Shown here in pieces: positions 1-64,000 of a DNA stretch of 64,000 nucleotides; positions within the stretch are counted from its first letter, which is position 1; every line of letters starts with the position of its first letter. Below the pieces are notes generated by a model. That model was not told the origin of the DNA. It was given only the letters and a program-made list of their open reading frames with translations, and ran no database searches. This DNA is from an uncultured Carboxylicivirga sp. (GTDB lineage Bacteria; Bacteroidota; Bacteroidia; Bacteroidales; Marinilabiliaceae), in the NCBI GenBank assembly GCA_947503525.1, contig CANNEA010000001.1, forward strand, positions 248,001 through 312,000. Direction: 5' to 3'. Made by a program: the position numbers and the translations under genes.

Positions 1-1482
1 CGAAGAGACACCACTAATTTCATTGTTTGAAGCAGTACCGGTCATTTCGATAGAACCGCCGAATACTGCTATGTTTTTGATATGGATGTAGCTTTTGTTA
101 TTCAAATTAAAACAAACCTTTCTACGACGCATCTGAACTTCACCATCATCAGGTAATTCCCCGTCTGGAGTTTGTAAATAAAGGGTGTTATTATCGTTGT
201 CATAATACCATTCGTTGTCGTAATCCAGTGCTTCCTTAGCTCCAACAAGAAAGAAATCGCCACCTCCTGCCGGATTATGGAATTTCCCTACCCAAGAAGG
301 ATTATTTGGTAAGGTGAAATATACCTTGTCTGTGGTAGTGCTGTTTATCCAGGCTCTCCATGAAGTCCATCCTGAGCCGGGTTTATCACAATAGAAAAAC
401 AAATAGCTATCGGTACTCCAATCAATATTAGGAATGCCATCCGAATATTCGAGATAGGCATTTTGAATCGTATTTTCATCTGAACCACCAGTGTTGCGTA
501 GTGAATTCAAAACAAATGGATCTTTGTCTGTTTTATTTGGCCATCTGGCCAACTGGCAAGCATCAGAACCATTCATTACAAAATTGTTCTGACCAAGTGT
601 CCAATCTACTGTTGTTTTATAAATACTACCTTCTTCCAAGGTCCAGTATGATAAGCTTTGCATTGCTGTTATTATCACCTTATCACCTGCAGCTGCCTGA
701 TAAATAATAGGTTTACCTGCTGAACCGGATTTAGAGGGTGTGACAGTTTCCTCGTATGTGCCTTCATGGATGGTAATTACATCGCCAGCTATCGCCATCT
801 GAGCGGCCTTTGAGATGGTTAAGAATGGGCTGGTTTCAGAACCGTCATTTGAATCATCGCCAGTTTTGCTTACATGATAATTTATTGGGTCTTCAACAGG
901 TGGAGGTGTAACATCTTCCGAACTAAGAGAAGTATTATCGATATAAAATGTACTTACATTTCTACCTAAAGCGATATTAAAAGCTAAGTTGGCAAAATCA
1001 GGGGCCCCGGCGACCACAGACGGAGTAAAAGTATACTCTATTTTTTTCCACGTACCATCACCCTGTATTTTTATATCCAATTGTTCATAGGCCACTCCCC
1101 ATGCAGCACCATTCATGTTAGTGTGAGAGTAAAATGAAAGGTCAATTGATTCTTCAACTCCTGAGGTACTCAGGATGTAAAAATACAATGTATACTCTTT
1201 GTCTGTTGCTAAATTCAGCCCTTGTTGACGAAAAAAGATTTTGCCAGGGTCAGCATCAACCGTCAACGCTTCTGCTTTTACAGCATAACTTCCATCGTTG
1301 ACGTAATCTTCAGATATCGAAAAATTGGCTGTTGGACCTCCCCAAGTACCATATGTCCAATCATCAAGGTTGGATTCAAAACTTGGATTTTTTAATAAGT
1401 TCTGACTTAATACCAACGATGGTAAAAATATAAGAACAATAGCCACAGCTAATTTATTCCATTTGTGTAAATTCATTTTCAT
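1..1482 (-). CDS. Secreted right-handed beta-helix (pectate-lyase-like) protein, partial
   Basis: Partial gene reading leftwards; 494 codons lie in the window and the C-terminus is missing. The start MKMNLHKWNK leads a signal peptide ending near LVLSQ. Residues of about 28-190 look like a beta-sandwich carbohydrate-binding module (NPSFESNLDDW, later FYIDNTSL). From about residue 200 comes the beta-helix opening YHVSKTGDDSNDGSETSPFL followed by AGDVITIHEGTYEE, typical of secreted parallel beta-helix polysaccharide lyases or hydrolases. The same opening and the ARWPN motif recur in the beta-helix protein at 18716-20848, so the two are paralogues. The substrate cannot be read from the sequence; context suggests an algal glycan. 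A type IX secretion tail would lie outside the window. Confidence 0.85.
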   Translation of the reverse strand, partial: MKMNLHKWNKLAVAIVLIFLPSLVLSQNLLKNPSFESNLDDWTYGTWGGPTANFSISEDYVNDGSYAVKAEALTVDADPGKIFFRQQGLNLATDKEYTLYFYILSTSGVEESIDLSFYSHTNMNGAAWGVAYEQLDIKIQGDGTWKKIEYTFTPSVVAGAPDFANLAFNIALGRNVSTFYIDNTSLSSEDVTPPPVEDPINYHVSKTGDDSNDGSETSPFLTISKAAQMAIAGDVITIHEGTYEETVTPSKSGSAGKPIIYQAAAGDKVIITAMQSLSYWTLEEGSIYKTTVDWTLGQNNFVMNGSDACQLARWPNKTDKDPFVLNSLRNTGGSDENTIQNAYLEYSDGIPNIDWSTDSYLFFYCDKPGSGWTSWRAWINSTTTDKVYFTLPNNPSWVGKFHNPAGGGDFFLVGAKEALDYDNEWYYDNDNNTLYLQTPDGELPDDGEVQMRRRKVCFNLNNKSYIHIKNIAVFGGSIEMTGTASNNEISGVSS

Positions 1483-1555
1483 ATCTTTACTTTAATCTAA
1501 TTTCAATTTCGACTTACTCTGACGAGATAAGTTAGAAGATTGTCTTCCTTTAATA

Positions 1556-1614
1556 CAAAGGTAATTGAGGGGGAGAAGTTACGCAGGGACAAATATAAGG
1601 AGTGTAAGGGTGTA
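1556..1614 (-). promoter_or_regulatory. Putative promoter of the beta-helix gene: C-run motif plus -7 box
   Basis: On the minus strand TACACCCTTA (1614-1605) precedes TACCTTTG (1563-1556), a perfect match to the Bacteroidota -7 consensus TAnnTTTG. From the A before CCC to the -7 box is 48 bases, matching the arrangement at other glycan genes here. A second C-run on this strand (1573-1569) lies too close to the -7 box to fit the pattern. Confidence 0.5.
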
Positions 1615-1802
1615 TATTGGTTAGGTGGTTTAGACCCTTGATAATGTTGCCAATAATTGGAGGGTTTTGTGATGGGATGAGGGGTAATTCTTAAACATAT
1701 ATGAGTTAATTAGCTTTTTTTGCTAGTGTCCTTTTGTTTTGAGGGCTCTGTTAGTGTCACAAAATGAGATGTATAGATTTCTTTTAAAGAAGGTGAGGTT
1801 CA

Positions 1803-1865
1803 TTATCCCCCCTTTTTTGATTGCAATATGCCACTATTGAGTTTTTAGTATTGATTGTAGGTTTG
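1803..1865 (+). promoter_or_regulatory. Putative promoter of the GH3 gene: C-run motif plus -7 box
   Basis: TTATCCCCCC (1803-1812) is followed by TAGGTTTG (1858-1865), a full match to TAnnTTTG. The first C is 51 bases from the -7 box. No TTTG lies at the usual -33 position, as expected for an activator-dependent promoter. Confidence 0.55.
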
Positions 1866-1943
1866 AGGTTTAAACAAATTGAGCGTTCGTTTTTTTTATA
1901 AGATCGAGACAGGTAAATATAGAGAATCTAGTAATTTATTAAT

Positions 1944-4133
1944 ATGAAGAGAGTTAAGTTGATTGCCGTGGCTTTAGTAGCCTTTTTGGGTTGGATAAAT
2001 GCACAAGAATCCAGTTTTGAATGGTACAACACAGATTTACCGGTTGATGAAAGAATTGATGCCTTAGTTCAGGCCATGACCTTGGAAGAAAAGGTATCTC
2101 AACTAAAAGATCATAGTGTAGGTATCCCTCGACTTGATATTCCGGAGTATAATTGGTGGAACGAATGTTTGCACGGAGTAGCCCGCAATGGAAGAGCTAC
2201 AGTATTTCCTCAGGCAATTGGTCTGGCTGCCACTTTTGATCCTGAACTAATTCAAAAGGTATCTACAGCCATTTCTGATGAGGCCCGTGCTAAATTTAAT
2301 ATCTCTATTAAAAATGGGAACAGATCACGATACGCAGGATTGACTTTTTGGACTCCAAATATTAATATCTTTCGTGATCCGCGATGGGGAAGAGGACAGG
2401 AGACTTATGGGGAAGATCCGTATTTAACTTCTCGAATTGGAATTGCCTTTGTAAAAGGATTGCAAGGTGATCATCCTGACTATTTAAAGGCAGCAGCGTG
2501 TGCTAAGCATTATGCTGTTCATTCAGGCCCTGAAGCATTACGTCATGAGTTTGATGCCATAGCTTCACCAAAAGATTTGCACGAGACGTATTTACCCGCT
2601 TTTGAAGCATTGGTTAAAGAAGCCAATGTAGAGGCAGTTATGGGAGCGTATAATCGGGTATTGGGAGAGCCTGCTTGTGGTAGTCCATTCTTATTGCAGG
2701 AAACTTTACGTGACAATTGGGGGTTTAAAGGGCATATTGTCTCAGACTGTGGAGCTCTTTCTGATTTTCATTTATATCATAAAGTGACCAATAGTCCGGA
2801 GGAATCAGCTGCATTAGCTCTTAATAGTGGTGTAGATTTAAATTGCGGTAATACCTACCCGCACCTGCTTAAAGCTGTTGAAAAAGGATTAGTTACTGAA
2901 GCTACGATTGATATAAGGTTAAAGACTTTACTTAAGTCCAGATTTAAACTTGGGCTTTTTGATCCAATAGAAAATAACCCATATAATTCCATTGATGAGT
3001 CAGTGGTGTGCAGTGATGAGCATAGTGAGCTAGCTTTGGAAGCTGCGCGAAAATCTTTGGTTTTATTGACGAATAAAAACAATGTATTACCCCTTTCAAC
3101 GGATATCAGAAATTTATACGTTACAGGTCCTCAGGCTAACAATAGTGAAGTGCTTTTGGGGAATTATTATGGAATGAGTAGTCGCCTGGTTAATATTCTG
3201 GAGGGTATAACAGCTGCAGTTAGCACCGGTACAACCATTAATTATAAGCAGGGTTGTTTGCCTTTCCGTGAAAATGTGAATCCTATGGATTGGACTACGG
3301 GCGAGGCTAAAGCATCGGATGCTATAATTGCTGTATTGGGAATCACTGGAGCCATGGAGGGTGAGGAAGGAGAAGCTATTGCATCGGATACTAAAGGTGA
3401 TAGATTGAAACCTTACTTGCCGAAAAATCAATTGGAATTTTTGCGTAAGCTCAGAAAGGATAATACAAAACCAATTATTGTGGTAATGACTTCTGGTAGT
3501 CCAATGATAATGCCTGAAGTTGCTGAATTAGCCGATGCTATTGTTTGGGCATGGTATCCGGGTCAGGAAGGTGGAACTGCTGTTGCGGATGTAATTTTTG
3601 GGAAAGTTTCTCCTTCAGGAAGATTGCCACTTACATTTCCATCATCCATTGATCAGCTTCCTGCCTATGATAACTATGACATGGCTGGCAGAACTTATAA
3701 ATATATGAAGGAAGAACCTTTATTTCCTTTCGGCTTTGGATTGGGATACTCTAAGTTTTCGTATGCCAATGCCAATGTGGATAATGCTTCTTTAAAAAGG
3801 GGAAAAACGGTAACAGTATCTTTTGAGCTTAAGAATGAAGGCGAAATGGATGCTGAAGAAGTTGTACAGGTGTATTTAAGTCAGCCCGGAGCTGGTGAAG
3901 CTGCTCCCTATAAAAAGTTAGTTGATTTCAAACGAGTGGCCTTAAAATCTGGTGAATCCAAAAGCATATCATTTGAGATTGATTCAGAGAAAATGAAACA
4001 ATATACGGATACAGGTGATGCTGTTGTTAAAAAAGGAATTTACACCGTGGCCATTGGTGGAACTTCGCCAACAAGCCGAATTGAAGAATTAGGGGCAGCG
4101 GATTTGGTTAAAGTTGACTTTAAATTAAAATAG
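1944..4133 (+). CDS. GH3 family beta-xylosidase / beta-glucosidase, secreted
   Basis: Exo-acting glycoside hydrolase that would release non-reducing-end beta-linked sugars in the periplasm. A signal peptide covers residues 1-20 (ends GWINA). The N-terminal GH3 barrel has KHY (188-190) and the nucleophile context VSDCGA with Asp268. NWWNE, FPQAIGLAATFD and TFWTPNINIFRDPRWGRGQE are hallmarks of the xylosidase-type branch. The second alpha/beta domain carries MEGEE (471-475), where the acid/base Glu is expected. A fibronectin-III-like C-terminal domain follows (about 640-725). The 729-residue length is normal for the branch, and no PA14 insert was seen. Xylosidase activity is the best guess but glucosidase or arabinosidase cannot be excluded. 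The gene is a single unit with its own promoter and terminator. Confidence 0.9.
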   Translation: MKRVKLIAVALVAFLGWINAQESSFEWYNTDLPVDERIDALVQAMTLEEKVSQLKDHSVGIPRLDIPEYNWWNECLHGVARNGRATVFPQAIGLAATFDPELIQKVSTAISDEARAKFNISIKNGNRSRYAGLTFWTPNINIFRDPRWGRGQETYGEDPYLTSRIGIAFVKGLQGDHPDYLKAAACAKHYAVHSGPEALRHEFDAIASPKDLHETYLPAFEALVKEANVEAVMGAYNRVLGEPACGSPFLLQETLRDNWGFKGHIVSDCGALSDFHLYHKVTNSPEESAALALNSGVDLNCGNTYPHLLKAVEKGLVTEATIDIRLKTLLKSRFKLGLFDPIENNPYNSIDESVVCSDEHSELALEAARKSLVLLTNKNNVLPLSTDIRNLYVTGPQANNSEVLLGNYYGMSSRLVNILEGITAAVSTGTTINYKQGCLPFRENVNPMDWTTGEAKASDAIIAVLGITGAMEGEEGEAIASDTKGDRLKPYLPKNQLEFLRKLRKDNTKPIIVVMTSGSPMIMPEVAELADAIVWAWYPGQEGGTAVADVIFGKVSPSGRLPLTFPSSIDQLPAYDNYDMAGRTYKYMKEEPLFPFGFGLGYSKFSYANANVDNASLKRGKTVTVSFELKNEGEMDAEEVVQVYLSQPGAGEAAPYKKLVDFKRVALKSGESKSISFEIDSEKMKQYTDTGDAVVKKGIYTVAIGGTSPTSRIEELGAADLVKVDFKLK

Positions 4134-4159
4134 AAAGATTAGTATATAATATAGAAAGT

Positions 4160-4197
4160 AATCTCTTCTCACAATAGTGAGAGGAGATTTTATTTTT
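4160..4197 (+). terminator. Rho-independent terminator after the GH3 gene
   Basis: A 13-bp stem (AATCTCTTCTCAC with GTGAGAGGAGATT, one G-T pair) with loop AATA is followed by a T-rich run. It lies 27 bases after the GH3 stop. Confidence 0.85.
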
Positions 4198-4226
4198 AGT
4201 ACTAAACCGTTTTAAAATAAGGGGCT

Positions 4227-4234
4227 TAGGTTTG
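4227..4234 (+). promoter_or_regulatory. -7 promoter box of the hybrid regulator
   Basis: TAGGTTTG matches TAnnTTTG exactly and lies 70 bases before the chosen start of the hybrid two-component regulator. No CCCC motif was found about 50 bases upstream, so the regulator does not appear to share the arrangement of its putative targets. Confidence 0.4.
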
Positions 4235-4303
4235 CGATGTTTTTATGTTTTTCATTGATTTCTTTTGTTTTTAGTATATTCATGCTGTAATAACCAACAT
4301 GCT

Positions 4304-7300
4304 ATGCGTCGATTGTTTTCTATCTTATTGGTATTGAATTGTCTTGTATTATCTGCTCAATCAGAATTTGAACATTTGAGTTCAATTGATGGCCTTTCGC
4401 AGAATGATATCAATTTTATATTTCAGGATTCAAAAGGTTTTATGTGGTTTGGTACCGTTGATGGACTGAATCGCTATGACGGGATGAATTTTGTGACTTA
4501 TAAGCCAACCTCCCCGATGGAGAAACCACTGGGAAGTAACCTTCCATTTTGCATAACAGAAGATCCTTTGGGTAATTTCTGGATAGGTACTTCTGATGCA
4601 GGTTTATGGTATCACAATAGAAAGAAGGATGAGTTTTATCAGATACCTTATACGCACGAAGGCGATCGCTTATTTACCGACTGGAAAGTGGGTGCAATTT
4701 ATTTAGATTCTAATGGAATATTGTGGGTGGCCACATCCAATGGTTTGACATTATTAGATACCAATGAATACCATAAAGGGAAATATAAATGTAGGGTAAT
4801 TGATACACAAAGTAACCCTGGTAGTTCGGAAATTAGTGCCTATCTATTTAATACGGTCTATGTTTGTGAAGACAAAAGAGGTGATATGTGGCTGGGATCG
4901 GGTTATGGTCTTTTTAGAGTAGAACTGAGTGATCAGTTAGATTTAAAAATGACTATAATGGATCAATGTCCTCGTGGTTTTTGTAAAGGCTTAATTGAAA
5001 CTAAGAATGGTTTTATAGGTGCATTTTACGATGGTATTTATACAATTAACAGAACATTGTCCCAAGAAAGGTACGTTGTAACCAGATGCTCAAACAGATA
5101 TCTGAATATTCTATATGAATCGAATGAAGGTCGATTGTGGGGAGGCGGTATGCAGGGTCTTTATCAATTTGATTATAATGCAAATACAGACGTTTTTCAA
5201 GAAGTTAATCATTTTGTAACTGATTTTAGTAATCCTAAGAGTTTAAGTAAGAATAATATTACTACAATTTATGAAGATAGATCGGGTTTACTTTGGGTTG
5301 GTACCAATGGTGGAGGACTGAATAAACTGGATTTGAATAAAAAGAAGTTTGAGCATGTCTTTGAGGCTCCCAAGGGTTCAGGTTACAGTTATAATAAGGT
5401 GCGTGGCTTCGTTGAAGATTCCAAAGGTAACTTATGGATAGGTACTGAAGGTAGCGGGTTGTTTAAGCTTAAGGTGGGAGAAGATGGTAATTACTCGGAT
5501 GAATTCGAGAATAAATCTGTTGCCTTTTTCTCATCGGATCAGAACTATATCTACTGTATTGACAAAATTCCAAATACGAAGGATAAGTTTGTATTTGGTG
5601 CGGGCTACCCTGTTAAATTAGGAGTTGCGTATTACGATGAGAAAGAAGGAATCGTTATTGATAGGTATAGTTCAGAGATTAGTAATTCAGCTTTTGTTGT
5701 TTTTATAGACAGGGATGATAATATCTGGATTGGAACTTATGGTGATGGTTTGTATAAAGCAAAGTATAATGTTGAGACCGATAAATTAGAATTTCTGTCG
5801 CATTATTCGGTGAAAGAAGGGAGTACCAGTCTTACTTCAGACGTTATCAGAGGTCTTTGCGAAGATCCTTATGGGAATATATTTATTGGAACAGATAAAG
5901 GCTTGAATGTTTTACCGGTGAATGAGCGCTTTAATATAAATCCGACCTTTAAAGTATACCAGCATGATGCAAATGACATTAATTCATTAGCCCATAACTA
6001 TGTGCTTGATATTTTTGTGGATAGTAAAAATACCGTCTGGGTTGGTTCAATGGGAGGTGGTCTTTGTAAGGTTATATATGAAGAGAATGGTAAATTAAGC
6101 TTTGATAAATATACAACGGAGAATGGATTTCCTAATGACGTAATTAAGGCCATTGAAGAGGATGAAGATGGGAAACTATGGGTGTCTACGAATAAAGGCT
6201 TGTCTCGTTTTGATCCCATAAGTGCTGAAATCCGAAATTACACTACCATTGACGGCCTGCAAGGACTTGAATTTAGTGAGCTGGCCTCCTGCAAAAGAAA
6301 GGATGGAGCATTGCTTTTTGGGGGTGTAAAAGGATTCAACATATTTCGCCCTTCAGAAATTGTGGATAACCCTTATACCTCACCTGTTGAGTTCACCGAT
6401 TTAATTATACACAACGATGTTATATTACCGGGGCAAAAGTATAATAACCGTATACTTCTTGAATACGAAATGCCATCTACTGATGTTATTTTACTTAAAT
6501 ATGCGGAAAACAGTTTTTCGATAGGATTTTCGGCGCTTCACTTTTCGGCACCTGAAAAGATTCAATACAAATACATGCTGGATGGTTTTGATGTGGATTG
6601 GAACCTGGTTAATAATAAAGATCCAAGGGCAAAATATACCAACCTCTCGCCGGGTAAATATGAGCTTAAAGTTTTGGCTACAAATAATGATGGTGTTTGG
6701 ACAACGGTGCCATCCGTTATGAAAATAGAAGTTATCCCACCTTTTTGGCGAACAGAGTTGGCTATATTCTTTTATTTTATTCTTTTCATAGTCATGCTGG
6801 TCTTTTTCCGAAAGTATTCAATTATTGCTGTGACAAAAAAGAATGAATTGATGATGGAGCACTTTGAACAAGAGAAAATGAATGAATTGGTTCAGATGAA
6901 ACTTCAGTTCTTTACCAATATTTCTCATGAATTCCGCACTCCTCTAACCTTGATTCAAAGCCCACTAGAGAACCTCATTGATAAGAATGATGAAATAGAT
7001 AAGACCTATCGCTTGCGTACCTATTCACTTATGATGAAGAACATTAATATTCTGAATCGTCTGATTAATCAACTTATGGAGTTTCGTAAGTTGGAGCGCG
7101 GTAAAATGCCTTTGGCTGTGACCAGGGGAAATCTTATTGAGCTGGTTAAGGAAGTGTTTGATGCCTTTAATGAAATTGCCGAATCCAAGAATATTCGCTT
7201 TGAATTAAAGAATGTTTATTCCTCTGTTGAGCTTTGGTACGATTATGATAAGATGGAGAAGGTGTTGTTTAATCTTTTATCCAATGCCTTTAAATATACA

Positions 7301-8506
7301 CCGCAGAGTGGGGAGGTATCAATTATAGTTTCCGAAGAAGAGTTAGAGGGGCAGGAATGGGTTCGGATTAATGTGAAGGATAATGGGCCAGGGATTGATA
7401 AAGATAAATTGGCCTTTTTATTCGATCGTTTTTATCAAGCGGGAAGTCATAAATTATCTAAAGTCTCCGGAACCGGAATTGGATTAGCCTTTGCTAAAAA
7501 CCTTATTACCTTGCACAAAGGTGAAATCAGAGTAGAGAGTGATGCTGATAAAGGGACTGTTTTCTCGGTATACCTTAGAAAAGGTAAATTGCATTTTGCA
7601 AAAGAGGATTTCTCTACGGATCCAATTGAAACAAAAAATGAAAAATTAGTTGTTGTCAAAGATTATCAAATAGAGAAACCTGAGAAAGCAAAAGAAAACC
7701 TTGTACTGGATAAGAATAAGCCGACCTTATTGATAACTGAGGATAATCTTGATGTTCAAAGCTTGTTAAAGGAAAATCTTGAATCTGAATTCAATTGTAT
7801 ACAGGCCTATAATGGCGTTGAAGGATTAGAATTGGCTCAAAAGAATGTGCCTGATTTAATAATAAGTGATGTGATGATGCCTGAGATGGATGGCTTTGAA
7901 ATGTGTGACAAAATAAAGAACGATGAGAATATTTGTCACATTCCAATAATCATGTTGACCGCAAAATCAACTGATAAGGACAAGGTTCACGGACTTACAG
8001 GGGGAGCAGAAGCTTATGTTTCGAAGCCATTTAATATTGAGGTGTTAAAAGCACAGGTGATGTCTATTTTGGATGCCAGACGCTTGGTGATGCAGAAATT
8101 TTCTCAAAAAATAGATATTGAACCTCAGGAGGTGACATTTACCTCAATAGATGAAAAACTCATTGAACGATTACTCAAGGTGGTGGAGCAGAATATTAGC
8201 AATCCTGAATTTACGGTTGTTCAGTTGGCCGATGAAGTAGGCATGAGTCAATCCAATTTAAATAAAAAATTAAAGGCCTTACTTGGGCAGACGGCAAACG
8301 TATTTATACGTACCATACGACTTAAGAGGGCAGCTCAATTACTCCGCTTGGATAGGCTTTCTGTAACTGATGTCGTATATGAAGTAGGGTTCAATGATAT
8401 GAAATATTTCAGGGAGTGTTTCAGGAAGCAGTTTAACACTACTCCTTCTGACTATGTTCGTACTCACCGCTCAGATGATAGTGAAAATACTGAAAACGAA
8501 GAATAA
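4304..8506 (+). CDS. Hybrid two-component system regulator (sensor kinase fused to AraC-type activator)
   Basis: One-protein glycan sensor of about 1400 residues. ATG 4304 is chosen because MRRLFSILLVLNCLVLSAQ is a good signal peptide; the frame is open upstream only through a TTG at 4265. Order: signal peptide; periplasmic beta-propeller repeats (DGLSQNDIN, DSKGFMWFGT, many WxGT repeats, about 20-690); Y_Y_Y domain (about 730-805); one membrane helix (about 817-838); histidine kinase with ISHEFRTPL (His875) and ATPase motifs NLLSN (about 990), DNGPG and GTGIGLAFAK; receiver domain with DVMMPEMDG (Asp1189) and a conserved Lys in SKPF; AraC helix-turn-helix (about 1300-1395). All catalytic residues are present. 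The protein probably senses oligosaccharides in the periplasm and activates the surrounding glycan genes. It is the only such regulator in the window and so the leading candidate for the shared C-run motif. Confidence 0.95.
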   Translation: MRRLFSILLVLNCLVLSAQSEFEHLSSIDGLSQNDINFIFQDSKGFMWFGTVDGLNRYDGMNFVTYKPTSPMEKPLGSNLPFCITEDPLGNFWIGTSDAGLWYHNRKKDEFYQIPYTHEGDRLFTDWKVGAIYLDSNGILWVATSNGLTLLDTNEYHKGKYKCRVIDTQSNPGSSEISAYLFNTVYVCEDKRGDMWLGSGYGLFRVELSDQLDLKMTIMDQCPRGFCKGLIETKNGFIGAFYDGIYTINRTLSQERYVVTRCSNRYLNILYESNEGRLWGGGMQGLYQFDYNANTDVFQEVNHFVTDFSNPKSLSKNNITTIYEDRSGLLWVGTNGGGLNKLDLNKKKFEHVFEAPKGSGYSYNKVRGFVEDSKGNLWIGTEGSGLFKLKVGEDGNYSDEFENKSVAFFSSDQNYIYCIDKIPNTKDKFVFGAGYPVKLGVAYYDEKEGIVIDRYSSEISNSAFVVFIDRDDNIWIGTYGDGLYKAKYNVETDKLEFLSHYSVKEGSTSLTSDVIRGLCEDPYGNIFIGTDKGLNVLPVNERFNINPTFKVYQHDANDINSLAHNYVLDIFVDSKNTVWVGSMGGGLCKVIYEENGKLSFDKYTTENGFPNDVIKAIEEDEDGKLWVSTNKGLSRFDPISAEIRNYTTIDGLQGLEFSELASCKRKDGALLFGGVKGFNIFRPSEIVDNPYTSPVEFTDLIIHNDVILPGQKYNNRILLEYEMPSTDVILLKYAENSFSIGFSALHFSAPEKIQYKYMLDGFDVDWNLVNNKDPRAKYTNLSPGKYELKVLATNNDGVWTTVPSVMKIEVIPPFWRTELAIFFYFILFIVMLVFFRKYSIIAVTKKNELMMEHFEQEKMNELVQMKLQFFTNISHEFRTPLTLIQSPLENLIDKNDEIDKTYRLRTYSLMMKNINILNRLINQLMEFRKLERGKMPLAVTRGNLIELVKEVFDAFNEIAESKNIRFELKNVYSSVELWYDYDKMEKVLFNLLSNAFKYTPQSGEVSIIVSEEELEGQEWVRINVKDNGPGIDKDKLAFLFDRFYQAGSHKLSKVSGTGIGLAFAKNLITLHKGEIRVESDADKGTVFSVYLRKGKLHFAKEDFSTDPIETKNEKLVVVKDYQIEKPEKAKENLVLDKNKPTLLITEDNLDVQSLLKENLESEFNCIQAYNGVEGLELAQKNVPDLIISDVMMPEMDGFEMCDKIKNDENICHIPIIMLTAKSTDKDKVHGLTGGAEAYVSKPFNIEVLKAQVMSILDARRLVMQKFSQKIDIEPQEVTFTSIDEKLIERLLKVVEQNISNPEFTVVQLADEVGMSQSNLNKKLKALLGQTANVFIRTIRLKRAAQLLRLDRLSVTDVVYEVGFNDMKYFRECFRKQFNTTPSDYVRTHRSDDSENTENEE

Positions 8507-8539
8507 GAAAGATCGGACAATAGTCCGCTTTCTTGTTTT
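8505..8539 (+). terminator. Terminator after the hybrid regulator
   Basis: Stem AAGAAAG-CGGAC / GTCCG-CTTTCTT with a two-base bulge and loop AATA begins within the stop codon. It is followed by GTTTT. Confidence 0.75.
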
Positions 8540-8555
8540 AATACGAATAAGTTAA

Positions 8556-8617
8556 TTCTACCCCCCAAATATTAATGCTTAATTTGCCTTTGTTTGTGCA
8601 TATTGAATGTACTTTCG
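8556..8617 (+). promoter_or_regulatory. Putative promoter of the first GH29 gene: C-run motif plus -7 box
   Basis: TTCTACCCCCC (8556-8566) is followed by TACTTTCG (8610-8617), 7 of 8 matches to TAnnTTTG. The first C is 49 bases from the -7 box. The leader to the ATG at 8758 is about 140 bases. Confidence 0.5.
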
Positions 8618-8757
8618 AACTACACTTTTATACATCTTGATTTAGGTTTTTAATGAAAAACCAATGAGAACAAAGCCCGGCTTAAATGCCATCGTATTGG
8701 TGTGTGTAGGCTTATGTTTTGTTCTGCCTCAAAGGAGGGTAAAAAGATAATCGAAAG

Positions 8758-10281
8758 ATGAAGAGATTAATAATAAGAATGTTGTTGATAGGAGGCATCG
8801 TTAGCGCTTGTTCAAGTGTGCCTCAGCAAGCAATTCAAAATGATGAGCCCTTTGATGCCAACTGGGAGTCACTGGGCAATTATGAAATACCAGCATGGTT
8901 TAATGATGCTAAATTTGGGATATTTATCCATTGGGGCCCATATAGTGTTCCGGCTTACAGTTCAGAATGGTACCCAAGATGGATGTATATGGACTCAGCC
9001 CAGTGGAATCCTAGTGGAGAATTAATAAAAGCGGAACCAAGTTGGATATATGAGCATCATGTTAAAACTTATGGTCATCCGGGCGAATTTGGCTATAAGG
9101 ATTTTATCCCCATGTTTAAGGCCGAAAAGTTTAATGCTAAAGAATGGGTGTCCTTATTTAAAAAGGCAGGAGCGCGATATGTTGTGCCGGTAGCTGAACA
9201 CCACGATGCTTTTGCAATGTATGATTCTAAATTCACACGATGGAATTCTGTGGATATGGGACCTAAACGTGATGTTTTAAAAGAAATTGCCATAGAAGCA
9301 AAACAGGAAGGTTTGTACTTTGGGGCATCCTCTCACTTTGCCTTTAATTGGAACTATTTTACACATAAAGAAGGCTTTGACACCAGTGATCCTGAGTTTT
9401 ATGATTTATACTCACGTCCTCATGACCATTATGCGCCTGCTGATCAGGAATTTTTAGATTTATGGTGGAATAGAACAAAGGACATTATCGATAATTATGA
9501 ACCTGATATTTTATGGTTTGATTTTATTCTGGATAAAGAAGAATTTGTTCCTTACCATACCAAACTGGCAGCATATTATTACAATAAAGGGATTGATTGG
9601 AATAAAGATGTAGTCTTACAAACAAAGAATTTTGATCGTGAATCATTTCCTGAGGGAACTAATGTTTGGGATATCGAAAGAGGTAAGTCGGCAGACATTA
9701 GAAAATTACCTTGGCAAACGGATACTTCTATAGGAAAGAATAGTTGGTGTTATACTACAGACTGGGAATCAAAGGACGCTAATACTCTGATAGACGATCT
9801 CATAGATATTGTAAGTAAGAATGGTAATATGTTATTAAACGTAGGACCTAAAGCTGATGGAACGATTCCCGAAGACCAGGCTGAAATATTACTTCAGATG
9901 GGTGAGTGGTTAGGCATAAATGGAGATGCCATATATGGCACCCGTCCATGGCTTGTGGCTGGAGAGGGACCAACTGAGGTTAAAACCGGGCATCATACCG
10001 AAGGAACGAATAAGGAATTAACTTCAGAAGATTTTCGTTTTACTCAAAAAGGGGATAAGCTTTATATAATAGCTATGGATATTGCCGAAGATGGCGAATA
10101 TTTTGTGAAATCTTTTGCTGACGGATCTGAATTGATTGAAGGCAGTGTTAAGGAGGTTAAATCCTTAATGCAAGATACTAAGCTTGAGTGGAAAGTTACT
10201 AAAGAAGGATTGCGCATTAAGGTTATTTCCGGTCTTAGTATTGATTATGCTTGTGCTTTTGAAGTGAGTATTAAAAAGTAA
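8758..10281 (+). CDS. GH29 alpha-L-fucosidase family lipoprotein
   Basis: Retaining exo-alpha-L-fucosidase-family hydrolase of 507 residues. The lipobox IVSAC puts the lipidated Cys at 18. The GH29 barrel starts at WFNDAKFGIFIHWGPYS (about 47-63). The substrate motif is AEHHDAFAMYDS, with HHD at 148-150. The nucleophile is Asp255 in PDILWFD. MLLNVGPKADG lies near 315-375, and a C-terminal beta domain completes the usual length. GH29 enzymes act on terminal L-fucose, but some from porphyran-degrading loci remove L-galactose, which differs only at C6. With GH86 and GH2 nearby, alpha-L-galactosidase activity is a real alternative. It has its own C-run promoter and a strong terminator. Confidence 0.92.
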   Translation: MKRLIIRMLLIGGIVSACSSVPQQAIQNDEPFDANWESLGNYEIPAWFNDAKFGIFIHWGPYSVPAYSSEWYPRWMYMDSAQWNPSGELIKAEPSWIYEHHVKTYGHPGEFGYKDFIPMFKAEKFNAKEWVSLFKKAGARYVVPVAEHHDAFAMYDSKFTRWNSVDMGPKRDVLKEIAIEAKQEGLYFGASSHFAFNWNYFTHKEGFDTSDPEFYDLYSRPHDHYAPADQEFLDLWWNRTKDIIDNYEPDILWFDFILDKEEFVPYHTKLAAYYYNKGIDWNKDVVLQTKNFDRESFPEGTNVWDIERGKSADIRKLPWQTDTSIGKNSWCYTTDWESKDANTLIDDLIDIVSKNGNMLLNVGPKADGTIPEDQAEILLQMGEWLGINGDAIYGTRPWLVAGEGPTEVKTGHHTEGTNKELTSEDFRFTQKGDKLYIIAMDIAEDGEYFVKSFADGSELIEGSVKEVKSLMQDTKLEWKVTKEGLRIKVISGLSIDYACAFEVSIKK

Positions 10282-10306
10282 AGTGATTTATTAAATAATT
10301 GATCCC

Positions 10307-10334
10307 AGGGAGTCCGGACGGACTCCCTTTTTTT
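10307..10334 (+). terminator. Rho-independent terminator after the first GH29 gene
   Basis: A perfect 9-bp stem (AGGGAGTCC with GGACTCCCT) with loop GGAC is followed by seven T. Confidence 0.92.
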
Positions 10335-10757
10335 ATGAATAATAGTAAGCATTCTCTTAGGTTTATTCAGTTTTATTTTTACATTATTTAAACTTATTAT
10401 TGCGATTGTGATTTAACTAATATGTACCGTAACAGCATGAGATGAGTAATGGATGTGATTATATAATCGTGTGGTTTATATAATAAAGAAGCTTTTTTTG
10501 TTTAAATATTAATTTTTTAAGTAGTTTGAAATATAATGTAACAATTGTTTAAGATGCTGATAATTAATAATAAGTGGTGATAGATACTGAATTTACCCCT
10601 CTTCTAAAACCGATATGCCTCCCTTGTAATTTTCCCCCCCGTAAAACGGGCTAAATTTTGACATAGTTTGTCTTGATTTGAATCTAGATTTGTAGTGTTA
10701 AAAAGTGTATTTAAACCTTAATCAAGATGAATATTCAAGTTATTGGTAATTCTTAAA
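10335..10757. other. Long leader region upstream of susC
   Basis: About 420 A+T-rich bases without a credible gene. They hold an extra C-run copy TTTACCCCTC (10592-10601), the C-run promoter at 10630-10692 and a leader of about 65 bases. No RNA structure was recognised. Confidence 0.6.
10630..10692 (+). promoter_or_regulatory. Putative promoter of the SusC/SusD operon: C-run motif plus -7 box
   Basis: TTTTCCCCCCC (10630-10640) is followed by TAGATTTG (10685-10692), a full match to TAnnTTTG. The first C is 51 bases from the -7 box. A second motif copy, TTTACCCCTC, lies 38 bases further upstream (10592-10601), so this promoter may bind two regulator units. Confidence 0.55.
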
Positions 10758-13700
10758 ATGAAAGAAATCATGAAGAAAAGTCTAAAGCAAAGAATCGCTG
10801 ATTCTGGTAGGAGTTTATTATTCCTGCTAGCATTAGGGTTATTTAGCATTGGAGTACATGCTCAAGAACTCACCGTTACTGGTCAGGTAATAAGCACGGA
10901 AGATGGTTTGCCTATTCCGGGTGTTAGTATTGTAATAAAAGGTACAACCAATGGTACAATTACAGATTTAGATGGTAATTACGCAATTCAGGCCAAAGTG
11001 GGGGATGTCCTTCAACTTAATTTTGTTGGTATGAAGGATGTTGACATTACGGTCTCAAAAGCTGTTCACGACATTAAAATGGATCCGGAAATATTCGGTT
11101 TAGATGAAGTTGTGGCAATTGGATATGGTACTCAGAAAAAGAAAGAGGTTTCTGGTGCTGTAGTTCAGGTTAAATCGGAAGCCTTAACACAAATGGCAAC
11201 TGCCGACCTTGGTACTGCACTTCAGGGACAAGTAGCCGGTGTAAACGTACAAGCTAGTTCTGGTTCTCCTGGTGCCGCTTCCAATATTCAAATTCGTGGA
11301 TTAAGTTCGATTAACGGAACTAATGCTCCTTTATTCGTTGTAGATGGTATTCCACAAACAGGTGACCCACGATTAAGTAACAACGAAATTGAAACGATCG
11401 ATATCCTAAAGGATGCTGCATCTTCAGCAATCTATGGTACTCGTGGTTCCGGTGGTGTAATCTTGATTACCACTAAGCGCGGTAAGGCTGGAACAATGAA
11501 AATCTCGGTAGACAGTTATGCAGGTATTCAAAAAATTACATCAGGTATTCCATTGATGAATTTTGAAGAGTATTTCTACAACTATTATACTAATTCAATC
11601 GCCAACAATGGCACTCATATGGATAATACCTGGACTCCTTTGGAGACCAATGCTAATGATATGACCAATAATACCAACATTATGAATGTGGTGCAAAATG
11701 ATAATGCATTTGTACAAAACCATAGTGTTAATATTAGTGGAGGTAAAGAGGATTTAACCTTTAGTTTAGTAGGGTCATATTTCGAGCAAGAAGGTATGCT
11801 AATCAACTCTGGTTACGACCGTTTTAATGTTAGAAGTAATACCAACTATAAAAAAGGTCGTTGGGATATAACTATGGGACTTGGTACACGTGTTGAGACT
11901 CGCGAAAGAGAGCCTTGGAATTTACTATATGATGCTTATAAGTACAAGCCATATCAACAACCTATTGATCCAAATCAAAACTCAGCTGATGAAACTGGTG
12001 GTGAGAATGAAACCATTCAGTTGGGTAATATGATGTACAAGTTTTTACAACGTGATAATGAGAACACTGAGGAATTCAATGGTAACTTACAGGTTAAGTT
12101 CAATATATTAAAAGGATTTGACTTTGTTACTCGTTTGGGAACAAGATATTCAAATAGTACAAGGACAATTGTAAATCCTCCTATCAAGTTATACGATGAG
12201 GATGGTCATGAGATTATTCGTTCACAATTCCGTTCAAAGGTTCGTAACGAGAGTCGTCGTGCTTCTAACTTTACATGGGAGAGTGCATTAAATTATACCA
12301 AAACATTTAATGGTCATAAGATTACTGCACTAGCCATGATGTCGACTGAAAAATATACCAATACGATGTTCTGGGGCCAAGGTATGGATTTGTTTTCTTC
12401 AGAGATAACCGTTTTAAATGGAACAACAGCTGACTGGAATGCAGGTTCAGGAACCAATTGGAACATGGACCGAACAAATACCTTAGTTGGTATGTTGGGA
12501 CGTTTACAGTATGACTACAAAGGGAAATATATATTTAGTGGTTCTGTTCGTCGCGATGGATCTTCTCGATTTGCTCCTGAAAATCGTTGGGGTATCTTCC
12601 CTTCAGCTTCTGCAGCATGGAATATTGCTGATGAGGCTTTCTGGTCTTCACTTCAAAACGTAGCAAACTCATTTAAGTTACGTGGTAGTGTGGGTACAAC
12701 CGGTAACCAAAACTTCCTGGATTACCAATACGCACCAACCATTGGAATAGGCTATGACTATCCATTTGGTTCTGAAGGAACTGGTGGTTTAAAACTAGGT
12801 GCTATTCAAACAGGATACGCCAATCCATTTGTAAAGTGGGAAACAACTATACAGAGTAACATTGGACTTGACATGGGTTTCTTTAGTAACCGTTTAACTT
12901 TTACGGCTGACTTTTATAACTCAGATAAAGAGGACATGTTATTCCCATTATTACTACCTACTTCTACAGGAGCAGGAAGAGGACAAAGCGTTATTTTGAA
13001 TGTGGGTAACATGAACAACAAAGGTATGGAGTTTGCCATAGGTTGGAGACAAGCAGGTAAAGTTACCTGGAGTGTAAATGGTACCTTCTCTAGAAACGTG
13101 AATAAGATTACCAAAATGAGTGGTTCAACAGATATCTCTTATTTCCAGGATGGTTGGGCAGTTAATATCTCAGGTAATAATGATCGTATTACAGCTATTA
13201 AAGAAGGTTATGAAGCAGGTGCTTTCTTCTTAATTCCTACCGAAGGACTAGCTAATACAGAAGAAAAGTTGGCTGAATACCAGAAAATTGATCCGGCCGC
13301 TCGTTTGGGAGACCTAATGTACGTGGATGTAAATGGTGATGGTGATATCAATGATGATGATAGAGTTTATTCAGGTAGTGGTATGCCAGACTATGAATTA
13401 GGTTTAAATGCCAATGTTGATTGGAATGGGATTGATTTATCAATGATTTGGTACGCTTCTGTAGGTAATGAAATCATCAATGGAGGTCGTATCTTTGCTA
13501 TGGATGCGGGAACTCACAAGGATGTATTATATCAGTGGTCTCCTGTTAATCCTTATGGCGTTATTCCTTCACAACGCTCAGGTAGTCATAACAAGAGATC
13601 GCGTTCAGACCTATGGGTTGAAGATGGTTCTTTTGTAAGATTACGTAATATCACTCTTGGATATACTTTACCACGTCACTTTACGCAACGTGCAGGCATT

Positions 13701-13865
13701 GGTAAATTACGTTTCTACATTGCGGCGGATAATCCATTAACTTTAACAAAGTATCAAGGTTATGATCCTGAAGTTGGTGGTAATGGATTGGCAACTCGTG
13801 GACTTGATAGGGGAAATTACCCAATTAGCTCACAATACAGAGCGGGACTTCAATTAGACTTCTAA
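10758..13865 (+). CDS. SusC/RagA-type TonB-dependent outer membrane glycan importer
   Basis: Outer-membrane transporter that works with the adjacent SusD lipoprotein to import oligosaccharides with TonB energy. ATG 10758 (MKEIMKKSLKQR) is chosen over an in-frame TTG at 10743; 10770 is also possible. A signal peptide ends at GVHAQ. A carboxypeptidase-regulatory-like domain follows (LTVTGQVISTEDGLPIPGVS). The plug domain contains TALQGQVAGVNVQ, IQIRGLSSINGTNAPLFVVD and AIYGTRGSGGVI. The beta-barrel runs to a terminal Phe (GLQLDF). The length of about 1035 residues is normal. It is the first gene of an operon with SusD 19 bases downstream. The exact ligand cannot be read from the sequence. Confidence 0.95.
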   Translation: MKEIMKKSLKQRIADSGRSLLFLLALGLFSIGVHAQELTVTGQVISTEDGLPIPGVSIVIKGTTNGTITDLDGNYAIQAKVGDVLQLNFVGMKDVDITVSKAVHDIKMDPEIFGLDEVVAIGYGTQKKKEVSGAVVQVKSEALTQMATADLGTALQGQVAGVNVQASSGSPGAASNIQIRGLSSINGTNAPLFVVDGIPQTGDPRLSNNEIETIDILKDAASSAIYGTRGSGGVILITTKRGKAGTMKISVDSYAGIQKITSGIPLMNFEEYFYNYYTNSIANNGTHMDNTWTPLETNANDMTNNTNIMNVVQNDNAFVQNHSVNISGGKEDLTFSLVGSYFEQEGMLINSGYDRFNVRSNTNYKKGRWDITMGLGTRVETREREPWNLLYDAYKYKPYQQPIDPNQNSADETGGENETIQLGNMMYKFLQRDNENTEEFNGNLQVKFNILKGFDFVTRLGTRYSNSTRTIVNPPIKLYDEDGHEIIRSQFRSKVRNESRRASNFTWESALNYTKTFNGHKITALAMMSTEKYTNTMFWGQGMDLFSSEITVLNGTTADWNAGSGTNWNMDRTNTLVGMLGRLQYDYKGKYIFSGSVRRDGSSRFAPENRWGIFPSASAAWNIADEAFWSSLQNVANSFKLRGSVGTTGNQNFLDYQYAPTIGIGYDYPFGSEGTGGLKLGAIQTGYANPFVKWETTIQSNIGLDMGFFSNRLTFTADFYNSDKEDMLFPLLLPTSTGAGRGQSVILNVGNMNNKGMEFAIGWRQAGKVTWSVNGTFSRNVNKITKMSGSTDISYFQDGWAVNISGNNDRITAIKEGYEAGAFFLIPTEGLANTEEKLAEYQKIDPAARLGDLMYVDVNGDGDINDDDRVYSGSGMPDYELGLNANVDWNGIDLSMIWYASVGNEIINGGRIFAMDAGTHKDVLYQWSPVNPYGVIPSQRSGSHNKRSRSDLWVEDGSFVRLRNITLGYTLPRHFTQRAGIGKLRFYIAADNPLTLTKYQGYDPEVGGNGLATRGLDRGNYPISSQYRAGLQLDF

Positions 13866-13884
13866 TCGAAAAAAGAAAAAAGTG

Positions 13885-15681
13885 ATGAAGAAATTATTTT
13901 TAAAATATTTAGCAGCTGCTCTTTTGGTTTTTTCCATTAGTAGTTGTGAGGATCACCTGACTCAAGTGAATCCTAACGAAATTACGACAGATTCATTCTG
14001 GAAGACTTTGCAAGACTGCGAAACTGGATTGATTGCCGTATATAACCAGTTCAGAAATCCAGGCTTATTACAAGTGGCCGATAATGGTAAGCGTGCCGAT
14101 TTAGCTTGGCCGGGTTGGGGACGCCCAAATACCAGTAATGAATATTACTTGCATACTTATACTGATGGTTCAGGTGCTCCAAATAATATGTGGGAGAATG
14201 CATATAAAGGTATCTTCCGTGCCAACCAGGTTATTGCTGGTTTAAATGGCATTGAGAATACTATGGATACTGAAGAAAAGCAAGAGAAGTGGGATCAGTT
14301 AATGGGTGAAGCTCGATTCTTCCGTGGACTATTCTATTTTTACCTGCATTCTAGCTTTAACGAGGGAAGTGTTTTGTTATTCGATTATGTCCCTGCTACT
14401 GAAGAAGAGTTTTATCAGTCCTTGAAGCCAGAAGAGGAGATTCGTGAATTCTTTATTAAGGATCTGGAATATGCCTTTGAAAAATTGCCTTGGCGAATGA
14501 CTCCTTTAACTGCAGAAGGAAATTTGGTTGATCCTCAAATGGGAGGTCGTACTAATAGAGCGGCTGCAGCCTATGCATTAGGAACAAGTTATTTGTATCA
14601 GGAAGATTACACAACGGCTGCCAGCTACTTTAGTGCTATTATTGGTAGTGGCGAATATGATCGTTTGTCTGGAGTTGGTCAGGTTGGAACTACAAATGGT
14701 GAGCTTAATCCAGGTTCTATATTGGAAATTATTTATGATGCTACTTATAAAACAACCGAAGATATTTGGTCGTCTAAGGGTACGGTTAATACCTATAATC
14801 AAGAAATAAGCCCTGTAGGTGGATGGCGTGGTACTTTGCCTAGCTTATGGATTAATATGGCTTTCCGTGAGGACAGTATCGATATCAATGATCCACGTAA
14901 CATTGTTACTTATTTCGAAGAAGATCCTGTTACAGGTGAACCTGTTGAAATGACCAGATACCGTGACTTCTCATTACGTACATCTAATTCTATTGCTTTG
15001 GTAGACGATAGGGACATGCCTTACTATCAGGTTGTAGCTGCTGAAGGTGCACGATATAATAATAAGGAAACAGGTTATTACCGTAAGTTAACAAACTGGG
15101 ATATTACTACTTCAGAGGATGATATCTTAGACCGTTCTGGTATCAATTACCGCTTAATGCGTATGGCAGATGTATACTTGATGTATGCTGAATGTCTGAT
15201 TCAAGGCGGACAAGGTGGTGATGTGGATGAAGCATTAAAGTATGTTAACCGTGTACGTCAGCGTTCAGCTTTACAATTATTGGGTGCAACACCTGCTCCT
15301 GAATTTCCAACTGCTGATTATGACAAAGTATCTTATGATGCTACAAGTTTAATGAATCATTTAATGTATAAAGAACGTCCATTGGAATTGGTACTGGAAG
15401 GCTTCTGTATTCGTAATCTTGATTTACGTCGTTGGGGCGTTACAAAGCAACGTTTCCAGACATTAGCTGAAGAAAGATATCACGGTGGGGATTACCAATT
15501 TGTTGATTCAAAAGGTGATAATGTTACGCGTTGGGGATCTGTTCTTACTCGTGGTGAGCATCCATCAAATGCTAACCATACCTTAATTGATTATACTCAG
15601 GCTGCGCAGAATTATAACGAAGATGTTCATGCTTGGTGGCCAATACCGAACAGTGAAACTACTGCAAATCCAAATCTGTAG
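13885..15681 (+). CDS. SusD/RagB-type surface glycan-binding lipoprotein
   Basis: Lid protein of the SusCD complex. ATG 13885 follows an in-frame GTG at 13882. The signal peptide ends in ISSC with lipidated Cys21 and then acidic residues (EDH), as in surface-exported Bacteroidota lipoproteins. SusD-family features are the SFWKT start, ARFFRGLFYFYL, the TPR-like helices in the middle (RAAAAYALGTSYL) and the C-terminal MYKERPLELVLEG and DLRRWG motifs. It is 598 residues, which is usual. It lies directly downstream of SusC in the same operon, and its binding residues cannot be assigned from sequence alone. Confidence 0.95.
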   Translation: MKKLFLKYLAAALLVFSISSCEDHLTQVNPNEITTDSFWKTLQDCETGLIAVYNQFRNPGLLQVADNGKRADLAWPGWGRPNTSNEYYLHTYTDGSGAPNNMWENAYKGIFRANQVIAGLNGIENTMDTEEKQEKWDQLMGEARFFRGLFYFYLHSSFNEGSVLLFDYVPATEEEFYQSLKPEEEIREFFIKDLEYAFEKLPWRMTPLTAEGNLVDPQMGGRTNRAAAAYALGTSYLYQEDYTTAASYFSAIIGSGEYDRLSGVGQVGTTNGELNPGSILEIIYDATYKTTEDIWSSKGTVNTYNQEISPVGGWRGTLPSLWINMAFREDSIDINDPRNIVTYFEEDPVTGEPVEMTRYRDFSLRTSNSIALVDDRDMPYYQVVAAEGARYNNKETGYYRKLTNWDITTSEDDILDRSGINYRLMRMADVYLMYAECLIQGGQGGDVDEALKYVNRVRQRSALQLLGATPAPEFPTADYDKVSYDATSLMNHLMYKERPLELVLEGFCIRNLDLRRWGVTKQRFQTLAEERYHGGDYQFVDSKGDNVTRWGSVLTRGEHPSNANHTLIDYTQAAQNYNEDVHAWWPIPNSETTANPNL

Positions 15682-15701
15682 ATTTTTAAAAGATTAAGAT
15701 C

Positions 15702-17330
15702 ATGAAAAAACTTAATATATTATTCGGCTTGTTGGTTTTCGCTCTGTTAATAGGGTGTGAAGACGAGTATGAGCCAATTAACGATTATTCCGACGTGCGT
15801 TGGACAAGTAGCTTATTTAGAGCTGAAACCAATGGGGTTGGCCTAGATAATTACCTGACTTTCTCCGACATTTCTCATAATGAGTTAAGTCATAGCTGGA
15901 CAATTGATGCCGGTGCTGGAGTTTATTATTTGAATGGTAATATCAAAAGAGAAGATGAAGATTATACACCATTTATTCGTGATAATCAATCTCCTGAAAC
16001 CGCTGATAAAACAATTCATCTGTTATTTACAGAACCGGGATTGAAAAATGTTAGATTGAAGAATACCTTTAAGGAATATGTTGAATTTAAAGGTAATGAT
16101 ACCATTCCGGCAGTAAAACAAGGTGATGTATGGGTAATTGATACCACTTTTGTTGTGGATGTGTATGATACACTTCAGCCAGCATTAAAAGTATCCTACG
16201 ATGGACTGCAAGGATCAGGTGATATTGATGTACCATTTGATATGGATGTTAAGTTGGAGGATACTTTAAGCTGGCCGACTTGGGAAATTGAAGCAGGTGA
16301 AGAAATCAAGTTTGTTGATATGACAACCATTGATCGTCCAACAGGGCGTACGTGGAGAATTGAAGGTGGTTCACCAGGTGCATCTGGTGATTCAGTTGCT
16401 ATGATCAAGTTTTATCGTCTTGGTACTTTCAGAGGTCTGATGGATTCTGAGCGTAATGCACCTAATACACCAGGTGGATATGCCAGAAAACTTATTCCAT
16501 TAAACATTAAGGTATTGCCTTCAAGCTTACCATTTGAAGCTACTGGTGAAGTGGTTGAATCTGCTGATGAAATCATCAATATTGCAACAACCGGTGAAAT
16601 AGAGGCATTCTTTAATGAGGAAGAAAACTTTACTGTGAGTGTTACTAATCCAAATGGTTTCTCTGGTGAGATTGCTGTACAGCAAGCTTCCGTTAATAGT
16701 AAGGAACGTAACAAGATTGAGTTGAAGTTGGCTGCGCCGATTTATAACTCTGATGAAATTACGGTTTCTTGGTCTGGTGGTTCTATTAAGTCTCTTGACG
16801 AGCGTGATTTAGCAGCGTTTAGCAACCTTAAGGTTAGTATGTACATAGTTGACCTTGCAGCTGATCAGAATGTATTTGGTTTTGAAGCCGGCGATTTCGT
16901 AGGTGCTGGTTGGGCTGAAGAATGGGACAATACTGGAACTGCCGAGGTAACAGATGCAATGGCTTCCTCAGGTTCATACTCTCTTAAACTGAATGGTACT
17001 GGTGGAGCGGTTAAGGTGCGATCTCCGGCCGACCTGCCAATGGTAAAAGATAAAACGTATATTTTAAGTTACAAGTATTATATAGCAACAGGGTCTTGTA
17101 TGACTCAAGGAAATGTTTGGACTCTACCATGGGGTGGTCAAAAGCAGTTCTGGTGGAACTTCCCAACTAAAGATACTTGGGCAACATATGAGTCAGGTCC
17201 ATATACTTATACAGCTGATGATACAGATCGTTGGTTTATGATACAGATGGGATCAGCTGGTGGATGTGATAATGATGAAGGTATTTATTTCGATGAATTC
17301 TCTTTTATTGAATACGAACCAAGACCATAA
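15702..17330 (+). CDS. Putative surface glycan-binding lipoprotein (SusE/F position) with C-terminal CBM-like domain
   Basis: Unnamed lipoprotein of 542 residues, 20 bases after SusD in the same operon. Lipidated Cys19 (LIGC) is followed by acidic EDE. The N-terminal and middle parts contain PKD/Ig-like stretches (LSHSWTIDAG, GEEIKFVDMTT, RTWRIEGGSPG, the last typical of PKD-type folds), followed by a bacterial Ig-like segment (about 330-390). Residues of about 395-540 resemble a jelly-roll carbohydrate-binding module (FGFEAGDF, ASSGSYSLKLNGTG, DEGIYFDEFSFIEY). Position and architecture indicate a surface glycan-binding protein that hands oligosaccharide to SusCD. No catalytic motif was seen. 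The assignment rests on context and is moderately firm. Confidence 0.75.
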   Translation: MKKLNILFGLLVFALLIGCEDEYEPINDYSDVRWTSSLFRAETNGVGLDNYLTFSDISHNELSHSWTIDAGAGVYYLNGNIKREDEDYTPFIRDNQSPETADKTIHLLFTEPGLKNVRLKNTFKEYVEFKGNDTIPAVKQGDVWVIDTTFVVDVYDTLQPALKVSYDGLQGSGDIDVPFDMDVKLEDTLSWPTWEIEAGEEIKFVDMTTIDRPTGRTWRIEGGSPGASGDSVAMIKFYRLGTFRGLMDSERNAPNTPGGYARKLIPLNIKVLPSSLPFEATGEVVESADEIINIATTGEIEAFFNEEENFTVSVTNPNGFSGEIAVQQASVNSKERNKIELKLAAPIYNSDEITVSWSGGSIKSLDERDLAAFSNLKVSMYIVDLAADQNVFGFEAGDFVGAGWAEEWDNTGTAEVTDAMASSGSYSLKLNGTGGAVKVRSPADLPMVKDKTYILSYKYYIATGSCMTQGNVWTLPWGGQKQFWWNFPTKDTWATYESGPYTYTADDTDRWFMIQMGSAGGCDNDEGIYFDEFSFIEYEPRP

Positions 17331-17345
17331 GTGCAATAATTTAAT

Positions 17346-17368
17346 CCCATCCTGATTTTCAGGATGGG
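17346..17368 (+). other. Perfect hairpin without T-tract between two operon genes
   Basis: A 10-bp perfect stem (CCCATCCTGA with TCAGGATGGG) and a TTT loop lie 15 bases after one stop and 18 bases before the next ATG. No run of T follows. It may be an mRNA-stability or processing element, or a weak attenuator that lowers expression of the last operon gene. Confidence 0.6.
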
Positions 17369-17386
17369 AGCTAAAAACGAATAATA

Positions 17387-17845
17387 ATGAAAAAGATATT
17401 TAATCTCTTATTAGTATTAGTGGTGGCACTAGGTTCATTTACCAGTTGCGAGCCAGATCCATACGTAAAGCCTGATATTGCGCTTACACCTGTATACGCA
17501 GTAACAGACATTGCGGATCATGTTTATAAAATTAATGTTTATAAGCAAAAGTCGTTGTTAACTTCATGGGCTGATAAAATTAAAATAGTTTCATATGAAA
17601 CTACAAACTATGAAGATACTTCAGATGACACTAATTATATGGTGAAATTAACTGCAGTTGAAAGAAAGACTGAAGTTGACTCTGAAGGAAACAAAATTAA
17701 TGTGGTTTATACATACGATTATGAGTTCACGGCCAATATGGAAACAGGAGCCGGAACAATGACTTATACCAGCTATGATTCAGCAGGTAATCCAACTACT
17801 TCTTATCATGCTATGATGATGAAAGAAGATCAGGTTTATAACTAA
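17387..17845 (+). CDS. Small surface-type lipoprotein, last gene of the SusCD operon
   Basis: A 152-residue protein with a lipoprotein signal (LGSFTSC, Cys21) followed by EPDPY. The mature part is rich in beta strands and polar residues (VYAVTDIADHVYKINVY, then a Tyr/Thr-rich strand region). No known family was recognised. It follows the putative glycan-binding protein and precedes a strong terminator, so it belongs to the SusCD unit and is likely an accessory surface protein. A binding role is only an inference from position. Confidence 0.7.
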   Translation: MKKIFNLLLVLVVALGSFTSCEPDPYVKPDIALTPVYAVTDIADHVYKINVYKQKSLLTSWADKIKIVSYETTNYEDTSDDTNYMVKLTAVERKTEVDSEGNKINVVYTYDYEFTANMETGAGTMTYTSYDSAGNPTTSYHAMMMKEDQVYN

Positions 17846-17865
17846 GCTGATTGAATAATAAAGCA

Positions 17866-17899
17866 CCCCTTAATCTAAAATAGGTTAAGGGGTTTTTTT
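17866..17899 (+). terminator. Terminator closing the SusCD operon
   Basis: Stem CCCCTTAA / TTAAGGGG, extended by a few inner pairs, is followed by seven T. Confidence 0.92.
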
Positions 17900-18190
17900 A
17901 TGCCCGATTTTAAGCATTGCTATGGTTAATTATCATTGGCTAATAGCTATTTATGCATCCATTAATATTTGTGTTGAAGGTAAAAATAGGAGGGGTATTT
18001 GATAATGTATTTTAGCTATGTATTGTATTTCAAAGCTTTAGCTAGGGCGCTGATCTATTTACCCCCTTATTTTACATCGAATATGTTACTTACTTAATAC
18101 GAAAGTGGTCTATTTTTGTATCCATAGTGTTATTAGTTCGTAAGACTAGAGAGCAATTTTTGAAATACGAAACTTGATAAAAAATATAAG
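17900..18190. other. Intergenic region with inverted and direct C-run motifs
   Basis: No gene was seen in this part of the 345-base gap. A minus-strand C-run (AAATACCCCTCC, 18000-17989) and a plus-strand C-run (18057-18066) face the same downstream gene. Only the plus-strand copy has a -7 box at the expected spacing. Confidence 0.55.
18057..18118 (+). promoter_or_regulatory. Putative promoter of the 18191 lipoprotein gene: C-run motif plus -7 box
   Basis: ATTTACCCCC (18057-18066) is followed by TATTTTTG (18111-18118), a full match to TAnnTTTG. The first C is 49 bases from the -7 box, and the leader to the ATG is about 70 bases. Confidence 0.55.
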
Positions 18191-18643
18191 ATGAAAAAGA
18201 ATCTTGGAGCAACAGTACTTTTCATGTTGATGATGCTTACTTATGGTTGTGGAAGCAGCGGTGGGGATACACCTGCACCGGAAGATAGTGAAGATCCAAA
18301 AATTTCTGTATCAAAACCGGCAGAGGGTGCTACAGTAATGCGTGGTAATGATCTACTTTTAACAGGTACTTTTACGGATGATATGGAGTTGAAGGATTTA
18401 ACAGTTACCCTGAGCCATACTGACACAAAAGTTGCCACAGGTATTAAAGATCCGTGGGAGCCGGCCGCAAATCCTGAAGTTATAGCTTTAACCGGAAAGG
18501 ATGCTGAACTTATCAACCATAAACTATTTGGAGAAAAAATTCCGGTTGATTGTAAAGTGGGTAATTACCGCTTAACTTTAAAGTTAACCGACAAGGCAGG
18601 TAAGAGTGTCAATAAGCAGATCAATATTGTTATTGGAGGATAG
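18191..18643 (+). CDS. DUF4625-like lipoprotein
   Basis: A 150-residue lipoprotein with lipidated Cys20 (LTYGC) and a flexible Gly/Ser/Pro-rich linker (about 21-36). One Ig-like domain follows: DPKISVSKPAEGATVMRGND, then GTFTDDMELKDLTVTLSH, ending LTLKLTDKAGKSVNKQINI. This pattern matches DUF4625-type domains often found in Bacteroidota glycan loci; the family call is from memory. No catalytic motif was seen. It has its own C-run promoter and a strong terminator, and a secreted beta-helix gene follows 72 bases later. An accessory surface or binding role is inferred from context. Confidence 0.7.
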   Translation: MKKNLGATVLFMLMMLTYGCGSSGGDTPAPEDSEDPKISVSKPAEGATVMRGNDLLLTGTFTDDMELKDLTVTLSHTDTKVATGIKDPWEPAANPEVIALTGKDAELINHKLFGEKIPVDCKVGNYRLTLKLTDKAGKSVNKQINIVIGG

Positions 18644-18667
18644 TTACAATATAATTGAATATTGAAG

Positions 18668-18697
18668 AGCAATCAGGATAACTTGATTGCTTTTTTT
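18668..18697 (+). terminator. Terminator between the small lipoprotein and the beta-helix gene
   Basis: Stem AGCAATCA / TGATTGCT with an 8-base loop is followed by seven T. The downstream gene begins only 19 bases later and shows no promoter of its own, so partial readthrough is likely. Confidence 0.85.
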
Positions 18698-18715
18698 ATA
18701 TGAAAAAAGGAAGCC

Positions 18716-20848
18716 ATGAATGTAAGAGGAATTATAATTGTATTAAGCCTGTTGATGAGTACTATTCAAGGCTATTCAAAGGATTACTATGTTTCTAAAG
18801 GTGGAAGTGATCAAAATGACGGATCGCAATCCAATCCATTTTTAAGCATTGCAAAGGCCAGTTCTGTAATGCAGGCAGGTGATGTTTGCTACATACGTGA
18901 AGGTATATATCATGAAACTCTAAGTGTAAGCCAGTCGGGTACACAAGCCAGCCCTATTGTTTTCAAGGCTTTTGAGGAAGAACATGTTGTTATTAGCGCT
19001 GCTGAAGTTCTGGATTCCAAAGCTAAGTACTCGGGTAGTATTTTTAAGGCTGCTGTTAATATGTCTCTTGATGTGGAACGAAGGGTACTGTTCTATGATG
19101 GAAATGTCTTGGAGCCTGCCCGATGGCCAAATAATGCAGATTTAGATAAATTTACCTTCGATGGTCAGGAATGTACCGGAGGTTCTGGTTCATATATTGA
19201 GTCTTCAGCCATATCAAATGCTGACTGGACTGGTGGCTATGTGTGTTATTTGGGAGCTCACTCTGGTTTGACCTGGACTCGTGAGATTACTTCATCTTCA
19301 GCCGGACGAGTTGATTTTGAAGCTGTGGACATTAACAAGTGGCCTTTTAATCCTCATAATCCAACTGTATTACGGAATGGAAACCGAGGTCGCTTCTACT
19401 TGTTTGGTACCATGGCTGCCTTGGACGCTCCGGGTGAATGGCACTACGATGCATCAGAGCAAGAGGTTTATTTTATAGCGCCTGATGATTCGGATCCCTT
19501 ACAAACAGAGCTTGAATATGCCGCTCGAATGAATGCCATTGAAGTAACAGGAGATTATGTGCAGATAGAAGGTCTAAGCGCTTTTGGCGGTGTTGTGATG
19601 CTAAAAGGTGATTATATTGAAGTGCGTGATTGTAATATGAACAATTGCTTACAATCATTGGATGAATTGGATAATACCGATGCCCAGATAGGAATAGGGG
19701 CTGTTACAGTTGAAGGAAGCAATATCACACTTGAAAATAACCTGATTGAACACGGTTCGGGTAATGGAATTGCTAACCTTTCGGCCTGGAAGGGTAGTCA
19801 GAATATGACTGTTCGTAATAATATTGTAAGGCATTTTAATACCATAGGGGTACACGCTAACCCGGTTCGATCAAATTGTGAGGGTACTATCATAGAAGGT
19901 AATACCATTTACAGTTGTGGTCGTGATGGTATCTATACCAGTGGGGCGAATGCCAGCGTCACTTATAATGATGTTTATGAGTGCATGAAGATCAATAATG
20001 ATGGAGGTGTTTTTTATACCGTAGGTAACGATGGCTATAAAAATTCGGAGATTCATCATAACTGGTTTCATGATTCGTATGGACCGGAGTATGCCGATGG
20101 ACGCGCTGCCGGAATTTATCTGGATAACCATAGTAAAGGCTATGAGGTACATCATAATGTGGTGTGGAATATTACCTGGAGTGCACTGCAAATCAATTGG
20201 GATAACTGGGGAATCGATTTCTTCAATAATTCCTTTTGGGAAGTTGGAGAGGCCATGGGGCGTTGGGCCAATGGATATACAATCAAGGATGTTAGAGTTT
20301 ATAATAATTATGCCAATGTGGCGGATTGGATAGGAACAGATATCCAGAGTAATATCATTAATACGGTATATCCGTTTACCTCAAAGGACGATAATAACTT
20401 TATGCCGGCTGCCAACTCCTACCTTATTGACGCAGGTATGGTAATTGCTGGAATTACCGATGGATATATGGGAGATGCCCCTGATGTAGGTGCCTATGAG
20501 TACGAAGGAGAGCAATGGATGGCCGGGGCCGATTGGTGGCCAGAAGGTGAGGATCAGGAGCCGGATGTGGGCATATGGGATCGTAAAGCCCTTAATAAGG
20601 AGCTTAAAGTCTATCCTAATCCTTCCAATGGTTCCTTTTATGTAAAGGCTGATCTGGATTGGCAGGGAACTTACTATCTTGAAGTATACGGATTAAATGG
20701 TATGGTGTTAATCTCCAAAGAGGTCAGTGCCATGGATTTGGGGAATGGATTGTTAATTGAGGCTAATGACTTACAATCTGGTTCGTACTTGATTAGAGTC
20801 GCTAAGGATTCAGAAGTTTACCTTGGAAAATTACTGTTAATGAAATAG
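18716..20848 (+). CDS. Secreted right-handed beta-helix protein with type IX secretion tail
   Basis: A 710-residue secreted protein. The signal peptide ends near IQGYS. The domain opening YYVSKGGSDQNDGSQSNPFL and REGIYHETL begins a pectate-lyase-like parallel beta-helix of about 600 residues. It contains repeated Asn/Gly turns (NNCLQSLDE, ENNLIEHGSGNGI, RNNIVRHFNTIGVHANP, EGNTIYSCGRDGIY). From about residue 630 LKVYPNPSNGSF begins a type IX (Por) sorting domain, so the enzyme should be exported to the cell surface. It is a paralogue of the partial protein at the left edge. Such helices host polysaccharide lyases and several hydrolase families, and the activity cannot be chosen from sequence alone. 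Confidence 0.85.
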   Translation: MNVRGIIIVLSLLMSTIQGYSKDYYVSKGGSDQNDGSQSNPFLSIAKASSVMQAGDVCYIREGIYHETLSVSQSGTQASPIVFKAFEEEHVVISAAEVLDSKAKYSGSIFKAAVNMSLDVERRVLFYDGNVLEPARWPNNADLDKFTFDGQECTGGSGSYIESSAISNADWTGGYVCYLGAHSGLTWTREITSSSAGRVDFEAVDINKWPFNPHNPTVLRNGNRGRFYLFGTMAALDAPGEWHYDASEQEVYFIAPDDSDPLQTELEYAARMNAIEVTGDYVQIEGLSAFGGVVMLKGDYIEVRDCNMNNCLQSLDELDNTDAQIGIGAVTVEGSNITLENNLIEHGSGNGIANLSAWKGSQNMTVRNNIVRHFNTIGVHANPVRSNCEGTIIEGNTIYSCGRDGIYTSGANASVTYNDVYECMKINNDGGVFYTVGNDGYKNSEIHHNWFHDSYGPEYADGRAAGIYLDNHSKGYEVHHNVVWNITWSALQINWDNWGIDFFNNSFWEVGEAMGRWANGYTIKDVRVYNNYANVADWIGTDIQSNIINTVYPFTSKDDNNFMPAANSYLIDAGMVIAGITDGYMGDAPDVGAYEYEGEQWMAGADWWPEGEDQEPDVGIWDRKALNKELKVYPNPSNGSFYVKADLDWQGTYYLEVYGLNGMVLISKEVSAMDLGNGLLIEANDLQSGSYLIRVAKDSEVYLGKLLLMK

Positions 20849-20872
20849 TTCTTTTAGTAGAAAGAGAAGATG

Positions 20873-20902
20873 GCCTCAAAGCATTAGTTTTGGGGCTTTT
20901 TT
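20873..20902 (+). terminator. Terminator after the beta-helix gene
   Basis: Stem GCCTCAAA / TTTGGGGC (one G-T pair) with a 7-base loop is followed by six T. Confidence 0.85.
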
Positions 20903-20920
20903 GATTTGTTTGCGTAAATA

Positions 20921-20958
20921 AGAATGGAGAATTTCGCGCGGCATAAATTCTCCATTCT
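20921..20958. repeat. Perfect 14-bp inverted repeat between convergent genes
   Basis: AGAATGGAGAATTT (20921-20934) and AAATTCTCCATTCT (20945-20958) flank a 10-base loop CGCGCGGCAT. No strong T-run is present on either side. It may be a bidirectional terminator or a palindromic repeat element. Confidence 0.7.
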
Positions 20959-20980
20959 AACCCGTAGCAAACCGAACAAA

Positions 20981-21634
20981 CTATGATCTGATTATGATAC
21001 CTAACTTTTCAAGGGCTTGTGGATTGTTCTTAAAAACAATTTGCGCAATGACTTTTATTTCATGACAAGCCTCTTCAAGTTCATTAATTTTATCATCTCG
21101 CTTAACTCTAATTTCCTGCTGTTCCCCATGTTCCGCAGTAAACTGGGTATATAAATTCTGAAGATTGCGAAAGCGTTTCAATGCCAGTTCAATTTTCTCT
21201 TTCGTAAAACCGTATTCAGCCACTTTTTCAATAATTCGGGGCTCATTTAAAATGGACAAATAGCATTCTATAGCTTGATTGATTAAGGCAACCCGTTTTC
21301 TTTCCAGGGTTTTATTTAAACCAGCTTTATTGAAAAGTAAAGCGTTTTTGTGGAGGGCAAGTTTCAGTATTTTCCGATGGGTTTTAAAGCAGTCTTTGCA
21401 TTCATCCCTTTCAAGGATGTAAATGTTTTCAGCCTCATAAGCTTCAAGGGCTTCAGCCTTGTATTTTTCATTAATGGCAATAGCATCATTATAAATAGAT
21501 TTGGCCTTATCTATTTTGGAAGCGTTTATTCCCATTTCACTTAAAGGGGATTGGATTTTCTCACTTCCAGCATTCCAAATTAAAGTTTGGCAGCTCGATA
21601 ACTTCTCTTCAATTGTCTTGTGGTTTGTACTCAT
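20981..21634 (-). CDS. Hypothetical helical protein
   Basis: A 217-residue protein with no signal peptide and no membrane helix. It is almost entirely Lys/Glu/Ala/Leu-rich and predicted helical by composition (KYKAEALEAYEAENIYILER, IEKVAEYGFTKEKIELALKR). A CxxC pair (CKDC) lies near residue 80. No known family was recognised. It stands alone, convergent with the beta-helix gene and followed by the perfect 14-bp inverted repeat. It is credible as a gene because of its length and clear codon usage, but its function is unknown. Confidence 0.7.
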   Translation of the reverse strand: MSTNHKTIEEKLSSCQTLIWNAGSEKIQSPLSEMGINASKIDKAKSIYNDAIAINEKYKAEALEAYEAENIYILERDECKDCFKTHRKILKLALHKNALLFNKAGLNKTLERKRVALINQAIECYLSILNEPRIIEKVAEYGFTKEKIELALKRFRNLQNLYTQFTAEHGEQQEIRVKRDDKINELEEACHEIKVIAQIVFKNNPQALEKLGIIIRS

Positions 21635-21816
21635 GGTATAAGTTTTTTAGGAATTAGTAAAAAAAAGATACGGCAAGAGCAAAAAAAGTTCAAGTATTTG
21701 GAGCTCTTAAATTAAAATTATTAGTTTATTTATTTTAATTATAAATAAAGTGATGATGGTCGTAAGTGTTTGCCACATAAAAGTAAATGAAGCGAAGCAA
21801 AGTCGTTTAGCAGCTC

Positions 21817-21984
21817 TGCAATGTCATATAATCCCATAGCAATTGTGTTTCTATACACTGCAATCGTAATTCTACCCAGTGCAATCCTGTTTCTCCCCAC
21901 TGCCATCGCCTATCTCCACGCTGCAATCGAGTTTCTTTCCATTACAATTTCACTTTTCCCCAATGCAATTCAAGATTCGGATCA
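21817..21984. repeat. 21-bp imperfect tandem repeat, about eight units
   Basis: Consecutive units begin at 21817, 21838, 21859, 21880, 21901, 21922, 21943 and 21964. Most begin with TGCAAT or a close variant and contain a pyrimidine-rich second half; the best unit is TGCAATCCTGTTTCTCCCCA at 21880. The first and last units are degenerate. The period is exactly seven codons, so the plus frame 21821-22060 stays open and spells a hydrophobic heptad pattern ending LPSAILF, LPTAIAY. No ribosome-binding or family signal supports a protein. The minus strand reads LGRITIA- and VGRNRIA-like heptads with a stop. Confidence 0.85.
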
Positions 21985-22013
21985 TCATGTAGCCCTAATG
22001 CCTTATTGTTGCA

Positions 22014-22041
22014 TAAAAAAGGCCCCCATAAGGGAGCCTTT
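22014..22041 (-). terminator. Terminator of the GH2 gene
   Basis: On the minus strand AAAGGCTCCC / GGGGGCCTTT (one mismatch) forms a stem with a TTAT loop, followed by a run of T. It lies about 24 bases after the GH2 stop. Confidence 0.88.
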
Positions 22042-22064
22042 AACTATCCTGGAGGAGTAGTATG

Positions 22065-25253
<3,189 letters not shown>

Positions 25254-25293
25254 CTATTATTGTTATTAATTGAAATTGCCTTTTTAATGATGA

Positions 25294-25355
25294 TAAAGGT
25301 ACTTCAAGAAGCTTAGATGAAGATTGCTATTTTTTGATGATTATGGGGGGGATAT
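25294..25355 (-). promoter_or_regulatory. Putative promoter of the GH2 gene: C-run motif plus -7 box
   Basis: On the minus strand ATATCCCCCCC (25355-25345) precedes TACCTTTA (25301-25294), 7 of 8 matches to TAnnTTTG. The first C is 50 bases from the -7 box. Confidence 0.5.
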
Positions 25356-25372
25356 TCGATGATCTAATTTAT

Positions 25373-25420
25373 CGATGTGCCGATGTACCAATGTGTCAAT
25401 TTGCTAATGTAACAATGTAT
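25373..25420. repeat. 8-bp imperfect tandem repeat, six units
   Basis: Six consecutive octamers are CGATGTGC, CGATGTAC, CAATGTGT, CAATTTGC, TAATGTAA and CAATGTAT. The array lies directly after the stop of the isomerase gene, between it and the GH2 promoter. Confidence 0.85.
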
Positions 25421-25427
25421 TGATTTT

Positions 25428-26258
25428 TTAGATTAATGTAGGTTTCTGGAGTTTAGATCGTAAATATTCCATCATCTGTACATTGATATTCCATTGCGAA
25501 GCGATAGGCATATTGGTATAAGGCACAGCCGGCATATAGGGTTCTGGTCCAAATTCAGGACAGATAAAAAACTGCTTTTGTCCATTCTCTTCAGCTATCT
25601 TCAATATAGCCTTCCACCATCCTACAAAGGTATTGAGGTAATCGGCATTCTCCGGAGTAAATGGGTTATTGACCTGGGGCGATTGGGTATGACCAACACG
25701 GGCATGAAGGTAGTGGCTATTTTGCATGGCCTTGTTTAACGAATGTGCCTGCTCTTCGAGAAAACTCTCCGATACTACTGCCCAATGAGAGAAGTCGGCA
25801 TTGAGTTTTAATTCAGGATACTTGTCTAAATATAAAAGGGTTTCTTTGGCTGAAAAAGGGAAACGGCCACGATGAGTTTCATGTACTATTGGAATACCCG
25901 AGTCTATTTCAAAGGCAATACATACATCAATGACCTTGCAGTTGTCTTCAAAGGAATAATAATCACGACCGGTATGCGAATTGATAAAAACCGGATTAAC
26001 CTCGGCCTTGAACTGTAAGGTCTTTTGTAAGCGTTTAATGTATGATTCAACGGATTCATTTCGAGGTTCAAGCCATTGTTGCGCCACACATATTAAGTTA
26101 TTTTCTTCAACTAAAGTCTTCACTTTTTGTATAAAAGCAGAATCTTCAGGAAGGTTAATTTCAATGCCATCATAGCCTGCAGCCACAACATCATCAATAA
26201 AAGATTCAATTGATCCGCCTTCTCTTCCCCAATAAGGACACAAGTATTTTAATTCCAT
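25428..26258 (-). CDS. Sugar phosphate isomerase/epimerase family protein (xylose-isomerase-like TIM barrel)
   Basis: A cytoplasmic protein of about 276 residues. ATG 26258 is chosen because MELKYLCPYWG starts the first barrel strand; the upstream extension from 26309 is not conserved-looking. Family signs are GYDGIEINLPE, NSHTGRDYYS, the metal-site region VHETHRGRFPFS, LNADFSHW, HARVGHTQSPQV and FFICPEFGPEPY. These give the Glu/Asp/His pattern of the divalent-metal site in this superfamily. The reaction is unknown; members isomerise or epimerise keto-sugars, and some act in 3-keto-glycoside pathways. It is divergent from an AraC regulator, whose control it probably shares. Confidence 0.85.
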   Translation of the reverse strand: MELKYLCPYWGREGGSIESFIDDVVAAGYDGIEINLPEDSAFIQKVKTLVEENNLICVAQQWLEPRNESVESYIKRLQKTLQFKAEVNPVFINSHTGRDYYSFEDNCKVIDVCIAFEIDSGIPIVHETHRGRFPFSAKETLLYLDKYPELKLNADFSHWAVVSESFLEEQAHSLNKAMQNSHYLHARVGHTQSPQVNNPFTPENADYLNTFVGWWKAILKIAEENGQKQFFICPEFGPEPYMPAVPYTNMPIASQWNINVQMMEYLRSKLQKPTLI

Positions 26259-26306
26259 TTTTATCAGTTGCTTAATAATAGACGAAAATAAAGGGAATAT
26301 AAAAGA

Positions 26307-26314
26307 CAAACTTA
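26307..26314 (-). promoter_or_regulatory. -7 promoter box of the isomerase gene
   Basis: The minus strand reads TAAGTTTG (26314-26307), an exact TAnnTTTG match 49 bases before the chosen ATG. No C-run motif lies 50 bases upstream, so this gene appears to be outside the C-run group. Confidence 0.4.
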
Positions 26315-26393
26315 TCTGCTATTATCAGAAAAGTGTACTATATTGATAGCGATACTATCGGATGTATCAAATAAGGTTATAATCGGATATGTT

Positions 26394-27239
26394 ATGAGGG
26401 CTGTTTTTGAAAATATTATACACGATCAGAGTTCATCCATTCATTTATACGAATACAATAAAAAGGATTTTGAAACGCCTTTGCATTTCCATCCCGAATA
26501 TGAATTGGTATACATTATTGAAGGCAAGGGTACCCGATATGTGGGCGATAATGTATCGGAATTTGTGGAGGGCGATTTGGTATTGTTGGCGCCCAACGTC
26601 AACCATTGCTGGAAAAACTACAAACACTTTTCGGGCCAATGTCGTTCATTGGTTATCCAATGGAAGGAAGGTTTACTGGGTAATCAGGTGGAATATGAAC
26701 CTTTAAAAATGTTTTTACAGAAAAGTAGGAGAGGCCTGCGCTTTAAAAAACCGGGTAAGTTGCTGAGTCAACTTATGGATTTACAAAAAGAAGAGGGTTT
26801 GGGGCGTATCCTAAGCTTAATCAGTTTACTGAATGTCTTATCAAGTGAAGTGGAGGTACAGGCCTTAAGTTCAGGTTTTCAAATGGGCCGACGCACCCTA
26901 AAAAACAATGAACGTTTAGATAAACTCTATGAATTTGTTGAGCACAATTATCAGCAACGAATCAGCTTAGAGCAAGCTGCAGCTGAGGTGCATATGACTA
27001 AGGAAGCTTTTGCCCGCTTCTTTAAAAAGCATACCAATAAAACCTTCTTTACTTATCTTAATGAGTTTAGAATAGCCAGAGCTTGCCGTATGATTAAAGA
27101 ATCAGATTGTTCGGTGACCCAATTGTGTTTTGATAATGGTTTTGAGAGTCTGGCTTATTTCCATCGCATGTTTAAGCAGCTAAAGGCTGCAACTCCATTA
27201 CAATACAAAAAGAAGTTGCAGCGATCAGTACTGAAGTAA
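26394..27239 (+). CDS. AraC family transcriptional regulator with cupin sensor domain
   Basis: A 281-residue one-component regulator. ATG 26394 (MRAVFENIIHDQ) is chosen; the upstream frame is open only through TTG. The N-terminal cupin has LHFHPEYELVYIIEGKGTRY (about 30-50) and GDLVLLAPNVNHCW. The C-terminal AraC domain has two helix-turn-helix units: LEQAAAEVHMTKEAFARFFK and VTQLCFDNGFESLAYFHRMF. The cupin probably binds a small sugar or keto-sugar. The gene is divergent from the sugar isomerase and ends 5 bases before the convergent M28 gene with no room for a terminator. The isomerase is the likely target. Confidence 0.92.
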   Translation: MRAVFENIIHDQSSSIHLYEYNKKDFETPLHFHPEYELVYIIEGKGTRYVGDNVSEFVEGDLVLLAPNVNHCWKNYKHFSGQCRSLVIQWKEGLLGNQVEYEPLKMFLQKSRRGLRFKKPGKLLSQLMDLQKEEGLGRILSLISLLNVLSSEVEVQALSSGFQMGRRTLKNNERLDKLYEFVEHNYQQRISLEQAAAEVHMTKEAFARFFKKHTNKTFFTYLNEFRIARACRMIKESDCSVTQLCFDNGFESLAYFHRMFKQLKAATPLQYKKKLQRSVLK

Positions 27240-27244
27240 ATACT

Positions 27245-28708
27245 TTAGAATTTATAGCCGATACTAAATTGTGAGTTGATAAATCTGGTAGGGCCATTAA
27301 TGTGATTTGGAAATACATCAGTAAAAGATTTGCGTCGGGTATAGGCAACTTGAAATTGTGCCAGTTCCACACCAAAGCCCCAGCTTAAACCGGTTTCTGA
27401 TTCATTGATCGTGTTTGTGTCTTTAAAGTCCTTATCAACATAGTTTAAATCGTTGGATGCAAAGTGGTAGCTATAGTACACCCCGCCTTTTATAAACAAT
27501 CGAGGAGAATAGCTGTCTTGAAATGGCGTTCGTAGCATAAGGTTTAAAGGGGTTGTTAGCGAATGCGTGTTAAAGTCTCCTTCATAGGAGCTTGTAGAAC
27601 GATAATCATACAGGGCTTCGGGCTGTAGGGCCAGCCATTGACTTAGTTTCAATTGAGCAAAAAGGCCTGCTGAAAAGGACACTTTGCTATAGGTATTTAT
27701 TTTAGCATCACTAAAGTCAATCTTTGAAGAACCAATATTAAGGCGGGCTCCCGCTATGAGTGGCGCATCCAGTTTATTGGTGTAGTATTTATGCATTGAA
27801 GCATGCGATACTAATTCGTGCTGTTGAGCTAATTCAAGAGTAACGTCATTTAAAAATGCACTTACCTTAATCATGCCCTCGTAGTCAATCTTTTCAGCTG
27901 TATCTTCAGGTTTATGGTAGGGTGATTTTAATCCGGTAAAAGCATGAGCAGCCGGAATGCGTTCATCTATAAATGAACCTGTGTCAGTTTGCTGTTCCTT
28001 TTTCTTACTTGTTTTTACATCAAGCTGATGCTTTAGGCTTAATTCATTAATAAGTAGAGTGTTGTTGGTAATCAGGTCCATGCCATTTAAGTCCAAACCC
28101 TTATTGGCCGTGTACATACCAACCATGTCGATGCTTAACATCCATTTGATTTGCTCGGGATTAACCAATTTGTCATCTAATAAAAAGGAAGAACCAAGGA
28201 GCCCACTCTCTTCCGCGTCGAAAGCAACCAATATGATGCTACGTTTAAGCTCATTTTGATTCGCTTTTAAAAAACGAGCCATCTCTATTACGGATGCTAC
28301 TCCTGTGGCATTGTCATCTGCACCATTGTAGATTATGGAATCCTGATCCTCGATATGAAAGCCCATATGATCGTAGTGAGCTCCAATAACAAGGTATTCG
28401 TCTTTTAACTTAGGATCAGATCCTGTAATTTGGCCCACTATATTTTGGGCATGAATTCGATAGGTACCATCCGTATACTCAAAATGATGAATGTAAGCAT
28501 CACCTAGTGGCTCCAATCCAAGTGAGGTGAATTGATCTTTTATATATTTTAAGGCTCTGGTATGTCCCTGGGTTCCTATTCCGCGTCCCTCCATTGAGTC
28601 AGCGGCAAGAATTTCAACATGTTGTTGTAATAAGGATTTAGTTTGGGAATAGGTGCTAAGGCTGGTATATAGCAATAGGAAGAATGTAATTTTAAATATA
28701 AGATTCAT
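27245..28708 (-). CDS. M28 zinc aminopeptidase fused to a C-terminal outer-membrane beta-barrel
   Basis: A 487-residue secreted protein with a signal peptide ending LSTYSQ. Residues of about 24-300 are an M28 peptidase with the expected zinc ligands: His111 (GAHYDH), Asp131 (NGADDN), Glu166/167 (DAEES), Asp194 (SIDMVG) and His265 (PYHKPED). From about 305 to the end the sequence changes to alternating strands ending in Phe: LIAGARLNIGSSKIDF, VSFSAGLFAQLKLSQWLAL and NSQFSIGYKF. This looks like a PorT/OMP-type eight-stranded barrel. The fusion would tether the peptidase to the outer membrane. M28 alone is common, whereas this pairing is unusual to my knowledge. The role in a glycan locus may be degradation of algal glycoproteins. 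Confidence 0.85.
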   Translation of the reverse strand: MNLIFKITFFLLLYTSLSTYSQTKSLLQQHVEILAADSMEGRGIGTQGHTRALKYIKDQFTSLGLEPLGDAYIHHFEYTDGTYRIHAQNIVGQITGSDPKLKDEYLVIGAHYDHMGFHIEDQDSIIYNGADDNATGVASVIEMARFLKANQNELKRSIILVAFDAEESGLLGSSFLLDDKLVNPEQIKWMLSIDMVGMYTANKGLDLNGMDLITNNTLLINELSLKHQLDVKTSKKKEQQTDTGSFIDERIPAAHAFTGLKSPYHKPEDTAEKIDYEGMIKVSAFLNDVTLELAQQHELVSHASMHKYYTNKLDAPLIAGARLNIGSSKIDFSDAKINTYSKVSFSAGLFAQLKLSQWLALQPEALYDYRSTSSYEGDFNTHSLTTPLNLMLRTPFQDSYSPRLFIKGGVYYSYHFASNDLNYVDKDFKDTNTINESETGLSWGFGVELAQFQVAYTRRKSFTDVFPNHINGPTRFINSQFSIGYKF

Positions 28709-28765
28709 GTCTGGTTAGATTGATGTGAGAGGCGAAGATAATAATTAATAGAAACTTGTTTAAAA

Positions 28766-28794
28766 ACAAAAAGGATGCTCTTTGGAGCACCCTT
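28766..28794 (-). terminator. Terminator of the GH97 gene
   Basis: On the minus strand AAGGGTGCTC / GAGCATCCTT (one mismatch) with a CAAA loop is followed by a T-run. Confidence 0.8.
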
Positions 28795-28816
28795 TGGTTC
28801 GTTTCGGAGGTATATT

Positions 28817-30907
28817 TTATAAGGCTTTGAACTGAATAGCTTGTCCGCCACCCGGTGCTAATATCAGTTCCAGTTTGTCCTTTGAACTAACTTTCTTTTT
28901 AGTAATGACAAATACCTCAGGATTATCCTCCCAATGTGCATCTTCACTATCTGCATATATGCTTGCTTCGTACTGCTTATCAGAAGATAAAAAGGACAGA
29001 TCAATATTCAGTGTTCTTCCATTCTCATCACTTATACTACCCAAATACCAATTGTCAGTACCGCGCTCCTGGCGCACAACAGTATAGTAATCGCCAATTT
29101 TGCTATTAAGTACTTTGGAATCGGACCAGTTAGTTGGAACGTCTTTAATAAACTGGAATGCGGCATTGCCTTCATAATTTTCCGGTAAGTCAGCGGCCAT
29201 TGGCATTGGACTATACATGGTGAGGTAGTAAGCCAATTGTTTACAAATAGTTGTTCTAACTCTGAATTTTTCTTTACTCCAATCTTTGGGAGGCAAAAGC
29301 ATTTTAAAAATTCCGGGTGTAAAATCAATTGGTCCACCCAATATGCGTGTAAAAGGCAAAACTACTCCATGTTCAGGGCTGTTGCCTTTACTCCATGCAT
29401 TGTATTCCTGTCCTCTCACACCTTCGCGAGCCATCAGGTTAGGATAGGTGCGTTGTTCACCGGTAAACTTAATGGGTTCGTGGTTAACAATTAGTAATTC
29501 ATACTCAGCTGCCTTCTGAACCATTTTTTTGTAATGACGAACCATATACTGTCCATGATGGTGTTGGCGGTAGGTCTTTGTGTCATAGTCGTAATTCACA
29601 TCCCCTGTGTAACCAACCTTAATGGTTTTTATGCCCAGGTCGCGACACATTTTAAACAAAGTATCCATGGCTGGTTCGTAGTGGTCAATATCCGATATGG
29701 TTTCATGATACATCATCATGCGAACGCCTTTTGATTTTGCATAGGCACAAACCTCTTCAATATCGAAATCATCCGTTGGGGTCTTCCAGTCAAATATGCC
29801 ATAACCGGTCCATGAACCTTCCATATCATCCCAACCCTTATCCCAGCCTTCAATAAGAACGTCAGGAATGTTGTTCTTTGCAGCAAAATCGATGTGGTAC
29901 TTTGCATTTTTGGTGTTGGCGCCATGAGGTCGATTGATAGGCTTACCAAATTGCGTTTTTTCTGCCCAGGCACTCTTCCCAATGTGTAATTCCCACCAGA
30001 TCCCAATATATTTATAAGTTTCTATCCAATCGGTTGTTTCATAGGCCACAGGCGGATTCAGATTCATAATCATATCTGATTCAACTAAACCACCAGCTGT
30101 TTCGGAAATTTGAATGGTTCGCCATGGTGACTTAAAGGGTGTTGATGCACGAACTAAATCACCGTTTCGCCATGGAGTTAAGTGAGCCTTTAATTTTTGG
30201 CCTTCTTTAGTATTTAATAAGTTCATTCCGGCATAGTCTGTCAAGTCGGCTTCGTGAATACTAACAACTAAGTTTTCGTTTACCTCAATTGTTGTAGGTG
30301 TATTCGCCATATTGGCTCGCTCTTCTTTGTCGGGGCGCCGTTCATATTTGATACTATCTCCTATTTCAGAAACCGGAGAGTTATAGTATACTTTCTCGTA
30401 ATTATCATAGTCGGCAAAATTCCACCAGGCCTTATAATCTCCTGCAAAGTTAAATTCGGTTAGCTCATCCATAATAATGAAGTCTTGCAGTTTACCTTGC
30501 TTCGAAAAAACATAACGAAAGGCCACACCATCGTTAAAGGCACGAGCTATTACGTCAATAAATATACCTGAGTTTTTTTGTTGTAAATGAATGATCAGTT
30601 CATTGTAGTGATTTCTAACCTCTTCTTTTTGGCCCCAGACAGTTTTCCAGCTAGAATCATGTGTTTTATACTCATAGTTTAATAAAGTAAAATCGTCCTT
30701 AAGCGATTGTGTTTTTAAATCGAAGCCCATCACAGACTTGGCAATAAACTCCTGTTCATTGCTTTTTACAGCATAGCTTAGTATGCCTGATTGATCAATC
30801 TCGAAGGTGATTGTGTTTGAATTATCCGGAGAGGATAAGTTCGTTTTTGTATTTTGCTGACAAGCCAATAGTAGCAGTAATAGAGCAAAAAGGAATAGAT
30901 TCTTCAT
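28817..30907 (-). CDS. GH97 family glycoside hydrolase, inverting (SusB-like) type, lipoprotein
   Basis: A 696-residue lipoprotein (LLLLAC, Cys16). The N-terminal beta-sandwich covers about 30-285, the TIM barrel about 295-590 and a C-terminal beta domain the rest. Barrel motifs are VLIEGWDKGWDD, MMMYHETISD, VNHEPIKFTGEQRTYPN and GVRGQEYNAW, then ILGGPIDFTPGIF. Glu402, Glu477 and Glu501 correspond to the three catalytic glutamates known in the calcium-dependent inverting enzyme SusB. The position where retaining GH97 alpha-galactosidases have a nucleophilic Asp reads KVGYTGD here, with Gly432, so an inverting alpha-glucosidase-like enzyme is the better prediction. A possible substrate is algal storage glucan or an alpha-linked side chain. 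It has its own C-run promoter. Confidence 0.92.
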   Translation of the reverse strand: MKNLFLFALLLLLLACQQNTKTNLSSPDNSNTITFEIDQSGILSYAVKSNEQEFIAKSVMGFDLKTQSLKDDFTLLNYEYKTHDSSWKTVWGQKEEVRNHYNELIIHLQQKNSGIFIDVIARAFNDGVAFRYVFSKQGKLQDFIIMDELTEFNFAGDYKAWWNFADYDNYEKVYYNSPVSEIGDSIKYERRPDKEERANMANTPTTIEVNENLVVSIHEADLTDYAGMNLLNTKEGQKLKAHLTPWRNGDLVRASTPFKSPWRTIQISETAGGLVESDMIMNLNPPVAYETTDWIETYKYIGIWWELHIGKSAWAEKTQFGKPINRPHGANTKNAKYHIDFAAKNNIPDVLIEGWDKGWDDMEGSWTGYGIFDWKTPTDDFDIEEVCAYAKSKGVRMMMYHETISDIDHYEPAMDTLFKMCRDLGIKTIKVGYTGDVNYDYDTKTYRQHHHGQYMVRHYKKMVQKAAEYELLIVNHEPIKFTGEQRTYPNLMAREGVRGQEYNAWSKGNSPEHGVVLPFTRILGGPIDFTPGIFKMLLPPKDWSKEKFRVRTTICKQLAYYLTMYSPMPMAADLPENYEGNAAFQFIKDVPTNWSDSKVLNSKIGDYYTVVRQERGTDNWYLGSISDENGRTLNIDLSFLSSDKQYEASIYADSEDAHWEDNPEVFVITKKKVSSKDKLELILAPGGGQAIQFKAL

Positions 30908-30947
30908 TTATTATAATATAAGTTGCTTTGCGGTCGAAGACCAGATG

Positions 30948-31008
30948 TAAAAATAGATGGACTGGAATGAATTAATCCGAGAATTTATTTAGGATTACAG
31001 GGGGAAAA
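30948..31008 (-). promoter_or_regulatory. Putative promoter of the GH97 gene: C-run motif plus -7 box
   Basis: On the minus strand TTTTCCCCCTG (31008-30998) precedes TATTTTTA (30955-30948), 7 of 8 matches to TAnnTTTG. The first C is 49 bases from the -7 box. Confidence 0.5.
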
Positions 31009-31025
31009 TGGAATTTCAAAGTCAT

Positions 31026-31053
31026 AAAAAAGAGCCCCCAAATAGGAGGCTCT
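31026..31053 (-). terminator. Terminator of the second GH29 gene
   Basis: On the minus strand AGAGCCTCC / GGGGGCTCT (one mismatch) with an ATTT-type loop is followed by six T, about 40 bases after the stop. Confidence 0.88.
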
Positions 31054-31092
31054 CAAACTAATCCAAAACTATGAAATGATCTACTAAGTGTC

Positions 31093-32667
31093 TTATTCAG
31101 CTATTTCGCCATCTATATCAGCTTCCTTATAACCTTTGCAGGTAATTTTAAAAGCATGCGAATGATCTGTTGGGTATGATTTAGGTGCTTTAATAATTAA
31201 GCCCTTCTCATTTCTTTCCCAGCTTAACTCTTCCTCGCTTCCCAAAAGTTCAACTGTCTCAATAGCATTATTTAAAGCACCTATTTGTGTGCTTAAAGTA
31301 TTAATTACAATCTCTTTTTCAGGTTTATCCATTACAATGGCAAACATTTCGGTATCACTCTTCTTTGTAAATCGAATATCCAGATTGGTATATTCAATCT
31401 TACCTTTCTCTTCAATTTTGTGTCCACCGGCTTCAATGCGGGTTGGTCCTTCTCCAAAAACTGTCCAAACACGAGTCCCGTAAATTGCCTCTCCATTAAT
31501 CTTTAGCCATTCGCCCATTTCAATAAGCAGGTCCTGCATCTCCTGAGGAATAGAACCATCCGGATTTGGAGGAACATTCAATAACATACAGCCATTTTTA
31601 GCAACAATGTCAACCAGAATATCAACCAACTCGTTGGCGTCAACAAATTTGGCATTTGAGCGATAAAACCATGCTCCAGGTGAAGTGTCGGTTAGCCAGG
31701 CCTGTGACTTAGGCTGGTTAGGGCGACCACGCTCGTAATCTCTTATGGCAGTTTCTTCAGGGAAAGTCGTTTCCTTAAAACAAACGGCAACATCCTTATT
31801 CCATTCTTTACCCTTATTATAATAGTAGGCTAAAAACTTCTGACGTGCATCTTCATCCAGGTGCTCCAACCACCAATCAAACCACAATAAGTCAGGTTGG
31901 TATACATCAATGTATTCTTTTAATTTAGCCCACCACTCGTTCATAAAACGCTCGGTTGGAACATTATCACCTAATTTATGAGGTTCAGTATATAAATCGT
32001 AGTCGGCTTCATCAATGGTAGTGTATTCATGTGCCGGTGCAAAGTATTTCCATGTAAAGGCATGGTGGAAGGAGCCCATAAATTTCATATCTCTCGACTC
32101 AATTTCCTTTTTCAACTCAGCCGAAATGTCAATGCCACCATAATTCATCGAGTTCCATCGGGTACTCTTGGCATTCCACATGGCAAAGTTATCGTGGTGC
32201 ATGGCTACCGGACCGGCAAACCTGGCGCCTGATGCCTTAAATAAATCTGCCCATTGTTGAGCATTAAATCCTGAAGGATCAAATTTTTCTATTAATTCTT
32301 TGTAACCAAATTCAGCAGGATCACCAAAAAGTTTAACATGATGGGTGTAGTTAGAGGTTGTGCCTCCTTCATATGTACTGCTTAACCATTCCGGACGTCC
32401 TTTTTTACCATACATCATCATGCCATGCCAACCGTCCATGTGCTGATTTTCTTCCATATCAACAAAGGCACCTGATACTGGTCCCCAATGGGCATATATT
32501 CCAAATTTGGCATCCATAAACCAATTTGGAGTTACATTGGCTTTACTTAATGATTCCCAATCTTCAGTGAAGACTGCTTTATCTTGTTCGCATGTTTCAG
32601 TTTTATTACAACACCCAAATAATATAAATGAGCTTGCCAGTGCAACTGATAGTATAGTTTTTTTCAT
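31093..32667 (-). CDS. GH29 alpha-L-fucosidase family lipoprotein (second copy)
   Basis: A 524-residue GH29 enzyme with lipobox LFGC (Cys19). The barrel begins WFMDAKFGIYAHWGPVSG. AMHHDNFAMWNA carries the HHD motif (157-159). Asp264 in PDLLWFD is the nucleophile, and MLLNVPPNPDGSIP follows. It is clearly diverged from the other two copies: an extra loop MEENQHMDGWHGMMMYGKKG after the first strand and VPPNPDG instead of VGPKADG. Different substrate linkages among the three GH29 enzymes are therefore likely. It is divergent from the sulfatase operon. L-fucose or L-galactose are both possible sugars. Confidence 0.9.
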   Translation of the reverse strand: MKKTILSVALASSFILFGCCNKTETCEQDKAVFTEDWESLSKANVTPNWFMDAKFGIYAHWGPVSGAFVDMEENQHMDGWHGMMMYGKKGRPEWLSSTYEGGTTSNYTHHVKLFGDPAEFGYKELIEKFDPSGFNAQQWADLFKASGARFAGPVAMHHDNFAMWNAKSTRWNSMNYGGIDISAELKKEIESRDMKFMGSFHHAFTWKYFAPAHEYTTIDEADYDLYTEPHKLGDNVPTERFMNEWWAKLKEYIDVYQPDLLWFDWWLEHLDEDARQKFLAYYYNKGKEWNKDVAVCFKETTFPEETAIRDYERGRPNQPKSQAWLTDTSPGAWFYRSNAKFVDANELVDILVDIVAKNGCMLLNVPPNPDGSIPQEMQDLLIEMGEWLKINGEAIYGTRVWTVFGEGPTRIEAGGHKIEEKGKIEYTNLDIRFTKKSDTEMFAIVMDKPEKEIVINTLSTQIGALNNAIETVELLGSEEELSWERNEKGLIIKAPKSYPTDHSHAFKITCKGYKEADIDGEIAE

Positions 32668-32694
32668 TGTTCAGATTTCATTTAATACTGAGGG

Positions 32695-32751
32695 TAAAAG
32701 TAATTTGATGTGATTAAATGTAGGAGTAGAAAATAGTTTAAATAGGGTGGT
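32695..32751 (-). promoter_or_regulatory. Putative promoter of the second GH29 gene
   Basis: On the minus strand ACCACCCTA (32751-32743) precedes TACTTTTA (32702-32695), 7 of 8 matches to TAnnTTTG and identical to the box of the divergent sulfatase gene. The spacing from the A before CCC is 46 bases, slightly short, so this is the weakest member of the set. Confidence 0.35.
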
Positions 32752-32805
32752 CATTTGAATACAATGCTCAAATAATCTGCTTTTCATCATTTGTTTTGTG
32801 TCCTT

Positions 32806-32835
32806 AAAAATACACCCCTAATATGGTGTATTTTT
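32806..32835. repeat. Perfect 11-bp inverted repeat around a C-run motif in a divergent promoter region
   Basis: AAAAATACACC (32806-32816) and GGTGTATTTTT (32825-32835) flank loop CCTAATAT. It resembles a terminator in both directions but sits between two divergent genes. It overlaps the sulfatase C-run motif, so it is more likely an operator or an upstream transcription block. Confidence 0.65.
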
Positions 32836-32869
32836 TTACGTATGTACTCTCTTAAAGCTGCTACTTTTA
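32811..32869 (+). promoter_or_regulatory. Putative promoter of the sulfatase operon: C-run motif plus -7 box
   Basis: TACACCCCTA (32811-32820) is followed by TACTTTTA (32862-32869), 7 of 8 matches to TAnnTTTG. The A before CCCC is 48 bases from the -7 box, the same as for the beta-helix gene at the left edge, which has the near-identical TACACCCTTA. Confidence 0.5.
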
Positions 32870-32896
32870 TAAAATAGATTAATAGAATAAACTCAT

Positions 32897-34486
32897 ATGC
32901 TACGCACATCAACTTTATGTATTTTTCTGGCTATTTTATTACTTGCAGGATGCAAGTCTGAAAAGCCAAAGCCAAATGTTCTTTTTATCATGTCGGATGA
33001 TCATACCTCTCAGGCAGTAGGGGTTTATGGTGGTCGATTGGCTGAACTAAATCCTACTCCTGTTTTGGATAAATTAGCCAATGAAGGGATGATTTTTGAT
33101 AATGCTTTTTGTACCAATTCCATTTGTACACCAAGCAGGGCTAACATCATTACAGGACAATACAGCAATGTAAATGGCGTCCTGGATCTGGAAGGTGCCA
33201 TAGGTGAAAATCAACAATATTTGCCAAAAGAAATGAAGAAACTGGGTTACGAAACAGCCATTATTGGCAAATGGCATCTTCATGACGAACCGGCTGCCTT
33301 TGATTATTATTGTGTTTTACCTGTTCAAGGCAAATACTTCGATCCTGTTTTTCGATTAAGGGGAGACAAGGCCTGGCCTGAGAATACCATTAAGCGCAAA
33401 GGACATTCAACGGATAATATCACTGATTTAACTCTGGATTGGTTGAAGAACAGAGATGATTCCAAACCATTCTTCCTGATGCATCATTATAAGGCACCTC
33501 ATGATATGTTTGAGTTTGCACCACGCTATAAGGATTACCTTGAAGATACGTTTATACCTGAACCAGCCAGTTTATATGATAATCAAAACAATGGTTCGGT
33601 TGGTACTAAAGGGCTCAATGACGAGCTGATTAATGTGATTGGTTCATCTGTGTCGCACCGTAATACCATTCGTAATATGGGTATGCACATGGATATTGAT
33701 CAAGACATCGAAGATACTGAATATACCAAGCTGGCTTATCAGGAATATATGAAGCGTTACCTGCGTTGTGTCAAAGGCGTTGACGATAATCTTAAGCGCT
33801 TGTTTGACTATATGGAAGAATCCGGTTTAATGGATAATACTATTATCATTTATACGGGCGACCAGGGCTTTATGCTTGGTGAGCACGATTACATCGATAA
33901 ACGCTGGATGTATGAAGAATCGATGCGTATGCCATTTATAGTTCGTTACCCTGAGATGGTTAAGGCAGGAAGTCGTAATAATGCCTTGGTCAATAATACG
34001 GATTATGGTCCAACAATGATAGAGTTAGCAGGTGGTGCCACTCCTGATTTTATGCAGGGAAAAAGTTTTAAGTCCATACTGGAAACTGGTGTTGAACCGG
34101 AAGATTGGAGAAAAGGCACTTATTACCGTTACTGGATGCATATGGCTCACCGCCATGCCAATCCGGCGCATTTTGGCATACGCACCAAAGATTATAAACT
34201 TATTTTCTTCTATGGGAAATATTGGGTAGATACTGATGACCCGAATGCCGATTGGAATAAAAAATCGTGGGGCAATGATTTTACACGCCACACACCTCCG
34301 GCTTGGGAATTATATGATTTGAAGAAAGATCCGAAAGAAATGAATAATGTGTATAACGATCCAGCATATGTTGAGGTTAAAGCAGAACTGAAAAATCAAT
34401 TGAAAGACCTTCGCTCAGAAATTGGCGATACTGATGAGCAGTTTCAACACATTAAAAAGATAGTAGACGAATATTGGGACAAATAG
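32897..34486 (+). CDS. S1 family sulfatase, lipoprotein
   Basis: Type I formylglycine-dependent sulfatase of 529 residues that removes sulfate esters from a polysaccharide or oligosaccharide. The lipobox is LLAGC (Cys19). The metal-site motif IMSDDH has Asp34/Asp35. The activation motif CTPSRANIITGQY has Cys77, which must be converted to formylglycine by a maturase or anaerobic SME, neither seen in this window. IIGKWHLHD and YTGDQGFMLGEHDYIDKRWMYEE complete the site. It is the first gene of an operon with GH43 and GH29. Together with GH86 this fits L-galactose-6-sulfate or another galactan sulfate as substrate, but the S1 subfamily was not determined. Confidence 0.93.
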   Translation: MLRTSTLCIFLAILLLAGCKSEKPKPNVLFIMSDDHTSQAVGVYGGRLAELNPTPVLDKLANEGMIFDNAFCTNSICTPSRANIITGQYSNVNGVLDLEGAIGENQQYLPKEMKKLGYETAIIGKWHLHDEPAAFDYYCVLPVQGKYFDPVFRLRGDKAWPENTIKRKGHSTDNITDLTLDWLKNRDDSKPFFLMHHYKAPHDMFEFAPRYKDYLEDTFIPEPASLYDNQNNGSVGTKGLNDELINVIGSSVSHRNTIRNMGMHMDIDQDIEDTEYTKLAYQEYMKRYLRCVKGVDDNLKRLFDYMEESGLMDNTIIIYTGDQGFMLGEHDYIDKRWMYEESMRMPFIVRYPEMVKAGSRNNALVNNTDYGPTMIELAGGATPDFMQGKSFKSILETGVEPEDWRKGTYYRYWMHMAHRHANPAHFGIRTKDYKLIFFYGKYWVDTDDPNADWNKKSWGNDFTRHTPPAWELYDLKKDPKEMNNVYNDPAYVEVKAELKNQLKDLRSEIGDTDEQFQHIKKIVDEYWDK

Positions 34487-34594
34487 GAATAATAATGAAA
34501 CGAGCATAATATTTTAATAACCGAATCTCAAACAAATGAGGGTGATTAAATTTATTTGCGAGTTCCATCTGACAATTGAAAATATTTTAAACAG

Positions 34595-35935
34595 ATGAAA
34601 AAATTAACAACTGTACTTTTAGGAATATTAATGGGGCTGACTGCTGTGATGGCGGATAATCCCTTGGTTAAACATATGTATACGGCTGATCCAACGGCAC
34701 GGGTAATGAATGGCAAACTTTACGTTTTTCCATCAACCGATGTGGTTTGTGAAGAAGGAAAAGGCAATAATGGCTTTTGTATGCCCAGTTACAACGTATT
34801 CTCTTCAGAGAACATGTTTGACTGGATCGACCACGGCTTAATTATCGATCAAACGGATGTGCCTTGGGGTGTCAAAGACGCTTTTGGTATGTGGGCACCA
34901 GATTGTATTGAAAAAGATGGCAAGTACTATTATTATTTTCCGGATATGCCTATTGACACTTCAGCGTTCCGACGAATTGGTGTTGCTGTAGCCAAACATC
35001 CTGAGGGACCTTATAAAGTGGAGAAGAACTACATGAAAGGTGTTGATGGTATTGATCCCAATGTGTTTATTGATGACGATGGACAGGCCTACCTTTATTG
35101 GGGTGGCGGAGATAAACTAATGGGTGCCAGGTTAAAAACCAATATGAAAGAGTTAGCCTCGGAACCTGTGAAATTAAATGACTTGCCGGGAAAATATAAG
35201 GAAGGATCTTTTATGTTTAAACGCAATGGAATATATTATTTTACATTTCCTCACTCACCACATGGGTCTGAAGAGATTGCTTATGCAACCGGGGATAATC
35301 CTCTTGGTCCATTCGAATATCAAGGTCGTTTTTTAGAGCGCTGGAAAGATGGTTGTTGGACCAACCATCATTCAGTAGTGGAATATAAAGGACAGTGGAT
35401 CGTATTTTATCACCATCATGATATCAGCAAGAATCAACATTTGCGTTCGATGTGTGCTGATTACCTAAACTTTAATGCCGATGGATCCATACAGGAAGTG
35501 ATTGCTACTTATAGAGGTATTGGCGTTTGTCCTGCGTCGAATGAAATTCAAATAGATCGCTATTCCCGTCATGGAGAGAAAGCCATTGGTGTGAGTCGTG
35601 TTGGGAATGAATTACCGGCCAACTGGCAGTTGGATTATATCACCAATGACTCATGGGTGCAATACGACCGCGTTGACTTTAAGGAAGGAAACTATAAAGA
35701 AGTGGCCATCCGTAGTTCTAGTGCCGCTAAAGGAGGTACTATAGAAGTTCGCCTGGGTGGTGCTGAAGGAAAGGTATTGGCTATAGTAGAAGTGGGTTCG
35801 ACAGGTTCATGGAATACCTGGCAAACTTTTTCTGCACCTTTACAAACTAAAACTGAAGGGATCCAAAATTTGGTTTGCGTGTTTAAAGGAGAAGATGGTA
35901 ATCTCTTTAATGTGGATTGGGTACAATTTAAATAA
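34595..35935 (+). CDS. GH43 family glycosidase with C-terminal CBM6
   Basis: A 446-residue secreted enzyme with a signal peptide ending GLTAVMA. The five-bladed propeller has the three GH43 acidic residues: Asp32 (YTADPTA, general base), Asp154 (GIDPNVFIDDDG) and Glu203 (YKEGSFMFK, general acid). MWAPDCIEKDGKYYYYFP and TNHHSVVEYKGQWIVFYHHH are family motifs. Residues of about 310-446 form a CBM6-like module (WVQYDRVDF, GNLFNVDWVQF). The gene lies 108 bases after the sulfatase and 33 before a GH29, with no terminator between, so it is likely co-transcribed. The activity may be beta-xylosidase, alpha-L-arabinofuranosidase or a galactosidase variant, and context does not decide. Confidence 0.9.
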   Translation: MKKLTTVLLGILMGLTAVMADNPLVKHMYTADPTARVMNGKLYVFPSTDVVCEEGKGNNGFCMPSYNVFSSENMFDWIDHGLIIDQTDVPWGVKDAFGMWAPDCIEKDGKYYYYFPDMPIDTSAFRRIGVAVAKHPEGPYKVEKNYMKGVDGIDPNVFIDDDGQAYLYWGGGDKLMGARLKTNMKELASEPVKLNDLPGKYKEGSFMFKRNGIYYFTFPHSPHGSEEIAYATGDNPLGPFEYQGRFLERWKDGCWTNHHSVVEYKGQWIVFYHHHDISKNQHLRSMCADYLNFNADGSIQEVIATYRGIGVCPASNEIQIDRYSRHGEKAIGVSRVGNELPANWQLDYITNDSWVQYDRVDFKEGNYKEVAIRSSSAAKGGTIEVRLGGAEGKVLAIVEVGSTGSWNTWQTFSAPLQTKTEGIQNLVCVFKGEDGNLFNVDWVQFK

Positions 35936-35968
35936 ACAGAATTATATAAAAACTTAAAATACAAACTA

Positions 35969-37459
35969 ATGAATAAATTTATCTGGATTCTTTTTGTTGT
36001 TGTTTTGGCTTCCTGTGCATCAGCGCCAAAGTCAGATGAAAAGGCGAAAATTAACTATACTGCCGATTGGGCATCGCTTAAGCAGTATGAAGTGCCTGAG
36101 TGGTATTTAAATTCAAAATTTGGTATTTACTTTCACTGGGGCCCCTATTCTGTTCCTGCTCACGAAACAGAGTGGTATTCTATTCATATGTATACGCCAG
36201 GTCATCCTATCCGTAAGCATCATGAGGAAACTTATGGTGATTTAAAAGAGTTTGGTTACAAGGACTTTATTCCAATGTTTACTGCAGATCACTTCAATGC
36301 TGATGAGTGGGCTGAATTGTTCAAAAAAGCAGGGGCGCAATTTGCCGGTCCTGTAGCTGAACATGCCGATGGTTTTGCTATGTGGGATAGTAAGTTGACG
36401 GAATGGGATGCAATGGATATGGGGCCTAAGCGCGATATTGTTGGTGAAATGGCTAATGCGGTTCGTAAACAGGACATGAAGTTCATTGCCACCTATCACC
36501 GTCATTGGTTATATGCATGGTATCCAAGCTGGGACGAGAATACCGATGCCTTTGATCCTAAGTATGAAGGATTATATGGGCCTAAGGTGCCTGAAGGAAC
36601 TTTTGTAATGGCTGATGAGCCAACAAGTCCACTTCCGAAAGATGATTTTAATAAAGAATGGTTAGCACGTTTAGATGAATTAATGGATAAGTATCAGCCA
36701 GATATTATTTGGTTTGATAATAAAATGGACATTATTGATTCAACTTACCGTCAGCAATTTTTAGCTAACTACTATAACAAAGCTCAGGAATGGGGTAAAG
36801 ATGTAGTGTGTACCTATAAATTTACCGATATGGTTGAAGGTACTGCCGTTCTTGATCTGGAGCGTTCGCGTATGAGTGAGAAAAAGGATTTCCCTTGGTT
36901 GACAGATGATTCAATTGATTGGAAAGCCTGGTGCGATATAAGCGATCCAGCCTACAAAACACCGAACCGCCTAATTGACTTCTTAGTTGATGTAGTAAGT
37001 AAAAATGGAGCTGTATTGTTGAATATTACGCCTCGTGCGGATGGAACAATTCCGGAAGGCGTGAAGGAGCGATTATTGGCTATGGGAGATTGGTTTAATG
37101 TGAATGGTGAAGCCATTTACGACACGCGTCCATGGAAGATATATGGTGAAGGACCACAAGAGATTGTAGAAGGTCACTTAAGCGAAGATAAAAACCCTGA
37201 GGCTGTAGCTGAAGATATTCGTTTTACAACACGTGATGGTAAGCTATATGCTATTGCTTTGGACTGGCCAAAGGAGAAAATGCTTATTAGAAGCTTAGCG
37301 AAAAAAGAAGGATTACTTGAGCAAGATATTAAAGCAGTTCAGTTATTGGGTTCCGGATCAGAAGTTAAATGGGAACTTACCGATAAAGGACTTGAGGTAA
37401 CATTACCAAATGAAAAGCCTTGTGATTATGCTTTTGCATTAAAGATTGAATTGAAGTAA
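35969..37459 (+). CDS. GH29 alpha-L-fucosidase family lipoprotein (third copy)
   Basis: A 496-residue lipoprotein (LASC, Cys16). The barrel starts WYLNSKFGIYFHWGPYSVPA. It resembles the first copy (8758) more than the second: GYKDFIPMF, MGPKRDI and the ISDPAYK region. The nucleophile is Asp250 in PDIIWFD. The substrate motif reads AEHADGFAMWD, with Ala where the other copies have the second His of HHD. This change is next to the glycone pocket and may signal a different sugar. The gene is the last of the sulfatase-GH43-GH29 operon, closed by a long hairpin. Alpha-L-galactosidase activity on desulfated porphyran units is an attractive hypothesis. Confidence 0.92.
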   Translation: MNKFIWILFVVVLASCASAPKSDEKAKINYTADWASLKQYEVPEWYLNSKFGIYFHWGPYSVPAHETEWYSIHMYTPGHPIRKHHEETYGDLKEFGYKDFIPMFTADHFNADEWAELFKKAGAQFAGPVAEHADGFAMWDSKLTEWDAMDMGPKRDIVGEMANAVRKQDMKFIATYHRHWLYAWYPSWDENTDAFDPKYEGLYGPKVPEGTFVMADEPTSPLPKDDFNKEWLARLDELMDKYQPDIIWFDNKMDIIDSTYRQQFLANYYNKAQEWGKDVVCTYKFTDMVEGTAVLDLERSRMSEKKDFPWLTDDSIDWKAWCDISDPAYKTPNRLIDFLVDVVSKNGAVLLNITPRADGTIPEGVKERLLAMGDWFNVNGEAIYDTRPWKIYGEGPQEIVEGHLSEDKNPEAVAEDIRFTTRDGKLYAIALDWPKEKMLIRSLAKKEGLLEQDIKAVQLLGSGSEVKWELTDKGLEVTLPNEKPCDYAFALKIELK

Positions 37460-37473
37460 TACTATTGTGTTTA

Positions 37474-37550
37474 AACGTGGTGGCTCAGTATTGTAAAAGA
37501 AAGCTTTTATAAATACATCGTGTAGCATTGAGAGTCCGCCACGTTTTTTT
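37474..37550 (+). terminator. Long branched terminator of the sulfatase-GH43-GH29 operon
   Basis: AACGTGG (37474-37480) pairs with CCACGTT (37539-37545) and seven T follow. The 58-base insert can form inner pairs of its own (GCTCA with TGAG), giving a branched structure. Confidence 0.7.
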
Positions 37551-37588
37551 GTGCCTTATGGTTAAATTATAGATTTGAGATTGTCTAC

Positions 37589-37619
37589 TTTGATTGGTTT
37601 GTCATTGAAGCTATCTTTA
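37589..37619 (+). promoter_or_regulatory. Canonical -33/-7 promoter of the acetylesterase gene
   Basis: TTTG (37589-37592) and TATCTTTA (37612-37619) are separated by 19 bases, the usual Bacteroidota -33/-7 arrangement. No C-run motif is found upstream. This contrasts with the C-run promoters, which lack a -33 TTTG. Confidence 0.5.
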
Positions 37620-37667
37620 TAATCAATTTATTTCCTAAAAGATTAATAATCACTAATAGATAAAGAC

Positions 37668-39077
37668 ATGGGTTTAAAAAATCTACTATTTATAACTCTA
37701 CTATTCTTTTTTAGCTATTCGATAAAAGCTCAATTAAGTCTGCCTTCTGTTTTTTCAGATAACATGGTATTACAGCAAAAAGATACCGTTGCAATATGGG
37801 GATGGTCAAAGGCCGGACAGAAAGTAAGCATTAAGGCTGAATGGTTGAATGAAACACTAGAGTGTACAGCAGATAAAGATGGAAAATGGCAAACTCAGCT
37901 TAAAACTCCTGATGCCGGTGGACCATACTTTATTTCAATACTTGGTGAGGAGGAAATTCAATTACGAAATGTACTTATAGGTGAGGTATGGTTTTGCTCG
38001 GGGCAATCCAATATGGAAATGCCAGTAAAAGGTTTTAAGGATCAACCAGTATATGGTAGTAATGATTTAATTGCACATTCGAATAACGATCAAATTCGCT
38101 TGTTTAATATTAAAAAGGATTTTTCAGCTGAAGTTAAAAATGATTGTCAAGCCCAATGGACTAATGCCAATCCCGAATCGGTTTCCAACTTTAGTGCAGT
38201 AGCCTACAGTTTTGCTAAATATTTACAAGGTGTACTTAATGTTCCCATAGGTGTTATAAATGCAACTTGGGGTGGTACCAGGGTTGAGGCCTGGATGGAC
38301 CGTCCGTATCTGGAAGATGCATTCCCGGATGTCTATTTGGGAGCTATTGGAACTGAGAAAATGAAATTTCAAACGCCAACTGTATTGTATAATGCCATGG
38401 TTCATCCGGTTCAGGGTTATGCAATAAAGGGAGTCATCTGGTATCAGGGTGAAAGTAACTCGGCGCAACCAAAACAGTATGCCGATCTTTTTCCGGCTAT
38501 GATTGAGCGTTGGAGAGAATTGTGGGGACAGGGCAATTTCCCTTTTTATTATGTGCAGATTTGTCCAATGCAGAATTACGACAAACATGAAGGCAGAAAT
38601 ACAGCTGAGTTACGTGAGGCACAATTAAACACAATGATGCTGGTGCCCAAAACAGGCATGGTTTCTACAGTTGATATTGGTCATCGATGGAATATTCACC
38701 CACCTGAAAAGATTACCATTGGGCATCGTTTAGCTTATTGGGCCTTGAATAAAGATTATGGTTTTAAGCAAATACAATGTGGTGGCCCGGTTTATCGCTC
38801 AATGGAAGTTAGAGACGGCAGTGCTTATCTAAAATTTTTAAATGCTCCATTGGGTATTGATAATATGCAAAAAGAAATGACCGCATTTGAAATAGCAGGG
38901 CCTGATAGTGTATTTGTACCCGCAAACGCCAGTATTTGGAAGCAAGAGCTAAGAGTATGGAATGATCAGATCAAAGAACCAATTGCTGTTCGTTATGGAT
39001 GGAGTAATTGGTTTGTTGGATCCTTATATAGTTCTGGAGGACTACCAGCTTCATCGTTTAGAACGGATGATTGGTAG
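37668..39077 (+). CDS. Secreted SGNH carbohydrate acetylesterase (sialate O-acetylesterase family)
   Basis: A 469-residue secreted esterase with a signal peptide ending SIKAQ. Family motifs: SVFSDNMVLQQ at the start, then an Ig-like insert, FCSGQSNMEMPV with nucleophile Ser114, ATWGGTRVEAWM, IKGVIWYQGESN and the catalytic Asp/His pair in VDIGHRWNIHPPEK (about Asp336 and His344). It removes O-acetyl groups from sugars; the family name reflects sialic acid, but Bacteroidota use many members on plant and algal polysaccharides. It stands between two glycan operons with a canonical promoter and its own terminator. Confidence 0.92.
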   Translation: MGLKNLLFITLLFFFSYSIKAQLSLPSVFSDNMVLQQKDTVAIWGWSKAGQKVSIKAEWLNETLECTADKDGKWQTQLKTPDAGGPYFISILGEEEIQLRNVLIGEVWFCSGQSNMEMPVKGFKDQPVYGSNDLIAHSNNDQIRLFNIKKDFSAEVKNDCQAQWTNANPESVSNFSAVAYSFAKYLQGVLNVPIGVINATWGGTRVEAWMDRPYLEDAFPDVYLGAIGTEKMKFQTPTVLYNAMVHPVQGYAIKGVIWYQGESNSAQPKQYADLFPAMIERWRELWGQGNFPFYYVQICPMQNYDKHEGRNTAELREAQLNTMMLVPKTGMVSTVDIGHRWNIHPPEKITIGHRLAYWALNKDYGFKQIQCGGPVYRSMEVRDGSAYLKFLNAPLGIDNMQKEMTAFEIAGPDSVFVPANASIWKQELRVWNDQIKEPIAVRYGWSNWFVGSLYSSGGLPASSFRTDDW

Positions 39078-39100
39078 AATTAAACTTTAAATCATAAATA

Positions 39101-39139
39101 CAAGGGTGTTACTTTTTTTAGTGACACCCTTGTTTATTG
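39101..39139 (+). terminator. Terminator after the acetylesterase gene
   Basis: Stem CAAGGGTGTTACT / AGTGACACCCTTG (one T-G pair) with a T6 loop is followed by a T-rich stretch. Confidence 0.85.
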
Positions 39140-39180
39140 TAACCTAATAATTTCTTGCTCGTATGTAGCTCTCAAGTGTC

Positions 39181-39243
39181 AATTTACCCCTCTAATTGAA
39201 GCTTGATATTGCCCTACATAGAATACGAATCATCCTAATTTTG
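39181..39243 (+). promoter_or_regulatory. Putative promoter of the GH86 gene: C-run motif plus -7 box
   Basis: AATTTACCCCTC (39181-39192) is followed by TAATTTTG (39236-39243), a full match to TAnnTTTG. The first C is 49 bases from the -7 box, and the leader to the ATG is only about 15 bases. Confidence 0.55.
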
Positions 39244-39265
39244 GCAGCAAATTATACCTTATTTT

Positions 39266-41791
39266 ATGATTAGAATTTTTACGCTAGTATTAATTAGCAT
39301 GCTGCTTATTAATACGTCCATAAGTTGGGCTCAAGTTAACGTTACCATCGATCCTACAACTCAAAGGGTGTTAGGTGGAGTGAGTAAATTAGATCGTTCA
39401 AAATTTTTCAACATTCATTCAGGAGGAGATGATGCTGAACATACAGCCTTGTATAACGATTATAATGTTGGTCAGGGGCGAGGATTCTGGGGAGCATTCT
39501 CATATGCAAAGAGTCAGACAGGTACTGTTGGAGTTTATCCTGCCGCACGCTCGGGAAACTCGAATGTGAGAACTGTGAAGCAATATGTGGCTACTGAACA
39601 TCCTGGTAATACCTTTGTGGATGGCTTAGATGCCGAATTAGCCGGAGCATGGGCAGCGGAGTATTATAAAAACTTCGTTAGTGATGGCAGTTTGCCGGAA
39701 TTTTTTGAACCCATGAATGAACCCTTCGTTCATGCTGGTGATTTTCATGGAGGCGGTTGGGACCCGGATGAAGAAGCACGTATTCGTTTACAAATGGCCA
39801 GAGTTTATGGTGCCATTGGGCGTCATATTCATAATGCACCTGAGCTGGCTAATATGAAAGTGGTGGGTTACTCCAGCGCATGGCCTTCAGCTGAATTATG
39901 GGACTTTGGACATTGGGACTCCAGAATGAAAATGTTTATGGATGAAGCTGGCGAGGATATGGATGCATTTTCTACGCACTTGTACGATGGTGTTAATGTT
40001 TCCGGTCAGGATAATAAGCGATCAGGCAGTAATTCGGAAGCCATACTCGATTTAATTGAAACCTATAGTTATACCAAATGGGGTGTTGTAAAGCCTCATG
40101 CTATTACGGAATATGGGGCTATTGAAAAAGGCTATGGTGATAACTATAGTGATTTGGCAAGTATTCAAACGGTCCGTTCAATTAATCATATATTGTTTAA
40201 TCTGATGGAGCGTCAGGATAAAATGGCCATTTCAATTCCATTTATTACCGGTAAAGCCACCTGGCACATTACAGCCGAAAACAATTACCAACCATATCAG
40301 GCTGTACTGTGGAAACCAACAAACATTGGAGAACCAACACCTGCAGGATGGGAATATACACCACGTATCCATTTTTACGAGCTTTGGAAAGCGGTCAGTG
40401 GAGACAGGGTGGCCATTGATTCTGATAATCCGGATATACAGGTTCAGGCTTTTGTTAACGGCACTAAACTATTTGTGGCTTTAAATAATCTGGATGAAAC
40501 GCAGCAAACCGTTAGTCTAAATGTAGGTGATCTTAGTAATTTAGTTGATGTAAGGATTAAAAGTCTTAAAATATATCCTGATGTTGATCCGGTAATGAGC
40601 AATACAGTAGTGACTGCGGCTCCCTCAAGTTTAACCCTTATTGAAGGGGAAACTATAATATTAGAGTATACCTTCAGCTCTGATCTTAGCTTTAGTGGTT
40701 CAATTCATCGCAAGAAGTACTATGACACCAATCACTTACAGGATATCACTTCCAATACACCAATCACTTTTCAGTTTGCAAATGTTGAAACAGGAGAGGG
40801 TAAAGCTAAATTACGGATGACAATTGGACGTAAGCATGATGTAAGTAAATCACCAACAATTAGTGTAAATGGCACACCGATTACAGTTCCTTCTAACTGG
40901 AAAGGTTATGATCAGGCTAATCGTGAAGATTTCTTTGGAACCATTGAAGTACCTGTTGATATGACTCTTATTCAGGCTTCCAATACTGTAACGGTTACTT
41001 TTCCAGATAATGGAGGGAAGTTAGCCGCTTTAGTTTTAGAAGTTGAAAAGGAGGAAGCCGAAGTGTTAACTCAATTTGCCTATCCTACAGGAGAACCACA
41101 TATCATACCAGGACTTATAGAAGTTGAGGATTATGATGAAGGAGGAGAAGGTATAGCTTATCATGATGCAAGTGTTACTAACCAAGGTAATGGTGGAAGA
41201 ATGAATGAGGCTGTGGATTTACAAAACTGCAGTGAGGGAGGCCTAAACCTGTGTTGGACGGCTGCTGAAGAATGGTTAGAATATACGGTAGACGTGCAGA
41301 GTTCGGGTGAATATGTATTGAGTATTCGACATGCCGCTCAATCAGCCAATGCCAATGTAAATGTATTGTTTGATGGAGTAAATAAAACAGGAACACTTAG
41401 CTTACCTTCCACTGGAAATTGGCAGGTTTATGCTTCTACCGAAAAGAACATAAACCTGGAAGCAGGAGTTCAGGTGATGCGTTTGTATCTGGAGACCGGT
41501 GATGTGAATATTAATCATATACAGCTAAATAAAACAGTTTCAACAAACATAATTGAGGAAGAGCAAGCATCCATTAAAGTATATCCTAATCCTACCCAAG
41601 GCATTCTTAAAATTGAAGGAGCAAAGGCAGGAGATGCTATTCAAGTGATTACCATTGGTGGTTCAGTTGTTAAGTATCTTACTTTAGATGAAAGTTTAAG
41701 TGTTGATGTTGGTGACTTAACAAATGGAATGTATTACTTATTGCTGCAAAATACAGATCAAAACATTACAGTACCTTTTATAAAGAAGTAG
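39266..41791 (+). CDS. GH86 beta-agarase / beta-porphyranase with CBM6 and type IX secretion tail
   Basis: An 841-residue secreted endo-hydrolase and the enzyme that best defines the substrate of this region. A signal peptide ends SISWAQ. The GH86 TIM barrel (about 24-410) carries the acid/base Glu152 in FEPMNEPFVHAG and the nucleophile Glu282 in HAITEYGAIEKGYG. Other GH86 signs are FNIHSGGDDAEH, GRGFWGAFS and PFITGKATWH. A beta-sandwich accessory part follows (about 410-600), then a CBM6 (about 612-755; IEVEDYDEGGEGIAYHD, MRLYLETGDVNINHIQL). From about 770 IKVYPNPTQG starts the type IX sorting tail, so it is placed at the cell surface. Agarase versus porphyranase cannot be decided, but the nearby sulfatase and GH29 favour porphyran-like chains. 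Confidence 0.93.
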   Translation: MIRIFTLVLISMLLINTSISWAQVNVTIDPTTQRVLGGVSKLDRSKFFNIHSGGDDAEHTALYNDYNVGQGRGFWGAFSYAKSQTGTVGVYPAARSGNSNVRTVKQYVATEHPGNTFVDGLDAELAGAWAAEYYKNFVSDGSLPEFFEPMNEPFVHAGDFHGGGWDPDEEARIRLQMARVYGAIGRHIHNAPELANMKVVGYSSAWPSAELWDFGHWDSRMKMFMDEAGEDMDAFSTHLYDGVNVSGQDNKRSGSNSEAILDLIETYSYTKWGVVKPHAITEYGAIEKGYGDNYSDLASIQTVRSINHILFNLMERQDKMAISIPFITGKATWHITAENNYQPYQAVLWKPTNIGEPTPAGWEYTPRIHFYELWKAVSGDRVAIDSDNPDIQVQAFVNGTKLFVALNNLDETQQTVSLNVGDLSNLVDVRIKSLKIYPDVDPVMSNTVVTAAPSSLTLIEGETIILEYTFSSDLSFSGSIHRKKYYDTNHLQDITSNTPITFQFANVETGEGKAKLRMTIGRKHDVSKSPTISVNGTPITVPSNWKGYDQANREDFFGTIEVPVDMTLIQASNTVTVTFPDNGGKLAALVLEVEKEEAEVLTQFAYPTGEPHIIPGLIEVEDYDEGGEGIAYHDASVTNQGNGGRMNEAVDLQNCSEGGLNLCWTAAEEWLEYTVDVQSSGEYVLSIRHAAQSANANVNVLFDGVNKTGTLSLPSTGNWQVYASTEKNINLEAGVQVMRLYLETGDVNINHIQLNKTVSTNIIEEEQASIKVYPNPTQGILKIEGAKAGDAIQVITIGGSVVKYLTLDESLSVDVGDLTNGMYYLLLQNTDQNITVPFIKK

Positions 41792-41808
41792 TTGAATTTC
41801 AAGGAAGA

Positions 41809-41837
41809 AGTGGTGATTGCTTTTAGTAATCGCCACT
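41809..41837. terminator. Bidirectional terminator between GH86 and the winged-helix regulator
   Basis: Stem AGTGGTGATT / AATCGCCACT (one T-G pair) lies 18 bases after the GH86 stop and 10 bases from the convergent stop. T-rich flanks are present in the plus direction. Confidence 0.75.
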
Positions 41838-41847
41838 TTATTTATTA

Positions 41848-42999
41848 CTACTTGTTATCATCAAATAGAAGAAGCTCAATGTCAAGATTAGTTCTTTCTT
41901 TTCCACTCACATAGAATAGTACCACAAATTCTTCACTATCGTTAAGGTAATTCTTCGAAAAGGCATTTAATGAATCGGCATTGGTAAAGTATTCGGACAT
42001 TGCTGATAAGCCCAAGCCATGGTCAGCAAAAAACATGTACTGGAAGGTGTTGTTTGGACTTTTAAATTTAGCTGCAATGCCATGTTCGTAGTCCTTCGAG
42101 TCTGTTCTTAATTCAATTTTATTTTGTTTGCCTTCTTTATCTGTATAGTTTAAATATAAACGATTAACTGAATTTGGGATAAATTTAGAGTTCTTGGCCA
42201 GCTTATTAAATACATCACTAAAGGCTGTAGGGTAGCGCATGGGGCTTAAGTATATTAAATTTTGCTCCTTGATATTGTTCATTGTAAAATCACTTGCCTT
42301 TCTTACGGCAAAGTCTGATTGGTTAGCAAAAAACAGATGTGAGAAATGTCTGATGGTGGCTGCATCTTCGAAGGTTACATAGTTATAACTACTTCCCCCA
42401 TATTGTCCTTTTAAATGAGGTAAACTATCTATCAAGGCATTCAGTTCTTCTTCTGAATTAATATGAACATCTCGATGGGCCACAAATTTTCCATATTGTG
42501 TTTGGCCAACAAAACTAAAAACCGGACTAAGGTATAATGTGGTTTGATTGTTATTGTTAAAAGCATCCTGCCACACTTTATCATCATCCTTAAAGCTCCA
42601 CCAAGTTGCAATAAGCAATACAATAATGAAGATTGCAGAGAAACTATAGATTATCGAGCTACGTTTATTCTTATTTTTGGTTTCTGATGAAAAGTTCACT
42701 TTGTAGTGACCTTTCTCGATATCTATTTTTATTGGATCCGATTCACCTTCCTTCGAATAGTATTTGTCTAGTTTTTTACGAAGATGGTAGATATTTACCC
42801 TAACATTTGCTTCACTTTTTTCATGTTGGTAATGCGAACCAAATAATTCTCTGCCAATGTCAGAGGCCGTGATTTCAATATTGTTTATCGATGATTCCAC
42901 TAAGAACTTTAAAAGCACATTGGATGTAGTGGATTTTGAAAAGGTTTGACTCTCCAATATCCGTCTTAAAGCATCGTATTTTTCTTCTTGTGTAATCAT
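41848..42999 (-). CDS. Membrane-anchored winged-helix regulator (CadC/OmpR-like)
   Basis: A 383-residue protein; ATG 42999 (MITQEEKYDALRRIL) is chosen over ATG 43044. The N-terminal part (about 1-105) is a winged-helix DNA-binding domain: KFLVESSINNIEITASDIGR, then the recognition stretch ANVRVNIYHLRKKLDKYY and a wing ending IDIEKGHYKVNF. A single membrane helix lies at about 115-135 (IIYSFSAIFIIVLLIATWW). The rest is an extracytoplasmic domain of about 245 residues containing NLIYLSPMRYPTAF, resembling sensor parts of other membrane winged-helix regulators. No phosphorylation site was seen. It is divergent from the DUF1080-oxidoreductase operon and the likely direct controller of it. Confidence 0.85.
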   Translation of the reverse strand: MITQEEKYDALRRILESQTFSKSTTSNVLLKFLVESSINNIEITASDIGRELFGSHYQHEKSEANVRVNIYHLRKKLDKYYSKEGESDPIKIDIEKGHYKVNFSSETKNKNKRSSIIYSFSAIFIIVLLIATWWSFKDDDKVWQDAFNNNNQTTLYLSPVFSFVGQTQYGKFVAHRDVHINSEEELNALIDSLPHLKGQYGGSSYNYVTFEDAATIRHFSHLFFANQSDFAVRKASDFTMNNIKEQNLIYLSPMRYPTAFSDVFNKLAKNSKFIPNSVNRLYLNYTDKEGKQNKIELRTDSKDYEHGIAAKFKSPNNTFQYMFFADHGLGLSAMSEYFTNADSLNAFSKNYLNDSEEFVVLFYVSGKERTNLDIELLLFDDNK

Positions 43000-43065
43000 T
43001 TTTTGCTTTGTAGTCGAAAGTACTAAAAAATTATAAACCTGCATAAATAAAGGTGTACAGCTTTT

Positions 43066-43105
43066 GTTTTAACCATTAAAACAAGGGTTAAAACAATGTT
43101 AAAAC
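43066..43105. promoter_or_regulatory. Putative operator: four TTAAAAC boxes at helical spacing
   Basis: GTTTTAA (43066-43072), TTAAAAC (43076-43082), TTAAAAC (43088-43094) and TTAAAAC (43099-43105) are spaced 10, 12 and 11 bases start to start. The first is inverted, forming a perfect 7-bp inverted repeat with the second. The array lies in the divergent region between the winged-helix regulator and the DUF1080 operon. OmpR-type winged helices commonly bind direct repeats at about one helical turn. Confidence 0.65.
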
Positions 43106-43174
43106 CTCTTGATCGAAAATTTTAAGTTAACTTGAAAGGAATTGAAATAAGACTAACTCAATAATCTAAGAATA

Positions 43175-44551
43175 ATGAAAGGAAAAATCCTAATAGGCGG
43201 TTTTCTATTAATCGCGATCTCGGTTTTTGGTCAGAACAATAGCAAATCCTTATTTAACGGGAAAAACTTAAAGGGCTGGGAGAAGTTAAATGGATCTGCT
43301 GAATATAAAGTGGAGAATGAAACGATTATCGGAATCTCAGCAATGAATACTCCTAATACCTTTTTAGCCACTAAAAAGCAATACACCAATTTTATTTTAG
43401 AGTATGAAATAAAAATGGATCGTGGTTTGAATTCAGGTGTTCAAATCAGGAGTCATAGCAATAAAGATTATAATGATGGCCGTGTACATGGATTACAGGT
43501 GGAAGCAGATGATTCACCTCGTGGCTGGTTTGGTGGTCTTTATGACGAAGCCCGAAAGGGATGGCGCTACACCCTGGAGTATAATCCGGAAGTAAAAACC
43601 GTGTATAAAAATGGTGAATGGAATACCGTTAAAGTAATAGCCAGTGGACATCACATTGCCACATGGGTTAATGGAGTTAATTGTGCTAACCTTCTGGAAG
43701 AAGATATTGAAACCGGTTTTATAGCTCTTCAGGTGCATGGAATAGGTAAGAATAAAGAGCTGGAAGGAAAAACCATAGAATGGCGTAATATTACGATTAC
43801 TGAAATTGAAGTGGATGAATCATTGTTTTCAGAAACAACGGCACCACTAATCAGTTATCGACATAATTACCTTACGACAGCAGAGAAAGAAGAAGGATGG
43901 GCTTTACTTTGGGACGGTCAAAGCAGCAAGGGTTGGAGAGGTGCCAAACTGGATCAATTCCCTGCAAAGGGCTGGAGCATGAACGAAGGTGTTTTAACTG
44001 TACAATCTTCTGGAGGTGCTGAGTCGGAACATGGTGGTGATATTGTCACTACAAGGCCTTATAAGAATTTTGTACTGGAGTTGGATTTTAAATACGCCAA
44101 AGGAGGCAACAGTGGGATTAAGTATTTTGTAGATACTGAGCTTAATAAAGGTAAAGGCTCTGCTATAGGATGTGAATTTCAAATATTGGACGATAAGCAT
44201 CACCCGGATGCCAAGAAAGGAGTTAATGGAAATCGTACAATTGGTTCACTTTATGACCTGATAAAGGGTAATGCTCGTGAATATATTCCTAGCTTATGGA
44301 CAGAAAAGTATGTTAATCAATATAAGTGGAACCGTGCTCGAATAGTTGTTGATGGCAAGCATGTTCAACATTTCTTAAATGGATGTAAAGTAGTAGAATA
44401 TGAGCGTGGAACGCAGCAGTGGCGTGCATTAGTAGCCTATAGTAAGTACAAGAATTGGCCGGCCTTTGGCGAAGCAGAAGAGGGATTGATCCTTCTGCAA
44501 GATCACGGTGATGAGGTTCACTTTAAGAATATTAAAATTAAAGAACTATAA
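43175..44551 (+). CDS. Secreted protein with two tandem DUF1080 (3-keto-disaccharide hydrolase family) domains
   Basis: A 458-residue secreted protein with signal peptide ending SVFGQ. Two homologous concanavalin-like domains of about 200 residues: domain 1 (about 22-212) starts [14 protein letters not shown] and has [12 protein letters not shown]; domain 2 (about 235-458) starts [15 protein letters not shown] and has [11 protein letters not shown] and ending [16 protein letters not shown]. This family cleaves 3-keto-glycosides, by hydrolysis or beta-elimination, after C3 oxidation of the sugar. Single-domain forms are common; a tandem form suggests two steps or a binding-plus-catalytic pair. 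It is first in an operon with two oxidoreductases of the type that could make the 3-keto sugar. Confidence 0.88.
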
Positions 44552-44569
44552 TCCTAAACTCAATCAATA

Positions 44570-45895
44570 ATGAATTCAAGAAGAAATTTTATAAAAAAGG
44601 CTGCGCTTGGAACAGCCGGATTATCATTAATAAGTGCCAAGTCATTTTCGAACATTATTGGATCAAACAAGCAATTGAATGTAGCCATGTTAGGCTGTGG
44701 GGGCAGAGCTTACGGTTTAGCACAAAGTATTGGATTGTGCGAAAATACAAAACTGACCTATATCTGTGATGTGGATCAAAAGCGAGTTGAAAAATTTAAA
44801 AGCTTTTGTCAGGATAAATTAGGTTCAGTACCTGCAAGTGAAACAGATTTTAGAACCATATTGGATCGTAAAGATATTGATGCTGTATTTGTTGCAACCC
44901 CTGAACATTGGCATGCTCCAATGGCCATAATGGCTATGCAGGCAGGAAAACATGTATATGTTGAAAAACCATGTAGTCACAATCCTCATGAGAATGAACT
45001 GATTATAGCTGTACAGAAGAAAACAGGCATGCATTGTCAGATGGGAAATCAACAACGCTCATCAGTGACATCGGCTATGGCGATCAAAGAAATTCAAGAA
45101 GGTATTATTGGAGATGTTTATGCCGGAAAAGCTTGGTACACCAATACTCGCGGACCTATTGGCAAAGGCAAGGTAGTGCCTGTGCCCGAACATTTGGATT
45201 GGAATTTATGGCAAGGTCCGGCTCCGCGTGAAGCGTATCGCGATAATGTTCATCCCTATAACTGGCACTGGTTTCGTACATGGGGTACCGGTGAAATTCA
45301 TAACAATGGAACTCACGAAATAGATATTTGTCGTTGGGCTTTAGGGGTGAAATACCCCAATAGAGTGGTTTCAACCGGAGGTCGACTACATGGCGGTGGA
45401 GACGACTGGGAGTATTACGATACCCAAATGGCCAGTTACGAATTTGAAGATAATAAGTTAATTACCTGGGATGGTCAATCCTGTAACGGCTATGGCGCTA
45501 TGGGAGGTCGTGGTGCAACAATACTTGGAACCAAAGGAGCTATATGGTTGAATAGAGCCAAGTATGAGCTCTTTGATTTAAAGGGGAAAAAGATAAAGAC
45601 AGAATGGGAAGGCAATCAGGGGACTTCAAACAATACCTCAGATACGCAAGGCTTTGATGGTCTGACTACCCGTCATATTCAAAACTTTGTCAACGCTGTT
45701 ATTAATAATGAAAGCCTGAAGTCACCGATTGCCGATGGAGCTATCGCCACACAACTGTGTCACCTGGGTAATCTGGCTCAGGATTTAGGAGAAAGTTTAA
45801 AAGTGGACCCGGTTACAGGACGTGTTCTCGATAATAAGAAGGCGCAAAAGCTTTGGAAGCGAGAATATGAAAAAGGTTGGGAACCAAAGTTGTAA
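44570..45895 (+). CDS. Tat-exported Gfo/Idh/MocA family oxidoreductase (first)
   Basis: A 441-residue NAD(P)-dependent sugar oxidoreductase. The N-terminus NSRRNFIKKAALGTAGLSL is a twin-arginine signal, so the protein folds with its cofactor in the cytoplasm and is exported. The Rossmann fold has LGCGGRA (41-47) and ends at ATPEHWHAPMA; the dinucleotide-family Lys lies in EKP (132-134). The C-terminal domain has GTGEIHNNGTHEIDICRW, where the catalytic His is expected. It lies 18 bases after the DUF1080 gene. Relatives oxidise sugar hydroxyls at C3 in 3-keto-glycoside pathways, with the nicotinamide held tightly. Confidence 0.92.
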   Translation: MNSRRNFIKKAALGTAGLSLISAKSFSNIIGSNKQLNVAMLGCGGRAYGLAQSIGLCENTKLTYICDVDQKRVEKFKSFCQDKLGSVPASETDFRTILDRKDIDAVFVATPEHWHAPMAIMAMQAGKHVYVEKPCSHNPHENELIIAVQKKTGMHCQMGNQQRSSVTSAMAIKEIQEGIIGDVYAGKAWYTNTRGPIGKGKVVPVPEHLDWNLWQGPAPREAYRDNVHPYNWHWFRTWGTGEIHNNGTHEIDICRWALGVKYPNRVVSTGGRLHGGGDDWEYYDTQMASYEFEDNKLITWDGQSCNGYGAMGGRGATILGTKGAIWLNRAKYELFDLKGKKIKTEWEGNQGTSNNTSDTQGFDGLTTRHIQNFVNAVINNESLKSPIADGAIATQLCHLGNLAQDLGESLKVDPVTGRVLDNKKAQKLWKREYEKGWEPKL

Positions 45896-45925
45896 ATTAA
45901 CCATTATTCGTTTTAGTAATTGACT

Positions 45926-46717
45926 ATGTTGGATATTAATCTTAAGCACAATACTTTTATGGCCATGAACACCAGAATGGATCTGGTGTTCTGGAGCCAT
46001 AATCATGAGTTTAATTTTGAAATTCTGATTGGTGAAATTAAGAATACTGTGTTAAGACTTGAAGGTATTTTAAGTCGCTTTGATAAAGAAGCAGAAACCT
46101 TCGTCGTAAATAAAAATGCTTATTCTGAAGATGTATTGATTAGTCCTACTTTACGAAGCATTATATTGGATTCCATTCGCTATAATGAAATGAGTAGAGG
46201 CTATTTTAATATCGCTTATTCGGGTGCAAAGCAAAAAGTTGAGAATAGCTTTACTTTAAATGATCAATATATCCGATTTAAAAATCCGGATGTATTTCTT
46301 GATTTTGGAGGCATGGGTAAAGGCATGGCATTACTTCAGATATCAACATTGCTGGATAAGATGAAGGCGGAAAATGCTTTTATCAGTTTTGGAGGAAGTT
46401 CAGTTTTAACCAGAGGTCGTCATCCGCATGGTGATTATTGGCCTTTTACTTTGGAAGCGTTCCAAAGTGATGAGTCCTTCCACCTGAATGATGATGCCAT
46501 TTCGGTTAGCGGATATCATGAAAAGGGGCTGGAGAAAAAAGCGCATATCGTTAATCCAAAAACTGGGCTGAAAAGACATCAAAGGTCAATGGTCGCCGTT
46601 CAAAGTCATTGTCCTGTAGAAGCAGAGGTATTAAGCACAGCACTTATGATTGCTCCAGAAGAGGAGCAGCAATCTATTTTAAAGAGTTTTGCAGTCAAGA
46701 GAGTACTCTTGCACTAA
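45926..46717 (+). CDS. ApbE-like FAD:protein FMN transferase without a signal peptide
   Basis: A 263-residue protein; ATG 45926 is chosen, two codons inside an upstream TTG. ApbE-family pattern: MAMNTRMDLVFWSH (canonical MGT start), LEGILSRFDKEAE, DVFLDFGGMGKGMAL, AFISFGGSSVLTRGRHP, ISVSGYHEKG with AHIVNPKTG, and EAEVLSTALMIAP. These give the FAD and magnesium sites. The enzyme attaches FMN to a Thr or Ser of target proteins. Unlike most ApbE proteins it shows no signal peptide or lipobox, so it should act in the cytoplasm, perhaps on Tat substrates before export. No FMN-binding target domain was recognised in the window. It sits between two oxidoreductases of one operon. Confidence 0.85.
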   Translation: MLDINLKHNTFMAMNTRMDLVFWSHNHEFNFEILIGEIKNTVLRLEGILSRFDKEAETFVVNKNAYSEDVLISPTLRSIILDSIRYNEMSRGYFNIAYSGAKQKVENSFTLNDQYIRFKNPDVFLDFGGMGKGMALLQISTLLDKMKAENAFISFGGSSVLTRGRHPHGDYWPFTLEAFQSDESFHLNDDAISVSGYHEKGLEKKAHIVNPKTGLKRHQRSMVAVQSHCPVEAEVLSTALMIAPEEEQQSILKSFAVKRVLLH

Positions 46718-46727
46718 GAGAAATTTT

Positions 46728-47999
46728 ATGGGAGAAAATCGAAGAGACTTTATCCGAAAGTTGGGCTTGGCCGGAGCAGGTATGGCTTTAGCCGGAACAT
46801 CATTTATCAGCGCTCAAGGAAAAGGCAATACAACAAAAGTGGCCATAATAGGTACCGGAGACAGAGGGCGGTATCTTCTGCGTTTTTACCTGCAGTTGAT
46901 CAATGAAGGTGAATCCATAAGCATTAGCGCTTTATGTGATAATTATCAAACCAATCTGGATAAGGCGGCAAGTATATGCAAGGGTTTAAGTAATCCACCA
47001 AAGCTTTACAATGATTACCGAAGCTTACTTAAAGAATGTGCAGTGGATGGTGTGATTATAGCCACACCTTTACATCAACATGCACACATTGCCATTGACA
47101 GTATGAAAGCCGGAGTGCATGTATTATGCGAAAAAGCAATGGCGCGAACACTCGATGGTATTAAGGCCATGTATGATGCACATATTCAAACAGGTGCTAT
47201 TCTTATTCCGGGTCATCAACGTTTGTTTAGTAATATGTACCAGAATGCCTTAGAGCGGATTCATAATAATGAATTGGGTACCATTGGGCAGATCAGAGCC
47301 TACTGGCATCGGAATAATAACTGGCGCAGACCTCTGCCTGTTGGTCGACCTGAGTTGGAGCGTCAGATTAACTGGCGCTTATATAAGGAATATTCGGCTG
47401 GATTATTGACCGAATTAATGTCGCATCACATTCAGGTAGCTAATTGGGTTAAGCAAAGCGAACCTGTTTCGGTAATGGGAACCGGAAGTATTCGTTACTG
47501 GGATGATGGACGTGAAGTACATGACAATATAGCGGCTATTTTTTCTTATGCCGATGGAACTCAATTTACCTATGACTCAATGACCAGTAATAGGAAGTAT
47601 GGACTTCAAGTGCAGGTTATGGGAGATAAGGCAAGTATGGAATTGGAGACCAACCGAATGTTCCTGGAGAATCCGCCGAAACCTGAGCCCGCTCTTGGAA
47701 TTGCTCAATTGTTGGGTGATATTCAAAAGGGAACTTTTAATGATATACCAGTGGGAGGAGCAAGTTGGTTGCCTGAAACAGCTAATAAATATGCAGGCAA
47801 AGCCATTTACGAGGGACAAAAAGGAGATGGAACGAAAGAAGAATTATTGGGCTTTGTCAACTTTATCCGCAATAAGGAAAATCCAAACTGGATGACCAAA
47901 GAAGGGTATATGGGCAGTATATGGACAATACTTACCGAACAAGCCATAGATAGTGGTATGAAGTTAAGTTTACCGGATAAGTACAAGTTAAATTCTTAA
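46728..47999 (+). CDS. Tat-exported Gfo/Idh/MocA family oxidoreductase (second)
   Basis: A 423-residue paralogue of the first oxidoreductase. ATG 46728 is chosen because the Tat signal ENRRDFIRKLGLAGAGMALA starts there and lies 10 bases after the ApbE stop; an upstream in-frame TTG would overlap ApbE. The Rossmann motif is IGTGDRG (41-47), then ATPLHQHAH, and CEKA (134-137), an Ala replacing the usual Pro of EKP. The C-terminal part has TELMSHHIQVANWV, the His-containing catalytic region, and DGTQFTYDSMTSN. Divergence from the first copy suggests a different sugar or a partner role. Both are likely periplasmic. Confidence 0.9.
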   Translation: MGENRRDFIRKLGLAGAGMALAGTSFISAQGKGNTTKVAIIGTGDRGRYLLRFYLQLINEGESISISALCDNYQTNLDKAASICKGLSNPPKLYNDYRSLLKECAVDGVIIATPLHQHAHIAIDSMKAGVHVLCEKAMARTLDGIKAMYDAHIQTGAILIPGHQRLFSNMYQNALERIHNNELGTIGQIRAYWHRNNNWRRPLPVGRPELERQINWRLYKEYSAGLLTELMSHHIQVANWVKQSEPVSVMGTGSIRYWDDGREVHDNIAAIFSYADGTQFTYDSMTSNRKYGLQVQVMGDKASMELETNRMFLENPPKPEPALGIAQLLGDIQKGTFNDIPVGGASWLPETANKYAGKAIYEGQKGDGTKEELLGFVNFIRNKENPNWMTKEGYMGSIWTILTEQAIDSGMKLSLPDKYKLNS

Positions 48000-48009
48000 A
48001 GCTGAGAAC

Positions 48010-48243
48010 ATGAAGGATATAATAATACGTTCATCATCATTAAAACGCGAGTTTTGGATAGCTTTAATTTGCATTCTTTTAGCATGTCTTATTAATGTGT
48101 ATGCCATTATTAAATACGATACCAATTGGAGCGAAATGTTTAGTTCATTGGGTTTTGTTTTATTGATTGCCTTAGTCCTTTATTTGGTAGTCGGCATTGT
48201 ACGATTGTTAGTTAATGGGTTAAGACAATTATTTCATAAGTAA
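48010..48243 (+). CDS. Small two-helix inner-membrane protein of the oxidoreductase operon
   Basis: A 77-residue protein with two membrane helices (about 15-34, FWIALICILLACLINVYAII, and about 46-66, SLGFVLLIALVLYLVVGIVR) and basic ends. It begins 10 bases after the second oxidoreductase, so it is almost certainly co-translated. No cofactor-binding residue pattern was seen. A membrane anchor or electron-transfer partner for the exported oxidoreductases is one possibility, but only position supports it. Confidence 0.75.
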   Translation: MKDIIIRSSSLKREFWIALICILLACLINVYAIIKYDTNWSEMFSSLGFVLLIALVLYLVVGIVRLLVNGLRQLFHK

Positions 48244-48412
48244 GAATACAAATAGAAAAAAAGAGGCAATAGTTAAACAACATTAAAAACTCACTATTAT
48301 CAGCTACTAGTTGATCCAATATGCAACTTTATGTTGTGTTTTTCGTCTACCCATCTTATTCATGATCTAATTTGTTTCAGCTCATGAAGGGGAACATAAT
48401 AAAACAACCAAG

Positions 48413-48856
48413 ATGAAAAACAACATTGTAATTTTACTATTTGTAGTGCTGGGTTTTACGGCCAATGCTCAAACAAATGCTGAAACGCTTAAAAGCTTTT
48501 TAGCAGAAGTTATCTCTTTTGAAGAAACGACTTTGGATGCCAATCGTCCAATGTCTAAAATAAGACAAATGGCTTCGGTACAGGCCGACACGCTATATAT
48601 CCTTACCAAGGATAATGCGGATGAGGTATTTGTTCTAGCTGAAAAATATTCGCATTGTCTGGTTTTTACAGGTAGCCATACAATTGTAAAGGTCACTGAC
48701 CTTAATAAGCGAATTGCATCCGGATCGTGGCAAACATCTATGCCTTTTGGAGAAGGTTATATCCAACGTGGTGAGATGGCTAAAAAAGAGGATTATATCA
48801 ATAACATTATTGGGATACCTGATGCTCAGAAACGGGTGGTATTCCTATTTAAATAA
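48413..48856 (+). CDS. Secreted hypothetical protein
   Basis: A 147-residue protein with a signal peptide (LGFTANAQ). The mature part has LKSFLAEVISFEETTLDANR and a short beta-rich tail (RVVFLFK). No family was recognised. It stands alone after a 169-base gap and ends before a strong terminator. It may be a small periplasmic accessory protein; the sequence gives no clear role. Confidence 0.65.
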   Translation: MKNNIVILLFVVLGFTANAQTNAETLKSFLAEVISFEETTLDANRPMSKIRQMASVQADTLYILTKDNADEVFVLAEKYSHCLVFTGSHTIVKVTDLNKRIASGSWQTSMPFGEGYIQRGEMAKKEDYINNIIGIPDAQKRVVFLFK

Positions 48857-48877
48857 GAAACTGCAATAAGAATTATG

Positions 48878-48905
48878 GCCGAATCCTATCGATTCGGCTT
48901 TTTTT
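48878..48905 (+). terminator. Rho-independent terminator that fixes the start of the next gene
   Basis: A perfect 8-bp stem (GCCGAATC with GATTCGGC) with a CTATC loop is followed by seven T. An in-frame ATG at 48875 would translate through it, so the next gene is taken to start at 48950. Confidence 0.92.
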
Positions 48906-48949
48906 GTGCTTGTTTTTCAATATCTTTCTTTTTTAAAAGCCCAGAGATT

Positions 48950-49435
48950 ATGAAAATAGAAGCACCCAGAAGAATTACACATACTTACGAGCAAACCATT
49001 AAGGGTTCATTTAAAGAAATAATGCCTTTGTATTGTCCGGTACGGGAATTGGATTGGTGTGAAAATTGGGCGCCAAGAGTTGTTTATAGTCATTCCGGTG
49101 TTGTTGAAAAGGATTGTGTTTTTATTACTCCCTATGGTGATGAGGATGTGGTTTGGATCGTTACAAATTACGATATTGAAGCTGGAAATGTTGAGATGTT
49201 CTATCACGTGCCAGGCGTATTGGTGACGAAATTGGAAATACAGCTTACATCATTATCTGAATCAAAAACAAAGGCTATACTTCAATATCGTAAAACATCA
49301 TTGAGTGAACAGGGGAATAAAGCCCTTGAGGAGTTTACAAAAGAAGAGTACGATATAATGATGGACTCGTGGGAAAAAGCGATGAATCACTATTTAAAAA
49401 CAGGCGAGATGTTAACAGGCTTGCCCAATTTTTAA
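48950..49435 (+). CDS. SRPBCC-like (START/polyketide-cyclase fold) protein
   Basis: A 161-residue cytoplasmic protein. ATG 48950 (MKIEAPRRITHTYEQTI) is chosen because the upstream ATG 48875 lies inside a terminator hairpin. The pattern ITHTYEQTIKGSFKEIMPLY, CENWAPRVVYS, VWIVTNYD and VTKLEIQLTSLSESKTKA, ending in a long C-terminal helix (YDIMMDSWEKAMNHYLK), fits the SRPBCC ligand-binding fold. No ligand can be named. It is not linked to the glycan genes. Confidence 0.7.
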   Translation: MKIEAPRRITHTYEQTIKGSFKEIMPLYCPVRELDWCENWAPRVVYSHSGVVEKDCVFITPYGDEDVVWIVTNYDIEAGNVEMFYHVPGVLVTKLEIQLTSLSESKTKAILQYRKTSLSEQGNKALEEFTKEEYDIMMDSWEKAMNHYLKTGEMLTGLPNF

Positions 49436-49529
49436 CTTAAGAATGTACCATTATCCTGGTCTTAACAAACATTTTAATAGAGTAGGCCTTTTCTTGTCGG
49501 AAAAACATCAAGCATCCTAATTCGTATAT

Positions 49530-50276
49530 ATGAAATATAAGATTGTATTCACTTCAAATATTCCAATAGATTGCCATATTCTTAAAGGACGATTGCTAAG
49601 TGATGGAATAGACGCATTTATATATGATGAAAATATCGTTTGGGTTAATCCATTTAAAGCCGTTGCCATTGGAGGCGTAAAGCTTATAGTGCCGATTACT
49701 CAAGAGGATAAAGCTATTCAAATCTTAGAATCTGTAAAGGAGAGAAAACTAAGAGATGAAGCAGGTGAATATGATGTTGAGGATGCTTTAAGTTCTGAAT
49801 TTTCTCGACAGAATGAGCTGTTGAGACTAAAAGCTATGATTCGTAAAGATGCGAGCCTACTTGAGCAGGGTGCTAATATAGAATCAGAAATATTGTCGCC
49901 ACCGGAGATTTCGGATTTAATCAAAGATGAGTTAGCTTTTGTTGCTATGAACAAAAAGACTTTTTGTTTTGACTGGAAACAGTTTTGGTATGAGTTGTTA
50001 GATTTTGATAGAAGTGTGTTCAGGTATTTGAGTCCGATTCCTGTAGAGTACTTCCTGGAAAAAGATTTAGTTGATTCGTATGTTGATGCAGATAAGGATA
50101 AAGCGACCTGCACTTGCCCCAAATGTAAATCAGACAATACGAATCATGGCTATGCGATTGATTTCAAATGGGATGTTCTTTATCTGATTTTATCTCTATT
50201 AATAATTACACCCTTTCCATTGGTTCGGAAAAAATATCATTGTTTTAACTGTGGATTCGACTTTCATCATAAATAA
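49530..50276 (+). CDS. DUF2007-like protein with a C-terminal zinc ribbon and membrane segment
   Basis: A 248-residue protein. Residues of about 1-65 resemble the DUF2007 signal-transducing domain (VFTSNIPIDCHILKGRLLSD, VKLIVPITQEDKAIQIL). A charged, mostly helical middle follows. The C-terminal part has two cysteine pairs (TCPKC and CFNC) separated by a hydrophobic stretch of about 20 residues (DVLYLILSLLIITPFPLV). This is a zinc ribbon interrupted by one membrane segment. Function is unknown. The gene appears monocistronic. Confidence 0.7.
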   Translation: MKYKIVFTSNIPIDCHILKGRLLSDGIDAFIYDENIVWVNPFKAVAIGGVKLIVPITQEDKAIQILESVKERKLRDEAGEYDVEDALSSEFSRQNELLRLKAMIRKDASLLEQGANIESEILSPPEISDLIKDELAFVAMNKKTFCFDWKQFWYELLDFDRSVFRYLSPIPVEYFLEKDLVDSYVDADKDKATCTCPKCKSDNTNHGYAIDFKWDVLYLILSLLIITPFPLVRKKYHCFNCGFDFHHK

Positions 50277-50460
50277 CTGAAAACTAAATCTAATGGTGAA
50301 TAAAGTTTGCCAACTTTGTTACCTGCACAAATAATCCACCTTTCCGGAAAAAGTATACATCAAAAGGTAATTGGTATACATTAAGCATATTGATGCATAC
50401 TATTTTTGTATCAGTTAAATATAGTCTTTGAATCGAGAACAATACTGAAAACAAAAAATT

Positions 50461-51123
50461 ATGAAAGTAATAATAACAGGATCATCCGGCATGGTGGGCA
50501 GAGCAGCCTTAATTGAATGTATTGAAAGTAAAGATGTGGAAGAAGTTATGCTCATTAACCGAAGCAGTATTAATGTATCTCACTCTAAAGTAAAAGAGCT
50601 TATTCACGAAGATTTTTCTGATTTCAGTGCCATTAAAAATCAATTGGCTGGCTTTGATGCCTGCTTTCATTGCATGGGTGTTTCGTCGGCAGGAATGAGT
50701 GAGGAGAAATACACACACATCACCTATACCATGACTGTTGCCTTGGCCGACACACTTTATGAACTTAATCCGAATATGGTTTTTAACTATGTGTCGGGCA
50801 CAGGTAGTGACAGCACAGAGCAAGGCAAAAGTATGTGGGGACGAGTGAAAGGGAAAACTGAAAACTACATCTTAGCCAAGGGCTTTAAAGATGCATATGC
50901 TTTTCGGCCGGGAGGTATCTTACCTGAAAAAGGGGTGAAGTCAAAAACACCTTTATACAACATTATCTATATTCTTACGCGTCCACTTTTTCCAATAATG
51001 CGAAAAATGGACTCCATTACCGGCAGTTCAAATGTAGGTAAGGCTTTAATTAATTCCGTTCTGATGCCAGGGGATCTGAAGCACCTCGAGAATACTGATA
51101 TCAATAAACTATCGAAACACTAG
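50461..51123 (+). CDS. NAD(P)-binding atypical short-chain dehydrogenase-like protein
   Basis: A 220-residue cytoplasmic protein beginning with the Rossmann motif VIITGSSGMVGRAAL (3-17). ACFHCMGVSSAGMSEEKY and NYVSGTGSDSTEQG lie at the usual substrate side, with the later GKTENYIL in place of a canonical YxxxK. AYAFRPGGILP follows. This matches the atypical SDR/NmrA-like epimerase group often annotated as NAD-dependent epimerase. The substrate is unknown. The gene stands alone with no link to the glycan operons. Confidence 0.85.
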   Translation: MKVIITGSSGMVGRAALIECIESKDVEEVMLINRSSINVSHSKVKELIHEDFSDFSAIKNQLAGFDACFHCMGVSSAGMSEEKYTHITYTMTVALADTLYELNPNMVFNYVSGTGSDSTEQGKSMWGRVKGKTENYILAKGFKDAYAFRPGGILPEKGVKSKTPLYNIIYILTRPLFPIMRKMDSITGSSNVGKALINSVLMPGDLKHLENTDINKLSKH

Positions 51124-51233
51124 AAGGTATTCATCAAGGCGTAAAAGGTATAATTCGGGACTGTTTATTCCCGCTAAATTTGTATTGTCATTAAAAACAT
51201 GTTATACTCGTATAGATTATAAAGAAGTCTACA

Positions 51234-51710
51234 ATGAGTGAACAGACCTACGACCCCTTACAAGCCATTAGAGATGAATTAAGTAAAACACGCCGACAGC
51301 TTTTACCAACATGGATTAAAGTATTTTTATGGATATTTTTGGTGACCGGAGGATTAGCTGGCTTAGGTTTTATAGGCGGTTTGTTTGGTGCGTGGTATGA
51401 AATATCTCTTTACGGATTAGAAACCACCAATCCACTTTCACCAATTGGATTGTTTTTAACCGTCCTGTTTCTTCTCAAGTCTTTAACGGCATTTGCTCTG
51501 TGGACAGAGAAAGATTGGGCAATAGATGCTGCTTTCCTGGATGCCATTGTCGGTATTTTAGTATGTAGTGGAATGATGTTTGTTTTTCCCTTTTTTGGCG
51601 AAGGTTTTAATATCTCCATACGATTAGAGCTACCGGTTCTGATTTTGTTTCTCTATAAAATGAATAAGATCAAGGACGATTGGAAGGTGGCCCGTGAGAC
51701 TAGCAAATAA
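51234..51710 (+). CDS. Hypothetical four-helix membrane protein
   Basis: A 158-residue protein with a soluble charged start (about 1-24) and four hydrophobic segments (about 26-54, 71-88, 93-118 and 129-145). Key stretches are WIKVFLWIFLVTGGLAGLGF and DAIVGILVCSGMMFVFPFFG. No family was recognised. It is probably an inner-membrane protein of unknown role. Confidence 0.7.
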   Translation: MSEQTYDPLQAIRDELSKTRRQLLPTWIKVFLWIFLVTGGLAGLGFIGGLFGAWYEISLYGLETTNPLSPIGLFLTVLFLLKSLTAFALWTEKDWAIDAAFLDAIVGILVCSGMMFVFPFFGEGFNISIRLELPVLILFLYKMNKIKDDWKVARETSK

Positions 51711-52039
51711 AGAAAGTTTCAGTTGATTTAAAGCTTTACATTCCTATTTGATTCTTTGGCCCTTTTACTACTCCTGAATCATGTTATCCTATGCTATTTT
51801 TGAATGCCAGCTTTTCTGCTGCGGGCAGATTTTATAAACAAGAAGTTTCTTCAGGATGCAAATTCATTTGTGCCGGGGATAATGCAATCTGAACCTTTAA
51901 AGAGCAATGGTGTTTTTAGTAACAAGTATGGTTTCAATTATGCCAAGGCTTAGCTTGATAATTTTACATTTGATAGCCATCACTGGAGTATTTTCGACCA
52001 CCTTAATTAAAGAACATTACACTTATTAATAAAAGGAAT
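51711..52039. other. Intergenic region with a possible 49-codon ORF
   Basis: No gene of normal size is present in these 329 bases. A short frame runs from ATG 51804 to TAG 51953 (MPAFLLRADFINKKFLQDAN to NYAKA). It has no family match I recognise and could be a remnant or chance. Confidence 0.4.
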
Positions 52040-52819
52040 ATGAGAAATCAGGTATTCATAGTTATAGTAGCCCTTCTGCTGGCATCATGTCAGCTAAAAA
52101 ACAAGTCGGCTGATCAGAAGAAGGACGATTCCGCAATGCATAAAGTTGAAGAGATGGATGAAAAACAGCAGCCACTTAAGGCACTTTTAGACGAGAAAAA
52201 GACCGCTTTTGAGTTAAGAGCAGATGATCATAAAAAGAAGGTATATAATGAGGGAATTGAGGCTGTCGAAAACAGTGGTGTTCTTGAACGAGCCTATAAG
52301 GTTGGGGATACTGCACCTAACTTTAGCTTAACAAATGCATTGGGAGAAACAGTTGAATTGAAAGACTATTTAAAGAAAGGAAAGGTCGTATTAACCTGGT
52401 ATCGCGGAGGCTGGTGTCCTTACTGTAACCTTACCTTGCATCAACTACAAGAAGAATTGGCCAATTTTAAAGCTAATGGTGCTAACTTAATTGCACTTAC
52501 ACCTGAGCTGCCTGACAAGAGTTTAAGTACCTCCGAAAAACATGAGCTTGGCTTTGAAGTATTGAGCGATGTAGGAAATAAAGTAGCCCGTGAATATGGC
52601 ATTGTTTATAAACTTACGGATGAGGTGGCTGAAATGTATAATGCCTCATTTGGAATGGAAAAGTACAATGGCGATCAATCTAATGAACTGCCATTGGCTG
52701 CCACTTATGTGATTAATGAAGATGGGGAAATTATCTATGCCTTTCTGGATGCCGAATACAGAAATAGAGCCGAACCATCTGAGATTACGAAGATCCTTAG
52801 CGATAGTGCTAATTTGTAA
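52040..52819 (+). CDS. Lipoprotein AhpC/TSA-type peroxiredoxin (thioredoxin fold)
   Basis: A 259-residue lipoprotein (LLASC, Cys17). After a charged linker (about 20-85) the thioredoxin fold begins AYKVGDTAPNFSLTNALGE. The active site is YRGGWCPYCN with Cys126 and Cys129. LIALTPELPDKSLS, LGFEVLSDVGNKVAREYG and LPLAATYVINEDGEI are typical of AhpC/TSA peroxiredoxins with a CxxC site. It would reduce peroxides or disulfides on the periplasmic side of a membrane. The gene is 50 bases before a DUF1905 gene. Confidence 0.9.
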   Translation: MRNQVFIVIVALLLASCQLKNKSADQKKDDSAMHKVEEMDEKQQPLKALLDEKKTAFELRADDHKKKVYNEGIEAVENSGVLERAYKVGDTAPNFSLTNALGETVELKDYLKKGKVVLTWYRGGWCPYCNLTLHQLQEELANFKANGANLIALTPELPDKSLSTSEKHELGFEVLSDVGNKVAREYGIVYKLTDEVAEMYNASFGMEKYNGDQSNELPLAATYVINEDGEIIYAFLDAEYRNRAEPSEITKILSDSANL

Positions 52820-52869
52820 CACCAGAACTGGGCTTGACCCGATGGTCCATATTTAAATCCTGAAGAATT

Positions 52870-53211
52870 GTGGATGGAAAAATACGATATGAGTTTATCA
52901 GTCCTATGTGGAAACACACATCGACAGGCAGCTGGTATTTTATTTCTTTACCAATAGATACATCCAAGGAGATCAGAGAAGCCTTGCAATGGCAGGAGGA
53001 AGGCTGGGGAAGAATGAAGGTGGTGGCTGAAATCGGCGAAATACAATGGAAGACCTCCATATGGTTTGATACTAAAATGCAAAGGTACCTGCTGCCTGTA
53101 AAAGCTGAGATAAGGAAAAAAAGCAATATCAAATGTGATCAGGATATTACTTTGAGTTTAATGCACAAGAAAGCACGGCTGGAGCCATGGTTTTGGAATA
53201 TTGCTTATTAA
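52870..53211 (+). CDS. DUF1905 domain protein
   Basis: A 113-residue cytoplasmic protein starting at GTG 52870; an in-frame stop lies 9 bases upstream. RYEFISPMWKHTSTGSWYFI, LPIDTSKEIREAL, GWGRMKVVAEIG and IWFDTKMQRYLLPVKAEIRK match the small beta-barrel DUF1905 family. Its function is unknown. It may be co-transcribed with the peroxiredoxin. It is convergent with gshF. Confidence 0.85.
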   Translation: MDGKIRYEFISPMWKHTSTGSWYFISLPIDTSKEIREALQWQEEGWGRMKVVAEIGEIQWKTSIWFDTKMQRYLLPVKAEIRKKSNIKCDQDITLSLMHKKARLEPWFWNIAY

Positions 53212-53318
53212 CTTTTTTACAGCAGTAAAAACGTAAAAACCACAGCGGTTTGATCAGGGGAACATCACGGACGGTTCCCTATCAGCCAGTAGCTTATAAA
53301 GGACCCTTCCTGAAGATC

Positions 53319-55652
53319 TTAAAATCCCAAAGCATTAAGCATCTTATTATTCAATTGTCGATTTTTACCAACAAAAGGATGACAATGAATGTGAATGGCC
53401 GGATTGAAATTCATTTCAATAATGGCGTAGTTGTTGGCATTGGCTTCTTGTTTGATATCATCAACCATCATGTCAAGGCCGGTTACTTTTACATCCAGTG
53501 CTTTTGATGCCTCTACGGCAATTTGCTTATACGAGGGATGCATTTCATCGGTGAAATCAATGCTGTCGCCACCGGTGCTAATATTGGAGTTTTCACGTAA
53601 ATAAACCACTTCACCATCTGCCGGAACTGTTTCAAAATCCTTGCCCTGAGAAGCCAGAAACAGACGTTCAGGCTCTTCCATAGCAATCTTTTCGAGTGGT
53701 GTTTTATAGCCTTTGCCGCGCAAGGGGCTGAGGTTTTTAGAGCTTACCAACTCGGCAATGCTGGATTGGCCGTCACCCACCACATTGGCAGGAACGCGGT
53801 GCAGTATCCCAACTACTTCATCGTTAATCACAAAAAAGCGATATTCTTTGCCACTGACAAAATTCTCGATTAATATGGTGTTGTCATGCTCAAAAGCCAT
53901 GGAAACAGCTTGCTGATACACTTGCTCATCATTATTGTTTTTAATGATGGTAATGCCCAATCCAAAATTGGTGGACTTAGGTTTAATCACTATTGCCTGA
54001 TCTTTATTAAATGCAAAGTCATTGTTGGCTTGTTGTGATGAGGTATATTCCGAACCAGCCGGGACTTGTATATTGGAGTGCTGCAGTACTTTTTTAGTCA
54101 TTACTTTGTTCTCCATCAAAAGAACGCTGCTGTAATTGTCGAGCGAAGTACGAGTTGCCTGCATCACGTATTCTGTTTTATCCCCGGAACTCAATTTGAT
54201 AAAGTTCTCAGCTTTATCCATAACCTCCACTTCAATGCCTCTGAAAATGGCGGCACGCATCAGAAGCTGAGTGGATAATTCCATGTCTTCCAGCCCAAAA
54301 AAGTTATAGGTTTTGGCAGCACTCTGTTTTAAGTAAAGCTTGGCCTTTGATAAATTCCAATCGATAAAGGAGGTTTCTTTTAACTCATTCATCATTTTTT
54401 GAGCCGGACGTTCTTCTGGCACAGAAACTAAGGTCTTCAACAGATCAGTACTTGATTGATAAGCGTCGGGCAGTATATTCTGTGTCAGTTCAAGTAGCTC
54501 ATCCAGAAGATTAGGCATAGCGGTTTCCATGGGATGTGATTGCCCCATTTCATCAATAATGGTAACGCTGTTGTCTAAACTAAAGGAAGCCGCCTGCTCG
54601 TGATTAAGTAATGCACGTTCCTGGGTTTCTTTATTAAAGGCCGTGTTCTCTGCCTTGAGTAAACAGAACACTAAAAACTGATGGATGATTTGGGCATGTT
54701 GTTCGTCGACGCCCAATTTTACAAAAGGATTTAAATCCAATAAACGCACCTCAAGATGGGTGATGTCCTTAGCTGCATCCGATGATTTTAAGCGTATGCT
54801 GGCATAGTTTTCTTTGACATGCTTCACTACACCCTTGTCGATCTCCTGCTGAATACTACTGTTGTACTCAGCTACGGTATTGTAGTTTAGAAACAGGTTT
54901 TGTTTATTGCGGTAGCCACACATACTGTTGCGCATAGATACGGCCTGAGGCAAATGAAAGGCGTCCCTGTTTAAAGATGGCAGTTGCTTAACACAATCGT
55001 TCACATAGCTGCAATGCACAGCAGGGCTATTGCTTAGTAGAGCAATTAAAAACCAGCGGTATCGTTTAAAGTTTCGAAGTGTTTTTAAATACACCTGTTC
55101 TCTGAATTCCTCGTAGCTATAATCAAGCTTTCCTGCATTCTGATACATGTTTTTCAGCAAAGTTTCGTTAAAAGAAACATTGAAATGAATGCCGGATAGC
55201 AATTGTTTTTTACGGCCATAGTTCTCGGCCAGATAGATTCTGTATTCTTCCAGATCAGCCCCTTCGGTATCGAATTTGGCAATGGGAATATCATCCTCGT
55301 TGGTGGGTAAAATGGGTGGAGCACTTTGTGGCCAAAGCAATTCATTATCCAAATGCAGACTGACTTCATCGTGCAAGGTGTTAAGGAAACCGAGTGCCTC
55401 GTTAATACTGTGTCGCACCGGAGTGATCATCTCAATCTGACTTTCAGAGAAATCGGTGGTGATATAGGGATGCTTTAATTTATTACCAAGCACTTCGGGA
55501 TGGGGAGTCTGGGCCAAATGACCATCGGGTGTAACGCGAACATTTTCTTTTTCAAAACCAAAACCTCCTTCAAATAAGCGCTTTGATCTGTTTTGTGCTA
55601 ATACCGGATCGATATTTATTAGGGACTTATTCATCATCATCATCAGTTTCAT
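53319..55652 (-). CDS. gshF: Bifunctional glutamate-cysteine ligase / glutathione synthetase
   Basis: A 777-residue enzyme that makes glutathione in two steps. The N-terminal glutamate-cysteine ligase part (about 1-440) has FGFEKENVRVTPDGHL, ITTDFSESQIEMITP, GIHFNVSF and RNSMCGYRN. The C-terminal ATP-grasp part (about 490-777) has VIKPKSTNFGLGITI, ENFVSGKEYRFFVINDEVVG and the metal/ATP residues of EMNFNPAIHIHCHP. The length and order match GshF/GshAB fusions. Its start overlaps the stop of the MATE gene by 4 bases, so the two are translationally coupled. Confidence 0.95.
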   Translation of the reverse strand: MKLMMMMNKSLINIDPVLAQNRSKRLFEGGFGFEKENVRVTPDGHLAQTPHPEVLGNKLKHPYITTDFSESQIEMITPVRHSINEALGFLNTLHDEVSLHLDNELLWPQSAPPILPTNEDDIPIAKFDTEGADLEEYRIYLAENYGRKKQLLSGIHFNVSFNETLLKNMYQNAGKLDYSYEEFREQVYLKTLRNFKRYRWFLIALLSNSPAVHCSYVNDCVKQLPSLNRDAFHLPQAVSMRNSMCGYRNKQNLFLNYNTVAEYNSSIQQEIDKGVVKHVKENYASIRLKSSDAAKDITHLEVRLLDLNPFVKLGVDEQHAQIIHQFLVFCLLKAENTAFNKETQERALLNHEQAASFSLDNSVTIIDEMGQSHPMETAMPNLLDELLELTQNILPDAYQSSTDLLKTLVSVPEERPAQKMMNELKETSFIDWNLSKAKLYLKQSAAKTYNFFGLEDMELSTQLLMRAAIFRGIEVEVMDKAENFIKLSSGDKTEYVMQATRTSLDNYSSVLLMENKVMTKKVLQHSNIQVPAGSEYTSSQQANNDFAFNKDQAIVIKPKSTNFGLGITIIKNNNDEQVYQQAVSMAFEHDNTILIENFVSGKEYRFFVINDEVVGILHRVPANVVGDGQSSIAELVSSKNLSPLRGKGYKTPLEKIAMEEPERLFLASQGKDFETVPADGEVVYLRENSNISTGGDSIDFTDEMHPSYKQIAVEASKALDVKVTGLDMMVDDIKQEANANNYAIIEMNFNPAIHIHCHPFVGKNRQLNNKMLNALGF

Positions 55653-57010
55653 ATTTGTTTAGCTATGGTATTTGTTTCCGGATGGCCATGTAATGGTAAC
55701 ATGGAAGGCTTGAGGTAGAGGTAGAGGGAGGTATTAATTAATCCCCGGAATGTACTGCTTATTAATATGGCCATCCATATGCCATTGACGCCAAAGTTTT
55801 GGGGCTGCGAGAGCCAAAGGGCCAGTGGTATGCGAATCAGAATCATTAGAATGTTGGTGCTGGCGGGCAGCTTTGTTTTACCCATTCCATTGAGTACTCC
55901 CGATGAAATTAAATCGAAACACATCATTATTTGTGAGAGGCCAACAATACGTAAATAATTCGCACCTATTTCTACGGTAGCCACATCGCTGACAAACCAG
56001 AGCACCATTTCCTCGGAAAAGATCAGAAAGATGATGGTCATAAATCCTCCGAAGGCAAAGGCTATTTTTATACCGGCATTAAATCCCTGACGCACACGGC
56101 TGAATAATTTAGCGCCAAAGTTTTGTCCTGTGAATGCCAGAATGGCACCATTTAATCCACCTATGGTCATAAAGGTGATGGCCTCAATTTGCAGACCTAT
56201 CTTTTGAGCGGCAATGGCATCGCTACCAAAATGGGCCACTATCTTTCCCATAACAATGGCTACCAGGGAGAAAATGATGTATTGAGTAGATGGAGGAAAA
56301 CCCAGCTTAAGCATTTTTTTAAGCGGTCGGGCCGAAAATTGCCAGGATTGACGCTCACCGAAGAAAGCCAAAGCACGTTTATGCCAGTATAAGGAGGCCA
56401 CTAATATCTGAGCTACCAGTGTGGCCCAGGCTGCACCCAGTACGCCTAAATCAAGTACAAATATAAATAGGGGATCGAGCACGATGTTGACTGCAATGCC
56501 GATGGAGGCTATCTTAAAAGGTAATTTAGAATCGCCTCTGGCATTGCTAATGCCTGAAAACAGACGACTGATAAACAGGAAGATTAAGCCTATGGAGGAC
56601 CACCTTAGATAGCTGTATGCCATTTGTTCGGTGGCCAGATTATTTAAATCGAAGAAGCCAATAAAGTATTTATAGCCACCCTGAATAAGTAAGACATAGA
56701 TTCCCGAAATAAGTAAGACACCACGAAGCGCATTAATGGATAAATATCTGGCCTTGTTCTCGTCTTTTTTACCAATGGCTTGTGATACTGAAATGCCACA
56801 GCCAACAAGTATAATCGATACCAGAGCCCAGCCCAGATGCAGAAAAAAACCAGAAGTGCCGACTGCGGCCACCGCATTACTTCCCAACTTTCCAACCCAT
56901 AACATGTCGGTAAAGCTATAGGCCAGTTGCATAAAGGAGGTGCCTATGATGGGCAAGGCCAGGTGAACTATTTTATTAAGAACGAGGCCTTGCGTTAAAT
57001 CTTTATTCAT
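55649..57010 (-). CDS. MATE family efflux transporter
   Basis: A 453-residue inner-membrane protein with about 12 hydrophobic segments. It begins LNKIVHLALPIIGTSFMQLA and has TDMLWVGKLGSNAVAAVGTSG, typical of MATE transporters, with an internal second half starting LKLGFPPSTQYII. It exports cationic drugs or metabolites with sodium or proton exchange. It is the first gene of an operon with gshF, the 4-base overlap suggesting a shared role in detoxification. The upstream region carries a perfect palindrome at the -7 box. Confidence 0.93.
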   Translation of the reverse strand: MNKDLTQGLVLNKIVHLALPIIGTSFMQLAYSFTDMLWVGKLGSNAVAAVGTSGFFLHLGWALVSIILVGCGISVSQAIGKKDENKARYLSINALRGVLLISGIYVLLIQGGYKYFIGFFDLNNLATEQMAYSYLRWSSIGLIFLFISRLFSGISNARGDSKLPFKIASIGIAVNIVLDPLFIFVLDLGVLGAAWATLVAQILVASLYWHKRALAFFGERQSWQFSARPLKKMLKLGFPPSTQYIIFSLVAIVMGKIVAHFGSDAIAAQKIGLQIEAITFMTIGGLNGAILAFTGQNFGAKLFSRVRQGFNAGIKIAFAFGGFMTIIFLIFSEEMVLWFVSDVATVEIGANYLRIVGLSQIMMCFDLISSGVLNGMGKTKLPASTNILMILIRIPLALWLSQPQNFGVNGIWMAILISSTFRGLINTSLYLYLKPSMLPLHGHPETNTIAKQI

Positions 57011-57108
57011 CTAATTATTTATTTGTTTTTTCGATCACCATCCGTGATCTAGCCATAGGCAAAACACAGGATTAAGCTTGTATCTGTTTTATGTTTATGC
57101 CTGTCATC

Positions 57109-57125
57109 TTAACATCTCATGTTAA
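57109..57125. repeat. Inverted repeat TTAACAT-CTC-ATGTTAA
   Basis: A perfect 7-bp inverted repeat with a 3-base centre in the leader of the MATE-gshF operon, about 50 bases downstream of the -7 box. It may be a second regulator site. Confidence 0.5.
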
Positions 57126-57157
57126 CGACAAGTTCAAGTTATCATTAATCATGCCAT

Positions 57158-57182
57158 GTTCGTAAAATTACGAACAAAGATA
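57158..57182 (-). promoter_or_regulatory. -7 box and perfect operator-like palindrome of the MATE-gshF operon
   Basis: On the minus strand TATCTTTG (57182-57175) is an exact -7 box. Directly downstream is GTTCGTAA-AA-TTACGAAC (57158-57175 on the plus strand), a perfect 8-bp inverted repeat with a 2-base centre. A repressor bound here would block transcription initiation. The regulator gene is not in the window. Confidence 0.65.
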
Positions 57183-57726
57183 GGTTAATGACTTGTTAAA
57201 ACAGTAAAGATCCCTGTTTAGTAGTTGGTTAAGTATATGATTTGTATAATTTATGATGTAGGTAATGGCCTTGTCATCAATATGGCTGTCAGTAAAAGGT
57301 CCCTTTTTGTCAGTTTCAAAATTGGACCGCCAGAGAGCTTTACGATTTGCTATAATACCATCAGGCCATAACTAGTGTGCAGCTTAAAATATTAGAATAA
57401 ATAATAAGCCGAAAAGTATTATGGCGAGTAGTTTGTGCCGAAACAGGCTACTACTGACCCAAAGAAAATAGTGTTACGTTTTGAGAATAGGGGTACTAAC
57501 CAGTAGATATATGATTATATTAAAGAATAAAAAAAGCTGTATTATAGCATTTATAAATGTTTATAGGGGATAGAAAATAGCAGTATGTAAATGCTTAAAA
57601 ACGAATTTAAGATTGATTATAAAAATAAAAAACGTACGACGCTGATGAAGCTATAAGGCACTGGTGCTTTATATCGATTAGTAGGCAACCATTAAAGCAA
57701 TAACCCGAATAATAATATTAATAACT

Positions 57727-58215
57727 ATGCTATCATTCTTTGGACTTGGAAAAAGCAAAGCTCAAAAAAAAGAGGCTGCTGAATCTCAAGAAGAAAATAA
57801 AGGTATTATTGGACGTTATTATGAGAACGAATTACCCGTAATAATGAAATTCGTAAATGAATTACCAGAAAATAAAATTATTAAAACACTTCCCTTTTTA
57901 ACTGTGGTTTCTTGGAAGTATGACGGTAGTGATAATAATGGAATGCCTTTAAAAGAAATTAATGATAAAATGATAATTCTTGAGGATGCATTAGATACTT
58001 CAATAGAATCATCTTTGCTTTTCAGACATGTTTACAGCAGAACTGGAAATAATCTTAAAGAATTCGTTTATTATTCAAATAACCAAAATGACTTTATCAC
58101 AATGATAAATAAAGCATTAGAAAAACATGAAAAGTATCCAATTGAAATAAACTTTTATGAAGACAAAGAATGGACAGAGTTTAAGTCGGTTGTAAATGAC
58201 TTTAAGAATAAATAA
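57727..58215 (+). CDS. DUF695-like hypothetical protein
   Basis: A 162-residue cytoplasmic protein. A Lys/Glu-rich start (about 1-24) is followed by a domain with VIMKFVNELPENKIIKTLPFLTVVSW, then RHVYSRTGNNLKEFVYYSNN and YPIEINFYEDKEWTEF. This resembles the DUF695 family; function is unknown. Its stop is followed at once by a long nested palindrome, as expected for a mobile gene cassette. Confidence 0.7.
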   Translation: MLSFFGLGKSKAQKKEAAESQEENKGIIGRYYENELPVIMKFVNELPENKIIKTLPFLTVVSWKYDGSDNNGMPLKEINDKMIILEDALDTSIESSLLFRHVYSRTGNNLKEFVYYSNNQNDFITMINKALEKHEKYPIEINFYEDKEWTEFKSVVNDFKNK

Positions 58216-58435
58216 CGGTTGCCAACAATAAATAAAGGGCATAGGCTGTCAGCTCGAATTTGAAAGTTTCGCTAGTTTAATAAGTTCGCCGAAGCTTTTT
58301 CTTCTGCTAGTGAAAAGAATAAATTTATAACCAAAACAAAAGCTTCGGCTTGGTGGGATTTTGGAGGTTCGGTTTTTCAAATCAGCCTACGACCCCTTAT
58401 TCAAAACGCTGTGCGTCCTTTTGAAGTACACAGCA
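58213..58435. repeat. Long nested palindrome, candidate cassette recombination site (first)
   Basis: The region starts within the preceding stop (TAACGGTTGCCAACA). Outer arms are AATAAAGGGCATAGGCTG (58231-58248) and CAGCCTACGACCCCTTATT (58383-58401), mostly complementary. Inner arms GCCGAAGCTTTT (58288-58299) and AAAAGCTTCGGC (58338-58349) pair perfectly. A further small hairpin GCTGTG/CACAGC (58409-58435) follows. The whole can fold into one long cruciform. The shape and position just after a stop resemble attC-type sites of gene cassettes; a non-mobile interspersed repeat is the alternative. Confidence 0.6.
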
Positions 58436-58477
58436 CATATTAAGATTTAACATTTTTAAAAATAGGAAATACAACAA

Positions 58478-59983
58478 ATGGGATTCAAAAAATTAATTTG
58501 TCTATACGCTTTTATTACGATTACTAATCTAAGCAACAATTGTTTTAGTCAAACTGATGATACCATATCGTCTCAATATCAAATTACTCTGAAAGAAGCG
58601 CATATTGGAAGTTTTGAAATTGATACTATGCTTCTTAATAGCTACGGGAATGTGCCTTCAAATATTAAAGAGTTTTACATTGAAAGTAGAAGCATCTTTA
58701 AAGCAGCTAACGTTGATTTTACAAACAATTCCATTGTAAAGGCTGCATTAAATAATGATGTTCGATTACTGGGTGGTCCTTTATTAGGTAATTTAACATC
58801 AGAAGGTGTAACAATATGGCTTCGCCCTGTAAGTAAACAAGAGCTGACCATAAAAGTTAAGAAAGACGGTCGCAAGAAAGAATATTTATTTGCTCTAAAT
58901 CCTAATGCTGCAGGTAAACAACAGCATATTGTGGTCAATGGCCTATGCTCTGATACCAAATATAATTATCAAATTATATCTAATGATGCTTTACTTACAG
59001 AAGGGTCTTTTACCACCGCTCCAAAAAATAGAACTAAAAACGAGGTACGCATAGCATTTGGTTCTTGCTTTCATAAAGTCGGACTCCATAATCCAAATCT
59101 GATAAATTCAATTCTTGAAAGAAGTCCACACGCTATGATGCTTTTAGGTGATATTGCAGTTGATGACAGAGAAAATGACTTTAGTATGCACAGGTCTGAT
59201 TATTTACTCCGTGATGTCTCGCCAGTATGGAAGAAACTTTCCGCAAATATTCCGCTGTATACAAGTTGGGACGACCATGATTACCTTAATAACGACTTGA
59301 GTGGTGTTCCAAAAATGTTTACAGACAAAGACCAGGATGAACTTCGAAAAATATGGGAGGAAAATTGGAACAATCCACAGAATAAATTGGAAGGAATTTA
59401 TTTCAATACCAGAATCGGCCAAGTAGAAATAATTATGCTTGATACAAGGTCGTGCCGTACAATTGAGAAAAGAGGCGAGTATGGTTCTTATCTAGGGACA
59501 GAACAATTGGATTGGCTGAAAGAGGTTTTGGAAAATTCCACGGCTTCATATAAGATTATTTCAAGTGGAACCATGTGGAGCGATTATATTACAAATGGTA
59601 AAGATTCATGGGGGACTTGGGATACATTAGCCAGAGAAGAAATCTTTAACTTTATAGAAAAAAAAGATATTTCAGGAGTCCTGTTAATTAGTGGTGACCG
59701 ACATGGTGCACGAGGCTTTACAATTCCTAGAGATTCTGGATTTAAGCTTTACGAATTTGAGGCCGCTTCATTAGGAGGAGTTCCCGGGCCAAATGCATGG
59801 GCAAAAGACATAAACAACCAACTATTTGGTTATAAAGGTGAAGCTTTAAAAGCTTTTGGTGAATTAATATTCAAAGGTGAAAAACAAAATCCAAAAGTAA
59901 CATTTAGGTTAATAAACGAATATGGAAAAATAATGGAGGAACATACATTGAGCTATGAAAAGTTAACTCCAAGAGGACAATAA
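58478..59983 (+). CDS. PhoD-like alkaline phosphatase/phosphodiesterase, secreted
   Basis: A 501-residue metallophosphoesterase with signal peptide ending NCFSQ. An N-terminal Ig/fibronectin-like domain (about 90-185; LLGNLTSEGVTIWLRPVSK) precedes the PhoD catalytic domain. Motifs: AFGSCFHK (about 193), MMLLGDIAVDD (about 221), YTSWDDHDYLNND (about 263) and LLISGDRHGARG (about 405). These hold the metal-binding Asp/His residues. It releases phosphate from phosphodiesters or monoesters in the periplasm. It lies between two long nested palindromes and has a different, more A+T-rich base composition than the glycan genes, so it may be a transferred cassette. Confidence 0.88.
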   Translation: MGFKKLICLYAFITITNLSNNCFSQTDDTISSQYQITLKEAHIGSFEIDTMLLNSYGNVPSNIKEFYIESRSIFKAANVDFTNNSIVKAALNNDVRLLGGPLLGNLTSEGVTIWLRPVSKQELTIKVKKDGRKKEYLFALNPNAAGKQQHIVVNGLCSDTKYNYQIISNDALLTEGSFTTAPKNRTKNEVRIAFGSCFHKVGLHNPNLINSILERSPHAMMLLGDIAVDDRENDFSMHRSDYLLRDVSPVWKKLSANIPLYTSWDDHDYLNNDLSGVPKMFTDKDQDELRKIWEENWNNPQNKLEGIYFNTRIGQVEIIMLDTRSCRTIEKRGEYGSYLGTEQLDWLKEVLENSTASYKIISSGTMWSDYITNGKDSWGTWDTLAREEIFNFIEKKDISGVLLISGDRHGARGFTIPRDSGFKLYEFEAASLGGVPGPNAWAKDINNQLFGYKGEALKAFGELIFKGEKQNPKVTFRLINEYGKIMEEHTLSYEKLTPRGQ

Positions 59984-60016
59984 TGGAGATTTGCAAAATT
60001 TGAATAGAAAAAATCG

Positions 60017-60155
60017 AAAGCACAACATTTTGTATAAGTAATGGCGGGTAAATCACTAAAAATCAAGGTCAATAATTCACTCAAACTATATAGCGGTTTA
60101 AAACTAAAGAGCTAGACAATGCCACTACTCATAAAATTGGCCGTTGTGGTGCTTT
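60017..60155. repeat. Long nested palindrome, candidate cassette recombination site (second)
   Basis: AAAGCACAAC (60017-60026) faces GTTGTGGTGCTTT (60143-60155), complementary apart from a 3-base insertion. Inside, TATAAGTAATGGC (60033-60045) faces GCCACTACTCATA (60121-60133), 11 of 13 complementary positions. The element starts 34 bases after the PhoD stop. Its design parallels the first palindrome upstream of that gene, although the sequences differ. Confidence 0.55.
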
Positions 60156-60224
60156 ACTACATACGACGCCCAAAAAAGAATATATTTATAGCACTACAAA
60201 AAGGATTGATTTGTAGCATTGAAA

Positions 60225-60551
60225 ATGACAGAAGAGTTAAAACATATTATTGAGTACAGCTATTCAGTATTTAGCAAATATCGGGCGAATCTACCTCTTG
60301 ATGTTTGTACTGATTGTTGTATGACGCTCAATCAGACGTGCGAACTTGCAAATATGTCAGTCAAACAGATTCCATTTGAACTGCTTTATGAATACAATAC
60401 CGCAGCCAAGCCGGCATTGCCTAACATTGAAGAATTTAAACACTTTCTTCCACGGTTTTTGGAGCTGACTTCTGAACTAAAGTTTTTACATCATTCTGCC
60501 GAAATTATTTTGAATCGATTTGAGTATTATTCCATAGAAGAATGGACTTAA
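60225..60551 (+). CDS. Small hypothetical protein
   Basis: A 108-residue protein; ATG 60225 lies two codons inside an upstream TTG. It is helical-looking with a CTDCCM cysteine cluster near residue 28 and ends RFEYYSIEEWT. No family was recognised. It follows the second nested palindrome, so it could be another cassette gene. No membrane helix or signal peptide was seen. Confidence 0.55.
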   Translation: MTEELKHIIEYSYSVFSKYRANLPLDVCTDCCMTLNQTCELANMSVKQIPFELLYEYNTAAKPALPNIEEFKHFLPRFLELTSELKFLHHSAEIILNRFEYYSIEEWT

Positions 60552-60730
60552 TCTTAATTTGAATAAGGACAGGCTTCAACATGTGTATTATGTATTAGGG
60601 ACGTATAGTATTTTGCATGTACAATGCTTCAGCGAATATGGTCAAATTGATTTATAAATAAATTTTTATTAAAAGACATTTATTATATTCAATGTTAATT
60701 ATCAGAATATAACCAAGCTCAACTTTATAA

Positions 60731-61237
60731 ATGATGAAAAGACAATTTAGTTTGATTTTAATTCTTTCAGTACTTTTAATAGGATGTAAAGAAGAATGTA
60801 AAGAATTAGATTTTTCAAAATTCAATTGGAATGGATGTGGCAATTTTATGGTTTATGACACATTAAACGTTAATGGGATTGAAAATTGCTACCTAACAAT
60901 TCAAGTCGAACGGGATGAATTAAACTTAAATAGTGATTTTATATCCTTTGAAATTCAGGATAATGAATATATAAAATCAGAAATAACACAATTCAATTTA
61001 CCCCGTAATTCCTTTTGTAAAGATTATGGTGATTCTGAACTTGAGATTATTAATTTATGGAATTTAAAATCCGGCACAGTTGAAATCAGACTAGTTCATG
61101 ATAAAAATGAATGTAATTCGGAGTATGTCGTCGATGTGATTATACGACAAGGGCTCTTTATGGATTCACTTGGCATTGAGATTTTCGTTAGGGATAAAGA
61201 AATTTTGAACGTTATTGTTGGTTTTAAATTGGGTTAA
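60731..61237 (+). CDS. Hypothetical lipoprotein
   Basis: A 168-residue lipoprotein (VLLIGC, Cys19 from MMKRQF). The mature part begins with KEECKELDFSKFNWNGCGNF and alternates beta strands (NCYLTIQVERDELNLNSDFI, LEIINLWNLKSGTVEIRLV). Several Cys residues suggest disulfides. No family was recognised. It is in the A+T-rich region and not obviously in an operon. Confidence 0.6.
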   Translation: MMKRQFSLILILSVLLIGCKEECKELDFSKFNWNGCGNFMVYDTLNVNGIENCYLTIQVERDELNLNSDFISFEIQDNEYIKSEITQFNLPRNSFCKDYGDSELEIINLWNLKSGTVEIRLVHDKNECNSEYVVDVIIRQGLFMDSLGIEIFVRDKEILNVIVGFKLG

Positions 61238-61370
61238 GAGCTCTCTTTTTATACCCTTGGAATAGGTTAAGGTCGCAAATAATTTGATCAGCCCTTCATG
61301 CCATTGTCTTTGAATGGCCCAATTGCGGACAATGTATTTTTTGCTAATTTTATACAATAGCAGCATAGAT

Positions 61371-62312
61371 ATGGAAAAGGGTATAAGAAATCAAAAACGA
61401 CGTGAGTTTATTAAAAGAAGTGCTCTGCTTACAGCCGGCACTTTGTTTATGGGTGCAGCTGGTTCAAAAGTCCTAGGGGCCCTTAGTCCCTTGTTGGCAT
61501 CCAAATCAATCCCTTCTGTCACCTTGAATAATGGTCTTCAAATGCCCATGCTTGGTTTTGGGACCAATACTTTAAATGGAGCTACTGGGGCAAGATGCGT
61601 TAAGGAGGCCATCTCAGTGGGTTATCGCTTAATAGATACCGCCCATATTTATGGAAACGAAAAGGCCGTTGGTGAGGGCATATTAGCCAGTGGTACTAAC
61701 AGAGAAAAGTTATTTATTACCTCAAAGCTTTGGGTGGATGATTCGGGATATGAAAGCACTAAAAAGGCATTTGAAACATCCTTAAATAAACTGGGAGTAG
61801 ATTATTTAGACCTCTATTTAATTCATCGGCCTAGAGGAGATGTAAAGGGCACGTGGAAAGCCATGGAGGACTTATATATGGAAGGTAAGATTAAGGCCAT
61901 AGGAGTTAGTAATTTCGAACCAGATCAGTACAATCAGTTAATGGCCTACGCCAAAGTTAAGCCGGCAATCAATCAAATTGAAACACATGTTTTCTTTCAA
62001 GAACATAAGGCCTATGATTTCCTGAATCAGACTAAAGTTCAAATGGAAGCCTGGTCGCCATTTGCTGCCGGTAGGAATAATATATTCAGTAATGTCACCT
62101 TGGCTGAAATAGGTAAAAAGTATAATAAAAGCATCGCACAGGTTTGTTTAAGGTGGCATTATCAAAGGGGTATTGTGGCCATTCCGCGCTCGTCGCAAAA
62201 AGCGCATATGATAGAGAATCTGGCTATTTTTGATTTTGAGTTGTCGAAGTCTGATATGGCCACCATTGGCACACTGGATTTAAATATCACTCAGTTTCCA
62301 GAGTGGGATTAA
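61371..62312 (+). CDS. Aldo/keto reductase with a Tat signal
   Basis: A 313-residue reductase; ATG 61371 is chosen because the twin-arginine signal NQKRREFIKRSALLTAGTLF starts there. The AKR barrel has LNNGLQMPMLGFGTN, and the catalytic tetrad is complete: Asp89 (LIDTAHIYGNE), Tyr94, Lys119 (ITSKLW) and His152 (LIHRP). GVSNFEPDQYNQL and IPRSSQKAHMIENL, the NADP-binding region, are typical. The length of the barrel is normal. Most AKRs are cytoplasmic, so the Tat signal is unusual and would place an NADP-binding enzyme in the periplasm. The substrate is unknown. Confidence 0.88.
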   Translation: MEKGIRNQKRREFIKRSALLTAGTLFMGAAGSKVLGALSPLLASKSIPSVTLNNGLQMPMLGFGTNTLNGATGARCVKEAISVGYRLIDTAHIYGNEKAVGEGILASGTNREKLFITSKLWVDDSGYESTKKAFETSLNKLGVDYLDLYLIHRPRGDVKGTWKAMEDLYMEGKIKAIGVSNFEPDQYNQLMAYAKVKPAINQIETHVFFQEHKAYDFLNQTKVQMEAWSPFAAGRNNIFSNVTLAEIGKKYNKSIAQVCLRWHYQRGIVAIPRSSQKAHMIENLAIFDFELSKSDMATIGTLDLNITQFPEWD

Positions 62313-62472
62313 AATAATATCTTAGTCAGACTAAACATATAAAAAACTTATACTGCACAAATGAGCTAGGAATCTCTTCAAGAAATACTTTATTTTATTA
62401 ATACTAACCCAGAATTGATAAGCGTTATACCCTCTTGTATCTGGGTTTATTGCCATTATCTGCATGTCAGCT

Positions 62473-64000
62473 ATGAAAAGAATTTACCTATTACTATTTG
62501 CCCTTCTTATTTTTTCACCCCTTTTAAATGCGCAACGTTATTATGATATAAAAATGCCTACTACACAATATTCCAAAAAATGTAAGCATTGCATTGAGTT
62601 GCTTAAAGGAACTCCCCCAGAAATTCAATTTGGAATACAGCGCGAAAATAACAATCAACTGTACTTTGTGGCGAGCAGTAAGAAATGGTTCGTTGAATTG
62701 TTAAAAAAAGGGATTGATGGTCTTGCAATCGATATTGTTAATAAAGATCGCTATGCCTGTGAAAAGGAAAGCATCAATAAAAAACAAATTGTTAGAGGAG
62801 ATATACAAAAGCCTATATACACAAAGGAGTTAAAAAAGAGAATGCTTGAAAGTCAACAGGGAGAGTTAGTTATTCGTTTAGGTCTTTTGCCAAAGAAATA
62901 TCATGATCAGGATATTGAATTTAATTTGATACTCTTAAAGAGTAAGAACCTTTGTTATTATAATAATTTTTACAATTTACCAACTTACAGATGGGACTTG
63001 TTGGAAATGGGGATGTATCTTGATTCCTTAACACACAAAAGTGAAAACAGTGCTTTGAATTTAGATCAAAAAGGATATGTTATTAGTCATAAAACATTAC
63101 GATTTGAAGTGCCATTTCAACGTAATGTATCGCGTTATTCTTCTGATGATATTCAACCCCTTTATGACTCTTTACGCCTAAGCGATTACGACATTAAACG
63201 AATTAATATTAGAGCCTATTCATCCATAGAAGGTAAAGAGTCGAGGAATATTAAGCTTCAAAATGAAAGAGCAAATAGTATTGTTTATGCTCTTCAGGAG
63301 TTTCAGGATCCTGAGATAACAACTGAGATTAAAGCTTCAGAAAATTGGGTTGAGTTTATGAATGACATTGTCTATTCAAATTATTCATATCTGTCGAAAC
63401 TATCGAAGGATGAAATTAAGCTTGAATTAAAAAATAAAGAATTGGCGGAGGATTTAGAACCTTATCTTCGAAATCATCGGAAGGCTATTATTACAATGGA
63501 GCTTCAAAAGAAGAATAAGTTTGAAAAGGCATCGCCTGAGCGTCTGGTTCAAATGTTTAAAAGTTCTTTGTCAGTGAATAATCTTGACCAGGCTATTGAA
63601 ATACAAAATGCAATATTCGATAAAATACGACATCAGAATTTAGCAACAAGTTATGTTGATCAATTGGAAATACCGGCAAAAAATGAATTTGGAGTATTAT
63701 TAAATAAGAATGTAACGTTTAAATACTTAATTGATCAAGCAAGTGTATACGAAACATTTCTGGAGCTTAAAAAACTGGAGGATATACTTCCTGATAATGG
63801 TCATGTCAAGTACAATTTAGTCGCTTGTAAGTTCAAGGTATGGTTACTTGGAGATCATTCGATAGATGGCGAAGATTTTAAATCTGAGATTAATGCCTTG
63901 CGAAAGTACAATATTCCTAGCAGTCTGGTTAAGCGGATGCTGATTAACTATCATATTGTGATGTGTGAATATAATATGCAGAAAGCCGACTTTTATAATA
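62473..64000 (+). CDS. Secreted OmpA-like protein, partial at the right edge
   Basis: The frame is open from ATG 62473 (an alternative is ATG 62464) to the window end, 509 codons. A signal peptide ends PLLNAQ. INIRAYSSIEGKESRNIKLQ followed by NERANSIVYALQEF (about residues 245-275) resembles the peptidoglycan-binding loop region of OmpA-like domains. Other parts are Lys/Asn-rich and helical with no family recognised. The C-terminus lies outside the window, so the full architecture is unknown. The gene appears to start a new unit. Confidence 0.65.
   Translation, partial: MKRIYLLLFALLIFSPLLNAQRYYDIKMPTTQYSKKCKHCIELLKGTPPEIQFGIQRENNNQLYFVASSKKWFVELLKKGIDGLAIDIVNKDRYACEKESINKKQIVRGDIQKPIYTKELKKRMLESQQGELVIRLGLLPKKYHDQDIEFNLILLKSKNLCYYNNFYNLPTYRWDLLEMGMYLDSLTHKSENSALNLDQKGYVISHKTLRFEVPFQRNVSRYSSDDIQPLYDSLRLSDYDIKRINIRAYSSIEGKESRNIKLQNERANSIVYALQEFQDPEITTEIKASENWVEFMNDIVYSNYSYLSKLSKDEIKLELKNKELAEDLEPYLRNHRKAIITMELQKKNKFEKASPERLVQMFKSSLSVNNLDQAIEIQNAIFDKIRHQNLATSYVDQLEIPAKNEFGVLLNKNVTFKYLIDQASVYETFLELKKLEDILPDNGHVKYNLVACKFKVWLLGDHSIDGEDFKSEINALRKYNIPSSLVKRMLINYHIVMCEYNMQKADFYN

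Follow-up and report, generated by a model that had tools for sequence, protein, structure and literature searches.

The window, a stretch of 64,000 nucleotides from an uncultured Carboxylicivirga sp., raises the question whether the runs of C found upstream of the -7 boxes of its glycan genes mark a common operator, and which regulator would bind there. An earlier note had listed ten promoters with such a run (core ACCCC or TCCCCC). Inspection of all ten coordinates confirmed that the C-run is real. Eight promoters (GH3, GH29, SusC, 18191 lipoprotein, GH2, GH97, sulfatase and GH86) carry a run of 4–7 C with a box of at most one mismatch to TAnnTTTG, but two are degenerate. The core fits 8/10, because the beta-helix gene has only ACACCC and the second GH29 gene only CACCC (Table 1).

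Table 1. Putative operators and the candidate regulator gene in the window (positions counted from its first nucleotide).
Feature	Positions	Strand	C-run	-7 box	Score and remarks
Degenerate putative operator ACACCC, beta-helix gene	1583..1619	-		TACCTTTG, 1563-1556	21.2 (window matrix; site outside training set)
Putative operator, GH3 gene 1944	1801..1837	+	1807-1812	1858-1865	leave-one-out 21.4
Hybrid two-component regulator (4304 protein)	4265..8506	+			Pfam: Reg_prop/Y_Y_Y sensor, HisKA, HATPase_c, Response_reg, AraC HTH (HTH_18)
Putative operator, GH29 gene 8758	8555..8591	+	8561-8566	8610-8617	leave-one-out 23.9
Putative operator, SusC gene 10743/10758	10629..10665	+	10634-10640	10685-10692	leave-one-out 24.3
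Putative operator, lipoprotein (DUF4625) 18191	18055..18091	+	18062-18066	18111-18118	leave-one-out 24.2
Putative operator, GH2 gene 22065-25253	25320..25356	-	25351-25345	25301-25294	leave-one-out 19.5
Putative operator, GH97 gene 28817-30907	30975..31011	-	31004-31000	30955-30948	leave-one-out 21.6
Weak, uncertain putative operator CACCC, second GH29 gene 31093-32667	32720..32756	-		TACTTTTA at 32702	16.0 (18-site matrix; site outside training set); no run of 4 C
Putative operator, sulfatase operon 32897	32807..32843	+	32815-32818	32862-32869	leave-one-out 22.6
Putative operator, GH86 porphyranase-type gene 39266	39179..39215	+	39187-39190	39236-39243	leave-one-out 21.1

The distance between run and box is indeed fixed, but the range of 46–52 first given for it was blurred because it was counted from the start of runs differing in length. 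Counted from where the C-run stops on its 3' side, it is 43–45 nt at each of the eight strict sites of the window and in 10 of the 14 candidate pairs found outside it. For a 3-nt bin, 0.49 pairs would be expected in the window and 2.19 outside it; this peak holds 8 and 10, respectively. A G-run control at 43–45 nt gave 4 against 2.64. When the requirement was a C-run of at least 4 followed 46–54 nt later by a box in which one mismatch was tolerated, 8/16 upstream regions at the locus (window positions 1400–41800) contained the combination, compared to 11/267 in the rest of the contig (positions 1–840000), with a Fisher p of 8e-7 that is post hoc because the earlier note had picked the locus. 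Perfect boxes only were found in 4/16 and 3/267 regions, respectively (p = 2e-4). C-runs of at least 4 were present in 41 of the 267 other upstream regions. The loose pattern CCCC-N40-56-TANNTTTG showed no excess genome-wide over its reversed control (118 matches versus 117), and therefore the signal lies in context and tight spacing; CCCCC-N41-46-TANNTTT (50 versus 37 reversed) was judged uninformative.

Only the window sites served to train a scoring matrix, whose layout (anchor, blocks, 43–45 spacing) had been chosen after viewing all 18 own sites. With this 8-site matrix, 16 of 343 other upstream regions scored at least 15 (permuted mean 2.25); own-genome matches numbered 16 versus 6 in reversed sequence at score 15, 10 versus 5 at 17.5 and 9 versus 1 at 20. 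The set exceeds the ten promoters first listed and extends over the contig. Glycan genes behind these outside matches encode GH16 (twice), a GH86-type enzyme, GH29, GH43 (twice), GH2, GH3 and one HTCS, and 8 of the 16 matches precede glycoside hydrolases in a Pfam scan covering all but 218431 and 318094. Genome-wide, a site stands directly before 2/5 GH86-type matches and 2/13 GH16 matches, 4 of the 13 lying in unscanned stretches. No match was found in the 50 upstream regions of an unselected 160 kb stretch, and 12 stretches picked by the C-run pattern gave 3/102, with 3 in reversed sequence. By eye, the promoters of the own SusC paralogues C4:253497 and C4:296460 and of the SusC homologues in genomes G017 and G009 had no such run and box, while that of C1:366090 had a CCCC run with no box visible at 43–45 nt; none of these three paralogues was among the best 32 of the matrix scan.

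TAnnTTTG-like boxes occur at all 18 sites, such a box, with one mismatch tolerated, having itself been a selection criterion; the mark of an ECF-sigma promoter for SusCD operons was taken to be a box unlike this sigma-A sequence. The promoters do tend to lack a -33 TTTG, as had been described, with 2/18 sites having one, but this is not distinctive (13/106 other TAnnTTTG upstream regions have one) and its absence was rejected as evidence for an activator. Inspection of the acetylesterase promoter bore out its description, with a -33 TTTG and no C-run.

The C-run belongs to a direct repeat with a period of about 22 bp, of which it forms the distal half: the distal half-site, AATTT-CCCCC-TTATTT, is strong and the proximal A-ATTT--CC weaker. 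Among 46 foreign sites, whose choice did not depend on the repeat, it appeared at lag 22 (z 10.3; 46 of 54 rows used, 8 near-copies from L213, L214, L218, L223 and L238 being dropped). Second half-site columns are visible in the 18 own sites, where the repeat is weaker (lag 23–24, z 3.9). Two hallmarks of HTCS operators, a direct repeat of about 21 bp and a location upstream of glycan operons near an HTCS gene, are present.

The 4304 protein, named earlier as the leading candidate, combines a propeller sensor, histidine kinase, receiver and AraC domain in one protein according to Pfam, as HTCSs do by definition, and its second recognition helix is GFNDMKYFRECF. An S/CHIP-DK motif through which receiver and DNA-binding domain contact each other is described as conserved in HTCSs in the covered part of PMC11253607; the CHIP part of this motif, the only part compared, was found in the 4304 receiver. 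In other genera, sites are again found next to orthologous HTCSs, and they become scarcer with increasing divergence of the DNA-binding domain. Beside HTCSs with an 80–83% identical domain, 11/57 upstream regions scored at least 15 (reversed 0, permuted mean 0.6), compared to 7/80 at 55–59% identity (reversed 1, permuted mean 0.6; G064:C67 omitted) and 4/129 at 45–55%, a class of domains ranked lower by E-value (reversed 2, permuted mean 0.6). Two further Labilibaculum loci (L191 and L192) gave 6/10 (reversed 0, permuted mean 0.3). In genome G059 three genes in the neighbourhood of the 4304 orthologue are preceded by sites, and their order agrees with the window by gene length. In GH3 and SusC promoters carrying the site, identity was 46–50% over the site and 53–78% over the box, but 29–37% over the flanks.

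Sites were also commoner where an arginine follows YF in the second recognition helix (30/56 loci versus 3/25 others), a class confounded with similarity to 4304 because the loci were selected by similarity or by the peptides FND[VM]KYF and G[QE]TANVFI. This comparison was made without L193–L196, which lie on contigs of loci already used; of the peptide-selected set of 80 loci, L256–L270 were unscored and L255 was scored only with the L191/L192 analysis. Bacteroides-type loci with the helix REVF had a site in 0/10 cases. The HTCS C3:700135, with another helix (GFSSSSYFSKCF), is an exception with two good sites, and given this counterexample it is not claimed that the helix residue alone decides.

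On this sequence evidence, the motif is probably the operator of an HTCS activator, the 4304 protein and its relatives, acting from about -57/-35. The common activator near -60 that had been postulated, with 4304 as the leading candidate, is favoured by a repeat of about 22 bp like that of published HTCS operators, by the recurrence of sites beside orthologous HTCSs, by the fall of site frequency with DNA-binding-domain similarity and by its association with the recognition helix. For ligand, phosphorylation, binding, activation and transcription starts we infer the following. The 4304 membrane protein probably senses a red-algal galactan oligosaccharide via its periplasmic propeller, and phosphate would be passed to its receiver domain. 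The AraC-type domain, as a dimer, would occupy the two half-sites, whose separation of about 22 bp corresponds to two helical turns. The distal C-run ends 44±1 nt before the sigma-A -7 box. With the box at -12 to -5 relative to the start, this end would fall near -57 and the proximal half-site near -35, adjoining RNA polymerase, where that half-site could replace a -33 contact. The protein would thereby switch on the operator's genes, which look like genes for digesting red-seaweed sugar.

A rather unlikely alternative, the strongest of those considered, is that another HTCS, above all C1:361695, activates most or all sites, or that several HTCSs share the operator, with 4304 controlling only some of the sites. 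C1:361695 (helix NDLRTFRSRF) has four sites within 15 kb, as counted with a list of own HTCSs that left out C2:512190. Of the 36 other own AraC-type domains compared, that of C1:361695 comes closest to 4304, and the HTCS gene C2:512190 has its own site. The loci of TFR-helix relatives are, however, poor in sites (G111C113 0/4; G064C5 1/12, reversed 2), unlike those of the 4304 orthologues, and the gene order in G059 also speaks for the latter. Some sites could also be served by a second HTCS on the contig. It is highly improbable that the C-run is bound by the AraC-cupin regulator at 26343-27239, a one-component protein, or by a global carbon regulator such as Cur/BT4338. An AraC-type gene does sit in the locus and Cur is published as acting on glycan loci in Bacteroides, but the Cur consensus, given in the covered part of the publication as the palindrome wwwTATGTTnTAnAACATAwww, was matched in its form TATGTTnTAnAACATA at best with 4–6 mismatches of 14 in 18/18 sites (background median 5), and the motif follows HTCS DNA-binding domains across genera, a tracing that left out the AraC-cupin protein. 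A base-composition by-product or non-specific promoter element of A+T-rich DNA, with which the unenriched loose pattern, the C-runs before 41/267 other genes and the matches in reversed sequence would agree, can be practically discarded given the spacing peak, the empty unselected stretch, the conservation of the site where flanks diverged and the far lower scores of column-permuted matrices.

Returning to the HTCS operator, a protein-DNA code is tentatively proposed, possible though short of an even chance: the arginine that follows YF, together with K/R three positions ahead of it (ND[MVL][KR]YFR), would specify a CCCC half-site at fixed promoter distance across widely separated Bacteroidota branches, and one operator class here would join porphyranase-type, GH16, fucosidase and sulfatase genes of several loci into one red-algal galactan regulon. 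Exact promoter geometry with a helix-to-sequence correlation across many genera would allow regulators to be assigned to scattered degradation genes from sequence alone. The motif offers a simple binding test and predicts which genes outside the main locus would be co-induced.

In the AraC family, the tandem half-sites araI1-I2 are separated by about 21 bp and the proximal one adjoins the -35 region, with activation from one face. The present sites share this tandem layout; their sequence differs and the regulator is a membrane-bound hybrid kinase. In the parts of PMC3878776 and PMC11253607 covered, HTCSs are presented as a major class among the glycan regulators of Bacteroides, with operators mostly predicted and from gut species. 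The motifs of B. thetaiotaomicron HTCSs are described there as direct repeats of mean 21 bp, related HTCSs having related motifs (Ravcheev et al. 2013, PMC3878776). Like those operators, the sites found here are paired at a distance of about two helical turns and lie before glycan operons, beside an HTCS gene; they differ in the half-site AATTT-CCCCC, the fixed 43–45 nt to the -7 box and candidate targets over several loci, a comparison by the covered text and not by logos, among which a similar one is possible. SusR operators are likewise direct repeats before glycan operons, but spaced 67 or 77 bp instead of about 22 (PMC3878776, part covered). The carrageenan regulon of Zobellia galactanivorans differs in that its regulator, CgrA, is assigned to the AraC family and is not an HTCS in the description given, with no operator mentioned in the portion of text covered (PMC5698469); the regulon proposed here would resemble it in its red-algal polysaccharide, its dispersed genes and its AraC-type activator.

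The earlier note had placed a C-run before a −7 box (TAnnTTTG) at ten glycan promoters. Its coordinates proved correct on reading the sequence; the run itself (4–7 C) was present at eight promoters, while the beta-helix and second GH29 promoters read ACACCC and CACCC. Genes were called as longest open frames, with upstream regions of at least 90 nt trimmed at 300. A C-run followed at 46–54 nt by a box differing from TAnnTTTG in no more than one position preceded 8 of 16 genes at window 1400–41800 and 11 of 267 elsewhere in contig C1:1–840000 (Fisher 8e-7). Perfect boxes gave 4/16 and 3/267 (Fisher 2e-4), spacings of 30–45 nt 2/16 and 9/267, and spacings of 55–80 nt 2/16 and 12/267.

In all sampled sequence of this genome, 22 C-run and box pairs were found. 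Between the 3' end of the run and the box lay 43–45 nt in all eight window pairs (0.49 expected in this bin of a 15–84 nt histogram) and in 10 of the 14 others (2.19 expected); a G-run control gave 4 against 2.64. The 18 sites with this spacing (eight in the window, nine elsewhere on C1, one at C2:512190) were selected on run and box only, the remaining consensus columns being unselected. Besides the C-run, the consensus has A/T at four positions (−10, −8, +2 and +3) and T at two (0 and +5); a second block has A/T at +13, T at +16 and C at +21/+22. Because an additional copy lies 38 nt upstream of the SusC operator C-run, the SusC promoter may carry two tandem operators.

Features in the window (C1:248001–312000) and on contigs (C) of the same genome
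Position	Feature	Sequence or recognition helix
window 4265–8506	HTCS (the 4304 protein), hybrid two-component regulator	NDMKYFREC
window 10590–10619	possible additional operator copy, SusC promoter	AATTTACCCCTCTTCTAAAACCGATATGCC
window 25428–27239	xylose-isomerase-type TIM barrel gene and AraC-cupin regulator (26343), divergent pair within the locus	GFESLAYFHRMF (regulator)
window 27245–28708	outer-membrane beta-barrel domain fused to M28 peptidase, inside the locus	
C1:160–385 kb	very large stretch with further GH16, porphyranase-type, GH29 and GH43 genes	
C1:361695–371010	second HTCS adjoining SusC/SusD, within C1:160–385 kb	NDLRTFRSR
C2:512190	HTCS gene with site	NDLKYYREN
C3:690–710 kb (L271, includes C3:700135)	HTCS; good C-run sites at its own gene and adjoining secreted-protein gene	GFSSSSYFSKCF
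C3:700135	the L271 HTCS, with two sites	SSSYFSK
C10:116787	protein that looks like GH2, judged by eye	

The glycan locus encodes GH3, three GH29, GH2, GH97, GH43-CBM6, a sulfatase, a sialic-acid-type acetylesterase and SusC/SusD, and the GH86 of the earlier note is a protein with beta-porphyranase domains (BPA_C and Porphyrn_cat_1). This glycoside hydrolase, sulfatase and porphyranase-domain gene set points to a red-algal galactan as substrate, and the galactan region apparently extends far past the window, through C1:160–385 kb. The genome (6.56 Mb), whose closest named relatives belong to Bacteroidota, has 45 SusD_RagB matches. Two HTH_18 matches lie inside the window, the HTCS and the AraC-cupin protein, whose recognition helix differs from the HTCS one.

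A matrix that took its letters only from the eight window sites, its layout fixed after inspection of all 18, was applied to 343 other upstream regions (C1:1–840000 minus 248–290 kb, and stretches of C2, C3, C4, C8 and C11 picked for SusC/SusD or HTCS genes), with reversed sequences and 20 column-permuted matrices as controls. There were 9 matches at a score of at least 20 (reversed 1, permuted mean 0.1), 10 at 17.5 (5 and 0.45) and 16 at 15 (6 and 2.25, maximum 5). Fifteen of the 16 lie at C1:95–360 kb, among them the beta-helix promoter of the earlier note, and one before the HTCS gene at C2:512190. In a Pfam scan of 14 of the 16, glycoside hydrolases stood behind eight (GH2, GH3, two GH16, GH29, two GH43, one with porphyranase domains); the others encoded a protein with DUF5060, one with a TonB plug, the beta-helix protein (which has CBM_4_9), a secreted protein of sortilin type and a product assigned to no family, the HTCS gene being known by its HTH_18 match. 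An unselected 160 kb stretch gave no match in 50 upstream regions. Twelve stretches picked by C-run pattern match gave 3/102 (reversed also 3); the three matches belong to an HTCS and a secreted protein, both at C3:697–700 kb, and to the C10:116787 protein. Counting operon-internal together with first genes, a site stood directly before the gene for two of the genome's five BPA_C matches and for two of its 13 GH16 matches (seven in scanned stretches without one, four in unscanned stretches).

Relatives of the 4304 DNA-binding domain were searched in 149 genomes, own included. Domains 80–83% identical occurred in five (own counted), and 11 of 57 upstream regions beside them scored at least 15 (reversed 0, permuted mean 0.6). 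This fell to 7/80 beside six domains of 55–59% identity (1 and 0.6) and 4/129 beside ten of 45–55%, ranked lower by E-value (2 and 0.6); comparison of the last group with the first gave p=5e-4, and with the second p=0.07. The six nearest loci in named genomes gave 11/34 (0 and 0.3), but four of them, by length, duplicate contigs already counted (Saccharicrinis aurantiacus, Labilibacter marinus, two Bacteroidales MAGs); the other two, both Labilibaculum, had sites in 6/10. Locus L197 gave 2/5 (reversed 1) and L198–L255 26/365 (reversed 5, permuted 2.3). In genome G059 the order 727 aa, HTCS, 506 aa, 1034 aa equals GH3, HTCS, GH29, SusC of the window, matched by length alone, and C-run and box precede all three non-HTCS genes (scores 17.4, 11.1 and 28.1); in other relatives these counterparts only partly have the site. 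Site-bearing promoters were aligned on the C-run, which in itself raises the site figure. Identity of site, spacer, box and flanks was 50, 46, 78 and 32–37% for SusC (5 sequences), 46, 37, 53 and 29–35% for GH3 (6), and 47, 31, 40 and 27–28% for GH29 (3). In Flammeovirga (L212, L213, L214, L223) a site stands at a SusC-sized gene and at the HTCS gene itself, the latter suggesting autoregulation in this branch.

Foreign sites (54, of which 46 non-duplicates were used) were chosen on distal block and box only; their first half recurs at lag 22 (z 10.3; lags 21–25 at least 4.9), and the 18 own sites have their maximum at lag 23–24 (z 3.9). In Mucilaginibacter agri (L204), AATTTACCCCCT occurs twice, 21 bp apart, in the promoter of a 995 aa gene adjoining the HTCS.

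Among 81 HTCS loci, at least one site was found in 30 of the 56 with R at the position after YF in the second recognition helix (as in NDMKYFREC) and in 3 of the 25 lacking it (p=3e-4), or 24/41 and 2/17 with near-identical groups merged (p=0.001). Sites preceded 52/429 upstream regions (reversed 8) in R loci and 3/213 (reversed 1) in non-R loci; the REVF-helix group had sites in 0/10 loci. By likeness to MarA/SoxS, the residue presumably sits in the DNA-facing helix. It is a candidate determinant only, because helix class tracks general similarity, and both the REVF group and the HTCS at C3:700135 count against it. Of six own HTCSs compared, 4304 has five sites within 15 kb and C1:361695 four; the remaining four, one with an FRK helix, have none there. 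The distant sites may be served by 4304 or by another related HTCS.

The global carbon regulator Cur (BT4338) is an unlikely binder of the C-run, which does not fit its consensus. In Flavobacterium psychrophilum a TAnnTTTG box occupies −12 to −5 (PMC9723704); by this analogy the C-run would reach to about −57, with the proximal half-site around −35, where an activator could touch polymerase and make a −33 element dispensable. The lack of a −33 TTTG stood as an observation, with 2 of 18 motif promoters having one, but not as evidence, because it is also rare in other upstream regions with a perfect TAnnTTTG (13/106); in F. johnsoniae no −33 motif was identified (PMC7366714).

Judged from sequence, the motif is real and most likely an HTCS-type operator, recurrent across genera and with exact promoter geometry. 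No description of it was found in the open-access literature searched, though the figures or supplements of PMC3878776 may hold an equivalent logo. According to that study, published HTCS motifs are direct repeats at a mean distance of 21 bp; the element is of a known kind, and what is new is its sequence and a testable helix correlation.
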